Part shown: positions 1 through 64,000 of the stretch, one piece after another
Numbering within the stretch: the stretch's first letter is position 1
Layout of the letters: each line of letters opens with the position of its first letter
Source of the DNA: Caldifarciminota bacterium
GTDB lineage: Bacteria > Hydrothermota > Hydrothermia > LBFQ01 > DSFT01
NCBI GenBank assembly: GCA_025060695.1
Contig: JANXBH010000002.1
Coordinates: 62,001 to 126,000, forward strand
Reading direction: 5' to 3'
Length of the DNA: 64,000 nucleotides
Notes under the pieces: model-generated
Seen by the model: the letters and a program-made list of their open reading frames with translations, nothing else
Told to the model about the DNA's origin: nothing
Database searches by the model: none
Translations under genes and position numbers: made by a program

Positions 1-2
1 TT

Positions 3-812
3 TCAGAAGGAGAAGAGAAAAACGATACAACCTTGATAGATGAACTATATAAATTAGGAGAAATTTATGTAAATGATGCGTTTGGAACAAGCCATAGAAA
101 ACACGCATCTGTATATGGTCTTGCACTAAAGTATAACATAAGACTTGCAGGAATTTTAATGAAAAATGAGATAGATTATTTGTATAAAGTAAAGGAAAAT
201 CCTACTAAACCATTTTATAGTATTATTGGAGGTGCAAAAGTTATAGACAAAATTAAAGTTTTAGAAAATCTCATAAAAGTTTCTGACAAAATGCTAATTG
301 GTGGTGCAATGGCATATACATTTTTAAAGGTTAAAAATGTGCCTATTGGGAATTCTTTAGTTGATAGTGAAAGTTTTGAATTTGCAAAAGAATTTTTGGA
401 AAAATATCAAAATAAAGTTATATTACCAATAGACCATGTAGTAAAAAATTCTGTTATAAAGGAAGTTGAAAATATTGAGGAAAACTATTTAGGAATGGAT
501 ATTGGAAGCAGAACTATAGAACTATTTAAGAAAGAACTTAGTAATGCAAAAATGATATTTTGGAATGGACCACTTGGAAAGTTTGAGGAAAAAGAATTTA
601 GCAATGGAACTATTGAAATAGCAAAATATTTATCAAAACTAACAAAAGATGGAACAATTACTGTTATTGGAGGAGGTGATACAGTTAGTGCTATTCATAT
701 GGCAAACTTAAAAGATGAAGACTTCAGTCATGTTTCAACAGGTGGTGGTGCAACATTAGAATTCATTTCAGGTGAGGAAATGCCAGGTATAGAGGTTTTA
801 AAGAATGTTTAA
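3..812 (+). CDS. pgk: Phosphoglycerate kinase, C-terminal part (partial at window edge)
   Basis: Interconverts 1,3-bisphosphoglycerate and 3-phosphoglycerate with ADP/ATP in cytosolic glycolysis and gluconeogenesis. The frame is open from base 3, so the start lies outside the window and about 270 of the usual 390-400 residues are visible. Family signatures seen are YVNDAFGTSHRKHAS near the left edge, FYSIIGGAKV, FWNGPLGKFE, the nucleotide-binding loop GGGDTVSA and the end motif STGGGATLEFISGEEMPG. The stop overlaps the start of the bactofilin gene, so the two are probably cotranscribed. Family assignment is firm. The TTG at 33 is only an internal codon. Confidence 0.97.
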   Translation, partial: SEGEEKNDTTLIDELYKLGEIYVNDAFGTSHRKHASVYGLALKYNIRLAGILMKNEIDYLYKVKENPTKPFYSIIGGAKVIDKIKVLENLIKVSDKMLIGGAMAYTFLKVKNVPIGNSLVDSESFEFAKEFLEKYQNKVILPIDHVVKNSVIKEVENIEENYLGMDIGSRTIELFKKELSNAKMIFWNGPLGKFEEKEFSNGTIEIAKYLSKLTKDGTITVIGGGDTVSAIHMANLKDEDFSHVSTGGGATLEFISGEEMPGIEVLKNV

Positions 813-1161
813 GAAAAAAGATAATAATAATAATAATGTAGATACTATTCTTGGAAGTAAGGGTTCATTTAAGGGAGATATCTTAGTTGAGGGAGGAATA
901 CTTATAGATGGTAATGTAGAAGGTAATGTAAAAACAAACAGTATTTTAATAGTTGGAAAAGAGGGGCATATTATTGGTGATGTATGGGCTAATGAACTTA
1001 TAGTTAGTGGTAAAATTGAGGGGAAAGTATTTGTAAAAAATAGAATAGAGGTTCAAAGTTCAGGTAAAATTGAAGGAGAAATTCATTGTAAGATATTAGT
1101 TGTAGATGAAGGTGGATTCGTTCATGGCATAACTGATATGAAGTATCAGGAAAATGAATGA
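805..1161 (+). CDS. Bactofilin (polymer-forming cytoskeletal protein)
   Basis: Small protein (118 aa) of the bactofilin/DUF583 family, which polymerises into filaments at the inner face of the membrane and often positions cell-wall enzymes. The repeated pattern of short strands with glycines (ILIDGNVEGNV, ELIVSGKIEGKV, IEVQSSGKIEGEI) is the right-handed beta-helix core, flanked by a short charged N-terminus. It overlaps pgk by 8 bases, and its stop overlaps the start of a lytic transglycosylase (ATGA). The pairing with a cell-wall hydrolase fits a cell-shape role (inference). Confidence 0.9.
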   Translation: MFKKKDNNNNNVDTILGSKGSFKGDILVEGGILIDGNVEGNVKTNSILIVGKEGHIIGDVWANELIVSGKIEGKVFVKNRIEVQSSGKIEGEIHCKILVVDEGGFVHGITDMKYQENE

Positions 1162-2828
1162 TATTTCTATTTCTACTTCCATCTGATATTGAAAAGGCAT
1201 TAGTTTATAAAGAAAAACCAAGTTTAGAAATTCTAAATGAATTTAGAAAAAAATATCCTGATATAGAATGGGTTTTTGAAATTCTGTATCAAAGAGATTT
1301 TAAAAAATATGATATTCAAAAGCTCATATCGTTAGGTGCAAAGAAACAATATATTAGTGCAATTATTAATGAACTACTTTTAGATTTAAGTAAGAAAGAA
1401 CTAAAAGATAGTCTTAGAAAAATCTATCTAAATTACAAAAGCTATCTCAATATGAGAAGTTATGAAATTCTATATTCAGTACTAAAAGATAGAAGTATAC
1501 TACTTGAACTTGGTATGAATTTTCCAAAATCAAAAGTCTTAGCAGAGCATGTAGAAAAATTTCCACAACCTATAAAGGCACAGATATTATATTATAGTGA
1601 AAAATATGCGGACTTAGTAGAAAGTATAAAACCTGAGTCTTCACTTTATTTCTATATAGATGCACTATCAAAGCTATATAGATTTAAAGAAGCAAGTGAA
1701 ATATGCAGAAACTATAGAACTACAAACTATAAAAAATCAGACTACTTTTTTGAATGTGCCTTAAATCTTATCGAAATAGGTGATACAACATTAGCATTTA
1801 CTTTTTTGGATAGTTTATATGAATATAATCCTGAAGTAGCGGTAAGACATGCAAGCTATATTTCAATTTCTTCAAAGAAATACGATATATTTTTTAAAAC
1901 ACTTAAAGATACAAGTATTCCAGAAGTTCAATTTAGAAAAGCAATGGTTTACTATGCAAAGAAAGACTACATAAATGCAATTTCAAACTTAGAAAAAATA
2001 CTAAAGATTACAAACGATAACTTTGAATTATCAAGAGCATACTATTGGCTATATAAGCTTACAAGAAATGATGAATATTTAAAGAAAATTCAAAAATCTC
2101 ATCCAAATGGTTATTATAGTATATATAGCAATATGTATCCAAAAGTAGTAGATAGCTTTTACTACGATGAGAGTAAATTTGAATTATATCAAAAGCCCAT
2201 AATTTTAGAAATACTTGGATTTAGAAATGAATTTTGGAAGTATATTAATCGTGAGAATAGAATATATTTAGCATATATGTTAAATAAAATTGGTTCTTAT
2301 GATTTAGCAATAGAACTTGCGGAAATCTCAATAGATGAAATTGTCCCAAAGAATATTCTACTTTTGGCATATCCTACACCGTACTATGAGGAATTTTTAA
2401 ATGCAAGTAATAAAAGTGGAGTTGAAATAGAACTTCTTTATGCTATTGTAAGGGAAGAGAGTAGATTTCAAACTAATGCGGTTTCTATAGCAGGTGCTAT
2501 GGGTATAGCACAAGTTATGCCAGATGACTTTAAAAATTGGACAAAGAAATTAGACTTACCATATAAGCCATTTGATGTAAAGATAAATTTACTCGTTGGT
2601 GCTATGCATTTTAAGGAATTTTTAAGAGAGTTCAATTATGACATAAATCTAACAATATGTGCGTATAATGCCGGTCCTAATGCAGTGAAGAGGTGGTTGA
2701 ACAATTTAGATTATTCAGATAGCGATTTGTTTTTTGAACTAATTCCATACAGAGAAACGAGAAATTACTATAGAAGAGTAATGAGAAGCTATTTAATTTA
2801 TAAGTATATATTTTCAAACTACAAGTAA
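1158..2828 (+). CDS. Soluble lytic murein transglycosylase with helical repeat N-domain
   Basis: 556 aa. The C-terminal third is an SLT (lysozyme-like) domain: REESRF with the catalytic Glu at residue 434, then AGAMGIAQVMP and AYNAGPNAVKRWL, all classic for Slt/MltC-type enzymes that cleave peptidoglycan to anhydro-MurNAc products. The first 400 residues are alpha-helical with TPR-like repeats, as in Slt70. The N-terminus MIFLFLLPS is very short for an export signal and carries no charge. The start is fixed by an ATGA overlap with the bactofilin gene, with no longer frame available. It presumably acts in the periplasm. Confidence 0.93.
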   Translation: MIFLFLLPSDIEKALVYKEKPSLEILNEFRKKYPDIEWVFEILYQRDFKKYDIQKLISLGAKKQYISAIINELLLDLSKKELKDSLRKIYLNYKSYLNMRSYEILYSVLKDRSILLELGMNFPKSKVLAEHVEKFPQPIKAQILYYSEKYADLVESIKPESSLYFYIDALSKLYRFKEASEICRNYRTTNYKKSDYFFECALNLIEIGDTTLAFTFLDSLYEYNPEVAVRHASYISISSKKYDIFFKTLKDTSIPEVQFRKAMVYYAKKDYINAISNLEKILKITNDNFELSRAYYWLYKLTRNDEYLKKIQKSHPNGYYSIYSNMYPKVVDSFYYDESKFELYQKPIILEILGFRNEFWKYINRENRIYLAYMLNKIGSYDLAIELAEISIDEIVPKNILLLAYPTPYYEEFLNASNKSGVEIELLYAIVREESRFQTNAVSIAGAMGIAQVMPDDFKNWTKKLDLPYKPFDVKINLLVGAMHFKEFLREFNYDINLTICAYNAGPNAVKRWLNNLDYSDSDLFFELIPYRETRNYYRRVMRSYLIYKYIFSNYK

Positions 2829-2833
2829 GACTT

Positions 2834-2839
2834 TAAAAT
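2834..2839 (+). promoter_or_regulatory. -10 box for HU gene (leaderless)
   Basis: TAAAAT inside CTTTAAAATTTG, seven bases before ATG 2847; no Shine-Dalgarno. Basis: repeated motif position, inference. Confidence 0.6.
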
Positions 2840-2846
2840 TTGCACT

Positions 2847-3113
2847 ATGCGTAGATTAGAACTTGTAAGGAGAATATCTGCAAGAACAGGGATACCTCAA
2901 AAAGATGTATCTATCATAGTAGATGCACTTTTTGAAGAGATGAAGGCAGTATTACTAAGTAAAGAAGAGATAGAAATAAGGGGATTTGGAAGTTTCAGGA
3001 TAGTAAAGAGAAAGCCTAAGAAAGGCAGAGTTATTAAAACAGGAGAGGAGGTTATCATCCCTGAAAGATATGTAGTAAAATTTAAACCTTCTAAGTATCT
3101 AAAAATAAAATAG
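2847..3113 (+). CDS. HU/IHF-family DNA-binding protein
   Basis: 88 aa, the normal HU length. The N-terminal helices (ISARTGIPQKDVSIIVDAL), the EIEIRGFGSFRIVKRK strand region and the DNA-binding arm with the family's RNPxTG region changed to KTGEEVIIPERYVVKFKPSK identify it. It bends and compacts DNA. The gene has its own -10 box TAAAAT at 2834-2839, seven bases before the ATG, with no Shine-Dalgarno sequence, so the transcript is probably leaderless. It is followed by a tiny ribosomal-type gene with a good ribosome binding site. Confidence 0.94.
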   Translation: MRRLELVRRISARTGIPQKDVSIIVDALFEEMKAVLLSKEEIEIRGFGSFRIVKRKPKKGRVIKTGEEVIIPERYVVKFKPSKYLKIK

Positions 3114-3123
3114 GAGGTAAAAT

Positions 3124-3216
3124 ATGCCTTGTGGAAGAAAAAGAAAATTAAAAAAAATAAAGAGGCATAAATTCAAGAAGAGAAGAAAAAAGATGAGACA
3201 TAAAAAGAAGAAGTGA
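3124..3216 (+). CDS. 30-residue basic peptide, bS22/AURKAIP1-COX24 type ribosomal protein
   Basis: A 30-codon gene starting MPCGRKRKLKKIKRHKFKKR and ending MRHKKKK. Over 60 % of residues are Lys or Arg, with His residues in an RHK pattern. The layout MP(S/C)GxKR...KxxxHKxKKRxKKxRHKKK matches the tiny AURKAIP1/COX24-domain proteins of several bacteria, relatives of mitochondrial mS38 and of mycobacterial bS22, which sit on the small ribosomal subunit. A strong Shine-Dalgarno sequence (AGGAGGT at 3113-3119) precedes the ATG. The stop overlaps the GTG of the next gene (GTGA). Assignment rests on composition and motif layout only. Confidence 0.8.
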   Translation: MPCGRKRKLKKIKRHKFKKRRKKMRHKKKK

Positions 3217-4292
3217 AAATTTTTTTCATAGTAGGTGCAAGACCTAACTTTGTAAAATTAGCTCCAGTATATAGAAAATTTATAAACTATAGTAAATTTC
3301 AAATAAAAATTGTTCACACAGGACAACATTATGACTATGAATTAGATAAAGCATTTTTTGAGGACTTTGAAATACCATTTATTAACTATTATTTAAACGT
3401 AGGCTCAGATAGTCATGCAAAGCAAACTGCAAAAATTATGATAAAATTAGATGAACTATTTGATAAAGATAAACCAGATTGGATATTTGTATTTGGAGAC
3501 GTTAATTCCACAATAGCAGGTAGTTTAACTGCAATAAAGAAAAATATAAAAATAGCACATATAGAGTCCGGATTAAGAAGCTTTGACTTAGCTATGCCTG
3601 AAGAAATAAATAGAATACTAACTGATAGAATATCACACTTACACTTCGTTAGTGAACCATCTGGAGTTCAAAATCTTATAAACGAAGGAATAAGACTAAA
3701 TTCTATACACTTAGTAGGAAATACCATGATAGAGAGCTTAATAAGTGTGTTAGATAAAGTAAATAGTAGATTTAATAAACTATCTGAGATTTTTAATTTA
3801 GAAGAAAAAAGCTATGCAATATTGACACTTCATAGACCTTCAAATGTTGATAACTTAGATACTTTAAATTCAATAATAGAAAACATTAAAGAAATTTCAA
3901 GACATATAAAGATTATATTTCCTGCTCACCCAAGAACATATAACAAAATAAAGGATTTGGATTTAGCTAATATAAAATTAGTAAAGCCTATGAGATATTT
4001 GGACTTTGTTAGTTTGATGAAATTTTCACTATTTGTTATGACAGATTCTGGTGGTATTCAAGAAGAAACTACCTATTTAAAAATACCTTGTTTAACTTTA
4101 AGAGAAAACACTGAAAGACCAATTACAATTGAAAAAGGAACGAATGTATTAGTAGGAAGAGATAGGGAAAAATTACTTTACTATTTTGAAAAGATAATGA
4201 ACAATACATTTAAGACTGGAAAAGATATTGAATTATGGGATAGTGAAGTTTCTGAAAGAATTCTAAGAATATTTATTGCAGAGCATATCTAA
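3213..4292 (+). CDS. wecB: UDP-N-acetylglucosamine 2-epimerase (non-hydrolysing)
   Basis: 359 aa. Interconverts UDP-GlcNAc and UDP-ManNAc, feeding surface polysaccharide synthesis. Seen: the N-terminal signature GARPNFVKLAPVYR, HTGQHYDYEL, FVFGDVNST, HIESGLRSFD, MPEEINR, LTLHRPSNVDN and the UDP-binding DSGGIQEE, in the order of the WecB/MnaA family. Length is normal. The GTG start overlaps the TGA of the small ribosomal-type gene. The last 30 bases overlap the 3' end of the convergent nucleotidyltransferase gene. Confidence 0.95.
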   Translation: MKIFFIVGARPNFVKLAPVYRKFINYSKFQIKIVHTGQHYDYELDKAFFEDFEIPFINYYLNVGSDSHAKQTAKIMIKLDELFDKDKPDWIFVFGDVNSTIAGSLTAIKKNIKIAHIESGLRSFDLAMPEEINRILTDRISHLHFVSEPSGVQNLINEGIRLNSIHLVGNTMIESLISVLDKVNSRFNKLSEIFNLEEKSYAILTLHRPSNVDNLDTLNSIIENIKEISRHIKIIFPAHPRTYNKIKDLDLANIKLVKPMRYLDFVSLMKFSLFVMTDSGGIQEETTYLKIPCLTLRENTERPITIEKGTNVLVGRDREKLLYYFEKIMNNTFKTGKDIELWDSEVSERILRIFIAEHI

Positions 4293-4886
4293 AAAGTTAT
4301 AAAAATTTTCTACTATTTCGTCTAAATTTGAAAAGTTCCTTTCTTCTAATTTCAAAAACAAATTGTAGTTTATTTTAAGAAATTTTGAAATTTCGTAATA
4401 TATCAAACTTCTTCTTAACGGCTTATTTAGATTTTCAATGTGCAAAATTGCTCTTAAAATTGATGTTAAAGATTTATAGGTATGGTATATGAAAATTGGA
4501 ATATTTTCGTTAAAAGAATTTAACACTCTTCTAAAATTTATAAGTTTTTCCTTTAGCTCTCTTTCAATTTGCATTTTTAAATTTCCATCGTTTATGCTTA
4601 TTTCCCTTAAAACATCATTTCCAAATAGTAGTCTTCCTCTTTCCTTTATATCAAGCAGTTCTATAGGGAACGTGTCTAAAGATTTATATATTTCTTCTAT
4701 CGTAAATATAAATGGAGGGTAATTTATTGATAGTGCTTTTGAAGGTTTATAATTCTTTAGCACAAGAAAAAAGTTATAGTCCGAAATTCCCTCAACTTCA
4801 TCCCCAACAGCACGACTTCCATAAAGATAAAGTGAAATTATTTCATCCTTGTAATGTTTCACTATTGTATCTCTTATTTTTTCCAT
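4263..4886 (-). CDS. Nucleotidyltransferase-fold protein (MNT/KNTase-like) with helical C-domain
   Basis: About 207 aa. The motif LYGSRAVGDEVEGISDYN is the GSxxxG...D-x-D signature of DNA polymerase beta-type nucleotidyltransferases, but the second acidic residue is Asn (SDYN). Some families of this fold also have SDxN, so activity is uncertain. The C-terminal half looks all-helical, as in HEPN-type partners or kanamycin nucleotidyltransferase. I chose the ATG at 4886 (MEKIRDTIVKHYKDE) because a -10 box on this strand (4897-4902) lies just upstream; an in-frame GTG at 4916 is possible. Substrate unknown. It is divergent from sppA and 3'-overlaps wecB. Confidence 0.72.
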   Translation of the reverse strand: MEKIRDTIVKHYKDEIISLYLYGSRAVGDEVEGISDYNFFLVLKNYKPSKALSINYPPFIFTIEEIYKSLDTFPIELLDIKERGRLLFGNDVLREISINDGNLKMQIERELKEKLINFRRVLNSFNENIPIFIYHTYKSLTSILRAILHIENLNKPLRRSLIYYEISKFLKINYNLFLKLEERNFSNLDEIVENFYNFLDMLCNKYS

Positions 4887-4896
4887 AGGTAAATAA

Positions 4897-4902
4897 ATTT
4901 TA
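4897..4902 (-). promoter_or_regulatory. -10 box for nucleotidyltransferase gene
   Basis: On the minus strand this is TGTAAAATTTATTT, ten bases before ATG 4886. It supports that start over an in-frame GTG at 4916. Confidence 0.5.
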
Positions 4903-4918
4903 CAGCTGCTATTCACTT

Positions 4919-4924
4919 TAAAAT
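4919..4924 (+). promoter_or_regulatory. -10 box for sppA
   Basis: CACTTTAAAATTTTCAC directly before ATG 4931, gap six bases. It faces the opposite promoter across 16 bases. Confidence 0.65.
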
Positions 4925-4930
4925 TTTCAC

Positions 4931-7003
4931 ATGATTGAAATAGTGTTAAATTATTTTTTCTCAAGAAGTGTATCAGCTGTTGGTGGAACACAAAGCATAT
5001 TTAAAAATCCTGCTGGATTATCTGCATATTACTCCTCAATATTGTTTAGCTATGACCTAAGAGATAGTTCTTACTTTTATGGTTTAAATTTCAATGGAAT
5101 TGGTATTTTTAAAAGTAATAACTCGACCACTTTTGCAATATCAACCAAATATAGAGGACTTTATTTAGGTATGGACTATAATGACTTAGAGAGAAAATTA
5201 AAACCTTCACTTTTATACAGACCATTTAGTTTTATTTCATTTGGCTACTATAATGATAATTACTCAATTACATTAAGACCATTTTTAAAAAGTTTCTTAG
5301 AGGTTTCATTGGATGCTTTTTATAGAGATACATTTTATCTTAATAATACTTCAATTGGTGTAAATTACAATGGCATTTTAGCTTATGTTGGTTATGACTT
5401 TAATAGGAAAAATTATAACTTTGGTCTAAATTTTGCTTTTAATTCTTTACTAATTGGTGCAAGTAGTGATAGCAACGTTGTTTTTGAAATTCCATTTAGG
5501 AAGTTTAGAAGTCTTTTAAAAAGTAAAAAAGATATAAGAGTAGATGTTTATAGCTATATTGAGGATAAAGTTAGTCCAAATATGCTCCTTTCAAGTAATA
5601 GTGCGAACTTTTACGAATTTATTTCTTCTATAAAGAGTAAATTAAGGAAAGATGAGATAAATAGAATTATTCTTAATCTTTCCAAGTCAAACCTAAGCCT
5701 TTCTCAGATTGAGGAATTAAGAAATATTCTAAAGTCATCAAAGAAGGAAGTCATATGTTATGCTGACTTTTACGACTATAAGACTTACTATTTAGCAACT
5801 GCTTGTAAGAAAATAGTTATGAATCCAAATGGTTATATCAGCTTTATAGGACTTTATAACAAGAAAAGATATTTTAAGGAACTTTTTGATTCACTTGGTA
5901 TAGTGCCACAGGTTGTGTATTTTGAGGAGTATAAAAGTGCGGTAGAACAATATATTAGAAATGATGCAAGTGAATACGATAGAGAACAAAGAAAAAGAAT
6001 ATTAAGTGCAACCTATGAAAAAATAAAGGAGGATATTTTAGAGTTTAGAAAAGTTAATTTAGATAGCCTATTTAACTATGGAATTTTCGTAAATAGTGAA
6101 AGTGCCATGAAATTAAAGTTAATAGATACTATAGCATATGAGAATGAACTATTTGAAAAATATAAGATTTCAAAGTTGGAAAATTATATATCATTTAATT
6201 GGAAAAATCAGTTTAGAGATAAAATTGCACTTGTTTTCTTAGAAGGACCAATAGTTGACCAAGACCTATATTTTGTATTTGGCAGAACTACTTCTATTGG
6301 ATTAGGCGTAGTTAAATTGCTTGAAAGATTAAATAAAGATAAGTCAGTAAAGGCTGTTGTTATAAGAATAAATAGCCCTGGTGGTAGTGCTTTTGTAAGC
6401 GACTTGATTGCTAATGAAATAAAAAAACTTAGTAAAAATAAGTTAGTTATTGTTTCTATGTCAAGGGTTGCAGGAAGCGGTGGATACTATATTAGTGCAT
6501 ATGCGGATAAAATATTCGCTGATAATCTTACTATTACAGGTTCTATTGGTATATTTGGAGTATATTTAGCAACCGATGGATTTCTAAAGAAAAAATCTCA
6601 AATAAATGTTGATACTTTCAAAATATTTAAACACTCGGATGCATTTAGTGGCAGGGTTTTAGATAGTTTTGAACTAAGTGCTCTAAGGGAAGAAGTAAAA
6701 ATAGGATATGATAAATTTTTAAGTGTAGTTTCAGAGGGTAGAAAAATTCCCATAGATTCTTTAAAGAAAATAGCAAAAGGTCGTGTTTGGATTGGAAAGG
6801 ATGCAAAAAGCATAGGATTAGTTGATACAATAGGTGGAATACTTGATGCAATAAACTATGCAAGAAGTAAAGTGAAAAATGCGGAAATTGAAATATGGAC
6901 AAGAAAATTTAAAACAGATTTTAGTATATTCCCATTGGGTATGATTTTAAGACTATTTGAACATAAACTTTTATACTACAATGATTTAGAAAGTTTTGAA
7001 TAG
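4931..7003 (+). CDS. sppA: SppA-type S49 peptidase with an extra beta-barrel-like N-terminal region
   Basis: 690 aa. Residues ~280-660 form a double SppA unit, as in the long E. coli form: EEYKSAVEQYIRND places the catalytic Lys at 335, and SRVAGSGGYYIS the catalytic Ser at 516. INSPGGSAFVSD and ADNLTITGSIG flank them. Such enzymes degrade cleaved signal peptides and other membrane peptides. Residues ~18-190 are different: KNPAGLSAYYSS followed by alternating aromatic/Gly strands, resembling the start of PorV/UPF0164-like outer-membrane barrels. The start is fixed by a -10 box at 4919-4924. The N-terminus MIEIVLNYFFSRSVSA is short for an export signal. Confidence 0.88.
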   Translation: MIEIVLNYFFSRSVSAVGGTQSIFKNPAGLSAYYSSILFSYDLRDSSYFYGLNFNGIGIFKSNNSTTFAISTKYRGLYLGMDYNDLERKLKPSLLYRPFSFISFGYYNDNYSITLRPFLKSFLEVSLDAFYRDTFYLNNTSIGVNYNGILAYVGYDFNRKNYNFGLNFAFNSLLIGASSDSNVVFEIPFRKFRSLLKSKKDIRVDVYSYIEDKVSPNMLLSSNSANFYEFISSIKSKLRKDEINRIILNLSKSNLSLSQIEELRNILKSSKKEVICYADFYDYKTYYLATACKKIVMNPNGYISFIGLYNKKRYFKELFDSLGIVPQVVYFEEYKSAVEQYIRNDASEYDREQRKRILSATYEKIKEDILEFRKVNLDSLFNYGIFVNSESAMKLKLIDTIAYENELFEKYKISKLENYISFNWKNQFRDKIALVFLEGPIVDQDLYFVFGRTTSIGLGVVKLLERLNKDKSVKAVVIRINSPGGSAFVSDLIANEIKKLSKNKLVIVSMSRVAGSGGYYISAYADKIFADNLTITGSIGIFGVYLATDGFLKKKSQINVDTFKIFKHSDAFSGRVLDSFELSALREEVKIGYDKFLSVVSEGRKIPIDSLKKIAKGRVWIGKDAKSIGLVDTIGGILDAINYARSKVKNAEIEIWTRKFKTDFSIFPLGMILRLFEHKLLYYNDLESFE

Positions 7004-7007
7004 TTTT

Positions 7008-7349
7008 ATGTATAAACTTATAGCAAAAGTAAAATTTTCAAGTGCTCATTTTTTAAGAAGTTATAAGGGAAAGCCTGAGGAAATACACGGTCATAACTAT
7101 GTTCTTGAAGTTCATATAAAATCAGAAAGCTTAAATGAAGAAGAGATAACATATGATTTTCTTGAAGTTGAAGAGTATATAAAATCTATAGTTCCAGATA
7201 GGAAATTTTTAAATAAAGTATATAATTTCAATCCAACATGTGAGAATCTTGCAAAATTTTTCTTTAATCAAATAAAAAAGAGATATCCTAATGTGGAAAA
7301 AGTAATTCTTTGGGAAACTGAAAATTTTGCAATAGAATATTCAGAATAA
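7008..7349 (+). CDS. 6-pyruvoyltetrahydropterin synthase family enzyme with PTPS-III motif
   Basis: 113 aa, normal for COG0720. Zinc ligands are present: SSAHFL and IHGHNY (His27, His29). In QueD a catalytic Cys sits four residues before HGH (CxxxHGH); here that place is Pro23 followed by Glu24 (KPEEIHGH). Glu replacing Cys marks the PTPS-III subgroup, which makes 6-hydroxymethyl-dihydropterin and bypasses the FolB aldolase in folate synthesis. So folate rather than queuosine is the likelier role (inference), although queE occurs elsewhere in the window. I chose the ATG at 7008; a TTG at 6996 would overlap sppA. Confidence 0.85.
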   Translation: MYKLIAKVKFSSAHFLRSYKGKPEEIHGHNYVLEVHIKSESLNEEEITYDFLEVEEYIKSIVPDRKFLNKVYNFNPTCENLAKFFFNQIKKRYPNVEKVILWETENFAIEYSE

Positions 7350-7350
7350 T

Positions 7351-7866
7351 CTATTGCTCTAAGTTTCTTAATGAGGCTAATATATTCTCAGGATTAATTC
7401 TTAAAATATAGACCTCTACCTCTTTCCCGATATATGAGTAGAGATTTTTAGAAATTTTCTTTGGTATATGGGAAGGTGGTATAAAACCTTTTTGACCTAA
7501 AATTGATATCTCAAATCCGCCATTATGGACATTAACTATTCTTGACTTTATTGACCTATTGGTATTCTTTGCTTTTCTTAGTATTTTAAGAATCTTCTGC
7601 TTATCCATAAGTGAATCAGATAGTTTAAGTTCAATGTGCTTATTTATGTAGTTTGCACTTGTAATAATACCGTATGTTTCATCATTTTCATTAAAGTGCT
7701 TTTTGGTTTTTAAAAAACCTTTTATATCCAAATCTACAATATTTACAACATATCCTCCCTTTACTTTCTTTTCTATCTTTATTTTAACTTCCTTCTTATT
7801 ATCATACATATCAAATACAATTTCCCATTTTTTCGCTCTTTCTATTATTTGTTCAGGAGCTAACAT
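7351..7866 (-). CDS. Protein with two S1-type RNA-binding domains
   Basis: 171 aa. Two OB-fold S1-like repeats can be read: residues ~30-80 (KVKGGYVVNIVDLDIKGFLK) and ~100-165 (RIVNVHNGGFEISILGQKGF, then IPPSHI and VEVYILRINPE). They resemble the first repeats of ribosomal protein S1, but the protein is far shorter than S1. A role in RNA binding or translation is likely; the target is unknown. A -10 box at 7874-7879 lies seven bases before the ATG, so the mRNA is probably leaderless. The gene ends one base from the PTPS gene, tail to tail. Confidence 0.75.
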   Translation of the reverse strand: MLAPEQIIERAKKWEIVFDMYDNKKEVKIKIEKKVKGGYVVNIVDLDIKGFLKTKKHFNENDETYGIITSANYINKHIELKLSDSLMDKQKILKILRKAKNTNRSIKSRIVNVHNGGFEISILGQKGFIPPSHIPKKISKNLYSYIGKEVEVYILRINPENILASLRNLEQ

Positions 7867-7873
7867 ACTGAAA

Positions 7874-7879
7874 ATTTTA
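7874..7879 (-). promoter_or_regulatory. -10 box for S1-domain gene
   Basis: Minus-strand ACTTTAAAATTTTCAGT leads to ATG 7866 after seven bases; no ribosome binding site. Confidence 0.65.
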
Positions 7880-7892
7880 AAGTTAGTAAAAT

Positions 7893-8453
7893 TTATCTAC
7901 TTCCGGGTTTTTCAATTGGAATATTTTGCTTACAAAGCTCGCAGTTATATGGATTATAGGTTTTAACGTTTATTTTCAATAAACTATAAAGAGGATAATC
8001 AAAACTTAAGTTTTCACTTCTATCAACTAAACAACCAATACCTACTATATTACCATCATAACTTCTTACAACTTCAATTACTTCCTTAGTAGATAGACCT
8101 GTAGTAATCACGTCCTCAACTATTAATACGTTTTCACCTTTTTCTATTGCAAAACCCCTCCTAAGTTTCATAATACCAACTTCTCTTTCTGTAAATACTG
8201 CTCTTGCATTTAAAAATCTTGCAGTTTCATAAGCAACTAAAATAGCCCCTAAAGCAGGTCCTACGACCACACTAACTTTATAGTCTTTAAAAAAGTTTGC
8301 AAGTTTTTTACATAGAAATTCTGCATAGTTTGGATACTGTAAAACTAAGGCACTTTGAAAGTAAATATCTGAATGAAGACCTGATGATAGTAAAAAATGA
8401 CCTTTTTTAATTGCACCTGTTTTTTCATATATTTCAAGAACTTCATCTTTCAT
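7893..8453 (-). CDS. pyrE: Orotate phosphoribosyltransferase
   Basis: 186 aa. Converts orotate and PRPP to OMP in pyrimidine synthesis. Seen: GHFLLSSGLHSDIYFQSALV (substrate loop), VVVGPALGAILVAYETAR, EREVGIMKLRRGF and the PRPP-binding VLIVEDVITTGLSTKEVI. The C-terminus has two Cys (NCELCKQ), as in several thermophile PyrE proteins. The start overlaps the stop of the AsnC-like gene (ATGA), implying coupled translation. Confidence 0.95.
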   Translation of the reverse strand: MKDEVLEIYEKTGAIKKGHFLLSSGLHSDIYFQSALVLQYPNYAEFLCKKLANFFKDYKVSVVVGPALGAILVAYETARFLNARAVFTEREVGIMKLRRGFAIEKGENVLIVEDVITTGLSTKEVIEVVRSYDGNIVGIGCLVDRSENLSFDYPLYSLLKINVKTYNPYNCELCKQNIPIEKPGSR

Positions 8454-8689
8454 GTAGGATATACAATTCTTGTATCTGTATCTCTTACCATACCTGTTGC
8501 ATAAACTTCTTCTATTATTCTTTTTATTTCTTCAAATGACTGAAACTCCGCTTTAGCAATGATATCTATATCACCAAAAACTGCATCCGCAAAAACTATA
8601 CCACTTATAGAACTAATAGATTCCACTGCTTTTTTCATATCTTCCCTAAAGAAGGATGTAAGTCTAATAAAAATATAAGCTTTCATCAT
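8450..8689 (-). CDS. Stand-alone Lrp/AsnC effector-binding (RAM) domain protein
   Basis: About 79 aa, matching only the dimeric alpha/beta-barrel ligand domain of Lrp/AsnC regulators, without the helix-turn-helix: AYIFIRLTSFFREDMKKAVE, then VFADAVFGDIDIIAKAEF. Such lone domains bind amino acids or other small effectors; targets are rarely known. A -10 box (8696-8701) six bases before ATG 8689 supports this start. It leads a two-gene unit with pyrE, which hints at a link to pyrimidine control, but this is speculation. Confidence 0.82.
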   Translation of the reverse strand: MMKAYIFIRLTSFFREDMKKAVESISSISGIVFADAVFGDIDIIAKAEFQSFEEIKRIIEEVYATGMVRDTDTRIVYPT

Positions 8690-8695
8690 ATACAA

Positions 8696-8701
8696 ATTTT
8701 A
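8696..8701 (-). promoter_or_regulatory. -10 box for AsnC-like/pyrE unit
   Basis: Minus-strand CCTTAAAATTTGTAT, gap six bases to ATG 8689. It lies next to the end of the acyl-CoA synthetase gene. Confidence 0.6.
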
Positions 8702-8704
8702 AGG

Positions 8705-10627
8705 TTAAGAAATAATGCTTTTAATTTCTTCTAAACACTCTGGATTTACAAGTGAAGATATATCTCCAAGCGGTTCATTTAAATATATACTCTTTATAAC
8801 CCTTCTCATGATTTTTGCATTTCTTGTTTTTGGCAAATCAGATACAAAATATACTTCCTTTAGTGCAAAAGCCTTTCCTATCTTTTCTATTACTAATTGC
8901 ATTATTTCTTTCTTTATATTCTCTACATCTCCCGAATTTTCTCTTAGAACTACAAACGCAACTGGGACTTGACCCTTTATCTCATCTGGAATACCAATTA
9001 CAGCACTTTCCTTTACTAATTTATACTCACTTATAATACTTTCAATTTCTGCAGGACCTATTCTTTTTCCTGCAATTTTTAACGTATCATCCGCTCTACC
9101 AAGAATATAATAAAATCCATCTTCATCAACATATGCCAAATCTCCATGATACCAAACATCCTTATATTTAGACCAATATGTTTCAATATATCTATCATTT
9201 TCCATATAAAATCCCCTTGTCATTCCTGGATTTAAATTCTTTACTACTAAGTATCCAATTTCATTTTTAACTGATATTCCATTTTCATCAAAAATGTCCG
9301 CATCTATACCAGGATTTACACTATTAAAACTCATAGGTTTTATACCCCTTATTATTACGCAACACAGTATACCTCCAGATATTTCAGTCCCACCTGAGTA
9401 GTTTATAATAGGAACTTTGTTTTTTCCTATGTTTTTTAAAGTCCATCTCCAAGGTTCTATATTCCAAGGCTCACCAGTTGAACCAATAATTCTTAAGCTT
9501 TTTAAACTATAGTTCTTTGGACTACTTTTTGACATAATACTTCTTATAATAGTTGGAGAAATACCTAAAATACTAATTTTATGTTTATCTACAAGTTCAA
9601 AGATTCTATTCTCATCTGGAAAATCAATAGCCCCATCGTACATAAACATCGTTGCACGATTTATTAGAGAACCGAATATTAACCAAGGTCCCATCATCCA
9701 ACCAATATCAGTAATCCAAGTTATAATATCGTTTTGTTTTATGTCAAATACGTGAAACATGTCTTGTGCGGACTTTATTGGAAATCCACCATGAACATGT
9801 AATGCTCCTTTTGGTCTTCCTGTCGTTCCTGATGTATATATAATCATTAAAGGTGTTTCACTATCAAAAGCTTTTGCTTGAAATGTTTCAACTTTACATA
9901 TTTCATCCCAATAGTAATCTCTTCCCTTTTGTAAACTAATATTAGTATTAAGGTTTTTATAAATTATAACTTTTTCTACAGAGGGACAATCCAAAAGTGC
10001 CTTATCAAGTATGTCTTTCATATATACTATTTTGTTTCTTCTTCTAAATCCATCCGCAGTTATTACTGCTTTTGCATTAGAAATATTTATTCTTGTCTTA
10101 ATTGGCTCTTCGCTAAATCCAGAAAATAGAGGGACAGCTATTGCACCTATCCTTGAAATTGAAAGTATACTAATTGCTACCTCAGGAATAAATGGCAAGT
10201 ATATTGCAACTCTATCACCTTCCTTTATGCCAAGTTCTAATAGTGCATTAGATAGTTTATTTACTTCCTTTAATAGTTCCTCATAAGTATATATTCTAAC
10301 TGTTCCACTCTCGCTTTCCGATATTAGGGCAATTTTTTTTAAGTCATTATAGTCAAGACAATTTTTGGAAATGTTTAGTTTTCCGCCTACGAAAAAACTT
10401 GGAAACTCTCTTGACTTTGATATATCAATAACTTTTTCAAATTCCTTTTCCCACACAAAATTTATATCTTCAAAGAACTTTCTCCAAAACCATTCATAGT
10501 CATATGCGGACTTTCTTATAAAGTCGTCATAACTTAAATTCTCCTCACTTAAGATTTTATATAAATTACTATTTTTTATTACTTCATCACTTGGATACCA
10601 CTCTATCTCGTAATTAAACCTATTCAA
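8705..10627 (-). CDS. AMP-forming acyl-CoA synthetase (acetyl-CoA/acetoacetyl-CoA synthetase type)
   Basis: 640 aa. Activates a short carboxylic acid to its CoA thioester via an acyl-AMP. Seen: the ACS-type N-terminal region with YDYEWFWRKFFEDINF, the P-loop MIIYTSGTTGRPKGALHVHG, WITDIGWMMGPW, INYSGGTEISGG, YHGDLAYVDEDGFYYILGR and the C-terminal Lys in KTRNAKIMRR. The order and length match acetyl- or propionyl-CoA synthetases, but the acid used cannot be fixed. The start is TTG, eight bases after a -10 box (10636-10641). It lies downstream of uppS with its own promoter. Confidence 0.88.
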   Translation of the reverse strand: MNRFNYEIEWYPSDEVIKNSNLYKILSEENLSYDDFIRKSAYDYEWFWRKFFEDINFVWEKEFEKVIDISKSREFPSFFVGGKLNISKNCLDYNDLKKIALISESESGTVRIYTYEELLKEVNKLSNALLELGIKEGDRVAIYLPFIPEVAISILSISRIGAIAVPLFSGFSEEPIKTRINISNAKAVITADGFRRRNKIVYMKDILDKALLDCPSVEKVIIYKNLNTNISLQKGRDYYWDEICKVETFQAKAFDSETPLMIIYTSGTTGRPKGALHVHGGFPIKSAQDMFHVFDIKQNDIITWITDIGWMMGPWLIFGSLINRATMFMYDGAIDFPDENRIFELVDKHKISILGISPTIIRSIMSKSSPKNYSLKSLRIIGSTGEPWNIEPWRWTLKNIGKNKVPIINYSGGTEISGGILCCVIIRGIKPMSFNSVNPGIDADIFDENGISVKNEIGYLVVKNLNPGMTRGFYMENDRYIETYWSKYKDVWYHGDLAYVDEDGFYYILGRADDTLKIAGKRIGPAEIESIISEYKLVKESAVIGIPDEIKGQVPVAFVVLRENSGDVENIKKEIMQLVIEKIGKAFALKEVYFVSDLPKTRNAKIMRRVIKSIYLNEPLGDISSLVNPECLEEIKSIIS

Positions 10628-10635
10628 GGTATAAA

Positions 10636-10641
10636 ATTTTA
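10636..10641 (-). promoter_or_regulatory. -10 box for acyl-CoA synthetase gene
   Basis: Minus-strand CCTTAAAATTTTATACC, gap eight bases to TTG 10627. It lies between uppS and this gene. Confidence 0.6.
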
Positions 10642-10650
10642 AGGCAAGTT

Positions 10651-11334
10651 CTATATTACTCTTCCAAATTTTCTTTTCCTTCTTGAGTAGTCTTCAATTG
10701 TTTTTAAAAACTCTTCTTTCCTAAAATCGGGCCATAGCACGTTTGTAAAGTATAGCTCAGTATAGCTAATCTGCCATAGCAAGAAGTTAGATATCCTTTG
10801 TTCTCCAGCTGTTCTAATGAGCAAATCAGGGTCAGGCATTTCTGGTTCATATAGATACTTTCTAAATGAAATTTCATTTATCTTTTTCTTTTTTTCTCTT
10901 ATTATTTTATTTACCGCGTCTACTATCTCTTGTCTTCCACCATATGAAAGTGCTAAATATAATTTTAGTTTTTTATTATTCTTCGTTTTTTCTATAGCAT
11001 TGAAAACTTCCATTTTTACGCTTTTTGGTAATTTTTCAACTCTACCTATTACTTTTATAGAAACACCATTTCTATTAAGCTCTCCAATTTCAGTTTTTAA
11101 TAAAAATTCCAATAGTTGCATTAAGTAATTTATTTCTTCCCTCGGTCTTTGCCAATTTTCCATTGAGAATGAATATAGCGTTAAGTGTTCTATACCAATT
11201 TCTATACAAGCTCTTATTATTTCCCTTACAGATTCTGCACCTACTTTATGACCTACTGCCCTTGCAAATCCCCTCTCCTCCGCCCACCGACCATTACCAT
11301 CCATTATTATTGCGACATGACTTGGAACTTTCAA
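10651..11334 (-). CDS. uppS: Isoprenyl transferase (undecaprenyl diphosphate synthase)
   Basis: 227 aa. Builds the C55 lipid carrier used for peptidoglycan and LPS precursors. Signature motifs of cis-prenyltransferases: IIMDGNGRWAEERGFARAVG (catalytic Asp in MDGNGRWA), SFSMENWQRP, ALSYGGRQEIVDA, DLLIRTAGEQRISNFLLWQ and FTNVLWPDF. Length is usual. The ATG overlaps the stop of the FBP aldolase/phosphatase gene upstream, so the two form an operon. Confidence 0.96.
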   Translation of the reverse strand: MKVPSHVAIIMDGNGRWAEERGFARAVGHKVGAESVREIIRACIEIGIEHLTLYSFSMENWQRPREEINYLMQLLEFLLKTEIGELNRNGVSIKVIGRVEKLPKSVKMEVFNAIEKTKNNKKLKLYLALSYGGRQEIVDAVNKIIREKKKKINEISFRKYLYEPEMPDPDLLIRTAGEQRISNFLLWQISYTELYFTNVLWPDFRKEEFLKTIEDYSRRKRKFGRVI

Positions 11335-12446
11335 TCTACATCTGAATGTTCAACTTTTTTTACTTCTTTGCCTTTTAGCTTTGATATTATCATAGGTAAA
11401 GTAGTATATTCTAATTCTTCCTCAGGTAATCTTGATGGTTCAAATATTCCTTGTCTTCTCATTAAATTAGCAATTTCATACGCTATTCTTCTTGGTTCAT
11501 CAAATGCAGGGTCATCAAATAAGTCTCTTGGACCTATGAGTTTTCCATTAGATAGTTGAAATCCAAGTGCTACTACTCTTGGTGGTCCATCAAATCTTGA
11601 AACATTACTTTGATGCATCGCAACAGGCATTAATGGTCCTACATGAGAACCACGCATCCAACCCTCTACAAGAAATGGTTTTGCAAAAGGCTCTAATATT
11701 TCTCCTACTGCAGGAAAACCACTTTGTGCTCTAACTACCATTACAGGATCATCTTTTCCTACATACTTTCCTGCTATGAGTGATAGTTTTTGAGATGATG
11801 CTACAGCAGCTATTTCACCATCTTTTTTTCTAATTACTTTAGTAATTACATATCTTGAAATACTACCAATAAGGGCAAGCAAGTCATATAAGCCTTCTGG
11901 TGTTGGTATTCTATAGGAATCTCCCTCTTTTACGTCCAATACTTCAAACTCAAATCCTTCATGCATAGACGGGTCAATTACAAGCCCAGATGTATTCATT
12001 GGATTTGCAAACATTTCGTATAGTGGAATATTCCAAGCACTCGGTGATGTCTTGTCAGCCATGAAAACTATTATTGGTTCAGATGGCCTTTCCTGTATTT
12101 CCATTTCAGCCACACCAGGACCCATCCCCTTTACATTGCCACTAAAAGCATCTGAAAGTAAATCTTGTCCTGCACCATATAGCTTTAATTCCTTTGCAAC
12201 CTTAGTTGCATCTTTGAATGCTTCCCAAGCAATTTTATGAATTTCAGGATTATCCACTCCGAAAGTATGCGTCATTATAAGATTTATATCATCTCCAGCC
12301 CTTGCAACGAAATAGTCAATTATATTTCCCTTTTCTTTTTCAGCTTGAAGTTTTTCCTCACAAGCTTCTATGAGCTTTGGATGAACAGAAGAATGCCCTA
12401 CATAACCACCCACATCTGCTTTTATAACACTTATGGTTACTTTCAT
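11331..12446 (-). CDS. fbp: Fructose-1,6-bisphosphate aldolase/phosphatase (archaeal type)
   Basis: 371 aa. Bifunctional enzyme that joins the two triose phosphates and dephosphorylates the product to fructose 6-phosphate, a one-way gluconeogenic step. The N-terminus KVTISVIKADVGGYVGHSSV, HTFGVDNPEIHKIAWEAF, GPGVAEMEIQERPSEPI, ADKTSPSAWNIPLYEMF and VSRFDGPPRVVALGFQL match the archaeal class V family, common in archaea and deep-branching thermophilic bacteria. A -10 box (12472-12477) is followed 25 bases later by the ATG, with a Shine-Dalgarno AAGGAGGT between. So this is one of the few leadered genes here. It precedes uppS. Confidence 0.96.
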   Translation of the reverse strand: MKVTISVIKADVGGYVGHSSVHPKLIEACEEKLQAEKEKGNIIDYFVARAGDDINLIMTHTFGVDNPEIHKIAWEAFKDATKVAKELKLYGAGQDLLSDAFSGNVKGMGPGVAEMEIQERPSEPIIVFMADKTSPSAWNIPLYEMFANPMNTSGLVIDPSMHEGFEFEVLDVKEGDSYRIPTPEGLYDLLALIGSISRYVITKVIRKKDGEIAAVASSQKLSLIAGKYVGKDDPVMVVRAQSGFPAVGEILEPFAKPFLVEGWMRGSHVGPLMPVAMHQSNVSRFDGPPRVVALGFQLSNGKLIGPRDLFDDPAFDEPRRIAYEIANLMRRQGIFEPSRLPEEELEYTTLPMIISKLKGKEVKKVEHSDVD

Positions 12447-12466
12447 TATTTACCTCCTTTGAAGTT

Positions 12467-12495
12467 TTGAAATTTTAAAGCTAATACTTTAAAAT
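12467..12495 (+). promoter_or_regulatory. Promoter of pyrH with -35 and -10
   Basis: TTGAAA at 12467-12472, 17-base spacer, TAAAAT at 12490-12495, then six bases to ATG 12502. The -35 overlaps the fbp -10 on the other strand. Confidence 0.65.
12472..12477 (-). promoter_or_regulatory. -10 box for fbp-uppS operon (leadered)
   Basis: Minus-strand GCTTTAAAATTTC, 25 bases before ATG 12446, with Shine-Dalgarno AAGGAGGT between (12452-12459). This is a key contrast to the leaderless genes. Confidence 0.65.
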
Positions 12496-12501
12496 TTTAA
12501 G

Positions 12502-13218
12502 ATGATAAAATATAAGAGAATATTACTAAAATTAAGCGGAGAGCTTATAGGTGATGAAAAATATGGATTTTCAAAGGAGTTTTTAGATTTCATTAGTGAT
12601 GAAGTATTAAACTTGAAAAAGAGATACGATATTGATATATCTATTGTGGTAGGTGGAGGAAATATTATTAGGGGAAATGATGCACATTTATATGGTATAG
12701 ATAAAACTACTGCTGACTATATGGGAATGCTTGCAACAGTTCTAAATGCACTTGCACTTCAAAGCATTTTGGAAAATAAAGGGCTTGAAACAAGAGTAAT
12801 GACATCAATTGAAATTAAAAGTGTTGCAGAACCATATATAAGAAGAAGAGCAATAAGGCATTTAGAAAAAGGAAGAATAGTAATCTTTGCAGGTGGAACA
12901 GGAAGTCCATTTTTTTCAACAGATACCGCAGGTGCTCTTAGGGCAATAGAAATAAAGGCGGATGCACTTTTAAAGGGAACAAAAGTTGATGGTGTATATA
13001 CTAAAGACCCAAAAAAACATACAGATGCTCAAAAATATGAATACTTAGACTATAGCTATTTTCTCTCTAATGATTTAAAAGTAATGGATGCAGCGGCAAT
13101 AGCCCTATGTAGAGAAAACAAATTACCTGTCATAGTTTTTAATATAAGTCAAAAAGATGCAATAGAAAAAATTATCAAGGGAGAAAATGTTGGAACCTTG
13201 ATATATAACTTTAAATAG
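12502..13218 (+). CDS. pyrH: UMP kinase
   Basis: 238 aa. Phosphorylates UMP to UDP. Bacterial PyrH signatures: ILLKLSGELIGD, VVGGGNIIRG, ADYMGMLATVLNALAL, AGGTGSPFFSTDTAGALRA and VDGVYTKDPK. The gene is leaderless by the look of its promoter: -35-like TTGAAA (12467-12472), 17-base spacer, TAAAAT (12490-12495), then six bases to the ATG. The -35 overlaps the fbp promoter on the other strand. Confidence 0.96.
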   Translation: MIKYKRILLKLSGELIGDEKYGFSKEFLDFISDEVLNLKKRYDIDISIVVGGGNIIRGNDAHLYGIDKTTADYMGMLATVLNALALQSILENKGLETRVMTSIEIKSVAEPYIRRRAIRHLEKGRIVIFAGGTGSPFFSTDTAGALRAIEIKADALLKGTKVDGVYTKDPKKHTDAQKYEYLDYSYFLSNDLKVMDAAAIALCRENKLPVIVFNISQKDAIEKIIKGENVGTLIYNFK

Positions 13219-13227
13219 AATACACTT

Positions 13228-13233
13228 TAAAAT
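13228..13233 (+). promoter_or_regulatory. -10 box for slipin-thyX-purF operon
   Basis: ACACTTTAAAATTTTGAA before ATG 13240, gap six bases; no ribosome binding site seen. Confidence 0.65.
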
Positions 13234-13239
13234 TTTGAA

Positions 13240-14097
13240 ATGACTTGGCTCTTAATTGTTTTAATTATCTTCTTTATTATCTTTTTATTAGCATCCATCA
13301 AAATAGTTCCTGAATATGAGAGAATTGTTATTCTAAGGCTTGGAAGAGCACTACCTGATGCAAAAGGTCCAGGTCTTGTCTTGGTATTTCCTATAATTGA
13401 CTATCCAATTAAAGTAGATTTAAGAGAAAGAGTTTTTGAAATTGCAGAACAATCCTGCATTACAAAAGATAATGCTCTTATAAAAGTTGATTTTTTAATA
13501 TATCTGAGAGTAGTTGAGCCCGTTACCGCGGTAATAAGTGTGGAAAATTTATTTATTGCTACACAAGGTCTTGCTACTACCACTTTAAGGGCAATAATTG
13601 GTGATATAATATTAGATGACGTTTTATCTAAAAGAGAGGAGATAAATCAAAAACTTCAATTGAGAATAGATGAAGTTACACAAAGATGGGGAGTTAAAAT
13701 TACTGCAGTTGAAATAAGAGAAATAACTACCCCAAAGGAAATACAGGAAGCAATGACAAAGCAAATGGCAGCAGAAAGAAATAGAAGAGCTATGATTACA
13801 GAAGCAGAAGGTATAAAACAGTCTGAAATACTAAAAGCAGAAGGTGAGAAACAATCTCAGATATTAAGAGCGGAAGGTGAAAAACAAGCACAAATTTTAA
13901 AAGCGGAAGGTTATGCATTAGCTTTAGCTAAAATATATGAATCTGCAAAAGAAATAGATGTTAATACTCTTTCTTTAGAGTATTTAAAGACTTTTGAAAC
14001 TATCGCAAGTTCTCCCTCAACAAAAATCATATTCCCACTTGAACTTTTAAACATTATATCAAATATCCTAAGTAAAAATGAGAAAGGTTCTAAATAG
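13240..14097 (+). CDS. Slipin/stomatin-like SPFH membrane protein
   Basis: 285 aa. One N-terminal membrane segment (LLIVLIIFFIIFLLASI), then a Band 7/SPFH domain (VPEYERIVILRLGRAL, GPGLVLVFPIIDY, DVLSKREEIN) and a helical tail with three ~11-residue repeats (ILKAEGEKQSQ type). Slipins form oligomeric rings in membranes and usually pair with an NfeD protein; none is seen here. A -10 box at 13228-13233 lies six bases before the ATG. The end overlaps thyX by 20 bases. Confidence 0.92.
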   Translation: MTWLLIVLIIFFIIFLLASIKIVPEYERIVILRLGRALPDAKGPGLVLVFPIIDYPIKVDLRERVFEIAEQSCITKDNALIKVDFLIYLRVVEPVTAVISVENLFIATQGLATTTLRAIIGDIILDDVLSKREEINQKLQLRIDEVTQRWGVKITAVEIREITTPKEIQEAMTKQMAAERNRRAMITEAEGIKQSEILKAEGEKQSQILRAEGEKQAQILKAEGYALALAKIYESAKEIDVNTLSLEYLKTFETIASSPSTKIIFPLELLNIISNILSKNEKGSK

Positions 14098-14839
14098 TGG
14101 TTTTGTAAGACTTGTGGATTTTATGGGAGGCGATTTTTCGGTTGTTCAAAGTGCAAGAGTATCAATTGGTCAAGAAAGTAAAGGTGCAAAAAAGGATATA
14201 AAGCTCATTGAGTATTTACTAAAAAATAAACATGAAACGCCTTTTGAGCACTCAGTATTTAAATTTCACATAAAATGTCCTATTTTTGTTGCAAGACAAT
14301 GGTTTAGGCATAGAATTGGTAGTTTCAATGAGATTTCATTAAGATATGTAGAATATAAGGACGAATTTTACATTCCTGAATATTTTAGAAAGCAGTCAGA
14401 AACAAATAAGCAAGCAAGTATTGATAAAATAGTCCAAGAGTCTGACTATTTAATTAAGGAATTAATAGAAATCTACGAAAAAATTAAGGAATTTTATGAA
14501 AAACTTTTAAAACATAGTGTTGCAAAAGAAATGGCAAGGATAGTTTTGCCACTTTCTACTTATACTCAATTTTACTGGTCAGTAAACGCAAGAAGTTTAA
14601 TGAACTTTATTAGTTTGAGAGCAGATACAAATGCCCAGCATGAAATAAGGTTATATGCAAGAGAAATTGCTATCATCTTTAGAGAAAAAATGCCAATTAC
14701 ATTTAAGTTCTTTGTTAAATATAGTTATTTTGGAAAAGATGAGTATATTTTTAAACTTGAAGAAGAAATGGAAGATTGGGATTTAGAAAAGATATATGAG
14801 GAACATTTAAAAAATGTGCGGGATAGTAGGGGTATATAA
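14078..14839 (+). CDS. thyX: Flavin-dependent thymidylate synthase
   Basis: 253 aa. Makes dTMP from dUMP with FAD, NADPH and methylene-tetrahydrofolate. The ThyX motif RHRxxSxxExSxRY is read as RHRIGSFNEISLRY. KHETPFEHSVFKFHIKCP, LPLSTYTQFYWSVNARSL and FISLRADTNAQHEIR complete the family pattern. It starts inside the slipin gene, and its last 26 bases overlap purF, so the three genes form a tight operon. Confidence 0.96.
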   Translation: MRKVLNSGFVRLVDFMGGDFSVVQSARVSIGQESKGAKKDIKLIEYLLKNKHETPFEHSVFKFHIKCPIFVARQWFRHRIGSFNEISLRYVEYKDEFYIPEYFRKQSETNKQASIDKIVQESDYLIKELIEIYEKIKEFYEKLLKHSVAKEMARIVLPLSTYTQFYWSVNARSLMNFISLRADTNAQHEIRLYAREIAIIFREKMPITFKFFVKYSYFGKDEYIFKLEEEMEDWDLEKIYEEHLKNVRDSRGI

Positions 14840-16136
14840 GAGAAAAGAGAACAATCATAGTATTTTAGAGATTACTAAAAAAGCTATTCTTTCGCTACAG
14901 CATAGAGGTCAAGAATCTGCAGGTATATGCATATTATTAAATAATAACGACCTTTTTGTTCATAAAGCAATAGGATTAACAAACCAAGTATTTTCTAATA
15001 TAAATAACTTAGATGGTAAAATCGCAATAGCTCATACAAGATATTCCACTTCAGGTTCTAAAGCAAGTATAAGAAATACACAGCCTATAACTTTTTACTA
15101 TAAAAATAAATGGCTTGCTATCGCACATAATGGAAATATACCTAATTTTGAAAAACTTAGAAAAGAACTTGAGGAAGAAGGAGCTATATTTTCTACCAAT
15201 TCTGATACAGAAGTTTTTTTACATTTTTATGTAAAGTATAAAGGGGATATGGCAAAGGTTTTAGAAAAAATTCCATATGCATATTCTATGATTATTCTTG
15301 AGGGAGATAAAATTATTGCATTTAGGGATAGATTTGGATATAGACCACTATTTTTAGGTATTAGCGACGAATTTTTTATATTTTCTTCTGAAGATAGTGC
15401 TTTAACTCAGTTTGAATTTATTAAGGAGATAGTTGAAATTAAACCTTCAGAAGTATATACTATTTGGAATAATGAGATAAAAAGGGAAGAATTTTCAAAA
15501 GCTGAAAAATATAGATTTTGTATATTTGAGCTTATTTACTTTTCAAGACCTGACAGTAAAATATTCAACTATCAAGTATATAGATTTAGAAAAGAGTGCG
15601 GGAAAAAATTAGCACTTTTAGAAGATAGAGAAGTTGATATAGTGGTTCCCGTCCCTGATTCGGGACTTGCAAGTGCTATTGGATACTCACAAACTTTAAA
15701 TAAGCCGCTTGAACTTGGCTTAATAAGAAATCACTACTCAGGAAGAAGTTTTATACAGCCTGACAATATATCAAGAAGGGAAACGGTAAGAAATAAACTA
15801 TTTCCAATTAAGGAAATAATAGAAAACAAAAAAATTGCACTTATTGACGACTCCATAGTAAGAGGCAATACCTCTAAGGAAATTATAAAACTTCTTAGAG
15901 AAAATGGGGCATTGGAAATACACTTAAGAATTGCATCACCACCTATTGTAAGTCCATGTTTATACGGAATAGATATGCCTACAAAAGAAGAGCTAATAGC
16001 AAATAGAATGAATTTAGAGGAACTTAGAAACTTTCTAAATGTAGATAGCATTAGATATTTACCGATTGAATATTTAAAGGAAGTTGTCTCAAAAGATAAG
16101 GAAAACTTTTGTTATGAATGTTTTTTAAAGCATTAG
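14814..16136 (+). CDS. purF: Amidophosphoribosyltransferase
   Basis: 440 aa. First step of purine synthesis: PRPP plus glutamine to phosphoribosylamine. The N-terminal nucleophile Cys follows the initiator Met directly (MCGIVGVYKR), so no propeptide is needed. The glutaminase half shows LSLQHRGQESAGI, HTRYSTSGS and AHNGNI; the PRTase half shows VVPVPDSGLASAIGY and the PRPP loop ALIDDSIVRGNTSKEI. Cys residues near the end (FCYECF) and in SPCLYGIDMP are as in iron-sulfur PurF forms. The start is fixed by the Cys2 requirement. Confidence 0.96.
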   Translation: MCGIVGVYKRKENNHSILEITKKAILSLQHRGQESAGICILLNNNDLFVHKAIGLTNQVFSNINNLDGKIAIAHTRYSTSGSKASIRNTQPITFYYKNKWLAIAHNGNIPNFEKLRKELEEEGAIFSTNSDTEVFLHFYVKYKGDMAKVLEKIPYAYSMIILEGDKIIAFRDRFGYRPLFLGISDEFFIFSSEDSALTQFEFIKEIVEIKPSEVYTIWNNEIKREEFSKAEKYRFCIFELIYFSRPDSKIFNYQVYRFRKECGKKLALLEDREVDIVVPVPDSGLASAIGYSQTLNKPLELGLIRNHYSGRSFIQPDNISRRETVRNKLFPIKEIIENKKIALIDDSIVRGNTSKEIIKLLRENGALEIHLRIASPPIVSPCLYGIDMPTKEELIANRMNLEELRNFLNVDSIRYLPIEYLKEVVSKDKENFCYECFLKH

Positions 16137-16139
16137 CCT

Positions 16140-16145
16140 TAAAAT
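16140..16145 (+). promoter_or_regulatory. -10 box for saccharopine-like gene and moxR
   Basis: CCTTAAAATTTTGAACTT, gap nine bases to ATG 16155, directly behind the purF stop. Confidence 0.6.
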
Positions 16146-16154
16146 TTTGAACTT

Positions 16155-17348
16155 ATGAAGAAAGCGGTAATTTTGGGTTTGGGTAAAATGGGTTTTTCTA
16201 TTTTAGAACAAATTTTTGAAATTTCAAAGAATTTAGAAATTTTTGCATATGATATAAATAAGGATAGGGAAAGAGAAGTTATATCCAAGCATGGACAAGT
16301 AAAACTACTTAGAACATTAGATGAAAATGTAGTTTTTGCATTAAAAAGACTAAAACCAGACATTATTATAAATGCAACAACTTTTGTAAATAATTTATTC
16401 TATACACAAATTGCAATTGAAGTTAATTCTAACTACGTAGACTTAGGTCAAAATGCTTGGACAACAATTAAACAAAGAAGTTTAGATAGCATTGCAAGAG
16501 AAAAAAGAATTTTAATAGTTCCTGAGACAGGTCTTGCACCCGGAACCATAAACATATTAGGAGTTGAGTTTATAGAAAAAGGATATGATAGGGTTTATCT
16601 TTATACTGGTGGATTACCATTGGATTCAAGTGTTGGGGGTATTTTAAGATATGGCTCGACTTGGTCAATTGAAGGTTTAATTCAAGAATATACTGATGTT
16701 GTTGTTTCATTAGAAGACGGAAAGGTAAAGTTTAAAAATGGTCTATTATCTGAAATAGAAAGAGACTTAAAGATTAAATTTAGGGATAAAAAAACTTATG
16801 AAAAAATAAAGGATTTTCAAAAGGTTGAATTTGAGAAAAACTACTATTATGTTTCTGATTTAGAAGCAATACCTACTTCGGATGGTATTTCACTAATGCC
16901 ATTTGACTATAAAATAAAGGACTTGGAATATAGAACTATAAGATATGGAGGACATTATGAAACAATCAAAGTTCTATATAATTTAGGTTTTCTTGATGAA
17001 AGCAAGTATATCCAAAATAGAAAGTTAAAAGAGATCACTATTGATATCTTAAACAATGTAGTACCTAATATAAGTCAGGATATTGTATTTTTGAAAGTTG
17101 TAGGAATTTCAAATAATAGTGTGAGTGAAATAAATGGTATTTGTTTATATGATGAAAATTATACGGCTATGCAAAAAATGACGGGTTATAGTGCAGTAGT
17201 CTGCGCTCTTAGTATTATTGATGAATTAGACTTATTAAGGGATAAAAAACATGGAGTTGTTATGCCATATGAGATTTTTGATAGTAAAAAGTACGTTAGT
17301 TTTCTTCAAAGTATAGTGAAGCATCTTGAAATAGGATATTATGACTGA
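16155..17348 (+). CDS. Saccharopine dehydrogenase-like NAD(P) oxidoreductase
   Basis: 397 aa. N-terminal Rossmann domain (VILGLGKMGFSILEQI), then NATTFVNNLFYTQIAIEVNS and VDLGQN, ETGLAPGTINILG, and a C-terminal catalytic-type domain (IRYGGHYETIKVLYNLGF), all as in saccharopine dehydrogenase or L-lysine dehydrogenase-like proteins. The substrate cannot be fixed from sequence. It has its own -10 box at 16140-16145, nine bases before the ATG, and overlaps moxR by 8 bases. Confidence 0.82.
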   Translation: MKKAVILGLGKMGFSILEQIFEISKNLEIFAYDINKDREREVISKHGQVKLLRTLDENVVFALKRLKPDIIINATTFVNNLFYTQIAIEVNSNYVDLGQNAWTTIKQRSLDSIAREKRILIVPETGLAPGTINILGVEFIEKGYDRVYLYTGGLPLDSSVGGILRYGSTWSIEGLIQEYTDVVVSLEDGKVKFKNGLLSEIERDLKIKFRDKKTYEKIKDFQKVEFEKNYYYVSDLEAIPTSDGISLMPFDYKIKDLEYRTIRYGGHYETIKVLYNLGFLDESKYIQNRKLKEITIDILNNVVPNISQDIVFLKVVGISNNSVSEINGICLYDENYTAMQKMTGYSAVVCALSIIDELDLLRDKKHGVVMPYEIFDSKKYVSFLQSIVKHLEIGYYD

Positions 17349-18294
17349 AAAGATTAAAAAGCTAAAAAATGAAATTTCAAAGATAATAGTAGGATATGAG
17401 GACATTATACATAAGATTTTGATTTCTATATTTTCAAGAGGACACGTTTTGCTTGTAGGTGTTCCCGGACTTGCAAAAACTTTAATGGTTAAAACTTTAT
17501 CTCAAGTGCTTGACTTAAAATTTAGTAGAATACAATTTACACCTGACTTAATGCCTTCAGATATACTTGGGACAGAAATTATTCAAGAAGGACCAAATGG
17601 AAGATATTTTCAATTCGTAAAAGGTCCAATATTTGCAAATGTAATTTTAGCGGACGAAATAAACAGAACACCACCAAAAACACAATCAGCTTTACTTGAA
17701 GCAATGCAAGAAAAAAAAGTAACTGTACTTGGAAAGACTTATGAATTAGAAGAACCATTTTTTGTTCTTGCTACACAAAATCCAATTGAACAAGAGGGGA
17801 CTTATCCACTTGCGGAAGCCCAAGTAGATAGATTCATGATGGAAATAGTCTTAGACTATCCAACATTTGAAAACGAAATAGAAATAGTAAAAAGAACTAC
17901 AATTGACAGGGAATATGAAGTTGAGAAAGTATTAAATAGAGATGATATTTTAAATATACAAAGGAAAGTAAGGGAAGTTCCTGTAGGAGACCATGTAGTT
18001 AAGTATGCTATTACATTAGTAAGGCAGACAAGACCATCCGAGAGTAAATTTGATATAGTAAAAAAGTACGTTCAATTTGGCGCAGGTCCAAGAGCAAGTC
18101 AGTTTCTTATAATTGGAGCAAAATCAAATGCGTTTTTAGAAAATAGAGAATTTGCTACAACCGAGGACGTAAAGTATATTTTCTTTGAAGTCCTAAGGCA
18201 TAGAATTATTCTAAATTTTCTTGCGGAGGCGGATAATATAAAAGTTGAAACAATTTTGAGCGAAATAGTTGAAAAAGTCCCTATAAAGCAATAA
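17341..18294 (+). CDS. MoxR-family AAA+ ATPase
   Basis: 317 aa. Walker A GVPGLAKTL, Walker B ILADEINRTPPKTQSALLEA, sensor region FFVLATQNPIEQEGTYPLAE and RFMMEI place it in MoxR/RavA-like AAA+ ATPases, chaperones that usually activate a VWA-domain partner. The typical DUF58 and VWA genes are not adjacent; the next gene is on the other strand. It overlaps the saccharopine-like gene, so they are cotranscribed. Confidence 0.94.
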   Translation: MTEKIKKLKNEISKIIVGYEDIIHKILISIFSRGHVLLVGVPGLAKTLMVKTLSQVLDLKFSRIQFTPDLMPSDILGTEIIQEGPNGRYFQFVKGPIFANVILADEINRTPPKTQSALLEAMQEKKVTVLGKTYELEEPFFVLATQNPIEQEGTYPLAEAQVDRFMMEIVLDYPTFENEIEIVKRTTIDREYEVEKVLNRDDILNIQRKVREVPVGDHVVKYAITLVRQTRPSESKFDIVKKYVQFGAGPRASQFLIIGAKSNAFLENREFATTEDVKYIFFEVLRHRIILNFLAEADNIKVETILSEIVEKVPIKQ

Positions 18295-18298
18295 AATA

Positions 18299-19051
18299 CT
18301 ATATCTTTCTTGCAATAGTAATATAACCGATATGTCCTATCATGGTTTCTTTTGGTCTTGTCTTTCCTTTTCTTACTAATATTTCCCTTTCTAATAGCTC
18401 AATAGTTCTAATATCTAAAAAATTTTGATTTTTTAGTTCTTCAACAGTTTGAATAACTTGCTCTATAGTAGGTGATATGGACGCCCAAAATCCCCCGCTT
18501 TTTAATGCTTTATATGCTGGGCTCACAAGTGTCCAAGGCTCAGGCACATCTATAACAGCACAATCCACATTATTAACAGGATATCCTTCAATTGCAGGAT
18601 CTAATAAATAAAACTCTACATTTTTTAACTTCACTTTTTTTATATTCTCTAATGCTTGTTCATAATGCTCCTTTCTTCTTTCAAATGTATATACTTTACC
18701 ACTTTCTCCAACTACCCTAGAGAGCATAATGGTCATTGCACCTGAACCAGTCCCAGTTTCAATTACTCTACTTCCGTTTTTTAGATTAGTATGAGTTATA
18801 ATATATCCTGCTTCTCTCGGATAAATAATATTTGTTTTTCTTTTAACATTCATCATAATTTCCGCATTAGATGGCTCAAGGACGAATACTCTATATCCTT
18901 TACTTGTAGTCAAAATATCACCATAGTTTAGATCTTGATTTAATTCTACTATTCCCAAATGAAAGACGAATTTACTTCCTATTTTATACTCAATAAGATA
19001 CTTTTTACTATCCTCACTTAGAAGGACAATTAAATCTCCCTCATTTAACAT
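18299..19051 (-). CDS. trmI: tRNA (adenine-58-N1)-methyltransferase
   Basis: 250 aa. Methylates A58 of tRNA, a thermostability-linked modification in TrmI-bearing bacteria. Seen: an N-terminal beta domain with GDIL, then TNIIYPREAGYIIT, VIETGTGSGAMTIMLSRVVG (SAM site), VYTFERRKEHYEQALENI, VDVPEPW-like VIDVPEPWTLV and KTRPKETMIGHIGY, all family signatures. It ends 4 bases from moxR tail to tail and overlaps cutA by 11 bases. Confidence 0.94.
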   Translation of the reverse strand: MLNEGDLIVLLSEDSKKYLIEYKIGSKFVFHLGIVELNQDLNYGDILTTSKGYRVFVLEPSNAEIMMNVKRKTNIIYPREAGYIITHTNLKNGSRVIETGTGSGAMTIMLSRVVGESGKVYTFERRKEHYEQALENIKKVKLKNVEFYLLDPAIEGYPVNNVDCAVIDVPEPWTLVSPAYKALKSGGFWASISPTIEQVIQTVEELKNQNFLDIRTIELLEREILVRKGKTRPKETMIGHIGYITIARKI

Positions 19052-19349
19052 TTTCCTCTATCCAATTGAGATAGTCAATATTTCCTCCAATTATCTCAAG
19101 TGCAATAATTTCAGGAACAGTATAAGGATGAATGGATTTTATAAAATTTGTTAATTTTTCTAATACTTCCCTTTTCGTCTTTATAATTATAAGTTCTTCA
19201 CTATCTTCCTCAATATTTCCTTTCCACCAATAAATAGACTTAATATTATCTACAATATTAACACATGCACCAAGTCTTTGTTCTATAACTTTTCTTGCAA
19301 TTTCATAAGCTTTACCCTTTGGTATAGTACATAGCACCACTATATACAT
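19041..19349 (-). CDS. cutA: CutA divalent-cation tolerance protein
   Basis: 102 aa. Trimeric ferredoxin-like protein; binds Cu(II), biological role still debated. Seen: ARKVIEQRLGACVNIVDNIK, IYWWKGNIEEDSEELIIIKT and the HPYTVPEIIALEI signature. Length is standard. A -10 box at 19359-19364 lies nine bases before the ATG. It is divergent from the acyl-CoA ligase gene across a 48-base region. Confidence 0.96.
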   Translation of the reverse strand: MYIVVLCTIPKGKAYEIARKVIEQRLGACVNIVDNIKSIYWWKGNIEEDSEELIIIKTKREVLEKLTNFIKSIHPYTVPEIIALEIIGGNIDYLNWIEENVK

Positions 19350-19358
19350 AGCTTAAAA

Positions 19359-19364
19359 ATTTTA
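19359..19364 (-). promoter_or_regulatory. -10 box for cutA-trmI
   Basis: Minus-strand ACTTTAAAATTTTTAAGCT, gap nine bases to ATG 19349. Confidence 0.6.
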
Positions 19365-19384
19365 AAGTGTGAACTTTTGAACTT

Positions 19385-19390
19385 TATAAT
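19385..19390 (+). promoter_or_regulatory. -10 box for FadD-like gene
   Basis: A perfect TATAAT in ACTTTATAATTATAACT, gap seven bases to ATG 19398. It shows that the common TAAAAT motif occupies the -10 place. Confidence 0.68.
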
Positions 19391-19397
19391 TATAACT

Positions 19398-21068
19398 ATG
19401 TCAGAAAATTCTAAGCCTTGGTATAAAAAATATGAGGAAAATGTACCGCACCATATTGAAATTGAAGAAGTCCCTCTATACAAAATACTAGATGATAGTG
19501 CTACAAAATATCCTAATAAAACCGCAATAAATTTCTACAATTGGGATATCTCGTATAATGAGCTTCTTGAAAAGGTAGAAACTTTTAAAACCGCACTTTA
19601 TGAACTTGGTATAAGAAAAGGTGATAGAATCGCTCTAATGCTACCAAATACACCACACTACATAATATCTTATTTTGCAACTTTAAAACTTGGTGGTATA
19701 GTAGTTCAAGTAAATCCACTATACTCCAAAAGTGAAATTGAATTTATACTAAAGGACAGCGAATCAAAAGCACTTATTACATTGGATTTATTTTTAGAAA
19801 AAATTTTGGAAATAAAAGAAAAAGTTCCTACGAAAATTTTTATAGTTGCAAGAGTAAGTGAATTTTTAAACTTTCCCTTAAATATACTTATTTCTATAAA
19901 AAATATCTTTTCAAAAATACCCCCTATACCAAAGGATTTTGAATTATTTTCAAAACTGCTATCTACAAGTCCGAAAACAATTAATGTTGAAATAAGCCCG
20001 AAAGATGACGTAGCGGTTTTACAATATACAGGTGGGACGACAGGAAGACCAAAGGGTGCAATGCTAACTCACTATAACTTATTCTCTAATGTTAAGCAAT
20101 TACTTGCTTGGACAACTAACGTAGACCATACAGACGAGAGAACTTTAACAGTTATTCCACTATTTCACGTATACTCCATGACAGTTGCCATGAACTACAC
20201 AATATCGGTTGGGGGAAGTTTAGTTCTTATACCAAAGTTTGAACTTAAAGAAATTATTAAAGCCATTGAAAAACATAAAATAACTAATTTTCCGGGAGTT
20301 CCTGTAATGTACAACGTTATTAATAACTACAAAGACATTAAAAAACATAATCTAAGTAGCATAAAATTCTGTCTTTCAGGTGCAGCACCTTTACCAGTTC
20401 AGGTAAAGCAACAATTTGAAAAGCTTACAGGTGCGAAACTTATTGAAGGCTATGGTCTCTCAGAGGCATCACCAGTTACACACGCAAATCCTATATATGG
20501 AGAAAATAGGGATGGCTCAATAGGTCTTCCACTACCAAGTACAGATGCTAAAGTAGTAGATTTAAAAACTGGAGAAGAATTACCCCCCGGAAAGGAAGGT
20601 GAGCTAATAATAAAAGGACCGCAGGTAATGAAAGGCTATTGGAGAAATGAAGAAGAAACAAAAGAAACCATAAAGGATGGTTGGCTTTACACTGGAGATA
20701 TTGCAAAAATGGATGAAGATGGTTATTTTTATATTGTAGATAGAAAGAAAGATATGATAATAGTCCGTGGATTTAATGTATATCCAAGAAATGTAGAGGA
20801 AGTAATATATAAACATCCGAAAGTAAAAGAAGCTGCAGTTATTGGAATAAAGAAACCTGAGATAGCAGATGAGGTAGTAAAAGCATATATAGTTATAAAA
20901 GAAGGAGAAGATTTAACTAAAGATGAAATTTTAAAATATTTAAGAGAGAATTTAGCACCTTATGAAGTCCCGAGTGAAATAGAATTTACAAATGAAATTC
21001 CAAAAAGCTTAATAGGAAAACCATTAAGGAGAATCTTAAGAGAAAGAGAAGAAAAAAGTAATATATAA
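19398..21068 (+). CDS. Long-chain fatty acid-CoA ligase (FadD-like)
   Basis: 556 aa. Activates fatty acids with ATP and CoA. Seen: YNELLEKVETFKTALYELGI, the P-loop LQYTGGTTGRPKGAMLTHYN, VIPLFHVYSMTVAMNY, LIEGYGLSEASPVTH, LYTGDIAKMDEDGYFYIVDR and the catalytic Lys near the end (SLIGKPLRR). I chose ATG 19398 because a perfect TATAAT (19385-19390) lies seven bases upstream; the TTG at 19377 would precede the promoter. The family is clear, the chain length of the substrate is not. Confidence 0.92.
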   Translation: MSENSKPWYKKYEENVPHHIEIEEVPLYKILDDSATKYPNKTAINFYNWDISYNELLEKVETFKTALYELGIRKGDRIALMLPNTPHYIISYFATLKLGGIVVQVNPLYSKSEIEFILKDSESKALITLDLFLEKILEIKEKVPTKIFIVARVSEFLNFPLNILISIKNIFSKIPPIPKDFELFSKLLSTSPKTINVEISPKDDVAVLQYTGGTTGRPKGAMLTHYNLFSNVKQLLAWTTNVDHTDERTLTVIPLFHVYSMTVAMNYTISVGGSLVLIPKFELKEIIKAIEKHKITNFPGVPVMYNVINNYKDIKKHNLSSIKFCLSGAAPLPVQVKQQFEKLTGAKLIEGYGLSEASPVTHANPIYGENRDGSIGLPLPSTDAKVVDLKTGEELPPGKEGELIIKGPQVMKGYWRNEEETKETIKDGWLYTGDIAKMDEDGYFYIVDRKKDMIIVRGFNVYPRNVEEVIYKHPKVKEAAVIGIKKPEIADEVVKAYIVIKEGEDLTKDEILKYLRENLAPYEVPSEIEFTNEIPKSLIGKPLRRILREREEKSNI

Positions 21069-21084
21069 GCAGGAGGTTTCAATA

Positions 21085-23121
21085 ATGAATATAGCGAAGT
21101 TTTTAGATGAGCTAAATGATAAACAAAAAGAAGCAGTGCTAATTACTGAAGGACCTGTCTTAGTTTTAGCGGGGGCAGGAAGTGGAAAAACAAAAGTTCT
21201 CACATACAGAGTAGCTTATATTCTAAAAACAGAACTTGCAGACAGTGAAAATATTCTAGCATTGACTTTCACAAATAAAGCAGCAAATGAAATGAAAGAG
21301 AGAATCTGGAAAATTCTTGGAAAATTATCAAAAGACATATGGATTCACACTTTCCATGCAATGTGTCTTAGAATATTAAAAAAACATGCAAACTTAATCA
21401 ACTATCCATTAAATTTCGTAATATATGACCGAGATGACCAATTTAGAATAGTTAGAAGTATTATAAAAGATTTAAATTTAGAAAAAGAAGAATTGAGAGC
21501 AGGAGAAGTAATTGATAGAATTATGGACTATAAAAGTATGCGTATTGAAAAGATTGATAACATTCATATGAAGATATACGAAGCATATCAAGAAAAACTA
21601 AGGAAAAACAATGCTATGGACTTTGAAGACTTGATGTTAAACACAATAAAACTATTTAGCAAATATCCTGAAATAAGAGATTACTATGCAAAGAAATTTA
21701 AATATATTCATGTAGATGAATATCAAGATACAAATCACATTCAATATATCATTCTAAGAGAACTACTAACATATCACGATAATATATTCGTCGTAGGAGA
21801 TGAAGACCAAAGTATATATTCATTTAGAGGTGCGGACTTTAGAATAATACTCAATTTTGAAAAGGACTTCCCAAATGCAAAAGTTATTTATCTTGAACAA
21901 AACTATCGCTCAACGAAGAAGATATTAAAATTAGCAAATATGGTTATAAAGAACAACAGGGAAAGAAGGGATAAAGTTCTATGGACAAATAATGTAGATG
22001 GCGAAGATCCAAAAATTCTAATAAATGAAGATGAAATAGAAGAATCAGAGAAAATTGCAAAAATCATTTTAAATTCAAAAAGACCATATTCCGACTTTGC
22101 AATACTATTTAGAATAAATGCAATATCTAAATCTCTTGAAGAAACTTTCAATAAATATAGAATACCGTATAATGTTGTAGACGGTCAAAAGTTTTATGAA
22201 AGAAGAGAAATAAAGGACTTAATAGCGTACTTAAGATTAATCTATAATCCTAACGATAACGTATCTTTTGAGAGAGCTATAAATTCACCACCAAAAGGTA
22301 TAAGTGAGAAAACATTAGAAACTATTAAGCAAGTAGCAAATGAGCTAAATTGTTCATACTATGAAGCATTGAACTTAGCAAAGGAAAGAATAAATAGGAA
22401 AAAGACAAGGGAAAGCATTGAACAATTTTTAAGAACTTTCGAAAACCTATTAAACTATTCAAAAGAACTAAATGTAAAGGAACTTGCAAAAAGAATAATA
22501 TTAGAAACTAATTACATTGATTATATACAGAAAAATGAGAGGACTAATACTTTAAGAGAAAGAATAGAAAATATAGAGGAATTCATAAATTCGTTAGATA
22601 TCTATGAAAACCTTGAAGAATTCGTCCAGGATATATCCATTAAAATGGAAAGTGAAAATAAAAATAAAGAAAACTCAGTTTCAGTTATGACAATACATTC
22701 TGCAAAGGGCTTAGAATTTCCAGTCGTGTTTGTAATTGGTCTTGAAGAGGATATACTGCCGCACAGATTAAGTATAGATGAAGGATTATTAGAAGAGGAA
22801 AGAAGGCTATTTTATGTATCTATTACGAGAGCAAAGGAAGAACTATATTTATCTTATTCAAGAATGAGATTTTTGAAAAATAGGCAAGAACTAAAAACAT
22901 CAAGATTTTTGGAAGAAATAGGATATAAGGATGGAAAGATATATTTAAATAATTACACTGAAAACATGTTCAAATACAGAATTGGAGATTTAGTAAAGCA
23001 TCAGAAATTTGGTTTAGGCAAAGTATTAGAGATAAAGGACAATAAAATCAAAATTATATTTAATGAACATGGAACTAAAACATTTTTACTAGATTTAGTA
23101 AGGCTCGAGAGAATAACTTAA
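21085..23121 (+). CDS. UvrD/PcrA/Rep-family DNA helicase
   Basis: 678 aa. Superfamily 1A 3'-5' helicase used in repair and replication. Motifs: Q-motif LNDKQKEAVL, Walker A LAGAGSGKTKVL, LTFTNKAANEMKER, DEYQDTN, VGDEDQSIYSFRGAD, EQNYRS, VMTIHSAKGLEFPVVFVIGL and YVSITRAKEELYLSYSR. The C-terminal tail (RIGDLVKHQKFGLGKVLEI) is the Tudor-like domain of PcrA that contacts RNA polymerase. A Shine-Dalgarno AGGAGGT precedes the ATG. It is probably cotranscribed with the ligase upstream. The 3' end overlaps the convergent dehydrogenase by 4 bases. Confidence 0.95.
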   Translation: MNIAKFLDELNDKQKEAVLITEGPVLVLAGAGSGKTKVLTYRVAYILKTELADSENILALTFTNKAANEMKERIWKILGKLSKDIWIHTFHAMCLRILKKHANLINYPLNFVIYDRDDQFRIVRSIIKDLNLEKEELRAGEVIDRIMDYKSMRIEKIDNIHMKIYEAYQEKLRKNNAMDFEDLMLNTIKLFSKYPEIRDYYAKKFKYIHVDEYQDTNHIQYIILRELLTYHDNIFVVGDEDQSIYSFRGADFRIILNFEKDFPNAKVIYLEQNYRSTKKILKLANMVIKNNRERRDKVLWTNNVDGEDPKILINEDEIEESEKIAKIILNSKRPYSDFAILFRINAISKSLEETFNKYRIPYNVVDGQKFYERREIKDLIAYLRLIYNPNDNVSFERAINSPPKGISEKTLETIKQVANELNCSYYEALNLAKERINRKKTRESIEQFLRTFENLLNYSKELNVKELAKRIILETNYIDYIQKNERTNTLRERIENIEEFINSLDIYENLEEFVQDISIKMESENKNKENSVSVMTIHSAKGLEFPVVFVIGLEEDILPHRLSIDEGLLEEERRLFYVSITRAKEELYLSYSRMRFLKNRQELKTSRFLEEIGYKDGKIYLNNYTENMFKYRIGDLVKHQKFGLGKVLEIKDNKIKIIFNEHGTKTFLLDLVRLERIT

Positions 23122-24143
23122 GGTATGACTATAGCTCTTCCCCTTATTTTATTTTCTTTTAAGTTCTCAATCAACCTATTTATATCCTCAAGCTTATAAA
23201 ATTCTACATCTATAGGTGTAATAATATTATTTTCTGCAAGACTTAATAACTCTCTTAGTTCTTTTATATTTCCCCATAGACTAAATTCAAAGCTAACCTC
23301 AAATCTTATATTCTCTAAGATTTTCAGGTTTGCACTACCGCCTGCAAGCCCAATCTGAACGACCTTACCACCTACTTTCGTGCTAACTACTGAGAGATTT
23401 AATGTTTCATTACTCCCCACAAAATCTAAACTTGCATCAACGCCTAAGTTATTAGTTATCTCCATTATTTTCGTAAGTGGATTTTCTTTATTTGAATTTA
23501 TAATAATATCCGCTCCATATTCTTTCGCTTTATTTAATTTTTCGTCGTTAATATCTACCGCTATAACCTTAGAAGGTGTTAGTGCCTTAATAATCTTTAC
23601 ACCAAACTGCCCAAGTCCTCCACAACCTATTATTAAAACATAGCTCTCACCATCTAAAAGATGCCTTATTTTCTTATATGCTCTATATGGTGTTAAACCT
23701 GCATCCGCATATATACAAGCAATTTTAGGCTCCAATTTGTCTATTCTTACTAAATACCTTTCATGAGGAACATATAGATATTCTGCATATCCACCGTCAT
23801 TTAAAATCCCCACCCAATTAGGTCTGATACACAGATTTTCTTCTCCCTTTATACAAAAATCGCAATATCCGCAACCCCATCCACCATATACAACTACTTT
23901 ATCTCCTTCTTTTAAGTCTTTTACGTTCTTACCGACTTTATAAACAATACCAGCATTCTCATGACCAAGTGTCATAGGTAATTTAGGTAGTATCTTTATC
24001 TCTCCATCAATTATGTGCAAATCTGAATGACAAAAACCCGCTCCTTCTATCTTTACAATCACACCATTTTCATCAAGCTTAGGTTCTTCCACATCTTCAA
24101 TAACTAAATCTTTTCCATATTCATATATTCTTGCAGTTTTCAT
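23118..24143 (-). CDS. Zinc-dependent alcohol dehydrogenase (MDR family)
   Basis: 341 aa. Catalytic zinc motif GFCHSDLHIIDG and LGHENAGIV; structural zinc Cys cluster CGYCDFCIKGEENLC; Rossmann loop IIGCGGLGQFGVKI followed by IAVDIN. This fits NAD(P)-linked alcohol dehydrogenases of the ADH-A type. The substrate is unknown. The promoter -10 box (24165-24170) lies 21 bases before the ATG, with a Shine-Dalgarno AAGAGGT between, so this mRNA has a short leader, unlike most neighbours. Confidence 0.93.
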   Translation of the reverse strand: MKTARIYEYGKDLVIEDVEEPKLDENGVIVKIEGAGFCHSDLHIIDGEIKILPKLPMTLGHENAGIVYKVGKNVKDLKEGDKVVVYGGWGCGYCDFCIKGEENLCIRPNWVGILNDGGYAEYLYVPHERYLVRIDKLEPKIACIYADAGLTPYRAYKKIRHLLDGESYVLIIGCGGLGQFGVKIIKALTPSKVIAVDINDEKLNKAKEYGADIIINSNKENPLTKIMEITNNLGVDASLDFVGSNETLNLSVVSTKVGGKVVQIGLAGGSANLKILENIRFEVSFEFSLWGNIKELRELLSLAENNIITPIDVEFYKLEDINRLIENLKENKIRGRAIVIP

Positions 24144-24164
24144 TTTTTTACCTCTTTTTTAAAA

Positions 24165-24170
24165 ATTTTA
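24165..24170 (-). promoter_or_regulatory. -10 box for alcohol dehydrogenase (leadered)
   Basis: Minus-strand ACTTTAAAATTTTTAA, 21 bases before ATG 24143, with an AAGAGGT ribosome binding site between. Confidence 0.62.
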
Positions 24171-24207
24171 AAGTTAAAACAAATTTCCTACCACTTTAGT
24201 CAGAAAT

Positions 24208-24618
24208 TTAAATATCAAATATTACTATTGCATAAAAATTTCCATTTTCAGACCATATTTTCATCCTATGATAGGTCGGGCTTTTAATACCTATACCTAT
24301 CCTGTGTTTCTTTGCATTATAGTATTCTCCATATGCTCTGTAATTTAGTGTGTTATCCTTAATATTAACTTCAAAATCTTTGAATATAATTGCACTTTTA
24401 TCAAATTCAACTAAAAGGTTTTCTAAGAATAAATATAGCATTTCATTCATATCTTCAGAAACCACTTTTCCTTCTATAACTTCCTTATTTTCTACATCTT
24501 CTATATTTTCGCAGATAATTTTAAACATACCATATGCTGATAATTTAAACAATTCCTCAATACTTCTTGCAGATACCTTTATTCCAATATCTGCAGTATG
24601 CTCTATAAACTCAATCAT
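24208..24618 (-). CDS. Archease
   Basis: 136 aa. Archease speeds guanylylation and turnover of the RNA ligase RtcB and binds metal through acidic residues. Seen: the start EFIEHTADIGIKVSARSIEE, a central ENLLVEFD, TYHRMKIWSENG and the C-terminal VIFDI, all in family positions. No rtcB lies in this window. The ATG overlaps the queE stop (ATGA), so it is the last gene of an SDR-nfi-queE-archease operon. Confidence 0.95.
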   Translation of the reverse strand: MIEFIEHTADIGIKVSARSIEELFKLSAYGMFKIICENIEDVENKEVIEGKVVSEDMNEMLYLFLENLLVEFDKSAIIFKDFEVNIKDNTLNYRAYGEYYNAKKHRIGIGIKSPTYHRMKIWSENGNFYAIVIFDI

Positions 24619-25289
24619 ACTCCTGTAGTCCTATCCCATATAATAAGTTGTAGTCTCGGAGAAAAGTTAAACTTATACTTTTTACAAAGTTCAACTACTA
24701 TCAAACTCCTTTCTATAAATTCTTCCCTACTAGTTGAAAGCGGCATCAAGTAGATTAGTTCATTTGGTATATTAAATGGTTCTTTGTATGTTTCTATCAT
24801 TTCAATTACATCTTTTTCATTTTTTATTACGAATTTAAAAATAGCCCTTTTACTATTTAAAAAAAATTCTATTGCATCAGGATTTACTCTCAACTCTTCA
24901 TTTACTAAACTATTTTTTAATTTTGGTGATGTATTAAAAAATACCTTATTCTCGTATGAAATAAGACCATAAGGCTTTCTTGTAGCTGATGTTTCTATTT
25001 CTATCATTCTAAAGCTATCCACAACTTCATATACAAGCTCATTTATGAAGTCATTATATATTAATGGTTCTCCACCTGTAATTACAAGATGAATATCTTT
25101 ATTAGACCTTTCTCTAATTGACTTAATAATTAATTCTCTATTTAATGGCTTTCCTCTCATCCAAATTTCCTTAGTATCGCACCAAATACATTTAACGTCG
25201 CAACCTGCAAGTCTTAAAAAAAGTGCAGGAACTCCAGCAGTTTTACCTTCACCTTGAATTGAATAGAATATCTCTGAAACAGGTATCAT
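24615..25289 (-). CDS. queE: 7-carboxy-7-deazaguanine synthase (radical SAM)
   Basis: 224 aa. Radical SAM enzyme of queuosine and 7-deazaguanine synthesis. SIQGEGKTAGVPALFLRLAG is followed by the cluster motif CDVKCIWC (CxxxCxxC). Then VITGGEPLIYNDFI, EIETSATRKP, and late residues LIYLMPLSTSREE and LQLIIWD. It starts within the nfi stop overlap (ATGA). No other que genes are adjacent, and the only COG0720 enzyme in the window lacks the QueD catalytic Cys. Confidence 0.95.
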   Translation of the reverse strand: MIPVSEIFYSIQGEGKTAGVPALFLRLAGCDVKCIWCDTKEIWMRGKPLNRELIIKSIRERSNKDIHLVITGGEPLIYNDFINELVYEVVDSFRMIEIETSATRKPYGLISYENKVFFNTSPKLKNSLVNEELRVNPDAIEFFLNSKRAIFKFVIKNEKDVIEMIETYKEPFNIPNELIYLMPLSTSREEFIERSLIVVELCKKYKFNFSPRLQLIIWDRTTGV

Positions 25290-25915
25290 AAAAATTTCCT
25301 TGAATAGTAATCCGCAAGTCTTATAGGCTCTGGCAATCTATAACCTCTTAAGGTATTAAGTACAACACTTAAAGCACTATTTAAATCAATAAGATGACCC
25401 GGAGACACAAAGATTTCCTGTGTATCATCCTTACTTCTCAATGCATATGCAACAACTTTTCCATTAAAATACACTATTTCCGAACATCCTTTCTTCATAC
25501 AGGGCTTTTTATATTTTCCTACAAGTAAACTCTTTGCGACACCAATAGTTGGTATATTCAATAGAACACCAAGATGACTTGCTATACCTAAACCTCTTGG
25601 ATGACTAATACCATGTCCATCTACCATAATTAAATCAGGTTTTATACTTAGAGTTTTATAAACATTTAATAAATTAGGTGCTTCTCTAAAAGCTAAAAAT
25701 CCTGGAATATACGGAAAATCTGTATGTGAAACTAAATTCTTAATCTCTACAACTCTTAGAGTTTTATATTCTAAAATAACAAATACAGAGTTTATCAATT
25801 CTCCCCTAAATGCACTATCACATCCCGCAATATATTTAATTTCTGTATCCAAAGGCTTTAATATAACTTTTCTTCTTAACTCATTTTGCTTTTCTTTCAA
25901 TACTTCAATGTCCAT
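25286..25915 (-). CDS. nfi: Endonuclease V (deoxyinosine repair)
   Basis: 209 aa. Cleaves DNA near deoxyinosine produced by adenine deamination, a lesion favoured by heat. Seen: IKYIAGCDSAFRG with the catalytic Asp, YIPGFLAFREAPNLL (PYIP wedge and catalytic Glu), LIMVDGHGISHPRGLGIASH, GVAKSLLVG and FVSPGHLIDLNSALS. Length and order match the family. It overlaps queE and the SDR gene on either side, in one operon. Confidence 0.96.
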   Translation of the reverse strand: MDIEVLKEKQNELRRKVILKPLDTEIKYIAGCDSAFRGELINSVFVILEYKTLRVVEIKNLVSHTDFPYIPGFLAFREAPNLLNVYKTLSIKPDLIMVDGHGISHPRGLGIASHLGVLLNIPTIGVAKSLLVGKYKKPCMKKGCSEIVYFNGKVVAYALRSKDDTQEIFVSPGHLIDLNSALSVVLNTLRGYRLPEPIRLADYYSRKFL

Positions 25916-26561
25916 AAAGACTTATAACCTGTCCTTTCACCATATATGCTTCATCTGAACATAAGTATGCTAAAAACTTTCCTACATCTTCAGCACTTAT
26001 ATCTTTTCCAACTGTAGGAAGCAAAACTTCATTTATTCTAATTTTATACTCCTTTAACTCCTCAGATAATACCTTTGTTAGCATAATCTCACCTGCACCT
26101 GCAATAGAAATTAAACCTGCGTTTTTTAACGGTACATTTGCATGGAACCCACCAATGAGAACATATATACCCTCATTTCTCTCTACCATGTATTTTAAAA
26201 ATGTTTTTGCACAAATGAAATGAGTAGTTAATCTATCAAACATTACATTTTCGTATGTTTTTAAATCCAAATCTATAATTCTAGCTCCTTCCCACCAACT
26301 TCCGATTGAAGCTATTACTACATCAATTCTATTAAAGCTCTTTAATATCTCATCCCTTATCCTTATGGCATCCAATTCATCTCCTATATTTCCATGAATA
26401 AGAAACAAGTTTTCAAAATCTTCTCTTAGCTTATCTAACTTTTCCTTAAATCTTGATGAAGTAATAACTTTTGCTCCCTCATCTAAAAAGACTTTTATAA
26501 TACCTCTTCCTACTTTCCCGCTACCACCTGCAATATAAACAACCTTATCCTTTAGTTTCAT
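25905..26561 (-). CDS. Short-chain dehydrogenase/reductase
   Basis: About 218 aa. Glycine-rich Rossmann loop VVYIAGGSGKVGRGII near the N-terminus, then the region VVIASIGSWWEGARI in place of the usual NNAG. IYVLIGGFHANVPLKNAGLI and SIAGAGEIMLTKVLSEELK stand where the catalytic Ser-Tyr-Lys usually lies; the canonical YxxxK is not obvious, so catalysis is uncertain. I chose ATG 26561 because the -10 box (26569-26574) ends only one base before the alternative ATG 26567. First gene of the operon with nfi, queE and archease. Confidence 0.78.
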   Translation of the reverse strand: MKLKDKVVYIAGGSGKVGRGIIKVFLDEGAKVITSSRFKEKLDKLREDFENLFLIHGNIGDELDAIRIRDEILKSFNRIDVVIASIGSWWEGARIIDLDLKTYENVMFDRLTTHFICAKTFLKYMVERNEGIYVLIGGFHANVPLKNAGLISIAGAGEIMLTKVLSEELKEYKIRINEVLLPTVGKDISAEDVGKFLAYLCSDEAYMVKGQVISLYGH

Positions 26562-26568
26562 AATCATA

Positions 26569-26574
26569 ATTTTA
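26569..26574 (-). promoter_or_regulatory. -10 box for SDR-nfi-queE-archease operon
   Basis: Minus-strand CCTTAAAATTATGATT. Gap is one base to ATG 26567 but seven to ATG 26561, so the second ATG is preferred. Confidence 0.58.
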
Positions 26575-26578
26575 AGGC

Positions 26579-27139
26579 TTATAGAATTTTAGTAGTATCT
26601 ACCAAAAATATCACTTCTTTAAATCCAAAGCTTTTTATTAATTCCTTTAGAATTCTTCTTGCATTATCAACGGCAATTTTCTTAAAGTTGTCTTTTTCTA
26701 AGTCTTCCAATATAGCAATTTTTCCTTTTTGCAAGCTCTCGTTTATAAGTGCAATTCTATCACAAAAAAGAGTATTTTCTTTAAAAACTCTATGCGACTC
26801 AATTGAAACATCAAAATGAACATCTGGAACTGTTATATATACTGTATCCTCCTTAATCTTTATGTTGTCTTTTTTAACATTTTCTAAGTCTAAATAAGCT
26901 ATAACTATACCTTTTATAACAAGCGTTATACTACAAAAGTTTTCCTTCTTGTTCTTTACTATTTTTTGATATGGTATGGATAGTGAGCCTATTTTTTGAA
27001 TTTTTTTAGCAGATGAAATTACTACATCTATATTTTGCACTTTTACTTGGTTCTTAAATTCTGAATAAAGTAGAATTAATATTACAAATGCCAATATTGA
27101 TACATGTATTATATTTAGATTTTTTAATTTATTTTTCAA
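26579..27139 (-). CDS. Membrane-anchored DUF4230-like protein
   Basis: About 186 aa. One N-terminal membrane helix (VSILAFVILILLYSEF), then an outside domain: FCSITLVIKGIVIAYLDLEN, VYITVPDVHFDVSIES and a conserved helical end with VDNARRILKELIKSFGFKEV. This strand order fits DUF4230 proteins, whose function is unknown. I chose the TTG at 27139 because AAGGAGG (27146-27152) lies six bases upstream; a longer frame from 27169 is possible. It overlaps the lipoprotein gene upstream, which looks like a shorter relative. Confidence 0.6.
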   Translation of the reverse strand: MKNKLKNLNIIHVSILAFVILILLYSEFKNQVKVQNIDVVISSAKKIQKIGSLSIPYQKIVKNKKENFCSITLVIKGIVIAYLDLENVKKDNIKIKEDTVYITVPDVHFDVSIESHRVFKENTLFCDRIALINESLQKGKIAILEDLEKDNFKKIAVDNARRILKELIKSFGFKEVIFLVDTTKIL

Positions 27140-27638
27140 AAACCGCCTCCTTCTTAAAATTTGAAACAAAAGCGGAGAGAAATTCTTTTAACCTATCTCT
27201 CAGTTCGGACTGAATTTGAGAATCTGTTTCCATTAATGATAAATAAGCCCTTAAACTATCTTGAGCTATCTTTTCCACTTCCCTTCTGTTTTTTTGTGCA
27301 CTAAGACTATAAAATAAAACATCTTCGTCATAGTTAGCAAGTTGAACATCATAATTACATACTTTAGCTTTTGGTAATTCTGAAAATATAACTTTTTTAC
27401 CTTCAATTTTGTATTTTAAATCCTCAAGATTTACACAAAACCTTACATATGCTATTAGCTCAACTAAAAATCTATTCTCACCTATAAGCTTTGGAAAAGC
27501 TATATCCATGACGTACCTTGTCTTATACTCCATTAGGTATAGCTCCTTTATTTCTTTAATTTCATCAATTTTATCACTTTCCTCTCTACAAGCATAAAAA
27601 GTAAAAAAACATAGAAATAACAAATTCAATTGTTTCAT
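27129..27638 (-). CDS. Putative lipoprotein, possible DUF4230 relative
   Basis: 169 aa. A lipoprotein signal is clear: MKQLNLLFLCFFTFYACREE with the lipobox Cys at 17. The body (YKTRYVMDIAFP, LVELIAYVRFCVNLEDLKYK, VIFSELPKAKVCNYDVQL and a long C-terminal helix) parallels the layout of the next gene, which suggests tandem relatives: one lipid-anchored, one helix-anchored. Function unknown. A -10 box (27646-27651) lies seven bases before the ATG. It is divergent from lemA. Confidence 0.6.
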   Translation of the reverse strand: MKQLNLLFLCFFTFYACREESDKIDEIKEIKELYLMEYKTRYVMDIAFPKLIGENRFLVELIAYVRFCVNLEDLKYKIEGKKVIFSELPKAKVCNYDVQLANYDEDVLFYSLSAQKNRREVEKIAQDSLRAYLSLMETDSQIQSELRDRLKEFLSAFVSNFKKEAVFEK

Positions 27639-27645
27639 TAAATAA

Positions 27646-27651
27646 ATTTTA
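27646..27651 (-). promoter_or_regulatory. -10 box for DUF4230-like pair
   Basis: Minus-strand TTTACTTTAAAATTTATTTA, gap seven bases to ATG 27638; no ribosome binding site. Confidence 0.62.
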
Positions 27652-27692
27652 AAGTAAATAGTCGCTATAACTGCTTTAAACTTTGAAAAATT

Positions 27693-28283
27693 ATGAGAGG
27701 ATTTTTAATACTTTTAGGATTTTTTCTTCTTTTACTTTTTATTTTGATATTTCCAGTTATATCATTTTACAATGGTGCTATTAGTAAAAGAGAAGCAATT
27801 AAAAATCAGTTTTCTCAAATAGATGTTGTATTAAAAAGAAGATACGACCTAATACCTAATCTTATTCAAAGTGTAAAAGGAGTAGCTATACAAGAGCAAG
27901 AAGTATTTTTAAAAATAGCAGAAGCAAGAACTAAATATGGTTCTGCTATTACACCAGATGATAAAATAAAGGCAGCCAATGAATTAGAAGGATTACTATC
28001 TAGACTTTTAGTGATAGTGGAAAATTATCCGCAACTTAGGTCATCTGAAAGTTTTTTAAAGCTTATGGATGAGTTAGCAGGGACAGAAAATAGAATTTCA
28101 GTTGAAAGAAGAAGATATAATGAACTTGTAAGAGAATACAATACTTTTATTAAAACTTTTCCAAACAATATGTTAACAAAATTCTTTGGTTTTTCAGAGG
28201 CACAATATCTTGAAACACCAGAAGCAGAAAAAGAAGTACCAAAAGTTAATTTTGAAGATTTACGAGGAGGAACAAAAAAGTGA
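27693..28283 (+). CDS. lemA: LemA-family membrane protein
   Basis: 196 aa. N-terminal membrane helix (GFLILLGFFLLLLFILIFPV), then the LemA helical bundle: QIDVVLKRRYDLIPNLIQSV, KIAEARTKYGSA, RLLVIVENYPQLRSSESF, LMDELAGTENRISVERRRYN and YNTFIKTFPNNM. LemA proteins are widespread; their role is poorly understood. A weak -10-like TAAACT (27677-27682) lies ten bases upstream. The stop overlaps the GTG of the SAM synthetase gene. Confidence 0.95.
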   Translation: MRGFLILLGFFLLLLFILIFPVISFYNGAISKREAIKNQFSQIDVVLKRRYDLIPNLIQSVKGVAIQEQEVFLKIAEARTKYGSAITPDDKIKAANELEGLLSRLLVIVENYPQLRSSESFLKLMDELAGTENRISVERRRYNELVREYNTFIKTFPNNMLTKFFGFSEAQYLETPEAEKEVPKVNFEDLRGGTKK

Positions 28284-29455
28284 TCAAAGTAGAAACTTTG
28301 GACTTTCCTTATATTGGTGAGCAAGAAGTAGAGATTGTAGAAAGGAAAGGTATAGGACATCCAGATACTATGTGCGATAATATTGCTGAAAATCTTAGTA
28401 TAGAGCTTTCAAGGTATTATTATGAAAATTTTGGCAAGATTTATCATCATAATGTAGATAAAGCAGTTCTAATAGGAGGTAGAGCAGTTCCTAAGTTTGG
28501 AGGCGGAGAACTATTAGAGCCTATAGAAATAAAAGTAGTTGGTAGAGCAATTTTAGAAGTGAGCGGAAAAGAAATACCAATAAGAGAAATATATGAAAAG
28601 AGTGTAAAAAGTTTCATAAAAAATAACTTCAAGGTTCTTGATCCTGAAAACCATATTAAATTGGAATATAAATTAAGACCGGGAAGTATTGATCTAATTG
28701 AGGTTTTTAATAGGAGAAATAGCGAAGTTCCTGAAGCTAACGACACATCATTTGGTGTAGGGTATGCTCCATTTTCAAAACTTGAAAGTATTGTATATGG
28801 CATAGAAAGGTTATTATATAGTCTTAGAGAAAATCATCCATTTATTGGAGAGGATATTAAGGTAATGGGAGTAAGGCTCAAAAACCATATAAAAATTACA
28901 ATTGCACTTGCCTTCATAGACAAGTATGTAGAAAACATAGATGACTATATAGAAAAGAAAAAATTAATAAAAGATATTATTTTATATAACTTTGGTGATG
29001 AAATAGAGGTTTTCATAAATACTGCTGACAATTTTGAAAGTGGAGTAGTCTATATTACTACAACTGGGACAAGTGCGGAGGCGGGAGATGATGGACAAGT
29101 TGGAAGAGGAAATAGAATAAATGGATTAATTACACCATATAGACCTATGTCATTAGAAGCACCTGCAGGTAAAAACCCCATAAGCCACGTAGGAAAACTA
29201 TATAATATAACCGCAAACAGATTAGCAAATGAAATAGTTAATAGTTTTGATGAGGTAATTGAAGCATATGTTTATATTGTAAGTCAAATAGGAAAACCAA
29301 TTACACAACCTCAGATCTTAAATATAAAATTAAGGACAAAAAATAATAAAATAAGCACAATAAGAGAAAATGTGGAAAGACTATCAAGAAAATACTTAGA
29401 AAGTATTACAGAATTGTGGAAGGAAATACTATACGAAAAAATTGAAATATGTTAA
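28280..29455 (+). CDS. mat: S-adenosylmethionine synthetase, archaeal type
   Basis: 391 aa. Makes SAM from ATP and methionine. It belongs to the archaeal MAT family (COG1812), which shares little with bacterial MetK: VEIVERKGIGHPDTMCDNIAE, HHNVDKAVLIGG, VVGRAILEV, NDTSFGVGYAP, GTSAEAGDDGQVGRGNRING and LITPYRPMSLEAPAGKNP. Such enzymes are rare in bacteria and usually found in deep or thermophilic lineages. The start is GTG in a GTGA overlap with lemA. No metK is seen in the window. Confidence 0.96.
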   Translation: MIKVETLDFPYIGEQEVEIVERKGIGHPDTMCDNIAENLSIELSRYYYENFGKIYHHNVDKAVLIGGRAVPKFGGGELLEPIEIKVVGRAILEVSGKEIPIREIYEKSVKSFIKNNFKVLDPENHIKLEYKLRPGSIDLIEVFNRRNSEVPEANDTSFGVGYAPFSKLESIVYGIERLLYSLRENHPFIGEDIKVMGVRLKNHIKITIALAFIDKYVENIDDYIEKKKLIKDIILYNFGDEIEVFINTADNFESGVVYITTTGTSAEAGDDGQVGRGNRINGLITPYRPMSLEAPAGKNPISHVGKLYNITANRLANEIVNSFDEVIEAYVYIVSQIGKPITQPQILNIKLRTKNNKISTIRENVERLSRKYLESITELWKEILYEKIEIC

Positions 29456-30591
29456 AAAAATACAAATATGCTATAATTGGTGGTGGTTTTGGTGGATTGA
29501 CAAGTGGTTTAAGATTAAGGGACTTTGTGATATTTGAAGCAACTGATAAACTTGGAGGCTGTGGTGGATATTTTATTAGAAATGGTAAAATTTTCAATGT
29601 GGGAGCAACCACAATAGCTTTTATGGGAAAGAATGAATATAGCAAAAAATTTTTTGAAAGTGTTGGATTAAAGCTAGACTTTTTGGAGCACAATAAGGCC
29701 TTTGATATTATTGAAAATGGTAAGATTTACAATAAGATTTCAGAACTAAAATCCAAAGGTATTTTTAATAAGCTATATGAAAACTTTTTTAGTATTATAA
29801 AATACCTTGGACACTTTTTTAATTTAGTAAATGATAAAGAATTTGACGATATATTACTCATATCACTTCAGAGAAAAACCCCTGTATTTAGAATTTTTTA
29901 CGAACTTAGTATAGATTACTATAAAAGTGTATGGGCAATATTTAAAAATGGATATTATGATTTAATTAGTCAAATTGAAAAGAAGCTTATGGAAAACGGT
30001 GAGGTTTTAAAAAATACCAAAGTATTGAAAGTTATTGAAAACAAAATTATTACGAATAATGGAGAATACTACGCAGATAAGATTATATTTAATTTAGACC
30101 CTTGGCAAGTAAATCGCATTTTAGATAAAGAAATTATGAAAGTTCCAAATGAAGAGTTATTTAATGCTATTGTCATTTATCTTGAAATTGAAGAAGCAGA
30201 AAAGCTAAGTAATTTTTACTTTCTTATAAAGGATAACTTTAGAACAATCCACAGTCCGTTCATTTCCATATTTCAAAATGGAACAATTACCATTTCTGGG
30301 CATTATAAAAAATTCTACGAAGATAAAGAAATAGATAAAATACTTGAAATTGTGAAAGATGTATTGAAAATAAAATTTAAGCTTGTTTCCATAGCAGATA
30401 AAAGTGCCTTTGAAAAATATACAAGTAGATATAAAGGATATGTAGGTGGTCTTCCGATTAGTTATAAAAACTTAATATTTTCTCTATATAATGGTAGAAA
30501 AAGGGGAAACTACTACTTCGTAGGAGATTACTACTTTCCACTTCAAAGTCTTCCTAGTAGCATAATTAGGTCTTCTTTTTTTCTAAAGTAA
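29449..30591 (+). CDS. FAD-dependent oxidoreductase (phytoene desaturase-like fold)
   Basis: 380 aa. N-terminal FAD site: YKYAIIGGGFGGLTSGLRL, then IFEATDKLGGCGGYF with the dinucleotide-binding second motif. The C-terminal FYFLIKDN and YFVGDYYFPLQSLPSSI are like the FAD-contact end of CrtI/amine oxidase-type flavoproteins. It is shorter than CrtI (about 490 aa). Substrate unknown. It overlaps mat by 7 bases. The last 26 bases overlap nadB tail to tail. Confidence 0.78.
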   Translation: MLKKYKYAIIGGGFGGLTSGLRLRDFVIFEATDKLGGCGGYFIRNGKIFNVGATTIAFMGKNEYSKKFFESVGLKLDFLEHNKAFDIIENGKIYNKISELKSKGIFNKLYENFFSIIKYLGHFFNLVNDKEFDDILLISLQRKTPVFRIFYELSIDYYKSVWAIFKNGYYDLISQIEKKLMENGEVLKNTKVLKVIENKIITNNGEYYADKIIFNLDPWQVNRILDKEIMKVPNEELFNAIVIYLEIEEAEKLSNFYFLIKDNFRTIHSPFISIFQNGTITISGHYKKFYEDKEIDKILEIVKDVLKIKFKLVSIADKSAFEKYTSRYKGYVGGLPISYKNLIFSLYNGRKRGNYYFVGDYYFPLQSLPSSIIRSSFFLK

Positions 30592-31993
30592 TTTCTCCAC
30601 GTTTTACTTGAAAATAACATAAAAACTTATCATCTTTATTAGGAAAATCTATTCTATAGTGAACTCCCCTACTTTCCTCTCTTCTTAAGGCAAATTCAAA
30701 TATATATTTTATAAGGTTTTCATTCTTTATTTTCTTTAGGGCTCTTTTTAAATTATCTCCATCCCTTATTATGAAACAATATCTATCCAAAAGTTCTCTT
30801 TCCTCGTGTGATACAACATAACTTTCAATATTTTCATTATAGTAAATTTCCCTTAGTTTTACTCTTTTTAACTTTTTTGAAATATCCATAGCACATAATT
30901 TTGCCATTACCAAACACTCAAGTAAAGAATTACTTGCAAGTCTATTTGCACCATGAATCCTTGTAGAGCTTACTTCACCAATAGTATATAAATTCTTTAT
31001 TTCAGTAGTCCCATCCAAATTAGACTTTATGCCACCTATGAAATAGTGTGCGGATGGTTTTATTGGAATTTTATCTTTTGTCAAGTCATATCCGTAAAAT
31101 TTCAATAGGTTATATAAATAACTGTATTTTTCTAATATTAGTCCTTTATCAATGTTTCCTGCATACAAATAAACCTTATTTTGTAAAACAATAGCTCTCG
31201 AGACTTTATCTCTTGTCTCTTTCTCATCTATAAATCTTTCACCTTTTTCATTCAATAATATTGCACCATCGCCCCTTATTGCTTCACTTATTAAAATTCT
31301 TGAATTATCTGGTGCAAAGAATACTGTAGGATGAAATTGTATAAACTCTAAGTTTTCTAAAGTCAATCCACTTTTATATGCTATAAACATTGCATCTCCT
31401 GTTGCAGTGTAAGGATTAGTTGTTCTTAAATAAAGTCCGGACGCTCCACCTGTTGCCAAAACCACAAATTTTGAATATATTCTAAAAATTTCATTATCTC
31501 TTTGCAGTATAACTCCATATACCCTATTATTCTTTACTATTAGACCTAAAAGCTTTGTATTTTCCAAAAAGTTTACCTCTTTTAAACTTTGAATAAGGTA
31601 ATTTGTTAAATTCTTTCCTGTTTGAATACCTCCAGAATGAATTATTCTTGCGACACTATGTCCACCTTCTATAGATAAGCCAATTTCATCATTATCCCTA
31701 TCAAATGGAGCACCCTCATTTATTAGTTCTAATACCACTTCCTTCCCAACATGAACAAACTTTTTAACTCTTTCTTCATCACAAAGACCATCTCCTGCCT
31801 TAATTGTATCTCTATAGTGAAATTCCAAACTATCTTTACTGCCAATAGCAACTGCAATACCACCCTGTGCCCAATACGAATTACTTAAATTTATGCTTCC
31901 TTTACTAATTACAAGTATATTCTTTGTAAATTTTGACAATTTATAAGCACAGAATAATCCCGAAATACCAGAACCTACTATAACAACATCCAC
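30566..31993 (-). CDS. nadB: L-aspartate oxidase
   Basis: 475 aa. Oxidises aspartate to iminoaspartate with FAD, the first step of NAD synthesis. Seen: VVIVGSGISGLFCAYKLSK, NLSNSYWAQGGIAVAIG, GLSIEGGHSVARIIHSGG, VVLATGGASGLYLRTTNP, GDAMFIAYKSGL, FIQFHPT, ISEAIRGDGAILLN, KPSAHYFIGGIKSN and GEVSSTRIHGANRLASNSLL, the full NadB order. The start is GTG, seven bases after a -10 box (32001-32006) that overlaps the stop of the upstream gene. nadA and nadC are not in the window. Confidence 0.95.
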   Translation of the reverse strand: MDVVIVGSGISGLFCAYKLSKFTKNILVISKGSINLSNSYWAQGGIAVAIGSKDSLEFHYRDTIKAGDGLCDEERVKKFVHVGKEVVLELINEGAPFDRDNDEIGLSIEGGHSVARIIHSGGIQTGKNLTNYLIQSLKEVNFLENTKLLGLIVKNNRVYGVILQRDNEIFRIYSKFVVLATGGASGLYLRTTNPYTATGDAMFIAYKSGLTLENLEFIQFHPTVFFAPDNSRILISEAIRGDGAILLNEKGERFIDEKETRDKVSRAIVLQNKVYLYAGNIDKGLILEKYSYLYNLLKFYGYDLTKDKIPIKPSAHYFIGGIKSNLDGTTEIKNLYTIGEVSSTRIHGANRLASNSLLECLVMAKLCAMDISKKLKRVKLREIYYNENIESYVVSHEERELLDRYCFIIRDGDNLKRALKKIKNENLIKYIFEFALRREESRGVHYRIDFPNKDDKFLCYFQVKRGEITLEKKKT

Positions 31994-32000
31994 TACGAAA

Positions 32001-32006
32001 ATTTTA
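32001..32006 (-). promoter_or_regulatory. -10 box for nadB
   Basis: Minus-strand ATTTTAAAATTTTCGTA, gap seven bases to GTG 31993. It overlaps the stop codon of the HprK-like gene. Confidence 0.6.
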
Positions 32007-32675
32007 AAATAATCTTAATAAATCCTCGCAATTTGAATACATGGTATAATACAAGGGAATTTCTAATAACTTCTTAAAAGTCTCAAAATTATAGACTAAT
32101 GCCCTCGTATTGTATAAACTTTCAAATATAGCCCTTTTTTTATCTTCAATATCCATCTCAAAAAGCACAAGTTTTGAACCATATTTAAAGTTAATATAGA
32201 ACATCTTCTCAATCCTTGCACTATATGCAATTTTTGAAATATCCATAATCTTAAAAGCTGGTGAAAGGTAGCAAAATTCATCTTTTATAAATAATAAATC
32301 CTCAGCAATATAAGAATAACCAAAATCCAATGACTTTCTTAAAATTGTAGTTTTTCCACTTGAAGGAGGTCCTATAAATACAATAGCATTTTTATTATCC
32401 TTTGATATAGCAGATGCATGTAAAATTAAGTTTTCAGTAGAATTTATAGCATAAGCATTTCTCAAAAAATAAATCAGGTTTTGATATGCATTTTCTTTAT
32501 AGTTAACATATACTACTTTCCTATCCTCATGAAATCTTGAAATTCCGTTATAACCTTTAACAAACACTATTTCATCAATACTTTGTGATTTTATTTCATA
32601 AAACCTTAAAAAAGAATTAGTTAAATCAAAATAGGAGCAAATTTTTATATTCTTTGAAAATAGTCTAACTTTCAA
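32004..32675 (-). CDS. HPr kinase C-domain-like P-loop protein
   Basis: 223 aa. NLILHASAISKDN and the P-loop FIGPPSSGKTTILRKSL, then YIAEDLLFIKDEFCYLSPAF, reproduce the HPr kinase/phosphorylase catalytic core as found in stand-alone HprK-like proteins. Those often sit in peptide-modification loci. No HPr or PTS gene is seen, so the target is unlikely to be HPr. It starts with TTG; a -10 box could be 32685-32690 or 32698-32703, the latter leaving an unusual 22-base leader. Upstream of nadB. Confidence 0.7.
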   Translation of the reverse strand: MKVRLFSKNIKICSYFDLTNSFLRFYEIKSQSIDEIVFVKGYNGISRFHEDRKVVYVNYKENAYQNLIYFLRNAYAINSTENLILHASAISKDNKNAIVFIGPPSSGKTTILRKSLDFGYSYIAEDLLFIKDEFCYLSPAFKIMDISKIAYSARIEKMFYINFKYGSKLVLFEMDIEDKKRAIFESLYNTRALVYNFETFKKLLEIPLYYTMYSNCEDLLRLF

Positions 32676-32722
32676 TCTTTTAAAATAATAGTGCTAAATT
32701 TTAAAGTATTTTCTAAATCTTC

Positions 32723-32751
32723 TTGTTAGTTAAAACTCAATACTTTATAAT
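32723..32751 (+). promoter_or_regulatory. Full sigma-70 type promoter of M23-M28 operon
   Basis: TTGTTA at 32723-32728, 17-base spacer, perfect TATAAT at 32746-32751, then a leader with AGGAGGT (32768-32774) six bases before ATG 32781. Confidence 0.75.
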
Positions 32752-32780
32752 TTTCGGAAATCCTAACAGGAGGTCGCTGT

Positions 32781-33677
32781 ATGAAAGGTAAGGACTTAAA
32801 ACTACTCATAAAAATTCACAATTTAAAAAACTCAAAGTCAGTAGTCCTAAAACTTACAACACTCTCAATTAGTATAATGTTTGGTTTCTTTTCAATCTTA
32901 ATATTTTTATTAGTTTTTACGATTTTTACTTCATTTAAATTTGCATTTCTCTACTTAGAAAATATAACTTTAAAAAGGCAAAATCAAAGCCTAAGAAAAT
33001 ACATATCTCAAATAGAAGAAGAAATAAATATAGTAAAAAATAAACTAAAGGACATTTTTGAACTATCCAACAACTTTAGAATTATAGCAGGCATAAATCC
33101 TATACCACAGGATATAAAGTACTTTGGTATAGGCGGATATATTCAAACCAACGATAGCATAAGTAATTTAAAGTTTGAAATAAATAATATAAAAAGACTA
33201 TTAGAACTTGAGATGAAAAATATTAAGGAAGTTGAAAGTATTCTAATTAAAAAGAGAGATGAGCTTTCAAGAATACCAAGTATTCTTCCAGCAAGAGGTA
33301 TAATAGTTTCAAATTTTGGATATAGAAATGACCCATTTACAGGTGAGTGGAAAATGCATGAAGGTATTGATATATCTGCACCAATTGGAACACCTGTGTA
33401 TGCAAGTGCGGATGGAACTGTGATTTTTGCTGGATATAAGGAAGGTTATGGACTTTGTATTGATATTTCACATGGAAATGGTATTATAACAAGGTATGCT
33501 CATCTTTCAAGAATACTTGTAAGTGTAGGACAAAAAGTAAAAAGAAGTGAAATTATAGGTAAAGTGGGCTCAACTGGTCGTTCTACTGGCTCACACTTAC
33601 ATTACGAAATAATAGTCAATGGAACTCCAAAAAATCCTTTAAATTACATAATACTATCGGATGTAGTATATGATTAG
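32781..33677 (+). CDS. M23-family peptidoglycan endopeptidase (LytM type)
   Basis: 298 aa. N-terminal membrane helix (~residues 33-57), a coiled-coil stretch (LEMKNIKEVESILIKKRDE) and a C-terminal M23 domain: IIVSNFGYRNDPFTGEWKMH followed by EGIDISAPIGTPVYASADG with the HxxxD metal motif (H-E-G-I-D), and SHGNGIITRYAHLSRILV and GSTGRSTGSHLHYEI with the HxH. All zinc ligands are present, so it should cut peptide cross-links. It has a full promoter (TTGTTA, 17 bases, TATAAT at 32746-32751) and a Shine-Dalgarno AGGAGGT (32768-32774). Confidence 0.94.
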   Translation: MKGKDLKLLIKIHNLKNSKSVVLKLTTLSISIMFGFFSILIFLLVFTIFTSFKFAFLYLENITLKRQNQSLRKYISQIEEEINIVKNKLKDIFELSNNFRIIAGINPIPQDIKYFGIGGYIQTNDSISNLKFEINNIKRLLELEMKNIKEVESILIKKRDELSRIPSILPARGIIVSNFGYRNDPFTGEWKMHEGIDISAPIGTPVYASADGTVIFAGYKEGYGLCIDISHGNGIITRYAHLSRILVSVGQKVKRSEIIGKVGSTGRSTGSHLHYEIIVNGTPKNPLNYIILSDVVYD

Positions 33678-35091
33678 CTTTATATTTCTTCTTTTAGAGG
33701 AAAACATAAAAAAACATGTATATTTTCTATCAAACGATTACTTAGAAGGAAGGCTTTGTGGTTATAATCAGAAGGCAAGAGACTACATTGAATTTCATCT
33801 AAAAAGATATGGTTATGAAGTAATTAAACAGGAATTTGAAGTAGAGGGGAAAATTAAAATAGATAGTTTTCAAACAAATTTAAGAATTCCAATAAAACCA
33901 CTATATTTTACGAGTAGTGGATATGTAAAATCTGAAGAATTTTCCATTATTGATGGTGATAGCTTTGATAATATAGGTTTAATTCATAAGACTATTGAAG
34001 AAAAAAATAAAAACAAAAAAGGTGTAATATTTTTACTATCCCATCCTATTTCAAAAAGCTACTTTGATAAGAACTTAGGAATAGTCGCCTTACAGCTTCC
34101 AAAAGAATATAAGGATAGTTTAAAAAATAAGAATTTCTTTGTATATCTAAAAGTTTCAAGAGAGAAAGTAAAGGGAGAGAATATATTTGCCGTTAAAAAG
34201 GGAAAAAGTTTAAAATATATAATAGTTGGTGCACATTATGACCATCTTGGATATGGAGATGTAAGTAGTTTAGATACTATATATGATATTCATAACGGTG
34301 CGGACGACAATGCAAGTGGTGTTGCAGGGGTATTAGAGCTTGCCAATTACTATAAAAACAGGGATGTTAGCGATAATATAGTATTTGCATTTTGGGACTG
34401 TGAAGAAGTTGGGACAATTGGTTCAGAATACTATATTAAAAATCCAATATTTCCACTTGAAAATACAAAAATTTATATAAATTTTGATATGATTGGCAGA
34501 TTAAAAGATAGTTCACTTTTAATTATAGGCTCAAAAACTGCTGTTGAAATTGAAGATATATTAAATAGAAGAAATAAACTCTTTAAATTAAAACTTTCCA
34601 ATAGTGGTATAGGTTTTAGCGACCAAAATGCATTTTACAATGCTAAAATACCTGTTTTACACTTCTTTACAAATGTCCATCAAGAATATCATAGGACAAC
34701 TGATGATGCGGAACTTATAAATTATGAGGGACAAAAACAGATTTTACTTTATGCTATTGATGTAATAGATGAAATATTGAAGACTGAAACTTTAACCTTT
34801 AATAAAGTTGAAGAGGAAAAACCTGCAAGAATTTCAAGAGGCGTTAGGCTTGGTATTATTCCAGATTATACTTATGAAGGAGAAGGAGTAAGAATTTCAG
34901 GTGTTTTAAAGAATACACCTGCACAAAATATAGGTTTAACTCAAGGAGATATTATTTTAAAAATAGGAAAATATGAAACTAAGAATATATATGAATTAAC
35001 ATATGCACTCTCAAAGTTTAAAAAATCACAAAGAACAACGATACTTTATAAAAGGGACAATAAAGTAATGAAATCTAATATTAAGTTCTAA
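33670..35091 (+). CDS. M28-family metallopeptidase with PDZ domain
   Basis: 473 aa. Zinc aminopeptidase core: IIVGAHYDHLGYGD, HNGADDNASGVAGVLELA, FWDCEEVGTIGSEYY, NFDMIGRL and VHQEYHRTTDDAELI supply the ligands. A PDZ domain follows (~390-473: IPDYTYEGEGVRISGVLKNT). The typical M28 start 'HV.FLASDELEGR' is read here as KHVYFLSNDYLEGRLCG at residues 15-31, leaving only MISFIFLLL as export signal. It overlaps the M23 gene by 8 bases. Probably periplasmic. Confidence 0.92.
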   Translation: MISFIFLLLEENIKKHVYFLSNDYLEGRLCGYNQKARDYIEFHLKRYGYEVIKQEFEVEGKIKIDSFQTNLRIPIKPLYFTSSGYVKSEEFSIIDGDSFDNIGLIHKTIEEKNKNKKGVIFLLSHPISKSYFDKNLGIVALQLPKEYKDSLKNKNFFVYLKVSREKVKGENIFAVKKGKSLKYIIVGAHYDHLGYGDVSSLDTIYDIHNGADDNASGVAGVLELANYYKNRDVSDNIVFAFWDCEEVGTIGSEYYIKNPIFPLENTKIYINFDMIGRLKDSSLLIIGSKTAVEIEDILNRRNKLFKLKLSNSGIGFSDQNAFYNAKIPVLHFFTNVHQEYHRTTDDAELINYEGQKQILLYAIDVIDEILKTETLTFNKVEEEKPARISRGVRLGIIPDYTYEGEGVRISGVLKNTPAQNIGLTQGDIILKIGKYETKNIYELTYALSKFKKSQRTTILYKRDNKVMKSNIKF

Positions 35092-35093
35092 AG

Positions 35094-35795
35094 ATGAAGA
35101 ATATCGTATTCCTACATGCATTTCCATTAAATTCTAAAATGTGGAAGTATCAAGTTAGTAAATTTAAAACATATAATTGTTATGCAGTTGATTATCAGAA
35201 TTTAAGTATTAATACCTTAAAGGATATTTCTGACTTTGTTTACTCTTTTTGTAAAGAAAGTAGTATAGAAAAAGCAATATTCGTTGGTTTGAGTATGGGT
35301 GGTTATGTAATATTTGAGATATTTAGGCATTACAAACAAATTGCTGAAGCTATTGTTCTTTGTAATACCAAAGCAACTTCTGATAGTGCTGAAATGAGAG
35401 AGAAAAGACATAAAATTATTGAAAGAATAAAGAATGAAGGTACTTCATTTTTAGCAGATGAATATATAGCAAAGTTTTTAGAAAATAGAAACTTAGAAAA
35501 CGAAAAATTTATTAGAGATATGATAAATGAGGCAAAGGCAGAAAATCTAATATCTATTCAATTGGCACTATCTAATAGAAGCGATAATGTAGATTTATTG
35601 GATAAAATTGATATTCCCACACTCATTATAGCATCAGAAAAGGATGAAATTTCTACTATAGAAGATGCAAAACTTATGAACGAAAAAATAAAAAACTCAA
35701 AACTTGTAATTCTTAAAAATTGCAAGCATATAAGTAATATAGATTGTAAGGATGAATTTAATAGAACTTTAGATGAATTTCTAAAAAGTCTATAG
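35094..35795 (+). CDS. Alpha/beta hydrolase
   Basis: 233 aa. The nucleophile elbow GLSMGGYV (Ser), an acid in IIASEKDEIST and a late His in KNCKHISNID form the usual triad. The start IVFLHAFPLNSKMWKYQV carries the oxyanion-side HAFP motif in place of HG. It resembles 3-oxoadipate enol-lactonase or BioH-type esterases, but the substrate is open. It abuts the M28 gene upstream and ends directly against mtnP, tail to tail with zero bases between. Confidence 0.88.
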   Translation: MKNIVFLHAFPLNSKMWKYQVSKFKTYNCYAVDYQNLSINTLKDISDFVYSFCKESSIEKAIFVGLSMGGYVIFEIFRHYKQIAEAIVLCNTKATSDSAEMREKRHKIIERIKNEGTSFLADEYIAKFLENRNLENEKFIRDMINEAKAENLISIQLALSNRSDNVDLLDKIDIPTLIIASEKDEISTIEDAKLMNEKIKNSKLVILKNCKHISNIDCKDEFNRTLDEFLKSL

Positions 35796-36566
35796 TTACA
35801 TCCCTGTTTCTTTAAGTGCTACACTACATGGACAGTTTCTTTGAGTTGGAATTTTTTCAATTGCATTAAATAATATTTTTTTTACTTTTTCCAAGTTTCT
35901 ATTCATATTCTCAATTACTTCAGTAGTTGTTAATTTTTTCTCCTTAATACCTGCTGCATAGTTAGTAACTACATTTATACCCGCATAACATATTTCTAAT
36001 TCTCTACTTAAAATTGCTTCACTTACTAATGTCATACCAACTACATCAGCACCAAGAATTTTTAGCATTCTTATTTCAGCTGGTGTTTCAAGCCTTGGAC
36101 CTTGCATTTGCGCGTAAACTCCAAATTCGTAAATCTCAATATTTAAATTCTTAGAACTTTCTAAAATCGCTTCCCTTAATATTGGACAAAATGGTTCAGA
36201 AACATCTATATGAACAACTTTATCATTATAGAATGTATTTATTCTTCCACTTAAATCAATAAAATCTGATGTTAAAACTAAGTCTCCGGGTTTTTTGGTT
36301 ATTCCACCAACTGCGGAAATACCAATAATTCTTTCAATATCTAATAATTTAAATCCATATATATTAGCTTTATAGTTAACTTCATGTGGTAAAAATGAGT
36401 GTTTTCTTCCATGTCTTGGCAGGAAGTATATTTCAAAATTTTTATATCTTGCATGTAGATAACTATCAGATGGACTTCCATATGGAGTAATTAAATTGAT
36501 TTCTTCAATAATCTCAATGTTTTCTATTTTATAAAGACCACTTCCTCCAATTATTCCTATTTTCAT
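35796..36566 (-). CDS. mtnP: S-methyl-5'-thioadenosine phosphorylase (PNP/MTAP family)
   Basis: 256 aa. Cleaves methylthioadenosine, a by-product of polyamine synthesis, to adenine and methylthioribose 1-phosphate. IGIIGGSGLYKIENIE, TPYGSPSD, FLPRHGRKHSFLPHEVNYKA, AQMQGPRLETPAEIRMLK and LGADVVGMTLVSEAILSREL match MTAP. Related members use inosine, so the substrate is likely but not certain. The ATG overlaps the thioesterase stop. Last gene of the bamA operon. Confidence 0.92.
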   Translation of the reverse strand: MKIGIIGGSGLYKIENIEIIEEINLITPYGSPSDSYLHARYKNFEIYFLPRHGRKHSFLPHEVNYKANIYGFKLLDIERIIGISAVGGITKKPGDLVLTSDFIDLSGRINTFYNDKVVHIDVSEPFCPILREAILESSKNLNIEIYEFGVYAQMQGPRLETPAEIRMLKILGADVVGMTLVSEAILSRELEICYAGINVVTNYAAGIKEKKLTTTEVIENMNRNLEKVKKILFNAIEKIPTQRNCPCSVALKETGM

Positions 36567-36949
36567 AGTTCTAATTTTCTTTTTAGTTCCTCTTTATCCA
36601 TGAAAACTTGAATTTGATAGCCTTCAGCTATTTTTTTCCCATCTTCATTATATCCTTCTATATCACATATAAATTTATTTCCTTCAACGCTTCTTAAAAT
36701 TGCTATAATTTTTACTTTCTTTCCGATTTTTGTGGGTGCTAAGTGTTTAACAAAAATGCTATAGCCTATACCTTCCTCATTTTCTTTTAAGTACTTTTCA
36801 AGCAGTCTTCTTGATGCAAGCTCTGCATGATATACTAAACTCCACGTTGAATATAAATTATGAATAAGTTTTCCTTCGAATTTCGCTTGCATACTTTCAT
36901 CAGTTATAACTTCAATTTCATAAGTATCTCCTATTTTATAGTCTTTCAT
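36563..36949 (-). CDS. Hotdog-fold thioesterase (FlK-like)
   Basis: 128 aa. Hotdog layout with an N-terminal strand region, a central helix (LYSTWSLVYHAELASRRLLE) and a strand pair (IGYSIFVKHLAPTKIGKKVK, VEGNKFICDIEGYNEDGKKI). This matches fluoroacetyl-CoA thioesterase-like proteins, which hydrolyse acyl-CoA or act as housekeeping thioesterases. Catalysis is not proved by motif alone. It overlaps nuoC and mtnP by four bases each (ATGA). Confidence 0.8.
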   Translation of the reverse strand: MKDYKIGDTYEIEVITDESMQAKFEGKLIHNLYSTWSLVYHAELASRRLLEKYLKENEEGIGYSIFVKHLAPTKIGKKVKIIAILRSVEGNKFICDIEGYNEDGKKIAEGYQIQVFMDKEELKRKLEL

Positions 36950-37368
36950 TTTCTTCTTGCAGGTGGTTTTTCCTCGTGGTTCACCAACCAGTCTCCACTC
37001 CTATAGGGTTCATACTCCATGTGCATTGGAAAGTCCTTTCTTAATGGATGACCTTCGTAATCTTCAGGAAGTAGTATTCTTCTTAGGTCTGGGTGGTCTT
37101 GAAATACTATTCCAAACAGGTCATAAACTTCTCTCTCTTGCCAATTTGCTCCATAGAATATATCACTAATTGTAGGTATTTTGGGATTGTCTTTTGAAAC
37201 TATGCATTTTATAAACTCTTCAGTATTTTCATTTAAGTTTCTAAAGAGATATATAACTTCAAAATTTTCATTTTTATCCACCGCGGTAATAAATGAAAGA
37301 TAGTCAAAACCTTTTTCTTTTAAACTAATAACCTCTTGTCTTATATCCTCCTTTTGCACAACTTTCAT
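36946..37368 (-). CDS. nuoC: NADH-quinone oxidoreductase subunit C-like protein (30 kDa subunit)
   Basis: 140 aa. Carries the complex I 30-kDa signature: YGANWQEREVYDLFGIVFQD, then HPDLRRILLPEDYEGHPLRK and DFPM. In respiratory complexes and in group 4 hydrogenases this subunit joins the peripheral arm to the 49-kDa subunit. None of the usual partners (nuoB, nuoD) is next to it; neighbours are MYG1-like and thioesterase genes. Length is short but complete for the domain. Confidence 0.92.
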   Translation of the reverse strand: MKVVQKEDIRQEVISLKEKGFDYLSFITAVDKNENFEVIYLFRNLNENTEEFIKCIVSKDNPKIPTISDIFYGANWQEREVYDLFGIVFQDHPDLRRILLPEDYEGHPLRKDFPMHMEYEPYRSGDWLVNHEEKPPARRK

Positions 37369-37373
37369 AGTAC

Positions 37374-38267
37374 TTAAAGTTTAAAGTTATTCCTAATATA
37401 ATTTTTAAAAATTTGTATATCTTCACTAATTACTCTTATACTTCCTGTCTTATGCCTAAATATAAGAGTAAAATTTTTAGCTAAGACATCATCAGCGAAG
37501 TCCATGGCAACTTGCATATTCTTCGAGTTTGAATTTACTATGATTGAAGTGTTTTCCTCATTCATGCTATTTCTTTCTATAAGTATATCTATATCTTCTT
37601 TTTCTTCAAAAAATCTTGAGTGAAATGTTGAAAGACTTTGATTACTAATTGTGATTTTCAAAGTTTTTCCTTTATAGTCTAAGTTTAAATATTCTATATT
37701 TTTAAGCTTTTCCTCATATATCTTTTCTTCTTCTTCTATTTCCTCTTGTGCTTTCTGGGTTAAACCCTTTGCCATTAATTCCTCATATAATCTTTCCACA
37801 AATTTAGAATAATCCAAATCTTGTGATAGTAAATTCAATATAATCCTTCCAATTTCTTCATTTGGTTCAATTCTCAATATAGTCTTTATTCTCTTTACGA
37901 GTAAACTATCCTTTTTTACTAAACCTTCAGATTCTGCCCTTGGAAAACCAAACCTATCTATAATATCTATTGCATGAAGTGCACTATTATTGATGTTAAT
38001 TTCTGGAAAAAATTTTTTTAACACTAAAATAATACTGGAATTTATGTTTAAGTCTTGATGATGGTCAAAATTATTTAAATTAGGGTCATAAGAATTCCCA
38101 ACATCTATGAGTATAATTCCACTGTCGTTTAGATATTCTGATGGAACATTTTGAGGATAAATATATTCTATAGTTGCATCTGGATATAAATACTTTAAAA
38201 TAGAAATTGCTAAGAAGTCATCTAAATGACGAGGTGGTAAATGACTAACTATTTTCTTTACTACCAT
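37374..38267 (-). CDS. MYG1-like (UPF0160) DHH-related protein
   Basis: 297 aa. Begins VSHLPPRHLDDFLAISILKY, then IILIDVGNSYDPNLNNFDHH, matching MYG1's GT-H-x(..)DE/DD metal site and the YDP..NFDHHQ motif, which is DHH-like. MYG1 proteins are 3'-5' RNA exonucleases in eukaryotes; bacterial ones are little studied. The first motif reads PPRHLDDF where MYG1 has THxGxFHxDE, so metal binding is plausible but modified. It shares base 38267 with the cmk-rsgA stop. Confidence 0.75.
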   Translation of the reverse strand: MVVKKIVSHLPPRHLDDFLAISILKYLYPDATIEYIYPQNVPSEYLNDSGIILIDVGNSYDPNLNNFDHHQDLNINSSIILVLKKFFPEININNSALHAIDIIDRFGFPRAESEGLVKKDSLLVKRIKTILRIEPNEEIGRIILNLLSQDLDYSKFVERLYEELMAKGLTQKAQEEIEEEEKIYEEKLKNIEYLNLDYKGKTLKITISNQSLSTFHSRFFEEKEDIDILIERNSMNEENTSIIVNSNSKNMQVAMDFADDVLAKNFTLIFRHKTGSIRVISEDIQIFKNYIRNNFKL

Positions 38268-39751
38268 TATAGGAATTTTGTAATTATTTTTAAATAATTT
38301 TCATATCTCTCTTTGTTTATTTTCCCCATGGAAACCGCTTCTACTATTGAGCATCCCTCTTCCTTGATATGAAAACAATCTCTAAATGCACACTTGTATT
38401 TACTAAACTCCCTAAAGCAATTTCTAACATCCTCCTTTTTCATGATTTCATTTAGTTCTATCTTTGAAAATCCCGGAGTATCTGCTATAAATGTTTCATT
38501 ATCAATAGAATATAGTTTTACTTCAGTAGTAGTTTGGGTTCCTCTTTTTAACCTTTTGCTAACTTCACCTATTCTTATATCTACGTTAGCTAAAGCTTTA
38601 ATTAGTGAACTCTTACCTACACCACTCGGTCCAGCTAACACTACCAAGTCCCCCCTTATTCTATTTAAAAGTATATCCAAGTTCATATTTTCTTTTACAC
38701 TAACCGTAATCACTTCATACCCAGCATCTTTATAAATACTTACATATCTTTCTAATTCTTCATTTGGTGTAATATCTACTTTATTGAAAACTATTATACT
38801 TGGAATATTTAAAAATTCACACGCACAAAGAATTTTATCTAACTGAATTTGAACAATTTCAGGTTCTCGTATTGTAAACATTAAAATACACTTAGATACA
38901 TTTGCAATAGGTGGTCTTGGTAATAAATTTGTCCTTTCTTTTATTTTTTCAATTACAAAAAACTCACCTTCTCTTTTCCCAACAACTATATCTCCTACAT
39001 ATATTTTTCTTTCAGATTTTAATAATTTTCCTCTTGGAATAGCCCTAAAGACCTTGCCTTTTGAGATTACACTTAATTTTTGACCCTCTCTTGAAATAAC
39101 AGTTCCTATACATAAGTTCTTTCTAATAATATCAAGTATTTCTTCAATAACTTCATCCTCCCTTAAATTAGTTGTGTCTATTATAAATGCATCACGTGAA
39201 GGTCTAAGCGGTGATATTTCTCTATTTAAATCTGAAATATCTCTATTTTTTAGAATTTCCAGAATATCCTCATATGATACATTACTTTTATTTAACTGCT
39301 TATATCTTCTCATTGCCCTTTCTTCTAATTTTGCGGTTATGTAGAACTTATAATCTGCATCTTTCAAAACAACTGTCCCAATATCCCTTCCCTCTACTAT
39401 TGCTCCATCTTTTGAAAGTTCACGTTGAATGTCAATTAAAAAATCTCTAACTTGCTTAAATTTAGAAATTTCAGATGCAAGATTTCCTACTTTTTCATCC
39501 TTAATATTATCAGTTATATCTTCTCCATTCAAGAATGTTCTTGCAGTTTTATTTATAAATTTTTGTTCTATCTTTAGATTTTTTAAAAATTCAAAATTAT
39601 TATAGTTTTGCATCTTATTCTGGATTATATAGTATGCAATCGCTCTGTATAAAGCCCCGGTTTCTACATACTTTATATTTAGAATCTCACTTAGTTTTTT
39701 TGCAATAGAACTTTTTCCCGAACCTGCTGGACCATCAATGGCAATAATCAT
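38267..39751 (-). CDS. Fused cytidylate kinase - RsgA ribosome-assembly GTPase
   Basis: 494 aa in one frame. Residues 1-~212 are CMP kinase: IAIDGPAGSGKSSIAKKLSE, YVETGALYRAIAYY, AIVEGRDIGTVVL, RPSRDAFIIDTTNL. Residues ~213-494 are RsgA, a circularly permuted GTPase that matures the 30S subunit: OB domain, FNKVD (323-326), LAGPSGVGKSSLIKALA (P-loop 374-382), RGTQTTTEV, DTPGFSKIEL and a zinc site FSKYKCAFRDCFHIKEEGCS. Both halves look catalytically intact. No start signal is seen at the junction. It begins in a TAATG overlap with bamA. Confidence 0.9.
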   Translation of the reverse strand: MIIAIDGPAGSGKSSIAKKLSEILNIKYVETGALYRAIAYYIIQNKMQNYNNFEFLKNLKIEQKFINKTARTFLNGEDITDNIKDEKVGNLASEISKFKQVRDFLIDIQRELSKDGAIVEGRDIGTVVLKDADYKFYITAKLEERAMRRYKQLNKSNVSYEDILEILKNRDISDLNREISPLRPSRDAFIIDTTNLREDEVIEEILDIIRKNLCIGTVISREGQKLSVISKGKVFRAIPRGKLLKSERKIYVGDIVVGKREGEFFVIEKIKERTNLLPRPPIANVSKCILMFTIREPEIVQIQLDKILCACEFLNIPSIIVFNKVDITPNEELERYVSIYKDAGYEVITVSVKENMNLDILLNRIRGDLVVLAGPSGVGKSSLIKALANVDIRIGEVSKRLKRGTQTTTEVKLYSIDNETFIADTPGFSKIELNEIMKKEDVRNCFREFSKYKCAFRDCFHIKEEGCSIVEAVSMGKINKERYENYLKIITKFL

Positions 39752-42003
39752 TAGTAGTATGGACCTAAATTAAAGTGAGTTTTAAATTCTTTGTACTTTA
39801 AACTATATGCAAAATCAAATCCCATAATTCCTACTATCGGAACCTCTATTCTAAAACCTATACCAATTGCATCATAAAGGTTTCTAAAGTCTATAGTTTT
39901 AATTGCCCACCAGCTATTTCCTGTTTCGTAAAATAATGAGATATAAAATTGGTCAGCAGGTCTAATTCTTTCCTCAAATGTAAACCTAAAAAAGTGCTTT
40001 CCTCCAAGAACGCTTGCACCCACCCTTGTCCCGATTGACCTAAAATCATAACCCCTTAAGCCCAATGGTCCTACGTCTCCAAGTGCAAAATATTCATATG
40101 GTGGAAGATCCTGCTTTGCCAATATTGAAAATATTGAACCCCAGTTTACTCTAAGAAATGATACTAACTTATCTTTGTAATTGGGAATTAGTATAATTAG
40201 TTCGGGAATAAATTTTATATAATGCAAATTTCCACCAATTGGACCACCTGTAATAGTCCAAGGAAAACTAAATGAATATCCCTTTGAAGAATTAAACACT
40301 CTGTCTCTTGTATCATAGCTAAAGGTTGTAGTTAGTGAGCTTGATAGAACCCTTGGATTTTTTGTCCAAAAATCATAAAATTGACTTCCTTCATATAGTG
40401 GACTTATATCATAAACAGAAATGTACTCAAATGTATAGTCAAATTTTATTCTTGAAAATAAATTCCAAAGTCTTCTACCATAACTTATGGAAATCCCTGT
40501 ATTTCTTTGATTAAAAGTAAAAAGATATCTATTTAGACTATAAATATTTATACCCACAAGAATAGGTTTTCCTCCGAACCAAGGTTCAGTAAACGAAATT
40601 TGAAAGTTTTGTCTTCTTGCTCCATACTCCGCTAAAAAACCAATAGTCCAGCCTCTTCCAAGAAAATTTGGCTGCTGTAAATTTACATTAAAAAATAGTC
40701 CATCAAGCTGACTATAACTTGCACCTGCTCCAATTTGACCTGTAGGCTTTTCCTCAACTTTTATCTCTAAATCTACAAGACTAGAATCTTCTAAAACTGG
40801 CTTAAAGTTTACTCCTATATTTGAAAAGTAGTTTAAATAGTAGAGATTTCTATAAGAAAGTAAGAGCAAGCTTCTATTAAAGTAGTCTCCAGGAAATATA
40901 TAAATTTCTCTTCTAATAATTTCATCCCAAGTTTTAGTATTTCCATATATATTTACAAGTCTAACTTTCACTTTCCAATTTTCCTTAATCTTAAACTTCA
41001 CATTAATTGTACTATCGTTTTTTTCTTCAATAGGTTCAACTTGTGCATATATATACCCGCTATCAGCATATAAACTACTTATATTATTTGAGCTTTCTAA
41101 AACTTTTGCCCTTGAATATAATTTAGAATTATACCAAATACCATAACCTAATCTATATCTAATTGAATTAAAGAAGTTTAGTGGCTTTTTAATAGTTATC
41201 GCATTTTCTAATTGACTATTTTTAAACTTACTGTTTCCTTCAAAATTAATACTACCAAAATAGTATTTTTTACCTTCATTTAGGAAAATTTTTATTTTTA
41301 CAAACTTTTCTTCATATTCAAACTTAAATGAATCCACTTTAAAGTCAGCAAAACCACTATTTTTATAAAAATCTTCTAATGTTATTAAGTCTTTATCAAA
41401 TTTTTCCTGCGAGAAATAGCCTCCCCTTAATATCTTTCTAATAAAATTAACCTCCTTATTTGATAGTAAATTCTTCAAGAGCCTATCAGAAAAACTTCTA
41501 TTTCCGTAAAATTCAATCTTTGATATTCTATACTTTTGTCCTACATTACCAGAGATTATTAATTCTACTTTTGAATTATCTATAAATTTTTCTCTGATTT
41601 CTATCTTTGGATTCACATAACCCTTAGTAATGTAAAATTTTTCTATTAACTTAGAAATTTTATATTTATTGTAATTACTTGCTGGAAGACCTTTATAAAA
41701 TGATATTGAATCTTCAAATTCTTTTGAAACTTTCTTAATTTCCCACTTAAAGCCATTTATTGTAGGATAGTCTGAAACTTTAAATATTAAATCAAGTGTA
41801 TCCTTTTTAAACTTACCATATACTTCAAAACTATCCAAGAAACCCTTTTCATATACGTCATATAAATAGTTTCTAAAGAATGGTTCTTGAAATGGCATAT
41901 TTTCCTTTAAGAGCAAATTGTAAAGAAAGCTACTTTTTGAACGATATTTTAACCCTTGAACTTCAATTTTCCCTATAAACTGACCTAAAATGATTATTAG
42001 CAA
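39751..42003 (-). CDS. bamA: Outer-membrane assembly factor BamA (Omp85)
   Basis: 750 aa. N-terminal POTRA repeats (KIEVQGLKYRSKSSFLYNLL, ISKIEFYGNRSFSDRLLKNL, FGSINFEGNSKFKNSQLENA, VNIYGNTKTWDEIIRREI) are followed by a 16-strand barrel with LRGYDFRSIG, GGKHFFRFTFE and a terminal ...FNLGPYY. It inserts barrels into the outer membrane and shows that the cell is diderm. The TTG start is fixed by a -10 box (42012-42017) eight bases upstream. Only MLIIILGQF precedes the first POTRA, a very short signal. First gene of a six-gene operon. Confidence 0.94.
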   Translation of the reverse strand: MLIIILGQFIGKIEVQGLKYRSKSSFLYNLLLKENMPFQEPFFRNYLYDVYEKGFLDSFEVYGKFKKDTLDLIFKVSDYPTINGFKWEIKKVSKEFEDSISFYKGLPASNYNKYKISKLIEKFYITKGYVNPKIEIREKFIDNSKVELIISGNVGQKYRISKIEFYGNRSFSDRLLKNLLSNKEVNFIRKILRGGYFSQEKFDKDLITLEDFYKNSGFADFKVDSFKFEYEEKFVKIKIFLNEGKKYYFGSINFEGNSKFKNSQLENAITIKKPLNFFNSIRYRLGYGIWYNSKLYSRAKVLESSNNISSLYADSGYIYAQVEPIEEKNDSTINVKFKIKENWKVKVRLVNIYGNTKTWDEIIRREIYIFPGDYFNRSLLLLSYRNLYYLNYFSNIGVNFKPVLEDSSLVDLEIKVEEKPTGQIGAGASYSQLDGLFFNVNLQQPNFLGRGWTIGFLAEYGARRQNFQISFTEPWFGGKPILVGINIYSLNRYLFTFNQRNTGISISYGRRLWNLFSRIKFDYTFEYISVYDISPLYEGSQFYDFWTKNPRVLSSSLTTTFSYDTRDRVFNSSKGYSFSFPWTITGGPIGGNLHYIKFIPELIILIPNYKDKLVSFLRVNWGSIFSILAKQDLPPYEYFALGDVGPLGLRGYDFRSIGTRVGASVLGGKHFFRFTFEERIRPADQFYISLFYETGNSWWAIKTIDFRNLYDAIGIGFRIEVPIVGIMGFDFAYSLKYKEFKTHFNLGPYY

Positions 42004-42011
42004 GTAATAAA

Positions 42012-42028
42012 ATTTTAAACTTTAAAAT
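42012..42028. promoter_or_regulatory. Shared near-palindromic promoter of bamA and superoxide dismutase
   Basis: ATTTTA (42012-42017) is the minus-strand -10 for bamA (gap eight to TTG 42003), and TAAAAT (42023-42028) the plus-strand -10 for SOD (gap seven to TTG 42036). The 23 bases 42009-42031 read the same on both strands except at the centre. Confidence 0.65.
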
Positions 42029-42035
42029 TTTAGAC

Positions 42036-42749
42036 TTGAAAAGAAGAGAATTTTTAAAGATTATAGCTATAAGTAGTCTTTTAACCTTAATAAAAGTAAA
42101 TACTTTAGAAGCAAAAAAAGGAGGTAAGAAGATGCCATTTACAGAATATAAAGCTAAGAACTATAAGGAAATAAGACCTCAACTTTGGAACATGGATGGT
42201 ATATCTCAAAAGACTATGGACGAACATATAAAACTATACGAAGGGTATGTTTCAAAATACAATGAAGCTATGAAACTCTTAGAAAATCTTAGTGATGATG
42301 ATTATACAAAGGCAAACCCTACTTATTCTACAATCAGAAGTATAAAGGTAGATATTACAAGAGCCATTGGTGGAATAAAAAATCACGAGCTATATTTTGA
42401 ACACTTAGGAGGAAAAGGCGGAAAACCAGAAGGAAAACTTCTTGAACAAATTGAAAAAGACTTTGGTAATTATGAAAGATTTTTAAAAGAATTGAGAGCT
42501 ACTGCAATGGCAGCAAGAGGATGGGCATGGGTTTCATATGACCATAACTTTAAAAGGCTATTTATAGCTATAGGTGATGAGCAAAATACTTTTCCAATTT
42601 GGAACTCTACACCTATTTTAGGTATAGATGTATTTGAACATGCATATTTTATAGACTATGGAACTGCAAGGGCAAAGTATTTAGATGCATTCTTTCAAAA
42701 TCTTGACTGGAAAGCTGTAGAAAAAAACTTTGAGAGCTTAAAGATATAA
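42036..42749 (+). CDS. Iron/manganese superoxide dismutase with Tat-type leader
   Basis: 237 aa. SOD core: QKTMDEHIKLYEGYVSKYNE, IRSIKVDITRAIGGIKNHEL, YFEHLGG, RGWAWVSYD and GIDVFEHAYFIDYGTARAKY carry the metal ligands (His, His, Asp, His). Residues 1-26 look like a twin-arginine leader (KRREFLKIIAISSLLTL, then EAK). The TTG start is set by a -10 box at 42023-42028. An internal ATG at 42132 has a strong Shine-Dalgarno and would give a 205-aa cytosolic form. Divergent from bamA. Confidence 0.92.
   Translation: MKRREFLKIIAISSLLTLIKVNTLEAKKGGKKMPFTEYKAKNYKEIRPQLWNMDGISQKTMDEHIKLYEGYVSKYNEAMKLLENLSDDDYTKANPTYSTIRSIKVDITRAIGGIKNHELYFEHLGGKGGKPEGKLLEQIEKDFGNYERFLKELRATAMAARGWAWVSYDHNFKRLFIAIGDEQNTFPIWNSTPILGIDVFEHAYFIDYGTARAKYLDAFFQNLDWKAVEKNFESLKI
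42119..42125 (+). promoter_or_regulatory. Internal Shine-Dalgarno in superoxide dismutase gene
   Basis: AGGAGGT, six bases before in-frame ATG 42132, exactly where the leader ends and the mature enzyme begins. It could start a cytosolic form of the enzyme. Confidence 0.5.
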
Positions 42750-42753
42750 AAAC

Positions 42754-43101
42754 ATGGCAAAATCAACTAATCATAAATTTGAAGAGAAATTATTACTTCA
42801 AGAGGTTATAAAAATAGAAACTGAAAAAGCAAGTAAGATTATAGAAGACGCAAATAAAAAAGCACAGGAAATTATAAATAGGGCACACTTGGAAGCACAA
42901 AATATAATAGAGGAAGCTCATAAAGATGCACAACTTGAAGCAAGTTTAATAGTAGAAAAAGCACTTAATGAAATTCAAAAAAAGTCAGAAGAGATAAAGA
43001 GAAAGGGAATAGAAGAGATAGATTTATTTAAGAAAAAGGCAGAAAGTTCTATAGAAAGAGTTAGGAAATTAGCAATAGACTTAATTCTCGGAAACTATTA
43101 G
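42754..43101 (+). CDS. Coiled-coil protein resembling A/V-type ATPase subunit H/G
   Basis: 115 aa, almost wholly charged helix with Ala-rich heptads: EKASKIIEDANKKAQEIINR, HLEAQNIIEEAHKDAQLEAS. This is the right-handed coiled-coil composition of peripheral-stalk subunits (E/G/H) of archaeal-type ATPases, but no other ATPase gene is nearby. Composition alone is weak evidence, and other scaffold coiled coils would look alike. It sits between the SOD and the DHQS-like fusion genes with minimal spacing on both sides. Confidence 0.5.
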   Translation: MAKSTNHKFEEKLLLQEVIKIETEKASKIIEDANKKAQEIINRAHLEAQNIIEEAHKDAQLEASLIVEKALNEIQKKSEEIKRKGIEEIDLFKKKAESSIERVRKLAIDLILGNY

Positions 43102-44628
43102 ATGATAAGAGGTATTTATATTATTGGGCTTCCGGGTTCACATAGAAAATCTATATCTGAATATTTAAAAAACTGGCTTGATTGGAAAATTATAGATTTA
43201 CAAGAAGAAGTTGAAAGAAAACTTCACAAGACAATAATTGAAGTTATACAAGAAAACAAACTAAAGGAATTTGAAGAAGAACAGGAAAGGTTAATGCTTG
43301 GCAATATATTTGCAGGTGAAATATTTATTTCCTCTGATATAATACCAAAACCGGAAATTATAGAAAAACTTAAAAATAATGGGATAATACCTATATATTT
43401 AAGCTACTCCAGACAATCGCTTGAAAGAGAACTTGAAAAAAGTCAAGAACCACATACAATACTTAGAATACATCCATACGAGGATTATGAAAAGGAAATA
43501 GAATTAGCAAGTGAACTTCTAATTAAAGTTCCTACAGAAGGCTTTTCGGACAAAGAAATCGCACTAATGATAGTTAGAAGCCTTAAAGGTGAATATGACC
43601 TTATTTTTAGCAATAATGATAAAGTATATAGTGGTATCAATTCCTTTCATTATATAGAAGAAATACTTGATTATGAAGGATTTATTAATGCACTATTTAT
43701 TACTTATAAAAGACACTTTCTTATAAACTTTAAGTGGGTATTTGATGTAATAAAAAAGTCAAGTTTTGAACCATATGTATTTTTTATTCCTGAAAAAGAA
43801 GAAATAAAAGAATTAGAATTTGTTAAGAAGATATGGCATGAAATTATAAATTTAAAGATAAGAAAGAATACCGCAATTGTTGGTATGGGTGGGGGAAGTT
43901 GTCTTGACTTGGTAGGATTTTCAGCATCAACATTTAGAAGAGGTTTTCCATTTGTTTCAATTCCAACAACATTTATATCTCAAATAGATGCAAGTATTGG
44001 TGGGAGAAATTCGCTACACTATATAGGAAATAAAAATATACTTGGGACAATTTACTATCCAAGATTCATTCTAATTGACCCTGTTTTCATATTAAGCTAT
44101 GACGATACTAAATTTTTATATTCATTAAGCGATGCGGTTAGATATGGACTTCTTTTTGATGAAAGCATATTAGATTTTCTTGAAAGAGAGGCAAATAAGA
44201 TAAAATTAAAGTACTTACCTACAATTGACAGTCTCGTAAGAAAATGTGCTCTTCATAAGCTAAACGTATCTTATTTAGATCCTTATGGTTGGTCTCAGCT
44301 TAGACCATTAGAATTCGGAAATACAATAGCTTACTTAATACAAGAAACATTACACTTAGACTATCAAAGAGCATTGACAAAAAGCATTTATTTAATTTTA
44401 AAATTCCTATCAAGTCAAAATATACTAAAAGATAAGAAAATTTTTGAAAAGGTTATAGGTATATTTGATAATTATGGACTAGAATATAAGCTTGAAAATG
44501 GCGATATAGAAAAACTTTACAAAAAGTGCAATTTAGATGAAATTGAGATTTTTGGAATTGAGACTTATAAGTCTCCAATTCCACTAAGAATAAATAAAGA
44601 TGATTTCTTTAGAAGTTTAGAAAGTTGA
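43102..44628 (+). CDS. Degenerate shikimate kinase - 3-dehydroquinate synthase-like fusion
   Basis: 508 aa. Residues 1-~160 resemble shikimate kinase, but the P-loop reads GLPGSHRKS, not GxxGxGKS. Residues ~165-508 resemble DHQ synthase: MGGGSCLDLVGFSASTFRRG, SIPTTFISQIDASIGGRNSL, GNKNILGTIYYPRFILIDP. The metal and active-site region is changed: the AEVIKYG motif is SDAVRYG, and NFGHTxGHA is EFGNTIAYL, losing the metal-ligand His. The frame is intact and compact. It is either a very divergent enzyme or a pseudoenzyme. It abuts its upstream neighbour and overlaps the capA-like gene downstream. Confidence 0.7.
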   Translation: MIRGIYIIGLPGSHRKSISEYLKNWLDWKIIDLQEEVERKLHKTIIEVIQENKLKEFEEEQERLMLGNIFAGEIFISSDIIPKPEIIEKLKNNGIIPIYLSYSRQSLERELEKSQEPHTILRIHPYEDYEKEIELASELLIKVPTEGFSDKEIALMIVRSLKGEYDLIFSNNDKVYSGINSFHYIEEILDYEGFINALFITYKRHFLINFKWVFDVIKKSSFEPYVFFIPEKEEIKELEFVKKIWHEIINLKIRKNTAIVGMGGGSCLDLVGFSASTFRRGFPFVSIPTTFISQIDASIGGRNSLHYIGNKNILGTIYYPRFILIDPVFILSYDDTKFLYSLSDAVRYGLLFDESILDFLEREANKIKLKYLPTIDSLVRKCALHKLNVSYLDPYGWSQLRPLEFGNTIAYLIQETLHLDYQRALTKSIYLILKFLSSQNILKDKKIFEKVIGIFDNYGLEYKLENGDIEKLYKKCNLDEIEIFGIETYKSPIPLRINKDDFFRSLES

Positions 44629-44630
44629 AT

Positions 44631-45632
44631 ATGTTGCTTTTTATAATTAATCTTGAAGAGATTAAAATAATGGCAGTTGGTGATATTATGCTTGGCTCAC
44701 CATATCCAAATGCATCAAGAATGCCACCAAATGATGGAAAGGACTTACTTAAACCCGCATATAGTATATTTTCAAAGGGAGATATAGTTTTTGGAAATCT
44801 TGAGGGTCCGTTTTATGATAGTGGTTCTTCTGTTAAGTGTTCAGATGAAAGTGCAAGAGCTTTAAGATGCTTTGCATTTAGAATGCCTTCAAGATATGCA
44901 ATATATTTAAAAGAAGCAGGATTTAACATATTAAGTCTTGCAAATAATCATATTATGGATTTTGGAATGGAAGGGGTAAGACATACTCAAAGATTACTTG
45001 ATAGTTTGGGTATTAATTATTGTGGTATAGGAAAGGAAATGAAAGTTATGAAAGTAAAAGACTTAAAAATAGGGTTTTTATGCTTTAATCATAATCCTAT
45101 ATCTTTAAACATAAATGATATTGAAGGTGCAAGAAAAGTTGTAAGAGAAAATAGAGATAAGGTAGATATTTTAATTGTTTCTTTTCACGGTGGTGCGGAA
45201 GGTTCATCAAGACAAAGAGTTCCATATGAAACTGAATATTTCTACGGTGAAAAAAGAGGGAATTTAAGAGTATTTTCAAGAGCGGTAATTGATGAAGGTG
45301 CTGACTTAGTTATTGGTCATGGTCCGCATGTTTTAAGAGGAATGGAAATTTACAAAGATAGACTAATTGCATATTCACTTGGGAACTTTTTGACTTATGG
45401 ATGGTTTAACTTATCTGGTCCTCAGTCCATAACTGCAATACTTGAAGTAAAAGTAGATAAACACGGTAAATTTTTAGAAGGTAAAATATATCCTTTTAAG
45501 CTTGAGGGGTTAGGAATATTAAAAGAAGATAATACGAACAGTGCAATAAAAATTATAAAACAACTATCAGAATTAGATTTCAAAGATACCTATCCTAATA
45601 TTTTTGAAGATGGGACAATCAAGCCAAGGTAA
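44631..45632 (+). CDS. CapA-like metallophosphatase-fold protein
   Basis: About 333 aa. PgsA/CapA family: MAVGDIMLGSPYPNASRMP, VFGNLEGPF, ILSLANNHIMDFGMEGV, VSFHGGAEGSS and ADLVIGHGPHVLRGMEIYKD with Asp, Asn and His ligands in order. Some members aid poly-gamma-glutamate capsule synthesis; many are of unknown role. I chose ATG 44631 over TTG 44625. Only MLLFIIN precedes the domain, an unusually short hydrophobic leader. The end overlaps nth. Confidence 0.88.
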   Translation: MLLFIINLEEIKIMAVGDIMLGSPYPNASRMPPNDGKDLLKPAYSIFSKGDIVFGNLEGPFYDSGSSVKCSDESARALRCFAFRMPSRYAIYLKEAGFNILSLANNHIMDFGMEGVRHTQRLLDSLGINYCGIGKEMKVMKVKDLKIGFLCFNHNPISLNINDIEGARKVVRENRDKVDILIVSFHGGAEGSSRQRVPYETEYFYGEKRGNLRVFSRAVIDEGADLVIGHGPHVLRGMEIYKDRLIAYSLGNFLTYGWFNLSGPQSITAILEVKVDKHGKFLEGKIYPFKLEGLGILKEDNTNSAIKIIKQLSELDFKDTYPNIFEDGTIKPR

Positions 45633-46278
45633 AAACATTGAAAAAATATTAAGTATTTTAAAAAAGGAATATAAAAATTGGGATGAAAATGTAGCAACGG
45701 TAAAACAAATGATAAAAGTACATAACTTTGAACCATTTAAAAGCCTAATTATGGCAATTATTTCAACTCAAACAAAAGATAGTATAACTTCCAAGGTGTC
45801 CGAAAAACTATTTCAAATTGCAAACAGTCCAAAAGAAATTTTAAAAATTCCTGATAAGGAATTAGAAAATACTTTAAAATCTGTTTCATTTTACAAAAGA
45901 AAAGCGAAGTATATAAAAGACACTTGTAGAATTATCATAGAAGAATACAAAAACAAAATACCCTCTAATTTTGACAAGCTAATAAAATTACCGGGTGTAG
46001 GAAGAAAAGTTGCAAATGTATTTCTATCGCATGTATATAAGAAAGATGTTATAGCTGTTGATACACATGTCCATAGAATATCAAATAGATTAAAATGGGT
46101 AAATACAAAAAATCCTAACCAAACCGAAAAAGAGTTATATAAAGTAGTGCCAAAGCGTCTATGGAGAGATATAAATTTATATCTTGTAGCATTTGGACAA
46201 GCAATATGTTCATATAAACCAAAGTGTAGCATTTGTCCTATATATGAACTTTGTCCCTATGAAAATAAAAGACTTTAA
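45610..46278 (+). CDS. nth: Endonuclease III
   Basis: About 222 aa. DNA glycosylase/AP lyase for oxidised pyrimidines. The helix-hairpin-helix LPGVGRKVANVFLSH contains the catalytic Lys, and VIAVDTHVHRISNRL the catalytic Asp. The iron-sulfur cysteines read C-x5-C-x2-C-x5-C (CSYKPKCSICPIYELC), one residue shorter in the first gap than E. coli Nth. I chose ATG 45610; a TTG at 45604 is in frame. It overlaps the CapA-like gene by about 23 bases. Confidence 0.95.
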   Translation: MGQSSQGKNIEKILSILKKEYKNWDENVATVKQMIKVHNFEPFKSLIMAIISTQTKDSITSKVSEKLFQIANSPKEILKIPDKELENTLKSVSFYKRKAKYIKDTCRIIIEEYKNKIPSNFDKLIKLPGVGRKVANVFLSHVYKKDVIAVDTHVHRISNRLKWVNTKNPNQTEKELYKVVPKRLWRDINLYLVAFGQAICSYKPKCSICPIYELCPYENKRL

Positions 46279-46281
46279 AAT
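46276..46281 (+). promoter_or_regulatory. -10 box for lptB
   Basis: GACTTTAAAATTTTTCTCTT, gap eight bases to TTG 46290. It overlaps the nth stop codon. Confidence 0.6.
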
Positions 46282-46289
46282 TTTTCTCT

Positions 46290-47012
46290 TTGGATATACT
46301 AAAAGCACAAGGACTCGTTAAAAAATATGGAAAGAGAACAGTAGTAAAAGGTATTAATATTGAAGTTTGTACAGGTGAAGTAGTAGCACTTCTTGGACCA
46401 AATGGTGCAGGAAAAACAACAACATTCTATATGATTATGGGAGCAATAAAACCAAACAAAGGGAAGGTATTTCTCGACGATAAAGAAATTACGAGACTTC
46501 CAATGTACAAAAGAGCAAGACTTGGTATAGGTTATTTACCACAAGAAGCATCTATTTTTAGAAATCTTAAAGTATGGGATAATGTATATAGCGTCCTTGA
46601 AATGAAGAAAATGAAAAAAATAGAAAGAATAGAAAAGACCAAAAAGCTTTTAGAAATGTTGAATGTTTTAAAAGTAAAAGATAATAAGGGTTACCAGCTT
46701 TCGGGTGGTGAAAGAAGAAGAGTTGAAATAGCAAGAGCACTTGCATTAGACCCGAAGTTCTTACTATTAGATGAACCTTTTACAGGAATTGACCCAAAAA
46801 CAAGAGAAGAAATACAAGATATCATAATTCAGTTAAAGAATATTGGAATTGGTATTTTAATTACAGACCATAACGTAAGGGAAACACTTGAAATTACCGA
46901 TAGGGCTTATATTATATACGATGGAGAGATTTTGATTGAGGGAACATCTAAGGAATTAATAGAAAATCCAAGAGTTAGAGAGCTATATATTGGTTGGAGA
47001 TTTAAAATTTAG
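46290..47012 (+). CDS. lptB: LPS export ABC transporter ATP-binding protein
   Basis: 240 aa. Drives lipopolysaccharide transport from the inner membrane. Walker A LLGPNGAGKTTTFYMIMG, LGIGYLPQEASIFRNLKVWD (an LptB hallmark), signature QLSGGERRRVEIARAL, Walker B FLLLDEPFTGIDP and switch ILITDHNVRETLEI. The protein starts with TTG eight bases after a -10 box (46276-46281). lptFG, lptA and lptC are not adjacent. The next gene encodes an unknown membrane protein. Confidence 0.95.
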   Translation: MDILKAQGLVKKYGKRTVVKGINIEVCTGEVVALLGPNGAGKTTTFYMIMGAIKPNKGKVFLDDKEITRLPMYKRARLGIGYLPQEASIFRNLKVWDNVYSVLEMKKMKKIERIEKTKKLLEMLNVLKVKDNKGYQLSGGERRRVEIARALALDPKFLLLDEPFTGIDPKTREEIQDIIIQLKNIGIGILITDHNVRETLEITDRAYIIYDGEILIEGTSKELIENPRVRELYIGWRFKI

Positions 47013-47017
47013 TATAG

Positions 47018-47554
47018 GTGGTATTTGGTATATTGTCTGTTATTATAGGTTCGGTTTTAGGAATTTATTCTATTTATTTAATGAGAGTAAAAAATGATAT
47101 AGTTCTTCCTTCAATACTGATAGTTTTTGTGCACTTTGCTATGATTTTGGGTATATTTCTTATTACAAAGAATATAGGACTTGGCTTTGTAGCAATGATA
47201 TTTTATAATATTCTCTTCGTTTCTGAAATTATCATCTATATTATTAGAAATAAGGATACAAGTGCGAAAATTGAGAAACTTAAAAGTGATGTAAATGAGG
47301 AAATCAAGTTTTGGGAAAGTGTGTTTTTAGAAAATCACAGATTTGTAGACGATGAGGAATGTTTCCATCATTTGTTAAGAGTTAATAAACTCGTAGAAAG
47401 AGCAAGAGAACTTAATTTAATTGAAATAGTAAATCCGCTTCTAAATTTTATTGCAAAAAATAAGGACTATTTTAAAAACTATGGAGTATCAAGAATTTCA
47501 GAAAATGCTAATATAGATAGAAATAGCTGGTGGCTATATGTAGATAAGATGTAA
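47018..47554 (+). CDS. Unknown membrane protein
   Basis: 178 aa, not recognised. Three membrane helices lie in the first 75 residues (FGILSVIIGSVLGIYSIYL, LPSILIVFVHFAMILGIFL, FVAMIFYNILFVSEIIIYII), followed by a charged, helical cytosolic tail of about 100 residues. The start is GTG, five bases after the lptB stop, so cotranscription with lptB is likely. A role near LPS export is only a guess from position. Confidence 0.7.
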   Translation: MVFGILSVIIGSVLGIYSIYLMRVKNDIVLPSILIVFVHFAMILGIFLITKNIGLGFVAMIFYNILFVSEIIIYIIRNKDTSAKIEKLKSDVNEEIKFWESVFLENHRFVDDEECFHHLLRVNKLVERARELNLIEIVNPLLNFIAKNKDYFKNYGVSRISENANIDRNSWWLYVDKM

Positions 47555-47587
47555 GAATAATAATAGCATAACTATACTTTAGTGCTT

Positions 47588-47593
47588 TAAAAT
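47588..47593 (+). promoter_or_regulatory. -10 box for ferredoxin gene
   Basis: GTGCTTTAAAATTTTATTACT, gap nine bases to ATG 47603; no ribosome binding site. Confidence 0.62.
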
Positions 47594-47602
47594 TTTATTA
47601 CT

Positions 47603-47896
47603 ATGGCATACGTAATAACACAACCCTGCATAGGAACGAAGAGTGGAGAGTGTGTCCAAGTTTGTCCAGTAGACGCTATCCATCCAAGAAGAGATGAAAA
47701 TTGGGATGAAACTACACAGCTATATATAGACCCAAATACCTGTATAGAGTGTGGAGCTTGTGCTTCAGTATGCCCAGTAAGTGCAATATACCAAGAAAAT
47801 GACGTTCCGGAAGAATGGAAACACTTCATAGAGAAAAATGCAGACTACTATAGAATGGATAAAGAAAGCTTTAAGGCTAAATGGAATTCACTATAA
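47603..47896 (+). CDS. Seven-iron type ferredoxin
   Basis: 97 aa. Two cluster motifs: first C-x7-C-x3-C-P (PCIGTKSGECVQVCPVDAIH), where the second Cys of a normal [4Fe-4S] site is Thr, as expected for a [3Fe-4S] cluster; second C-x2-C-x2-C-x3-C-P (CIECGACASVCPVSAI) for [4Fe-4S]. The C-terminal tail ends FKAKWNSL. Small electron carrier with unknown partner. A -10 box (47588-47593) lies nine bases before the ATG. A near copy of its last 8 codons lies at 48283-48306. Confidence 0.93.
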   Translation: MAYVITQPCIGTKSGECVQVCPVDAIHPRRDENWDETTQLYIDPNTCIECGACASVCPVSAIYQENDVPEEWKHFIEKNADYYRMDKESFKAKWNSL

Positions 47897-47914
47897 AAAC
47901 TTGGGGGTTATGCT

Positions 47915-48238
47915 ATGTTTCAGGTTAAGTCTGAGGAAAAAGAAGTTTACATAAGAAAGTTATCACTTGAAAAAAAAGTCTCAAATGATGACTCTTCTAC
48001 ATATGAAATTGATTATACTATAAATCTTCTCTTTGCTCCTACTCGTTTTATAAAACCTGAAACCTATGATCCTGAAGGTGATGTAGGAAAATCTTTTACT
48101 GCCCGTCCTTTCCATTTTTCGAATACTTTGGTTGATATAAATTTGGTACGAGCAATAACGAAAGTTCTATCACAAAATGTGGAACACAGATTTTCCTCTG
48201 TTAAAAAAGATGATAAACCAAGAATAATTTTGTTTTAA
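47915..48238 (+). CDS. Hypothetical protein, unknown function
   Basis: 107 aa, not recognised. No signal or membrane helix. It reads as mainly beta: VYIRKLSLEKKVSND, YEIDYTINLLFAPTRF and a helix with AITKVLSQNVEHRF. A G-rich stretch (TTGGGGG, 47900-47906) 8 bases before the ATG could serve as ribosome binding site. It is only 18 bases after the ferredoxin gene and likely shares its promoter. Confidence 0.6.
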   Translation: MFQVKSEEKEVYIRKLSLEKKVSNDDSSTYEIDYTINLLFAPTRFIKPETYDPEGDVGKSFTARPFHFSNTLVDINLVRAITKVLSQNVEHRFSSVKKDDKPRIILF

Positions 48239-48282
48239 AGATTTTAAATTTACTAATACTTTATTGTTATAAAACTTTGCTG

Positions 48283-48306
48283 AAGGCTAAGTGGGGTTCG
48301 CTATAG
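48283..48306 (+). pseudogene. Relic of a ferredoxin C-terminal tail
   Basis: These 24 bases read K-A-K-W-G-S-L-stop. The ferredoxin gene ends K-A-K-W-N-S-L-stop at 47873-47896. The two differ at five bases, all A to G: three silent (two codons plus the stop) and two changing Asn to Gly. Nothing else of the ferredoxin is recognisable upstream. The GTG start of the repeat protein lies inside it in another frame. Confidence 0.55.
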
Positions 48307-50024
48307 GGACCATTGGTCCCTTTTTACTAAGTATTTCTGACTATTACTATTTTTCAAGAGCATTAAGTCATTATGGATTAAATTTTTCTGACTTAGGATA
48401 TTTTAAAGATATTTCTGTTGAAACCAATTTAAAACCCCTTGGCTTTTTAAATTTCCTAAAAAGTCCCTTTAAAATTGATACGTTTGGTTATAAAATATTA
48501 AGCAATATTCCTATCATAACTCTTGAAACTATTATAAATGAGTATTATGACATTAAGCTAATCGGACCTTATTCCATTGTATTTGATTTGAATGATACGC
48601 TCTTTAATGAATTTGAAATGAATATTAAATATCATCTTCAAAAAATTTTAAAAACTGCAGAAATATATTCTTTTTACATGGAACACTCAAACATAACCTT
48701 AGATGAGATTGAAACTTTGTTAAAATTTGCAAAAGAGAATATAATGGAAGATAGTTCTAATATATCGAAAGACAGTGTCGTAAGTTATTTAAAAAAAATA
48801 AATTTTAGGGATTTTTTTTATGCACATTTGACACTATTAAATACATTTCTTGAGCTAAGAGACGTAATAAAGGTATTAAAGGGAAAAAGTATAAATTTGG
48901 TATATGAAACGCAGTTTGGAAAAGTTATAATTACTGATAGCCTTTTGCCTTCAGACAGCGATTTTATATATATAAATACAAGAGGAAGTCAAAAATATAG
49001 TAAAATATGCAATAGTAATATTAGAATTTGTGCATTTTTTGACCTTGAGGGAAACGATATTTATAACTTCGATAGTTTTTCTGTTCATACCGAGTATGGC
49101 TTAGTATTTTTCTATGAAGATGGAGGTGATGATATTTACAAATGTTTAGGATTTTGTCTTTCTTCTTCAATTTTAGGACTTAGTTATTTTGAGGATAATA
49201 GTGGAAATGACTACTACGATAGTGGCAAGTTTTCAATTTCTGCAAGCTATTATGGAATTTCAGTATTTTTAGATAAAACGGGGGATGATATTTATAGGGC
49301 TGTAAACTCATCTTTGGGTTTTAGTAGTATATGGGGAATTAGTGTATTTAAGGATGAAAGTGGAAATGATAGTTATTATCTTGGTAGATATTTTGAACAT
49401 AAGCCACTTTGGAAAAACGAATATTTTGGCTTAGGTCTTGGTTTCTCCATAGGCATGAGAGAAGATATAGCTGGTGGTATTTCTGTTTTTGTAGATTATG
49501 ATGGAAATGACCTTTACAGCTGTGGGACATATTGTTTAGGCAGTGCATACTGGTATTCAACGGGAATATTTATAGATTTAAAGGGTAATGATAGGTATAT
49601 TGGAGTTCAATATGGTATTGGTTCAGGCATTCATATTGGTATAGGTGGTTTTTTTGATTTAGAAGGAAATGATATATATATATTTAGAGCTGGACCTTCT
49701 ATTGGAAGTGCACATGATTTTGGAACGGGTTTTTTTTACGATAAACTTGGAGATGATATTTACTATGTTTCAGGCGGTATTGGAAATAGTATAGCAAACG
49801 GTCTTGGTATATTTATTGATTCTCATGGTAATGATATTTACAATTTTACTGAATTTAACCTAAGTTGCGGTGCAAGTCAAAAGTTAGATAAGCAAAGAGA
49901 ATTTCTTGGACTTGGTATATTTATAGATAAAGAAGGTAATGATAGTTATCCAACAGTTTCTAAATGTAAAAATAATTCTACTTGGAAAGTTGGTGATATT
50001 GGCATTGGTTTTGATGGTTTTTAA
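48291..50024 (+). CDS. Repeat protein with eleven G-N-D-x-Y units (probable beta-solenoid)
   Basis: 577 aa. Residues ~1-16 (MGFAIGTIGPFLLSIS) look like a short export signal, followed by a ~230-residue helical region of unknown kind. Residues ~245-560 carry eleven units of about 23-30 residues: a G-x-x-F-x-D-x-x-G-(N/D)-D-x-Y core and a Gly/Ser/aromatic tail, e.g. GISVFLDKTGDDIYRA and STGIFIDLKGNDRYIG. The acidic turns could bind calcium, but this is not the RTX motif. Similar repeats occur in uncharacterised bacterial proteins. The GTG start lies inside a relic of a ferredoxin tail and is uncertain. Confidence 0.7.
   Translation: MGFAIGTIGPFLLSISDYYYFSRALSHYGLNFSDLGYFKDISVETNLKPLGFLNFLKSPFKIDTFGYKILSNIPIITLETIINEYYDIKLIGPYSIVFDLNDTLFNEFEMNIKYHLQKILKTAEIYSFYMEHSNITLDEIETLLKFAKENIMEDSSNISKDSVVSYLKKINFRDFFYAHLTLLNTFLELRDVIKVLKGKSINLVYETQFGKVIITDSLLPSDSDFIYINTRGSQKYSKICNSNIRICAFFDLEGNDIYNFDSFSVHTEYGLVFFYEDGGDDIYKCLGFCLSSSILGLSYFEDNSGNDYYDSGKFSISASYYGISVFLDKTGDDIYRAVNSSLGFSSIWGISVFKDESGNDSYYLGRYFEHKPLWKNEYFGLGLGFSIGMREDIAGGISVFVDYDGNDLYSCGTYCLGSAYWYSTGIFIDLKGNDRYIGVQYGIGSGIHIGIGGFFDLEGNDIYIFRAGPSIGSAHDFGTGFFYDKLGDDIYYVSGGIGNSIANGLGIFIDSHGNDIYNFTEFNLSCGASQKLDKQREFLGLGIFIDKEGNDSYPTVSKCKNNSTWKVGDIGIGFDGF
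48305..48325 (+). terminator. Possible Rho-independent terminator
   Basis: AGGGACC, loop ATT, GGTCCCT (48305-48321), in a run of six T including the last stem base (48321-48326 is TTTTTA). The stem is 7 bp with a tight loop. It follows the ferredoxin-tail relic but lies inside the first codons of the repeat-protein frame. It is the only clear hairpin of this type I noticed. Confidence 0.5.
49030..49960 (+). repeat. Eleven degenerate coding repeats (G-N-D-x-Y units)
   Basis: Within the repeat protein gene, units of about 70-90 bases recur around codons for D-x-x-G-(N/D)-D-x-Y. They are similar at protein level and only weakly at DNA level, so they are old repeats under selection rather than recent duplications. 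Confidence 0.7.
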
Positions 50025-50413
50025 ACCACTTTAATCCATACTTCTCTTTGTCTTGGTCCATCAAATTCACAAAATAAAATCCCTTGCCACCTTCCAAGCT
50101 TTATTTCTCCATTCTCTAATATAAGCATTATGCTTGAACCTATTAAACTTGATTTTATATGAGCATCCGCGTTCCCCTCCAAGTGTTTATAATTCCCATT
50201 TCTTGGAACAAGCTTATTTAGAAAGTCCAAAATATCTTCTTTAACAGAAGGGTCATAATTCTCATTTATAGTTATTCCCGCAGTAGTATGTGGAACATAT
50301 AGTATTAAAATTCCATCCTTTTTTTCTAATGTTTTTATAGAAGATGAAACTATGTCCGTAATATCAACAATTTGATATTTCTGATAAGTCTTTATATTAA
50401 TCTTTAACATCAC
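50021..50413 (-). CDS. yjbQ: YjbQ/UPF0047 family protein (possible thiamine phosphate synthase)
   Basis: 130 aa. Family signatures: ILYVPHTTAGITINENYDPS, then NYKHLEGNADAHIKSSLIGS, IKLGRWQGILFCEFDGPR and QREVWIKV. Conserved His and Asp residues form a metal site. Members show weak thiamine-phosphate synthase activity, but the physiological role is unsettled. It overlaps the dipeptidase by 17 bases, and its last four bases overlap the repeat protein gene tail to tail. Confidence 0.92.
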   Translation of the reverse strand: MMLKINIKTYQKYQIVDITDIVSSSIKTLEKKDGILILYVPHTTAGITINENYDPSVKEDILDFLNKLVPRNGNYKHLEGNADAHIKSSLIGSSIMLILENGEIKLGRWQGILFCEFDGPRQREVWIKVV

Positions 50414-51308
50414 TAAATTTTAATGCTCTTTTAAAAAAGCTATATGCGTTATTGTAGAAGAAATTGTTTACATATTCATCAGGTAAATATTTTTTTAGCT
50501 CTAAGTATAGATTTTTTAAATCATTTGGCTTACTTAAATTTTCTATCTTATGCTCTTGTGAAATTCCATAAAAATCACTTCCTATACATAAGGTATTTGG
50601 GTATTTTTCAATGAGTTTCGAAACATACTTTGCTATGTCTGTCAGTGTTGCTTTTGAGAGAAATATATCCGCAAACGCTATACCAACGATACCATTTATC
50701 TTTGAAATTTCATAAATCATATCTTCACTAACATTTCTTTTTATATTAGAAATTTCTCTTATACCAGTATGCGATACGAAGATATTTTGTTTAAAGTTTT
50801 CTATTACATTGAAGAAAGTTCTATCGCTTGCATGCGAAAGGTCAATAGTCATATTTAAACTAATAGCTGTTTTGACTACATCATAGCCTAAATCAGTTAA
50901 TCCATAGTCATTTTTACTATTCCAATGAGGACAAATTAAATTATCCTTATTCCAAACAAGCCCTAAAACTTTTATTCCAAGTCTATTCATTATCCTAACT
51001 TCATAAGTACTTCTTACAAAATAAAGTCCCTCAACTGCTAATATTATATTTCCTTCATCAAACTCCTCTATACCTTTAATAATTTTCAAATTGAACTCTT
51101 TTTCTATTTCATATGCAATTTCAATACCTCTTAATGTATAAATTAGTGGCTCTTCCACGTCCAATATTTTATAAAAACCCCTAAAAGGGAATATAGCAAA
51201 TACGAATTTATCTATATTTAAGTTCTTATATTCATTCAGAATACTTACGTTATTAGGATTGTCAATAATATAGTAAAGTAAGTCCTGATGCAAATCAAAA
51301 ACTTTCAT
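50397..51308 (-). CDS. Membrane dipeptidase-like (peptidase M19)
   Basis: 303 aa. The start FDLHQDLLYYII supplies the HxD zinc ligands; GNIILAVEGLYFV the bridging Glu; TIDLSHASDRTFFNVIE and IFVSHTGIREISNIKRN the later His residues; and LCIGSDFYGIS the Asp. It acts on dipeptides in this family, here probably cytosolic as no signal is seen. It overlaps hslO by four bases and yjbQ by 17, making a three-gene unit. Confidence 0.9.
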   Translation of the reverse strand: MKVFDLHQDLLYYIIDNPNNVSILNEYKNLNIDKFVFAIFPFRGFYKILDVEEPLIYTLRGIEIAYEIEKEFNLKIIKGIEEFDEGNIILAVEGLYFVRSTYEVRIMNRLGIKVLGLVWNKDNLICPHWNSKNDYGLTDLGYDVVKTAISLNMTIDLSHASDRTFFNVIENFKQNIFVSHTGIREISNIKRNVSEDMIYEISKINGIVGIAFADIFLSKATLTDIAKYVSKLIEKYPNTLCIGSDFYGISQEHKIENLSKPNDLKNLYLELKKYLPDEYVNNFFYNNAYSFFKRALKFSDVKD

Positions 51309-52168
51309 GAGGAAAGATTTTCATAAATCTGCACTATCTGAAATTTATTAAATATATAGCTCTTTCTGCAATACCTACATACAACCTCAATTTTATTATT
51401 TAGTTCAAATTCCTTAAGCATTTCTTCTTTTGGAATAAACGAAATCGCATCTTTTATACTACTTTCATTACACCAGCATTTATAGTATGCATAAGTTTGG
51501 TTGATAAAATTCCAACTTTTTGTAATATTTGAAATTAAATCATATTCATCACTTTCTTCCTCTATTAGTTTCGTAATAGGCCCTATACTTTTTATTCTTT
51601 TCTCAATATCCAACAATTCACTCTCACTTGTCCCCGGTCTTGCATATAGAAGAATACCTCCTGAGTTTTTTATAGAACCGTCTACATCCACTAATACTCC
51701 AAGTGATACCGCACACGGTAATTGTTCAGAACTATATAGAAAATAAGCTATATCCTCTGCAATTTCACCACTCACTATTTCTGAAATACTTTGATATATC
51801 TCATTTTCAAAATACCTATAAAAATAGATTAAACCACCACCTACTACATCACTAACTGGCAACTTTTTATCTTTAATTTCATAGTTTGGATTGGGATTTC
51901 TTATGAAAGCCCTATAGTTCTGCTTCATATCTGTCTCAGTAGTAATTTCTGAAATTTCACCACTTGTTATAAATTGCATTACTAATCTTCTGACATTGGT
52001 ATAGCTAAATGCATTTGACAGTAAAACAAGTCCTGTCAATGCTCTCCCAAGCGCTGCGGAGGCAGGAGGATTCGTCTTGTGAATACTACAAGCTTCTTTA
52101 ATTATATCTGTAGTTATAGTACTAACTATTATAAAGCTTCCATACTTAACTTTTAAAACTTTAGCCAT
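51305..52168 (-). CDS. hslO: Redox-regulated chaperone Hsp33
   Basis: About 287 aa. Chaperone switched on by oxidation. Seen: HKTNPPASAALGRALTGLVL, GVLVDVDGSIKNSGG, CAVSLGVLVDVDG and the redox zinc centre C-x-C (KCWCNES) plus C-x-x-C (CRYCRKS), all four cysteines present. I chose ATG 52168; the TTG at 52183 would directly touch the -10 box (52184-52189). The promoter is divergent with prkA, another stress gene. Confidence 0.94.
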   Translation of the reverse strand: MAKVLKVKYGSFIIVSTITTDIIKEACSIHKTNPPASAALGRALTGLVLLSNAFSYTNVRRLVMQFITSGEISEITTETDMKQNYRAFIRNPNPNYEIKDKKLPVSDVVGGGLIYFYRYFENEIYQSISEIVSGEIAEDIAYFLYSSEQLPCAVSLGVLVDVDGSIKNSGGILLYARPGTSESELLDIEKRIKSIGPITKLIEEESDEYDLISNITKSWNFINQTYAYYKCWCNESSIKDAISFIPKEEMLKEFELNNKIEVVCRYCRKSYIFNKFQIVQIYENLSS

Positions 52169-52183
52169 AAATAGTGTATTCAA

Positions 52184-52189
52184 ATTTTA
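52184..52189 (-). promoter_or_regulatory. -10 box for hslO-dipeptidase-yjbQ
   Basis: Minus-strand TTACTTTAAAATTTGAA. Gap is zero to TTG 52183 and 15 bases to ATG 52168, so the ATG is preferred, with a leader of about eight bases. Confidence 0.58.
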
Positions 52190-52225
52190 AAGTAATTCTT
52201 TACTTTTACACTATCTACCCCCCTC

Positions 52226-52254
52226 TTGATAATATCTTACCTTTGCCTTAAAAT
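52226..52254 (+). promoter_or_regulatory. Promoter of prkA operon with -35 and -10
   Basis: TTGATA at 52226-52231, 17-base spacer, TAAAAT at 52249-52254. GGAGGG at 52267-52272 then serves ATG 52282. Confidence 0.68.
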
Positions 52255-52281
52255 TTAAAACTGAGTGGAGGGATGGAAAAA

Positions 52282-54117
52282 ATGACCGACGTGAAACTTG
52301 GTTCCTGGTACAGGGACCTTTTAAAGAAGTTAGAGAGTGGGGAAAAAGTAATTATTTTTGCACATGAAATATTATATAATGCCATAGTATCAAAAGGAGT
52401 TGAGAAAAGACCCGAAGGTTATCTAAAATACAAAGCATTTGAAAGTGAGATTTTTGGCATTGACTATATTCTTGATAGAATAATGCAATACTTTCATGCT
52501 GCTGCACAAGGTCAAGATATAGCTAAAAGAATATTGCTACTGATAGGTCCTCCTGGTTCTGCAAAATCCACAATAGTAAATATGTTCAAAGTTATACTTG
52601 AAGAATGGACGCGAAAGAATCCTATTCCTGCAATTAAGGATTGTCCTGTTCATGACAATCCTCTATATGCAATACCATATAGTAAAAGACAAGAACTAAG
52701 AAAGTATGGGATAAATGTAGGTGATGAACTATTACCTTGTCCTGTATGTCAAAAGAAATTACAAGAAATTGAATGGGAAGAACTTGAAATTCAATATATA
52801 AGCTTTTCAAGGACAAAAGGTATAGGCATTTCAACTTACGCACCTATGGACCCTAATACCGCAGATGACTCAGTATTAATTGGCAATATTTCACTTGCAA
52901 AACTTGCATATTATAAGGAAGAAACTGATCCAAGAGTTTGGAGTTATACGGGAGTTTTACAAATAGGAAATAGAGGAATAGTGGAATTTGTAGAGATGTT
53001 AAAGGCAAAAACTGAACATCTAAATATATTACTTACTGCAAGTCAAGATAAAATGATAGTTTTAAAGAACTTACCTGCTATGTATCTTGATTTAATAATA
53101 GTCGGACATACTAATCAACCGGAATATGAAAAATTTGCTTCAAGACCTGATACTGAAGCATTTAGAGATAGACTATATATAGTAAAAGTTCCATATAATT
53201 TAGACTACAGGTCGGAAATAAAAATCTTAAGAAAATTGGTTCATCCTTCTATACCAGTTGACCCACTCGTGTATATTACACTTGCATACTACACAGTAGC
53301 AACAAGATTAGTAAAATATGCAGAAGATTTAAATACACTTAAAAAGTTAATAGAACTAATGGATCAGGAAAACAATTCAGAAGAGGCACTTAAAATAAGG
53401 AAAAAAGCTATACAAGAAGAATGGGGGTTTTCAGGACTTTCACCGAGAAAAAGTGCTGAATTGCTTTCAACCCTAATGGTAAAATATCCAGAAGGCTTAT
53501 CAGTTGTTGATGTGATGGAGGGAATAAAAAATGAGTTTGTAAATTCTCCTAAATATAAAAATAATCCTGAAAATAAGCAAGCATACGATGCAGTAATAAG
53601 TTATGTAGATGAACAACTTTCAAACTACGTAATGGAGGCTTTTCTTGGAACTTCAATAGAAGAGGAAGTTAAAAGCTACTTTCAAAACTATCTAAAGAAC
53701 TTAGAAGCATACGTTAAGAAAAAGAAAATAGTTGATCCTGCAACAAATGAAGAAAGAGAACCTGATGAAAATATATTACAAGTTGTAGACTCATCACTAA
53801 ACCAAATATCTACATTTGAAAGAAGAAAAGAATTATATGAAAGAATTGCAAGTGTAATAGCAAGTTCAGTAATAAGAGGAAAAACATTTGAACTAAAGGA
53901 CGAACTTCCTGAGCTATATGAAGCGATTAAGAGAGTATTCTTTAAAGAGAAAATTAAACTTGTGGGAGGTTCAATAGACGTAGATATGCCACTTCCTGAA
54001 ACTAAGGGTATAGTAAGGGATATGATTGAAAACTTGAAAAAAGTTGGATTTCCTGAGAGGTCGGCAAAACTTGTAATAAAGAGACTTGAGCATATGTTTA
54101 GAAAAGAAAGAAAGTGA
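52282..54117 (+). CDS. prkA: PrkA serine protein kinase (AAA+ type)
   Basis: About 611 aa. PrkA/YeaG family: an AAA+ domain with LLLIGPPGSAKSTIVNMFKV, FSRTKGIGISTYAPMDPNTA, and ENLNILLTASQ-like HLNILLTASQDK, and a C-terminal PrkA domain with LSPRKSAELLSTLM. It usually pairs with YeaH (DUF444) and SpoVR, which are absent here. The promoter is well formed: TTGATA (52226-52231), 17 bases, TAAAAT (52249-52254). GGAGGG at 52267-52272 favours ATG 52282 over ATG 52273. It leads an operon with two unknown genes. Confidence 0.93.
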   Translation: MTDVKLGSWYRDLLKKLESGEKVIIFAHEILYNAIVSKGVEKRPEGYLKYKAFESEIFGIDYILDRIMQYFHAAAQGQDIAKRILLLIGPPGSAKSTIVNMFKVILEEWTRKNPIPAIKDCPVHDNPLYAIPYSKRQELRKYGINVGDELLPCPVCQKKLQEIEWEELEIQYISFSRTKGIGISTYAPMDPNTADDSVLIGNISLAKLAYYKEETDPRVWSYTGVLQIGNRGIVEFVEMLKAKTEHLNILLTASQDKMIVLKNLPAMYLDLIIVGHTNQPEYEKFASRPDTEAFRDRLYIVKVPYNLDYRSEIKILRKLVHPSIPVDPLVYITLAYYTVATRLVKYAEDLNTLKKLIELMDQENNSEEALKIRKKAIQEEWGFSGLSPRKSAELLSTLMVKYPEGLSVVDVMEGIKNEFVNSPKYKNNPENKQAYDAVISYVDEQLSNYVMEAFLGTSIEEEVKSYFQNYLKNLEAYVKKKKIVDPATNEEREPDENILQVVDSSLNQISTFERRKELYERIASVIASSVIRGKTFELKDELPELYEAIKRVFFKEKIKLVGGSIDVDMPLPETKGIVRDMIENLKKVGFPERSAKLVIKRLEHMFRKERK

Positions 54118-54494
54118 TAAAAAGCCTTGTTTTCTTAATTTTAACCTTTTCTTGCATCCCAAAATACAAGAATTTTAAAGTAATTCAAAAAGGAGAAATT
54201 AAAGTTTCTATTCTCACAGAAACAGGAAATATAAAAGTAGGAAACAATAAATTTCAAATAGTTGTAGAACCTAAAGAAAATATTATAAAAGAGGTTTTTT
54301 TATATATGCCACCTACGAATAGTAGCGATGAAAGTAGAATAGTCGCAAAATTTGAATATAAAAACTATGGAATTTACGAAGGTTCTATAGATGTAAATAA
54401 AAAGGGTATTTGGGATCTTGTAATTATATTAAACGATGGCTCAAGTATATCGGAAAACATTGCCATAGGCATGCATGATGAATTTGGCTTTTAG
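54114..54494 (+). CDS. Putative lipoprotein with YtkA-like domain
   Basis: 126 aa. Lipoprotein signal KSLVFLILTFSC with the lipobox Cys at 14. The following beta-rich domain (VFLYMPPTNSSDESRI, YGIYEGSIDVNKKGIWDLVI) resembles the YtkA/FixH-like immunoglobulin fold, which has M-P-x...G-x-Y...G-x-W. That match is by pattern only. It starts with GTG overlapping the prkA stop (GTGA), so it is translated with prkA. Confidence 0.62.
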   Translation: MIKSLVFLILTFSCIPKYKNFKVIQKGEIKVSILTETGNIKVGNNKFQIVVEPKENIIKEVFLYMPPTNSSDESRIVAKFEYKNYGIYEGSIDVNKKGIWDLVIILNDGSSISENIAIGMHDEFGF

Positions 54495-55074
54495 TCTTAC
54501 TATTGAATTAGAAAATGCAATGTATCAAAATAGTAAAAACTTCTTTTTAATTGAAAAAAATGATAGTATTGTAAATCTTTTTATAAAAAATTTCACAAGA
54601 ACATATAAAAAACCGTCTATACCTACCCTTATTGAAATCAGAGATTCTATATATAAACTAAACCAAAATCAGAAAACATATGCTAAACTAAGTGATACCC
54701 TTAAGATACAGGATATAGCAAAGTCTATTTCTAATCAAAAATTACACGATATTCATATAATTTACTTGCTTTCATACATAAGCTATAACTTCAATTTAAA
54801 TTTTGACGTTTATTGTGTAGTAAAGTATAGCAAGACTTTTAAAGATGCTATGCTGTTTGATTTAACATTACTTTATGGAAACTCAATGTATGGATGTTAT
54901 CCTCTGCTTGTAATTGATAATTATCATATTATTGGTCCGAGAAAAATTTATGTATTAAATAGAGTTTCTGATTTTGAGAGATTTCCTGATGAACTATTTT
55001 CGAAAGAAATTCCGGAGTTAAATGCTCAAATGAAAGGATATAAAGTAAAACTTATTAAGGGAAACAAAAATTAA
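54475..55074 (+). CDS. Hypothetical protein, third gene of the prkA operon
   Basis: 199 aa, not recognised. The N-terminus MMNLAFSLTIELENAM may be a very short export signal like others here. The middle is helical (IHIIYLLSYISYNFNLNF), followed by strands (DVYCVVKYSKT, CYPLLVIDNYHIIGP). Two Cys (VYCVV, YGCYP) are in the second half. It overlaps the lipoprotein gene by 20 bases. An outer or periplasmic partner of that lipoprotein is a guess from position. Confidence 0.55.
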   Translation: MMNLAFSLTIELENAMYQNSKNFFLIEKNDSIVNLFIKNFTRTYKKPSIPTLIEIRDSIYKLNQNQKTYAKLSDTLKIQDIAKSISNQKLHDIHIIYLLSYISYNFNLNFDVYCVVKYSKTFKDAMLFDLTLLYGNSMYGCYPLLVIDNYHIIGPRKIYVLNRVSDFERFPDELFSKEIPELNAQMKGYKVKLIKGNKN

Positions 55075-55077
55075 CTT

Positions 55078-55083
55078 TAAAAT
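55078..55083 (+). promoter_or_regulatory. -10 box for pncA-ligA-methyltransferase
   Basis: TTAACTTTAAAATTTTTAC, gap six bases to ATG 55090, overlapping the end of the prkA operon. Confidence 0.62.
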
Positions 55084-55089
55084 TTTTAC

Positions 55090-58365
<3,276 letters not shown>

Positions 58366-59718
58366 TTACTGATAAATCTTTATATACATATCTTTTTTGT
58401 GCTTTTCGTAGATTTCTGAAATTTTTTCCTCTATTTTCTTATTAGTTAATAATAACTTGATTTGCTCTCTTACTTCATCGTAAGTGGTAATTTTCTCAGG
58501 TATAAACTCCTTTACTCTTAAAATTGCATAAAATCCATCTTTATATATTGGTCCTATTATGGAATTTTGCTTCGCGTCTTTAAAATAGGGTTTAAAATCG
58601 TTTGGAAGTGCATCTTCTGGGATATAACCAATGTCCAATGGTGCTACTGAATATTCCCTCGCTATTTTCTCAAAGTCGCTCTTTGCACCTTCTAATATGG
58701 AAATTACTTTTTCCCTTGCATTTTCAATATCCTTACTTGAAGGCCTTACTTTTACTAAAATATGACTAATTTTAATAGAGTCAGCAATTCTATCTTCAAT
58801 TTTGAATATATTATATCCCAGTGGAGTTCTTATTGGTCTTGTATAAGAATTTTTAGGTTGTGAAAAAAGTTCAATTATAATATCTTGACTTAAGAACTGA
58901 CTTAAATAGTCTCTCTTTACCCATCCAATTTGAACTATACTATCATCAGATAGTGTTTTTGCAAGTTTATTAAAATTTTCACCTTTCTGAAGTCTTTTGT
59001 ATATACTTTTAATTTTATCATATGCCTTTTCTTCTTGCTCAAATGAAACTTGAACTGGAATAATAATTTGTTGTAAATAATAAATATTGGGCTGTCTTGG
59101 AAACGAGTCTTTATGCGTTTGATAAAACTCCCTTATCTCGTTTTCAGTTACACTAATATATGGAGATATATACTTTGAAATATACTTCTGGATTAAAATC
59201 TGCTTGCTTATAAAACTTCTTTGGCTTTCAATAAATTCAGTTATTGTCATTTTGCTATTTTTTAGCTCTTGTTCAAATACATTCCTTCCAATTATCAAAA
59301 ATACTTTGTTTGCAAGTTCAGGGTCAGAAAAGTTAATTAGGCTATCAGGTATATTAAAATCTCTCAGTATTCTCCTTAATGCAGTTGTATCATTTGGATT
59401 TATTCCCTCATCCTGTATCTTTCTAAAAACCTCAATTCTACCATACTGAAAATAAATATTATTTATGTAAGTCTTTGAGAAGTTTTGAAATTCATCTTCT
59501 GATATATTTAAGGTTGTATCAATTTTTGCAAGTGCTAAAATCACCCTTTGTTTAATAAGATTTTCCAAAATTGCCCTTTTTATAGAGTCGTTTTCAGTAA
59601 GTGTAGTCGCCCTATAAAGCTCTTCTAATTCTGAATAAAATATAGGTTCATCATTTACAACAGCAATAACTTTATCAATTAGTTTTAAGGTATCAGAAAA
59701 TAGAAATATAAATAACAT
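58366..59718 (-). CDS. surA: SurA-like periplasmic peptidyl-prolyl isomerase
   Basis: 450 aa. SurA N-domain (LIDKVIAVVNDEPIFYSELE, then EILENLIKQRVILALA-like ENLIKQRVILALAKID), and two parvulin domains: one in ~195-300 (NIYYLQQIIIPVQVSFEQ, DDSIVQIGWVKRD) and one in ~310-405 (SIKISHILVKVRPSSKDIEN, DIGYIPEDALP). It escorts outer-membrane proteins to BamA. The mature family start lies at residue ~12, so only MLFIFLFS can be the signal. It directly follows the transaldolase gene with no gap. Confidence 0.92.
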   Translation of the reverse strand: MLFIFLFSDTLKLIDKVIAVVNDEPIFYSELEELYRATTLTENDSIKRAILENLIKQRVILALAKIDTTLNISEDEFQNFSKTYINNIYFQYGRIEVFRKIQDEGINPNDTTALRRILRDFNIPDSLINFSDPELANKVFLIIGRNVFEQELKNSKMTITEFIESQRSFISKQILIQKYISKYISPYISVTENEIREFYQTHKDSFPRQPNIYYLQQIIIPVQVSFEQEEKAYDKIKSIYKRLQKGENFNKLAKTLSDDSIVQIGWVKRDYLSQFLSQDIIIELFSQPKNSYTRPIRTPLGYNIFKIEDRIADSIKISHILVKVRPSSKDIENAREKVISILEGAKSDFEKIAREYSVAPLDIGYIPEDALPNDFKPYFKDAKQNSIIGPIYKDGFYAILRVKEFIPEKITTYDEVREQIKLLLTNKKIEEKISEIYEKHKKDMYIKIYQ

Positions 59719-60363
59719 CTATTGTTCCTTCTTTTTCCAGTCTTCTAAGAACTTTTCAATACCAATGTCAGTTAAAGGATGTTTTATCATTTGATGAAAA
59801 ACATTTGGTGGAATAGTTGCTATATGTGCTCCGTATAGTGCTGAAAGCAAAACATGTCTTGGATTTCTAATACTTGCTGCAATTACCTCAGTTTCAATAT
59901 CATGTATAGTAAATATCTCTACTATCTCTTTAACAATAGAAAGACCATCATGACCTATATCATCAAGTCTTCCAACAAACGGGGACACATATCTTGAACC
60001 CACTCTTGCGGCAACCAATGCTTGAATAGGATTAAAAATCAGTGTAGTATTTACTAAAATGCCTTTTTCAGAAAGATACTTAATAGCCTTTATACCGTCT
60101 TCTGTAAATGGAATTTTTACTACTATGTTTGGATGTATATCAGCAAGTCTTTGAGCTTCTTCTATCATTTCATTAAATTCAAGTGAGGTTACTTCAGCGG
60201 AAACAGGACCTTTCACAATTTCACATATTTGTTTTAATACTTCATAAGGTTTACCTTTCTCTTTAGAAAGTAATGAAGGATTAGTTGTAACACCACTAAT
60301 TATACCCCATTCATTTAACTTCTTTATTTCATCAATATTTGCACTATCTACAAAGAATTTCAT
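59719..60363 (-). CDS. tal: Transaldolase / fructose-6-phosphate aldolase family (short type)
   Basis: 214 aa. Short class of transaldolases of the pentose phosphate pathway. [52 protein letters not shown] with the Schiff-base Lys, [36 protein letters not shown] and [20 protein letters not shown] are signatures. Whether it acts as transaldolase or FSA cannot be told. A -10 box (60373-60378) lies nine bases before the ATG. Confidence 0.95.
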
Positions 60364-60372
60364 AGTTTGAAA

Positions 60373-60378
60373 ATTTTA
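60373..60378 (-). promoter_or_regulatory. -10 box for tal-surA
   Basis: Minus-strand ACACTTTAAAATTTTCAAACT, gap nine bases to ATG 60363. Confidence 0.62.
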
Positions 60379-60385
60379 AAGTGTT

Positions 60386-60754
60386 TTAGTAAATATCTAT
60401 TGGCAAATTCTTATCTTTCCAATCCTGTAAGCTTCCCTTATAGTGCTTTACATTATAACCTAATGCTTTTAAAATCTCATATGCTTTTGAAGATAGAATA
60501 CCTTTTTGACAATATACAACAATTGTATCTTCCTTATTTATTTTTATATTACCTCTTACAAACTCTTCTCTTAGTCTATCCATTGGAATGTTATATTTCG
60601 TGCCGGGTATATGTCCTTTTTCAAACTCTTGATTACTCCTCACATCTATTAAGATAATGTTTGGATTATCTTTATTTTTTAGAATATAGTCCGCATCTAC
60701 TACATCTTGATTATAATTACACGATAAAACAAATAGAATTATCAGTCTTTTCAT
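60386..60754 (-). CDS. Rhodanese-domain lipoprotein
   Basis: 122 aa. Lipoprotein signal MKRLIILFVLSC with Cys at 12. One rhodanese domain follows: IILIDVRSNQEFEKGHIPGT and VVYCQKGILSSKAYEILKAL with the active-site Cys in CQKGIL. Likely a periplasm-facing sulfur carrier or phosphatase-like protein. Last gene of the kinase-like, proline dehydrogenase and rhodanese operon, overlapping its neighbour by four bases (ATGA). Confidence 0.9.
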   Translation of the reverse strand: MKRLIILFVLSCNYNQDVVDADYILKNKDNPNIILIDVRSNQEFEKGHIPGTKYNIPMDRLREEFVRGNIKINKEDTIVVYCQKGILSSKAYEILKALGYNVKHYKGSLQDWKDKNLPIDIY

Positions 60755-61647
60755 TTTCTAAAAAGGTTTTTAAGTAAAAATATTACATTTGCAGGTCTTT
60801 CAGCAAGTCTTCTCATAAAGTATGGATACCATTGACTACCATATGGAAGATAAATTCCACAATTATATCCTTCATCTTTTAGTCTTAAGAGGAGCTCAAA
60901 TTTTATTCCATATAACATCTGAAATTCAAACTTAGTTTTATCTATATTCAAATTTTTAACATGATTTATTATTTTCTCATCATGAGTAGCAATTAAAGTA
61001 TATTGAGTATTCTTTAGCAAAATTTCCGCAATTTCAATAAATTTTCTATCTACCTCCTTTTTACTTTCATACGCTATTTCCCTTGGTTCTTTGTATGCAC
61101 CTTTTACTAATCTAATAATGGGATTGTATTTTATAAGCTCATTAACATCCTCAATACTTCTTTTTAAATAAGATTGTATTGCAAGGGCTATTTTCTTGGT
61201 AGGATAATCAGTTTTAATTTTTTTGTAAATTTCAATTGTTGCATCTACGTAATTTGAACTTTCCATGTCAATTTCAATAAAATTAGAAACTTCTACAAGT
61301 TGTCTTAAATAGTCATAAGTTAAATTTTTGTCAATATCAAGACCAATACTTGTTAGCTTAACTGATATAGAATTATTCCCACTTATATATGAGAGTATAT
61401 TTTTATATTCCAAGAAAGTATTTTCTACTTCTTGTTTGTCTATTACACTTTCTCCCAAGTAATCAATAGTAATTCTTATACCTCTTTGATTTAAATTTTC
61501 CAAAACCTTTAGTGCGTCCTCCAAGTTATAACCTGCTATGAACCTGTTTACAAGTGGTTTTGTGATTCTTGAACTTACTATGAACTTTTCAAAATTTCTA
61601 TTTTTTGAAAGATAGAAAAATAAATTTTTAAAAACTCCATTAAGCAT
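60751..61647 (-). CDS. Proline dehydrogenase
   Basis: 298 aa. FAD enzyme of proline breakdown, first step. FIAGYNLEDALKVLENLNQR, ITIDYLGESV, SVKLTSIGLDID, EIDMESSNYVDATIEIYKK, IALAIQSYLKRS, RLVKGAYKEPREIAYE, ATHDEKII, FEFQMLYGIKF, VYLPYG-like IYLPYGSQWYPYFMRRLAER: all PRODH signatures. The second enzyme (P5C dehydrogenase) is not in the window. It overlaps the kinase-like gene by eight bases, which may imply linked control. Confidence 0.95.
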   Translation of the reverse strand: MLNGVFKNLFFYLSKNRNFEKFIVSSRITKPLVNRFIAGYNLEDALKVLENLNQRGIRITIDYLGESVIDKQEVENTFLEYKNILSYISGNNSISVKLTSIGLDIDKNLTYDYLRQLVEVSNFIEIDMESSNYVDATIEIYKKIKTDYPTKKIALAIQSYLKRSIEDVNELIKYNPIIRLVKGAYKEPREIAYESKKEVDRKFIEIAEILLKNTQYTLIATHDEKIINHVKNLNIDKTKFEFQMLYGIKFELLLRLKDEGYNCGIYLPYGSQWYPYFMRRLAERPANVIFLLKNLFRK

Positions 61648-62905
61648 TGAATGTTACTTCCTTCTCAATATCCTCCGTCGGCAACACAAGTATCGGTATT
61701 TCTATAGGTTGTTTTATTAAGTGATTTGAAAGCTTGTCCTTTACTTGAACTTTTATGTTTATAGTACCATAGTAGTCTTTCGGTGTGGTAAGCTTAAGAA
61801 CAAACTCTCTCTTATTAGACTTATATCCTCCATCAAATTTAACTTGGGGATTTACAGTTATATCTATGACATAATCGCAAAGATTATTAAATTTTATGTT
61901 AATTTCTCCTTCACTTCCTGAAGCAATAAATATAGGGACTTGAATTTCAGTAATCTTTGCATCAAATGTTTCATTTATGTATACTTCCCTTTTTATCCTT
62001 TTACCATTTCTTATTTCTGTTATAATATAAGGCAGAAAATTTTGAACTTCCGAAAATGCTAAATATAACTCTTCAAGCATTTCACTTGCGCTATTAAATG
62101 TCTCATCCTCCATTTCTAAGGCTTTGAGAATAAACCTTTCAACTTTTTCTGGTATGTTTTGATTTATATATCTCGGAAGCTCTAATTTATTTGAAAGTTT
62201 CTCCGCATGTGTCCTTGCAATATCCTCTTCATCATATGGTGGCTTTCCTGTAAGCATGTAGTATAACAAAGCTCCAACACTATATAAATCCGCCTCATAT
62301 GGAGTAATATCTAAACCCCTTAGGACTCTTGGAGAAATATACACAGGAGCACTAAGGAAACCTGATAACTTCAATCTTCTTATAGCCTTTTGAGCAATAT
62401 GCCCAAGTCCAAAATCAGTTATAACAACATTCCCATCTTTAAATCTAATATTTTCAGGTTTTAAATTTTTATGTGCAATACCATGACCGTGAGCATAAAC
62501 CAATGCATTTAATATGTCCTCTGTAATACGAAGTGCATCTTCCAAAGATAACTTTCCCTTTTTCTTAACTAAGCTCCTTAAATCCTCCTCTAAATAATCC
62601 ACTACAAAGTAAAATATCTTACCTTCCATTTCCTTATCAATATCTAAAATCCAATTTATATTGGGATGACTTTCAAGAGCTGTGATATGCCTTATTTGTT
62701 CCAAAATCTCACCTGCAATCTCCTTTAATATTTGAACATCCTTTTGGTCTCTTATTAGGTCAATTCTTAATATTTTAACTATTACGTCTTTATGTAAAAA
62801 CTGATGTACAGCCTTATATACATGAAATATTGGACTTACCGCAATCTCTTCCTTTAATAAGTATTTTCCACTAAAAACTTTGTTTGCAAACAAATTTTTA
62901 TGCAT
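61640..62905 (-). CDS. Serine/threonine kinase-like protein, probable pseudokinase
   Basis: About 421 aa. Kinase fold at ~15-280 with K44 (VIVKILR), DYLEEDLRSLVKK, ITDFGLG (Asp164), SPRVLRGLDITPYEADLYSV and GALLYYMLTGKPPYDEED. Two features are abnormal: the Gly-rich loop reads EEIAVSPIFHVYKA, and the catalytic loop HRDLKPEN reads HKNLKPEN with Asn147 for Asp. The rest (300-421) is a beta-rich domain ending in SNHLIKQPIEIPILVL. I chose ATG 62905; TTG 62911 lies too close to the -10 box (62913-62918). Confidence 0.85.
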   Translation of the reverse strand: MHKNLFANKVFSGKYLLKEEIAVSPIFHVYKAVHQFLHKDVIVKILRIDLIRDQKDVQILKEIAGEILEQIRHITALESHPNINWILDIDKEMEGKIFYFVVDYLEEDLRSLVKKKGKLSLEDALRITEDILNALVYAHGHGIAHKNLKPENIRFKDGNVVITDFGLGHIAQKAIRRLKLSGFLSAPVYISPRVLRGLDITPYEADLYSVGALLYYMLTGKPPYDEEDIARTHAEKLSNKLELPRYINQNIPEKVERFILKALEMEDETFNSASEMLEELYLAFSEVQNFLPYIITEIRNGKRIKREVYINETFDAKITEIQVPIFIASGSEGEINIKFNNLCDYVIDITVNPQVKFDGGYKSNKREFVLKLTTPKDYYGTINIKVQVKDKLSNHLIKQPIEIPILVLPTEDIEKEVTFNA

Positions 62906-62912
62906 TTTCAAA

Positions 62913-62918
62913 ATTTTA
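62913..62918 (-). promoter_or_regulatory. -10 box for pseudokinase operon
   Basis: Minus-strand AACTTTAAAATTTTGAAA, gap seven bases to ATG 62905. An in-frame TTG at 62911 is only one base away and is rejected. Confidence 0.62.
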
Positions 62919-62930
62919 AAGTTTATGCTG

Positions 62931-62936
62931 TAAAAT
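62931..62936 (+). promoter_or_regulatory. -10 box for secreted CGPC protein
   Basis: GCTGTAAAATTTTAGTT, gap seven bases to ATG 62944. It is separated by 12 bases from the divergent box of the pseudokinase gene. Confidence 0.62.
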
Positions 62937-62943
62937 TTTAGTT

Positions 62944-64000
62944 ATGATTTACATTTTATTATCTAATATAATATTTTCTGAAAGTTTTGAAGGGGGAAGT
63001 TTTCCTCCAACTGGATGGGTAAAACTAGATCTTGGAACTTCAAATAGCGATGGATGGCAAAGAACTACTTCAAAAAAGAGAAGTGGTAACTATTCTGCAT
63101 ATGTAAGCTATCAGCCTTCTGCCAATACAAAAAACGAATGGCTTATAACACCTGCTATTAATCTATCAAATTATACAAAAGCATTTTTAATATTTTATGA
63201 AGATGAGAATTGGTGGTTCAGTTATGGAGGAGTACATAGGATAAGAATCTCTACAACTTCTCAAACTGATACTAATTCTTTCGTAATAGTAAGAGAAATG
63301 ACACCTGCAAATCATTCAATAACAGGTTTTTCAGGTGATCCTGTAATGGTTGATATTTCCTCCTTTGTGGGAAATTCTACTGTATATATAGCATTTCAAT
63401 ATCAGGGTAAAGATAGAGATGACTGGTTCATAGACGATGTTAGAGTTTTTGTGCCATATCATTATGATGTAAAACCTGTTAAGATTCTAAATCCAAAACC
63501 ATTTGTAGGTTCTAATATTATACTTCCAAATGTGCAAATAATGAATTATGGTGTAAATAATCTAACGAATATTCCAGTAAGACTTATAATAAGGGACTTC
63601 AATAATAATATAGTATATAATGAAATTAAATATGTTAACTCACTTAATTCCTTTGAGTATAGTAATGTTTCATTCCCTCAATTTACAGGTTTAAACAATA
63701 AAATCTATAAACTTGAAGTTATAACGGAACTTCAAAATGACCAAGACAGAAGTAATGATACAATAAGAATGAACGCATATACTTACATAACTTCACAAAA
63801 ACCACTATTTGAGAGATTTACTAACACCTCATGTGGTCCCTGTGGTCCTGCAGACAACTACATGCACCAGATATACCAAACCTATCTATATAATGTGGGA
63901 ATAGTGGTTTATCATACCTGGTGGCCTTCAAGTTCCGATCCAATGTATGTCTATAATACTTCTCAAAACCAGCAAAGGACCAATTACTATAGTGTAAATG
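62944..64000 (+). CDS. Secreted multi-domain protein with thioredoxin-like CGPC region (cut by window end)
   Basis: At least 352 codons, no stop before the window end. Residues ~12-175: a jelly-roll of choice-of-anchor J/MAM type (SESFEGGSFPPTGWVKLD, NEWLITPAINLS, FIDDVRVFVP). About 185-275: a CARDB-like strand domain (VQIMNYGVNNLTNIPV). From ~285: RFTNTSCGPCGPADNYM, a CxxC thioredoxin-like site as in Omp28-type proteins. The start MIYILLSNIIFS is short for a signal and is fixed by a -10 box at 62931-62936, seven bases upstream. It is divergent from the pseudokinase gene. Likely an exported or surface protein. Confidence 0.82.
   Translation, partial: MIYILLSNIIFSESFEGGSFPPTGWVKLDLGTSNSDGWQRTTSKKRSGNYSAYVSYQPSANTKNEWLITPAINLSNYTKAFLIFYEDENWWFSYGGVHRIRISTTSQTDTNSFVIVREMTPANHSITGFSGDPVMVDISSFVGNSTVYIAFQYQGKDRDDWFIDDVRVFVPYHYDVKPVKILNPKPFVGSNIILPNVQIMNYGVNNLTNIPVRLIIRDFNNNIVYNEIKYVNSLNSFEYSNVSFPQFTGLNNKIYKLEVITELQNDQDRSNDTIRMNAYTYITSQKPLFERFTNTSCGPCGPADNYMHQIYQTYLYNVGIVVYHTWWPSSSDPMYVYNTSQNQQRTNYYSVN

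Follow-up and report, generated by a model that had tools for sequence, protein, structure and literature searches.

A nearly fixed -10-type box next to start codons as the likely main promoter, with probable leaderless mRNAs, in a Caldifarciminota bacterium

The window analysed here is a stretch of 64,000 nucleotides (64 kb) from a Caldifarciminota bacterium (GCA_025060695.1 JANXBH010000002.1:62001-126000), with a GC content of 29.6%. Many of its genes are preceded by a short box with the core TAAAAT, and gaps are given below as the number of nucleotides between this core and the start codon. On the forward strand, the box ACTTTAAAATTTG (2830–2842) lies before ATG 2847 with a gap of 7, and ACTTTAAAATTTT occurs at 12486–12498 (gap 6, ATG 12502), 13224–13236 (gap 6, ATG 13240), 46272–46284 (gap 8, TTG 46290) and 55074–55086 (gap 6, ATG 55090). 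The box GCCTTAAAATTTT at 16136–16148 (gap 9, ATG 16155) borders directly on the end of the preceding gene, and a weak box, GATTTAAAATTTA, is found at 46999–47011 (gap 9, GTG 47018). On the reverse strand, ACTTTAAAATTTT is present at 7871–7883 (gap 7, ATG 7866) and 60370–60382 (gap 9, ATG 60363). The remaining single boxes on this strand are ACCTTAAAATTTG at 8693–8705 (gap 6, ATG 8689), GCCTTAAAATTTT at 10633–10645 (gap 8, TTG 10627), GCCTTAAAATTAT at 26566–26578 (gap 7, ATG 26561), ATTTTAAAATTTT at 31998–32010 (gap 7, GTG 31993), ACTTTAAACTTTA at 37375–37387 (gap 9, ATG 37368), and GCATTAAAATTTA at 50414–50426 (gap 6, ATG 50410).

Several boxes are arranged back to back. The reverse-strand box GCTGTAAAATTTA (4894–4906; gap 10, ATG 4886) is paired with the forward-strand box ACTTTAAAATTTT (4915–4927; gap 6) of an SppA-like peptidase starting at ATG 4931, and the two start codons are 44 bp apart. 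A distance of 48 bp separates ATG 19349, preceded on the reverse strand by ACTTTAAAATTTT (19356–19368; gap 9), from ATG 19398 of an acyl-CoA ligase, which has the TATAAT variant ACTTTATAATTAT on the forward strand (19381–19393; gap 7). A third pair consists of ACTTTAAAATTTA on the reverse strand (27643–27655; gap 7, ATG 27638) and GCTTTAAACTTTG on the forward strand (27673–27685; gap 10, ATG 27693), at 54 bp. At bamA, the reverse-strand box AGTTTAAAATTTT (42009–42021; gap 8, TTG 42003) overlaps the opposite box ACTTTAAAATTTT (42019–42031, forward; gap 7, TTG 42036), with start codons 32 bp apart. Near the end of the window, ACTTTAAAATTTT on the reverse strand (62910–62922; gap 7, ATG 62905) faces GCTGTAAAATTTT on the forward strand (62927–62939), which belongs to an uncalled gene probably starting at ~62944.

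The first-pass annotation, made from the window alone, had listed four genes with longer gaps and a Shine-Dalgarno sequence, and all four are found. These are fbp (gap 25; GCTTTAAAATTTC at 12469–12481, reverse strand; ATG 12446), alcohol dehydrogenase (gap 21; ACTTTAAAATTTT at 24162–24174, reverse strand; ATG 24143), an M23 peptidase (gap 29; the TATAAT variant ACTTTATAATTTT at 32742–32754, forward strand; ATG 32781), and prkA (gap 27; GCCTTAAAATTTA at 52245–52257, forward strand; ATG 52282). The first three names are as given in that annotation, while prkA was confirmed here. The two cases in which a perfect TATAAT was said to replace TAAAAT were likewise located, at 19381–19393 and 32742–32754. 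About 20 transcription-unit heads had been credited with the box; the pattern is real and the count slightly low, as 24 called genes of the window carry a box 5–11 nt from their start. In addition, the box GCTTTAAAATTTT (47584–47596, forward strand; gap 9, ATG 47603) reveals a 97-aa ferredoxin-like gene (47603–47896) missed by the gene caller, and the start at ~62944 is probably another addition.

The exact 12-mer CTTTAAAATTTT occurs 12 times in the window. Eleven copies lie directly 5' of a start codon, and the remaining one (24162–24173) leads into a leader with a ribosome binding site. Allowing up to one mismatch, the window contains 29 matches against 9.4 expected, a number reached in none of 100 shuffles. 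In the complete assembly (1.50 Mb, 77 contigs), there are 198 exact copies, compared with 22 of the pattern read backwards. The intergenic DNA of this genome is AT-rich. For the remaining tallies, the window was combined with 400 kb more of the genome, giving 464 kb with 425 genes, which were called by open frame and codon preference; the motif was used in part to assign starts, within a restricted distance of the start indicated by coding potential. An iterated weight matrix yields the consensus RCTTTAAAATTTt with 14.7 bits, in which R stands at -16 and C at -15. T-12, A-11, A-9, T-7 and T-6 each reach ~98% and A-10 reaches 95%, and upstream of the hexamer C is found in 85% at -15 and T in 83% at -14. 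The conserved unit thus extends from the purine at -16 through T at -4. The three most conserved positions of a TANNNT core, T-12, A-11 and T-7, are among those at ~98%, in agreement with such a core.

The matrix finds a box at 155 of the 425 genes (36%; 464 kb), whereas six column-scrambled matrices find 0–3. Scrambled columns were used because the box is nearly palindromic, which makes a reversed matrix an unfair control. These figures bear on the idea that the box reflects AT-rich composition and chance, such runs being expected before genes at 30% GC and in AT-rich intergenic DNA. Under that reading, neither the reversed 12-mer nor the scrambled matrices should fall so far behind, and AT-richness would explain neither the C at -15 nor the R at -16. 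Moreover, the box is missing from a class relative at 29.8% GC and present in a family member at 51% GC. On the strength of the reversed, scrambled and GC-matched controls, we reject AT-richness, whose probability is negligible.

The first-pass annotation had proposed tallying the distance from TAAAAT to the start codon. Run on the 464 kb, this tally gives a sharp peak at 5–11 nt with a mode of 7, occupied by genes that lack a Shine-Dalgarno sequence. A candidate start codon lies at this distance from 48 of the 66 exact copies, against 0.43 expected from the share of such positions. Among strong matches to the box, 149 of 263 are start-adjacent (expected 1.7). Eight further exact copies are located 5' of tRNAs, five lie further upstream of a gene, and five remain, at least one of which is the start of the small ferredoxin gene. 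The gap distribution has a second mode at 9–10 nt, with pyrimidines before the ATG. The usual sigma-70 -10 element is TATAAT, which shows neither a peak nor enrichment when tallied before starts in the 464 kb. The earlier reading of the motif as a sigma-70 -10 box therefore stands as far as a promoter box is concerned, but not as a generic -10, given the missing TATAAT peak and the longer conserved unit from -16 to -4.

The occurrence of the box depends on gene context. In the 464 kb, it precedes 85 of 114 genes with a divergent upstream neighbour and 41 of 73 co-directional genes located 6–40 nt downstream of another gene, and only 14 of 164 genes that abut or overlap the preceding gene. A Shine-Dalgarno sequence of at least five bases was sought in the start-adjacent box genes and found in 0 of 155. 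The box is also present 18–71 nt upstream of Shine-Dalgarno genes. At longer gaps, a Shine-Dalgarno sequence accompanies 13 of 37 upstream matches, the four listed above among them, and the genes of the other 24 have no recognised one. Hence, the two-way grammar described earlier holds for short gaps, which go without a Shine-Dalgarno sequence, while its other half, long gaps with one, is a trend.

Untranslated RNA genes carry the box as well. In the 464 kb, it lies 9–17 nt before the mature tRNA at every one of the 13 tRNA transcription heads; the mature tRNA mostly begins 9–14 nt after TAAAAT, and most tRNA heads of a second genome of the genus and of the sister genus are likewise boxed. Four genomes of the family have a box 26–33 nt upstream of the tmRNA gene, and CCTTTAAAATTTT lies 65 nt upstream of the 16S rRNA gene. 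Since these RNAs are not translated and need no ribosome signal, their boxes argue for a promoter. The opposite view, that the box acts in the mRNA as an AT-rich stand-in for the Shine-Dalgarno sequence, draws on a box-to-start distance like that of a ribosome binding site and on the mutual exclusion of the two signals. It is largely refuted by the tRNA heads, where, as at tmRNA and rRNA genes, there is no start codon, and it fits poorly with the concentration of boxes at transcription-unit heads, their rarity before abutting or overlapping genes, and their presence further upstream of genes that have a Shine-Dalgarno sequence. The 3' end of the 16S rRNA, a bacterial gene, also carries a normal anti-Shine-Dalgarno sequence. 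We therefore reject a translation-initiation signal as scarcely credible. That the box is a transcription signal is supported by these sequence comparisons, and the first-pass identification of a -10 box gains from its position before untranslated RNA genes, its exclusion of an adjacent Shine-Dalgarno sequence, its standing as the sole conserved upstream element, and its retention in relatives.

The promoter appears to lack a second element. Box-anchored alignments contain no information in the -35 region, and near-TTGACA hexamers are no commoner at a spacing of 16–18 than elsewhere. The TTGAAA, TTGATA or TTGTTA that had been reported 17 bases upstream in three cases is consequently chance-like. 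As no excess of TTGACA-like sequences is seen at 16–18 bp, the box does not fit a classical two-box sigma-70 promoter; nor does it fit an extended -10 (TGn) promoter, since the TG expected at -15/-14 is replaced by the C (85%) and T (83%) noted above. In archaea, ~26 nt separate the TATA box from the site where RNA starts, or from the start codon of a leaderless mRNA. An archaeal TATA/BRE promoter is rejected in view of the distance of 5–11 nt to the start and the bacterial 16S rRNA and sigma factors.

A promoter of only ~13 bp allows divergent genes to share very little space. Where both sides are boxed, start codons are mostly 32–48 bp apart. In four divergent pairs, the distance is 20–22 bp and the boxes overlap, one of them forming the perfect palindrome CTTTAAAATTTTAAAG. 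Genes in these close pairs include a methyltransferase beside a sigma-70-family factor, and an acyl-CoA dehydrogenase beside a protein with TonB-dependent receptor plug and carboxypeptidase-like domains. Bidirectional promoters are known in which the symmetry of the -10 lets polymerase start both ways from overlapping boxes, with an optimum of 18 bp between start sites and a range of 7–25 bp (PMC10268837, PMC12825309). The pairs described here differ in having protein genes on both sides and in being measured between start codons, not mapped start sites, at 20–22 bp, with 32–48 bp being routine.

The distance to the start codon also suggests where transcription begins. In the second genome of the genus, one tRNA begins 7 nt after TAAAAT; if the box is its promoter, transcription there starts within ~8 nt of the box, a point in favour of mRNAs with no or almost no leader at gaps of 5–11 nt. 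The spacing thus supports transcripts of box-adjacent genes whose 5' end coincides with the start codon or lies no more than ~4 nt from it. As the gap varies from 5 to 11 nt, some mRNAs may carry leaders of 1–4 nt. Very short leaders of 1–5 nt as the rule, in place of truly leaderless mRNAs, would suit the gaps of up to 11 nt, the second mode at 9–10 nt with its pyrimidines, and the mature tRNA ends mostly 9–14 nt after TAAAAT. The main mode of 6–7 nt, which places the start codon at the usual +1/+2, and the tRNA only 7 nt from TAAAAT speak against such a rule, and we consider it possible but rather unlikely. For most first genes, the mRNA probably begins with the start codon or only a few nucleotides away from it. 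The earlier statement that most first genes are leaderless accordingly holds among divergently oriented genes (85 of 114), with transcription starts derived from spacing.

Another question is whether the box serves the housekeeping polymerase. With 14.7 bits, it is more specific than an ordinary -10 and differs from TATAAT, and the genome has two further sigma-70-family factors, so an alternative sigma factor or a transcription factor with a large regulon might be considered. Against this, the box precedes ~75% of divergent genes as well as tmRNA, the 16S rRNA operon and every tRNA head examined, and it stands at the distance from gene starts expected of a -10. Besides the Shine-Dalgarno sequence and the box, no other motif is enriched just 5' of starts. 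A regulon-specific box is therefore highly improbable. Taken as a whole, the data are best explained by RCTTTAAAATTTt being the main housekeeping promoter box that gives rise to leaderless or near-leaderless mRNAs, and we hold this explanation with high confidence.

In the proposed mechanism, the box would act as an extended -10 element of a sigma-70-type RNA polymerase, working without a -35, and RNA would start ~6–8 nt downstream of TAAAAT. With the start codon 5–11 nt away, the mRNA would be leaderless or have a leader of at most ~4 nt, and translation would proceed without a Shine-Dalgarno sequence. A box located further upstream would yield a conventional leader, often with a Shine-Dalgarno sequence, and the same box would start tRNA, tmRNA and rRNA transcripts. 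From these patterns we infer that the housekeeping sigma factor recognises the box, where exactly RNA starts (from distance), and that translation is leaderless.

Comparison with relatives places the box in an evolutionary context. The 12-mer is abundant in this genus only, with 198 and 315 copies, compared with 17 and 19 in the sister genus; across the rest of the class, no excess over the reversed control comparable to that in this genus is seen. Locus L001 is part of the same genome as G001 and does not represent an independent third species. The sister genus (51% GC) has its own version, TTTAAAATTT or TTAAACTTT, before the starts of 102 of 219 genes (own model; scrambled 4–17), and a neighbouring family (53% GC) has TTCnnCYTTADAATA in 61 of 111 genes (scrambled 2–8). 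Four other families of the class, one with 29.8% GC, have Shine-Dalgarno sequences and virtually no box; in the GC-matched relative G012 (29.8% GC), it is found in 0 of 108 genes. Between orthologous promoters of this genus and the sister genus, the box is 90–100% identical at most positions, while the flanks are near random. Based on this distribution and conservation, leaderless -10 promoters seem to characterise the order, and the long, fixed form of the box seems to be a feature of the family that is most pronounced in this genus.

In region 2.4 of its housekeeping sigma factor, this genus carries Ile (G000) or Met (G001) at the position of E. coli Thr440, which we take to be a residue reading the -10. 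Thr or Ser occupies this position in the 27 other class members with the region aligned. In region 4.2, R584, E585, R588 and Q589, which read the -35, are unchanged, and the family has one extra residue shortly after. In E. coli, T440I is a suppressor of a T-to-C change at -12, according to the work as cited in PMC2613000. A tie between T440I/M and a changed -12 base is rejected, as -12 is still T and the motif predates the residue change, being present in the sister genus together with Thr440. Any link between the substitution and the box is therefore no more than a lead. A tentative scenario, to which we assign somewhat less than even chances, is that the order evolved its own single-box promoter grammar, with TTCnnCYTTADAATA in the sister family and the nearly fixed RCTTTAAAATTTt in this family, and that the sigma factor of this genus changed the -10-reading Thr440 to Ile/Met. 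One box without a -35 would then serve as promoter for mRNA, tRNA, tmRNA and rRNA, allowing divergent intergenic regions of 20–48 bp.

The box belongs to a known kind of signal, namely that of leaderless -10 genes and the -10-only promoters of Deinococcus. Zheng et al. 2011 (PMC3160421) described leaderless bacterial genes with a TA-like -10 signal located ~12 bp upstream of the start. They share with the genes described here a -10-like box placed where RNA would start at the start codon, a second class of Shine-Dalgarno genes, and broad use within a clade. The signal in that study is TANNNT or TATAAT, sometimes preceded by TG in low-GC genomes; the present box differs in its 12–13 near-invariant bp, the C at -15, the T residues from -6 through -4, and a third hexamer position occupied by A in place of T. 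In Deinococcus-Thermus, an ORF-adjacent -10 without a classical -35 is found at ~1/3 of genes and was shown experimentally to act as a promoter via RpoD (PMC12340547). The proportion of about a third of genes and the missing -35 are shared, the box here being known from sequence alone. The Deinococcus-Thermus motif, TANNNT, has mostly three fixed positions, in contrast to the long box fixed at both 30% and 51% GC, which is also used for tRNA, tmRNA and rRNA genes and in back-to-back promoters. In the extended -10 (TGn) promoters of sigma-70, too, the role of the -35 is taken over by bases immediately 5' of the -10, but these are TG at -15/-14 instead of C at -15 and T at -14. A literature search for leaderless promoters in metagenome-assembled genomes found no paper. 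What is new is that the sequence is extended and nearly fixed, that it is also used for rRNA, tRNA and tmRNA, that it is extremely compact, that it is graded across one order, and that the housekeeping sigma factor of this genus has Ile/Met in place of Thr440.

The box is of practical use, as it pinpoints start codons and exposed a small gene missed by an open-frame caller; with its help, the starts of most transcription units may be located with a precision of a few bases. It also illustrates how little DNA a bacterial promoter can occupy. The order offers a graded series for studying the co-evolution of -10 and sigma factor, from Shine-Dalgarno-dominated outgroups through the TTCnnCYTTADAATA family and the mixed TAAAAT/TAAACT of the sister genus to the fixed CTTTAAAATTTT. 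The genome thereby provides a clear case, seen in sequence only, of leaderless transcription in an uncultivated lineage of hot-spring thermophiles.

The housekeeping sigma factor of the genus differs in region 2.4, where Thr440 (E. coli numbering) is replaced by Ile or Met. This replacement is found only in this genus, as comparison of the sigma gene at locus L026 with those at L027-L055 indicates. Across the same set (L026-L055), the sigma factor of family f1 additionally carries one extra residue in region 4.2, located past the -35-reading helix. In G008, a member of the sister family, the start-adjacent box takes the form TTCnnCYTTADAATA (61 sites in the stretches L096-L103), with C at position -18 in 92% and at -15 in 74% of the sites. 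Such an extension upstream of the -10 is unusual.

Among the genes that abut or overlap the preceding gene in 464 kb of the window's own genome (stretches L003-L022 and the window itself), a clear Shine-Dalgarno sequence is present in 33 of 164 and the -10 box in 14 of 164. Most of these genes are preceded by neither signal, which suggests that they may be translationally coupled. Separately, a perfect box at its head exposed a ferredoxin-like gene of 97 aa (window 47603-47896, plus strand), which had been overlooked by the gene caller.

No RNase P RNA (RF00010) was found in any of the four members of family f1 searched (G000-G003), although the sister family does have it. In its place, each of the four f1 genomes encodes a homologue of the HARP-type protein-only RNase P (TIGR03875; loci L156-L159). 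In both genomes of the genus (L158 and L159, minus strand), its reading frame breaks at around codon 40, in a nine-A run, and the N-terminal part, MKIV[IL]DTSVLTNPYS..., lies in a different frame from the remainder. As the run is common to two diverged species, transcriptional slippage or frameshifting is suggested rather than an assembly error. Pre-tRNA leaders in the family comprise only a few nucleotides. Together with the missing RF00010 and the HARP homologue, these short leaders suggest that tRNA maturation in family f1 may be protein-only.

Follow-up and report, generated by a model that had tools for sequence, protein, structure and literature searches.

A single gene in this bacterium encodes a genuine fusion of cytidylate kinase (Cmk) to the GTPase RsgA, which is kept within its genus. 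We consider it most probable, at roughly 0.8, that this is a lineage-specific gene fusion that gives a bifunctional housekeeping protein. This reading is supported by sequence and model evidence: both halves match their families over the full length and above curated cut-offs, the only cmk and rsgA copies of the genome sit in the fusion, the fusion has been kept in two species with both halves constrained, the junction has zero linker and lies in a stretch (codons 148-290) that contains no in-frame standard start, and solved structures from both families match the corresponding halves.

Results

A single frame holds complete Cmk and RsgA

The window, which is the whole stretch of 64,000 nucleotides that was analysed, contains the following features at this locus.

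38267..39751, (-): Cmk-RsgA fusion gene, 494 aa; the genome assembly has no other copy of either domain
39116..39751, (-): N-terminal (d)CMP kinase domain, residues 1-212, identified by Pfam, NCBIfam, alignment and structure match
38270..39115, (-): C-terminal RsgA, with an OB fold from residue 214, a circularly permuted GTPase (270-433) and a zinc finger (454-467)
38453..38944, (-): RsgA GTPase domain, in the order G4 (NKVD)-G5-G1 (GPSGVGKSS)-G2 (RGTQTTT)-G3 (DTPG)
38525..38545, (-): switch I/G2 motif RGTQTTT, residues 403-409, with Gln at the position of the RsgA catalytic His
38351..38392, (-): RsgA zinc finger CAFRDCFHIKEEGC, residues 454-467, which fits Cx(F/Y)xxCxHxx(E/D)xxC
39751..42003, (-): bamA, directly upstream of the fusion; its TAA overlaps the fusion ATG by one base (TAATG)
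37374..38267, (-): downstream ORF, 297 aa, with weak N-terminal similarity to the MYG1 exonuclease family

The sequence-only reading of this DNA had claimed that Cmk and RsgA share one uninterrupted frame of 494 codons, which we confirmed at 38267-39751 and assigned to the minus strand, a detail absent from that reading. The frame begins with ATG, ends with TAA and contains no internal stop, and every motif position given in that reading matches the fusion sequence. Residues 1-212 form a complete (d)CMP kinase, which a complete RsgA (residues 213-494) follows without a linker, and solved Cmk and RsgA proteins align without a break along the respective halves. No further cmk or rsgA over the family cut-offs was found in the source genome (77 contigs, 94.9% complete). 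An AlphaFold model of the fusion, for which 16 related window and locus sequences served as input, had a mean pLDDT of 85.2 and a pTM of 0.59, and the packing of the two halves is poorly determined in it.

Residues 3-210 match the Pfam model Cytidylate_kin (E 5.8e-68, score 229 against a cut-off of 26), and the NCBIfam cmk model TIGR00017 gave 218.8 bits (cut-off 135.55). The Cmk motifs comprise the P-loop GPAGSGKS (7-14), EGRDIGT (120-126) and RDISDLNREISPLRPSRDAF (170-189), the last of which includes RPSRDAF (183-189); the Walker A P-loop and the CMP-site motifs aligned to those of 2h92 and 3r8c. When modelled residues 1-212 were compared with the E. coli CMP kinase 2cmk, 211 residues aligned with a Z of 25.8 and an rmsd of 2.0.

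The RsgA half also scored well above its thresholds, with 164 for Pfam RsgA_GTPase over residues 270-433 (E 3.2e-48, cut-off 30) and 214.6 bits for NCBIfam TIGR00157 (cut-off 100). OB-fold strands occupy residues 214-270 of the AlphaFold model, and the circular permutation of the GTPase is present, with NKVD at 323-326, SVKEN at 351, GPSGVGKSS at 374-382, RGTQTTT at 403-409 and DTPG at 424-427. Modelled residues 207-494 matched Aquifex YjeQ (2yv5) with a Z of 30.6 and an rmsd of 2.8 over 276 aligned residues. In a tree of 13 sequences, RsgA of the fusion's family joined Aquifex and not family f2 of the same order (ultrafast bootstrap 87), which is only a hint that the RsgA half (38270-39115) may have come by horizontal transfer.

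The junction contains no linker and no ordinary start codon

In both the alignment and the AlphaFold model, the Cmk helix formed by residues 198-212 leads directly into the OB-fold strand of residues 214-222. Standalone Cmk proteins end at about this junction in the alignment, and Leu214 (TTA in both species that carry the fusion) lies opposite the start Met of the RsgA that G003, a genome of the sister genus, encodes as a standalone protein. The sequence-only reading had named a start and stop at the junction as an argument against a fusion, and these were excluded for standard codons. Specifically, no in-frame ATG, GTG or TTG was found between codons 148 and 290 of the window gene, in which RsgA begins at about residue 214, so only a rare start codon could give rise to a separate RsgA. 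We rejected on this basis a separate RsgA produced from an ordinary start codon at the junction.

Internal initiation at the junction would let the one frame yield two proteins. The fusion of the second species (genome G001) does contain an in-frame ATG (codon 196) and GTG (codon 201) just ahead of the junction, and rare starts (ATT, ATA) are possible in principle. However, the start candidates are not common to both species, and the window gene has none in the stretch described above, which makes production of two proteins from this frame very improbable.

A second species carries the same fusion under purifying selection

One other species of the genus was examined (G001), and its genome encodes the same fusion on contig JAUQPS010000016.1 of the MAG JZ-1.bins.166, with 71% identity over residues 1-493 and a gap-free junction. 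JZ-1 denotes a JinZe site in Tengchong, Yunnan (PMC6783470), and we infer from its name that this MAG came from the Tengchong hot spring at that site. No second cmk or rsgA above the cut-offs was found in G001. Identity between the two fusions is even across the halves, at 72% for Cmk and 70% for RsgA. The Cmk half showed a dN of 0.21 and a dS of 2.3 and the RsgA half a dN of 0.22 and a dS of 1.2, with dS near saturation, and purifying selection acts on both halves.

These data also bear on whether the joint arose as a chimera of assembly or binning, an error that the sequence-only reading had named as one that would undo the fusion. Only two genomes carry the fusion and each is a fragmented assembly, with 7% contamination in G001, which leaves some room for such an error. 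However, the joint recurs, free of indels, in an independent MAG from another species, and the two fusions are about 70% identical across both halves, which indicates that the joint is not an assembly error. Furthermore, neither gene has a second copy in the genome. Assembly error is therefore very unlikely, to the point of being negligible, and we rejected the assembly chimera because the identical joint was found in the second species.

The RsgA half has glutamine at the catalytic histidine position of switch I

The catalytic histidine of RsgA sits two residues before the G2 threonine (PMC8579695). Gln occupies this position in the fusion (Gln406), in its G001 counterpart and in the RsgA that stands alone in G003; in the alignment, the motif reads RGTQTTT in both fusions and RGRQTTV in the standalone protein. 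The RsgA proteins of Aquifex, Thermotoga and B. subtilis contain RGRHTTT or a close form, with His in 2yv5, 1u0l and 1t9h, and His is kept in all aligned RsgA relatives of family f2. This His is a feature of typical RsgA members and not part of the definition of membership in the family model. Because the standalone G003 protein has Gln too, the substitution is older than the fusion and not decay caused by it. The catalytic His of switch I in RsgA can be replaced by Gln, and the replacement has been kept across two genera.

GTP hydrolysis by the fusion may be altered through this substitution, which raises the question of whether one half is a degenerate passenger, with an RsgA GTPase that is altered or inactive. 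Such decay would be consistent with the RGTQTTT of both fusions in place of RGxHTTT and with the description of the His as catalytic (PMC8579695). However, the G1, G2 Thr, G3, G4 and zinc motifs are intact, the RsgA half is under strong purifying selection, and the occurrence of Gln in the standalone G003 protein marks it as a stable family trait. We consequently regard decay of one half as distinctly improbable and favor a protein with two working halves.

The fusion follows bamA

The pairing of bamA with the fusion is kept in G001, where a one-base gap separates the two genes (TAATATG); the other neighbors differ. In the window, the 297-aa MYG1-like ORF overlaps the end of the fusion by one base, and this ORF is not beside the fusion in G001. 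From this arrangement, the fusion is probably translated directly after BamA on a shared mRNA, with translational coupling of the two.

Several other genes surround this locus. A NuoC-like gene (complex I 30 kDa; 36946-37368, (-)) is flanked by a thioesterase-like gene and the MYG1-like ORF, in the same-strand run as bamA and cmk-rsgA, and no other complex I gene was seen alongside. Divergent from bamA is a gene for an Fe/Mn superoxide dismutase (42036-42749, (+)), the N-terminus of which, MKRREFLK, resembles a twin-arginine export signal. A 508-aa ORF (43102-44628, (+)) encodes a C-terminal 3-dehydroquinate synthase; its N-terminal ~165 residues have by eye the look of a shikimate-kinase P-loop (GLPGSHRKS), with no recognition by Pfam, and the ORF may be a fusion of the AroK-AroB type in which the kinase is degenerate.

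Within the phylum, the fusion was found in one genus only

The sequence-only reading had suggested checking whether the fusion recurs across the phylum, and it does not. We searched 147 genomes of the phylum, and among the matches listed none of the 145 others encodes the fusion; a full fusion would rank above weak matches and hence fall within the matches listed. Most phylum genomes outside the fusion's order gave no clear RsgA match with the fusion as query, and rsgA looks patchy in the phylum. Sampling beyond the phylum comprised 398 Bacillota genomes, plasmid records, viral contigs and one pattern-based genome scan. In the Bacillota genomes, cmk and rsgA match separately and none of the matches listed joins the halves. 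Matches were found in 77 plasmid records, none of which covers 80% of the query, and the viral contigs gave no match to the fusion. The genome scan relied on six exact peptide patterns, so it reaches close relatives only. With this limited sampling outside the phylum, independent Cmk-RsgA cases elsewhere in bacteria are possible.

Among the relatives, cmk and rsgA occur apart. They are on different contigs in G003 and likewise in family f2, in which both are present, and G002, a 96% complete genome of the sister genus g2, contains cmk and lacks an RsgA match over the Pfam cut-off. The cmk gene adjoins an acyltransferase gene in G002 and coaE in the f2 genome G004; other f2 genomes have genes of the same length in the same place after cmk. 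In the sister genus, a small convergent ORF comes after bamA, with neither cmk nor rsgA there.

The frequent linkage of cmk to rpsA had been proposed as the origin of the fusion. Such linkage was found elsewhere in the class, with a cmk-x-ispH-rpsA cluster (ispH encoding LytB and rpsA encoding S1) in G013 and, by similarity, in G031, and was not seen in the fusion's own order. There, cmk adjoins coaE or the acyltransferase gene and rsgA is on other contigs. In the window, rpsA is neither next to cmk nor fused with it, as the neighbors are bamA and the MYG1-like ORF. An origin from cmk-rpsA linkage is thus not supported. The simplest history would be that, in the ancestor of the genus, cmk and rsgA became neighbors behind bamA and were then fused end to end when the cmk stop was lost. 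The alignment of Leu214 with the start Met of the standalone G003 RsgA is what such a joining would predict.

A gene for an M28 peptidase with a PDZ domain (33670-35091, (+)) lies ~3 kb from the fusion, and a homologue (L040, 4560-6059) directly adjoins the standalone rsgA in G003. This gene may lie near the fusion as a leftover of the ancestral rsgA location, or by chance.

Discussion

In the bifunctional protein that we propose, the N-terminal half would turn CMP and dCMP into CDP and dCDP, and the C-terminal half would serve as the GTPase that checks late maturation of the 30S subunit. In E. coli, RsgA has an established role in RbfA release and maturation of the decoding center (PMC4436671, PMC9032327). 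A B. subtilis relative has a side phosphatase activity on 4-phosphoerythronate (PMC12445079), so a metabolic side role is open to RsgA proteins. The two halves would be co-expressed, and probably both are active and the domains act largely independently.

The sequence-only reading had held that CMP supply and 30S maturation are tied in one polypeptide. The part of this claim that concerns covalent linkage and shared expression stands; for functional coupling, nothing further is visible. Coupling would mean that the tethered Cmk ties 30S maturation to pyrimidine status or that RsgA brings Cmk to ribosomes. The zero-linker joint kept in two species is consistent with this idea, as is the recurrence of the theme in other bacteria, in which Cmk is fused to the ribosome-assembly GTPase Der (PMC3323550). 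RsgA also already answers to metabolic state via (p)ppGpp (PMC8579695). However, the fusion has no extra regulatory domain or linker and is restricted to one genus, each activity is expected to work alone, and cmk and rsgA are not co-localized in relatives. We therefore view functional coupling as unlikely. A more specific form, to which we give slightly less credence again, would make the zero-linker fusion a regulatory device in which CMP or CTP sensed by Cmk alters the 30S checkpoint of RsgA, or docking controls CDP output, with the Gln of switch I changing the GTPase cycle. If the halves are independent, which is most likely, the fusion is a minor curiosity of gene fusion.

Comparison with known proteins and fusions

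Relative to (d)CMP kinases (TIGR00017), the fusion contains the whole family profile, including the P-loop and CMP-site motifs, but its Cmk has no free C-terminus and the last helix runs on into RsgA. Relative to RsgA/YjeQ/CpgA proteins (TIGR00157), it contains the OB fold, the permuted G4-G5-G1-G2-G3 GTPase and the zinc finger, and its RsgA half is 45-47% identical to the closest solved relative, Aquifex aeolicus YjeQ (2yv5). Unlike those proteins, it adds a 212-residue N-terminal Cmk domain and, as in the standalone G003 RsgA, has Gln in place of the catalytic His of switch I.

The sequence-only reading knew of no common family with this pairing, and our searches agree, as neither NCBIfam nor the literature search yielded a named one: there is no NCBIfam model for Cmk-RsgA, and we found no paper that combines cytidylate kinase, RsgA and fusion. 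The bifunctional Cmk models in NCBIfam are PanC-Cmk, AroA-Cmk and Cmk-Der only. PanC-Cmk (NF010004) and AroA-Cmk (NF008816) resemble the fusion in joining Cmk to another housekeeping enzyme, but the partner differs and Cmk is C-terminal in those models. Closer in design is Cmk/GTPase Der (NF007071, PRK09518), which occurs in corynebacteria and other actinobacteria and likewise places an N-terminal Cmk and a C-terminal ribosome-assembly GTPase in one chain. Proteins uniting cytidylate kinase and an EngA-like GTPase have been described in corynebacteria, and adjacent cmk and engA genes in mycobacteria (PMC3323550). Der/EngA, however, has tandem G domains and belongs to a different family from RsgA, and the fusion is not a member of NF007071, against which it scored 151.9 bits (cut-off 953) with the best stretch covering only the Cmk part. 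With this fusion, RsgA joins the known partners of Cmk, and Cmk-Der is no longer the only case in which Cmk is fused to a GTPase of ribosome assembly. One small protein therefore offers a way to test for a link of pyrimidine nucleotide supply to ribosome assembly. Fusions of Cmk as such are already known, and Cmk-RsgA is a new combination of two well-known housekeeping proteins.
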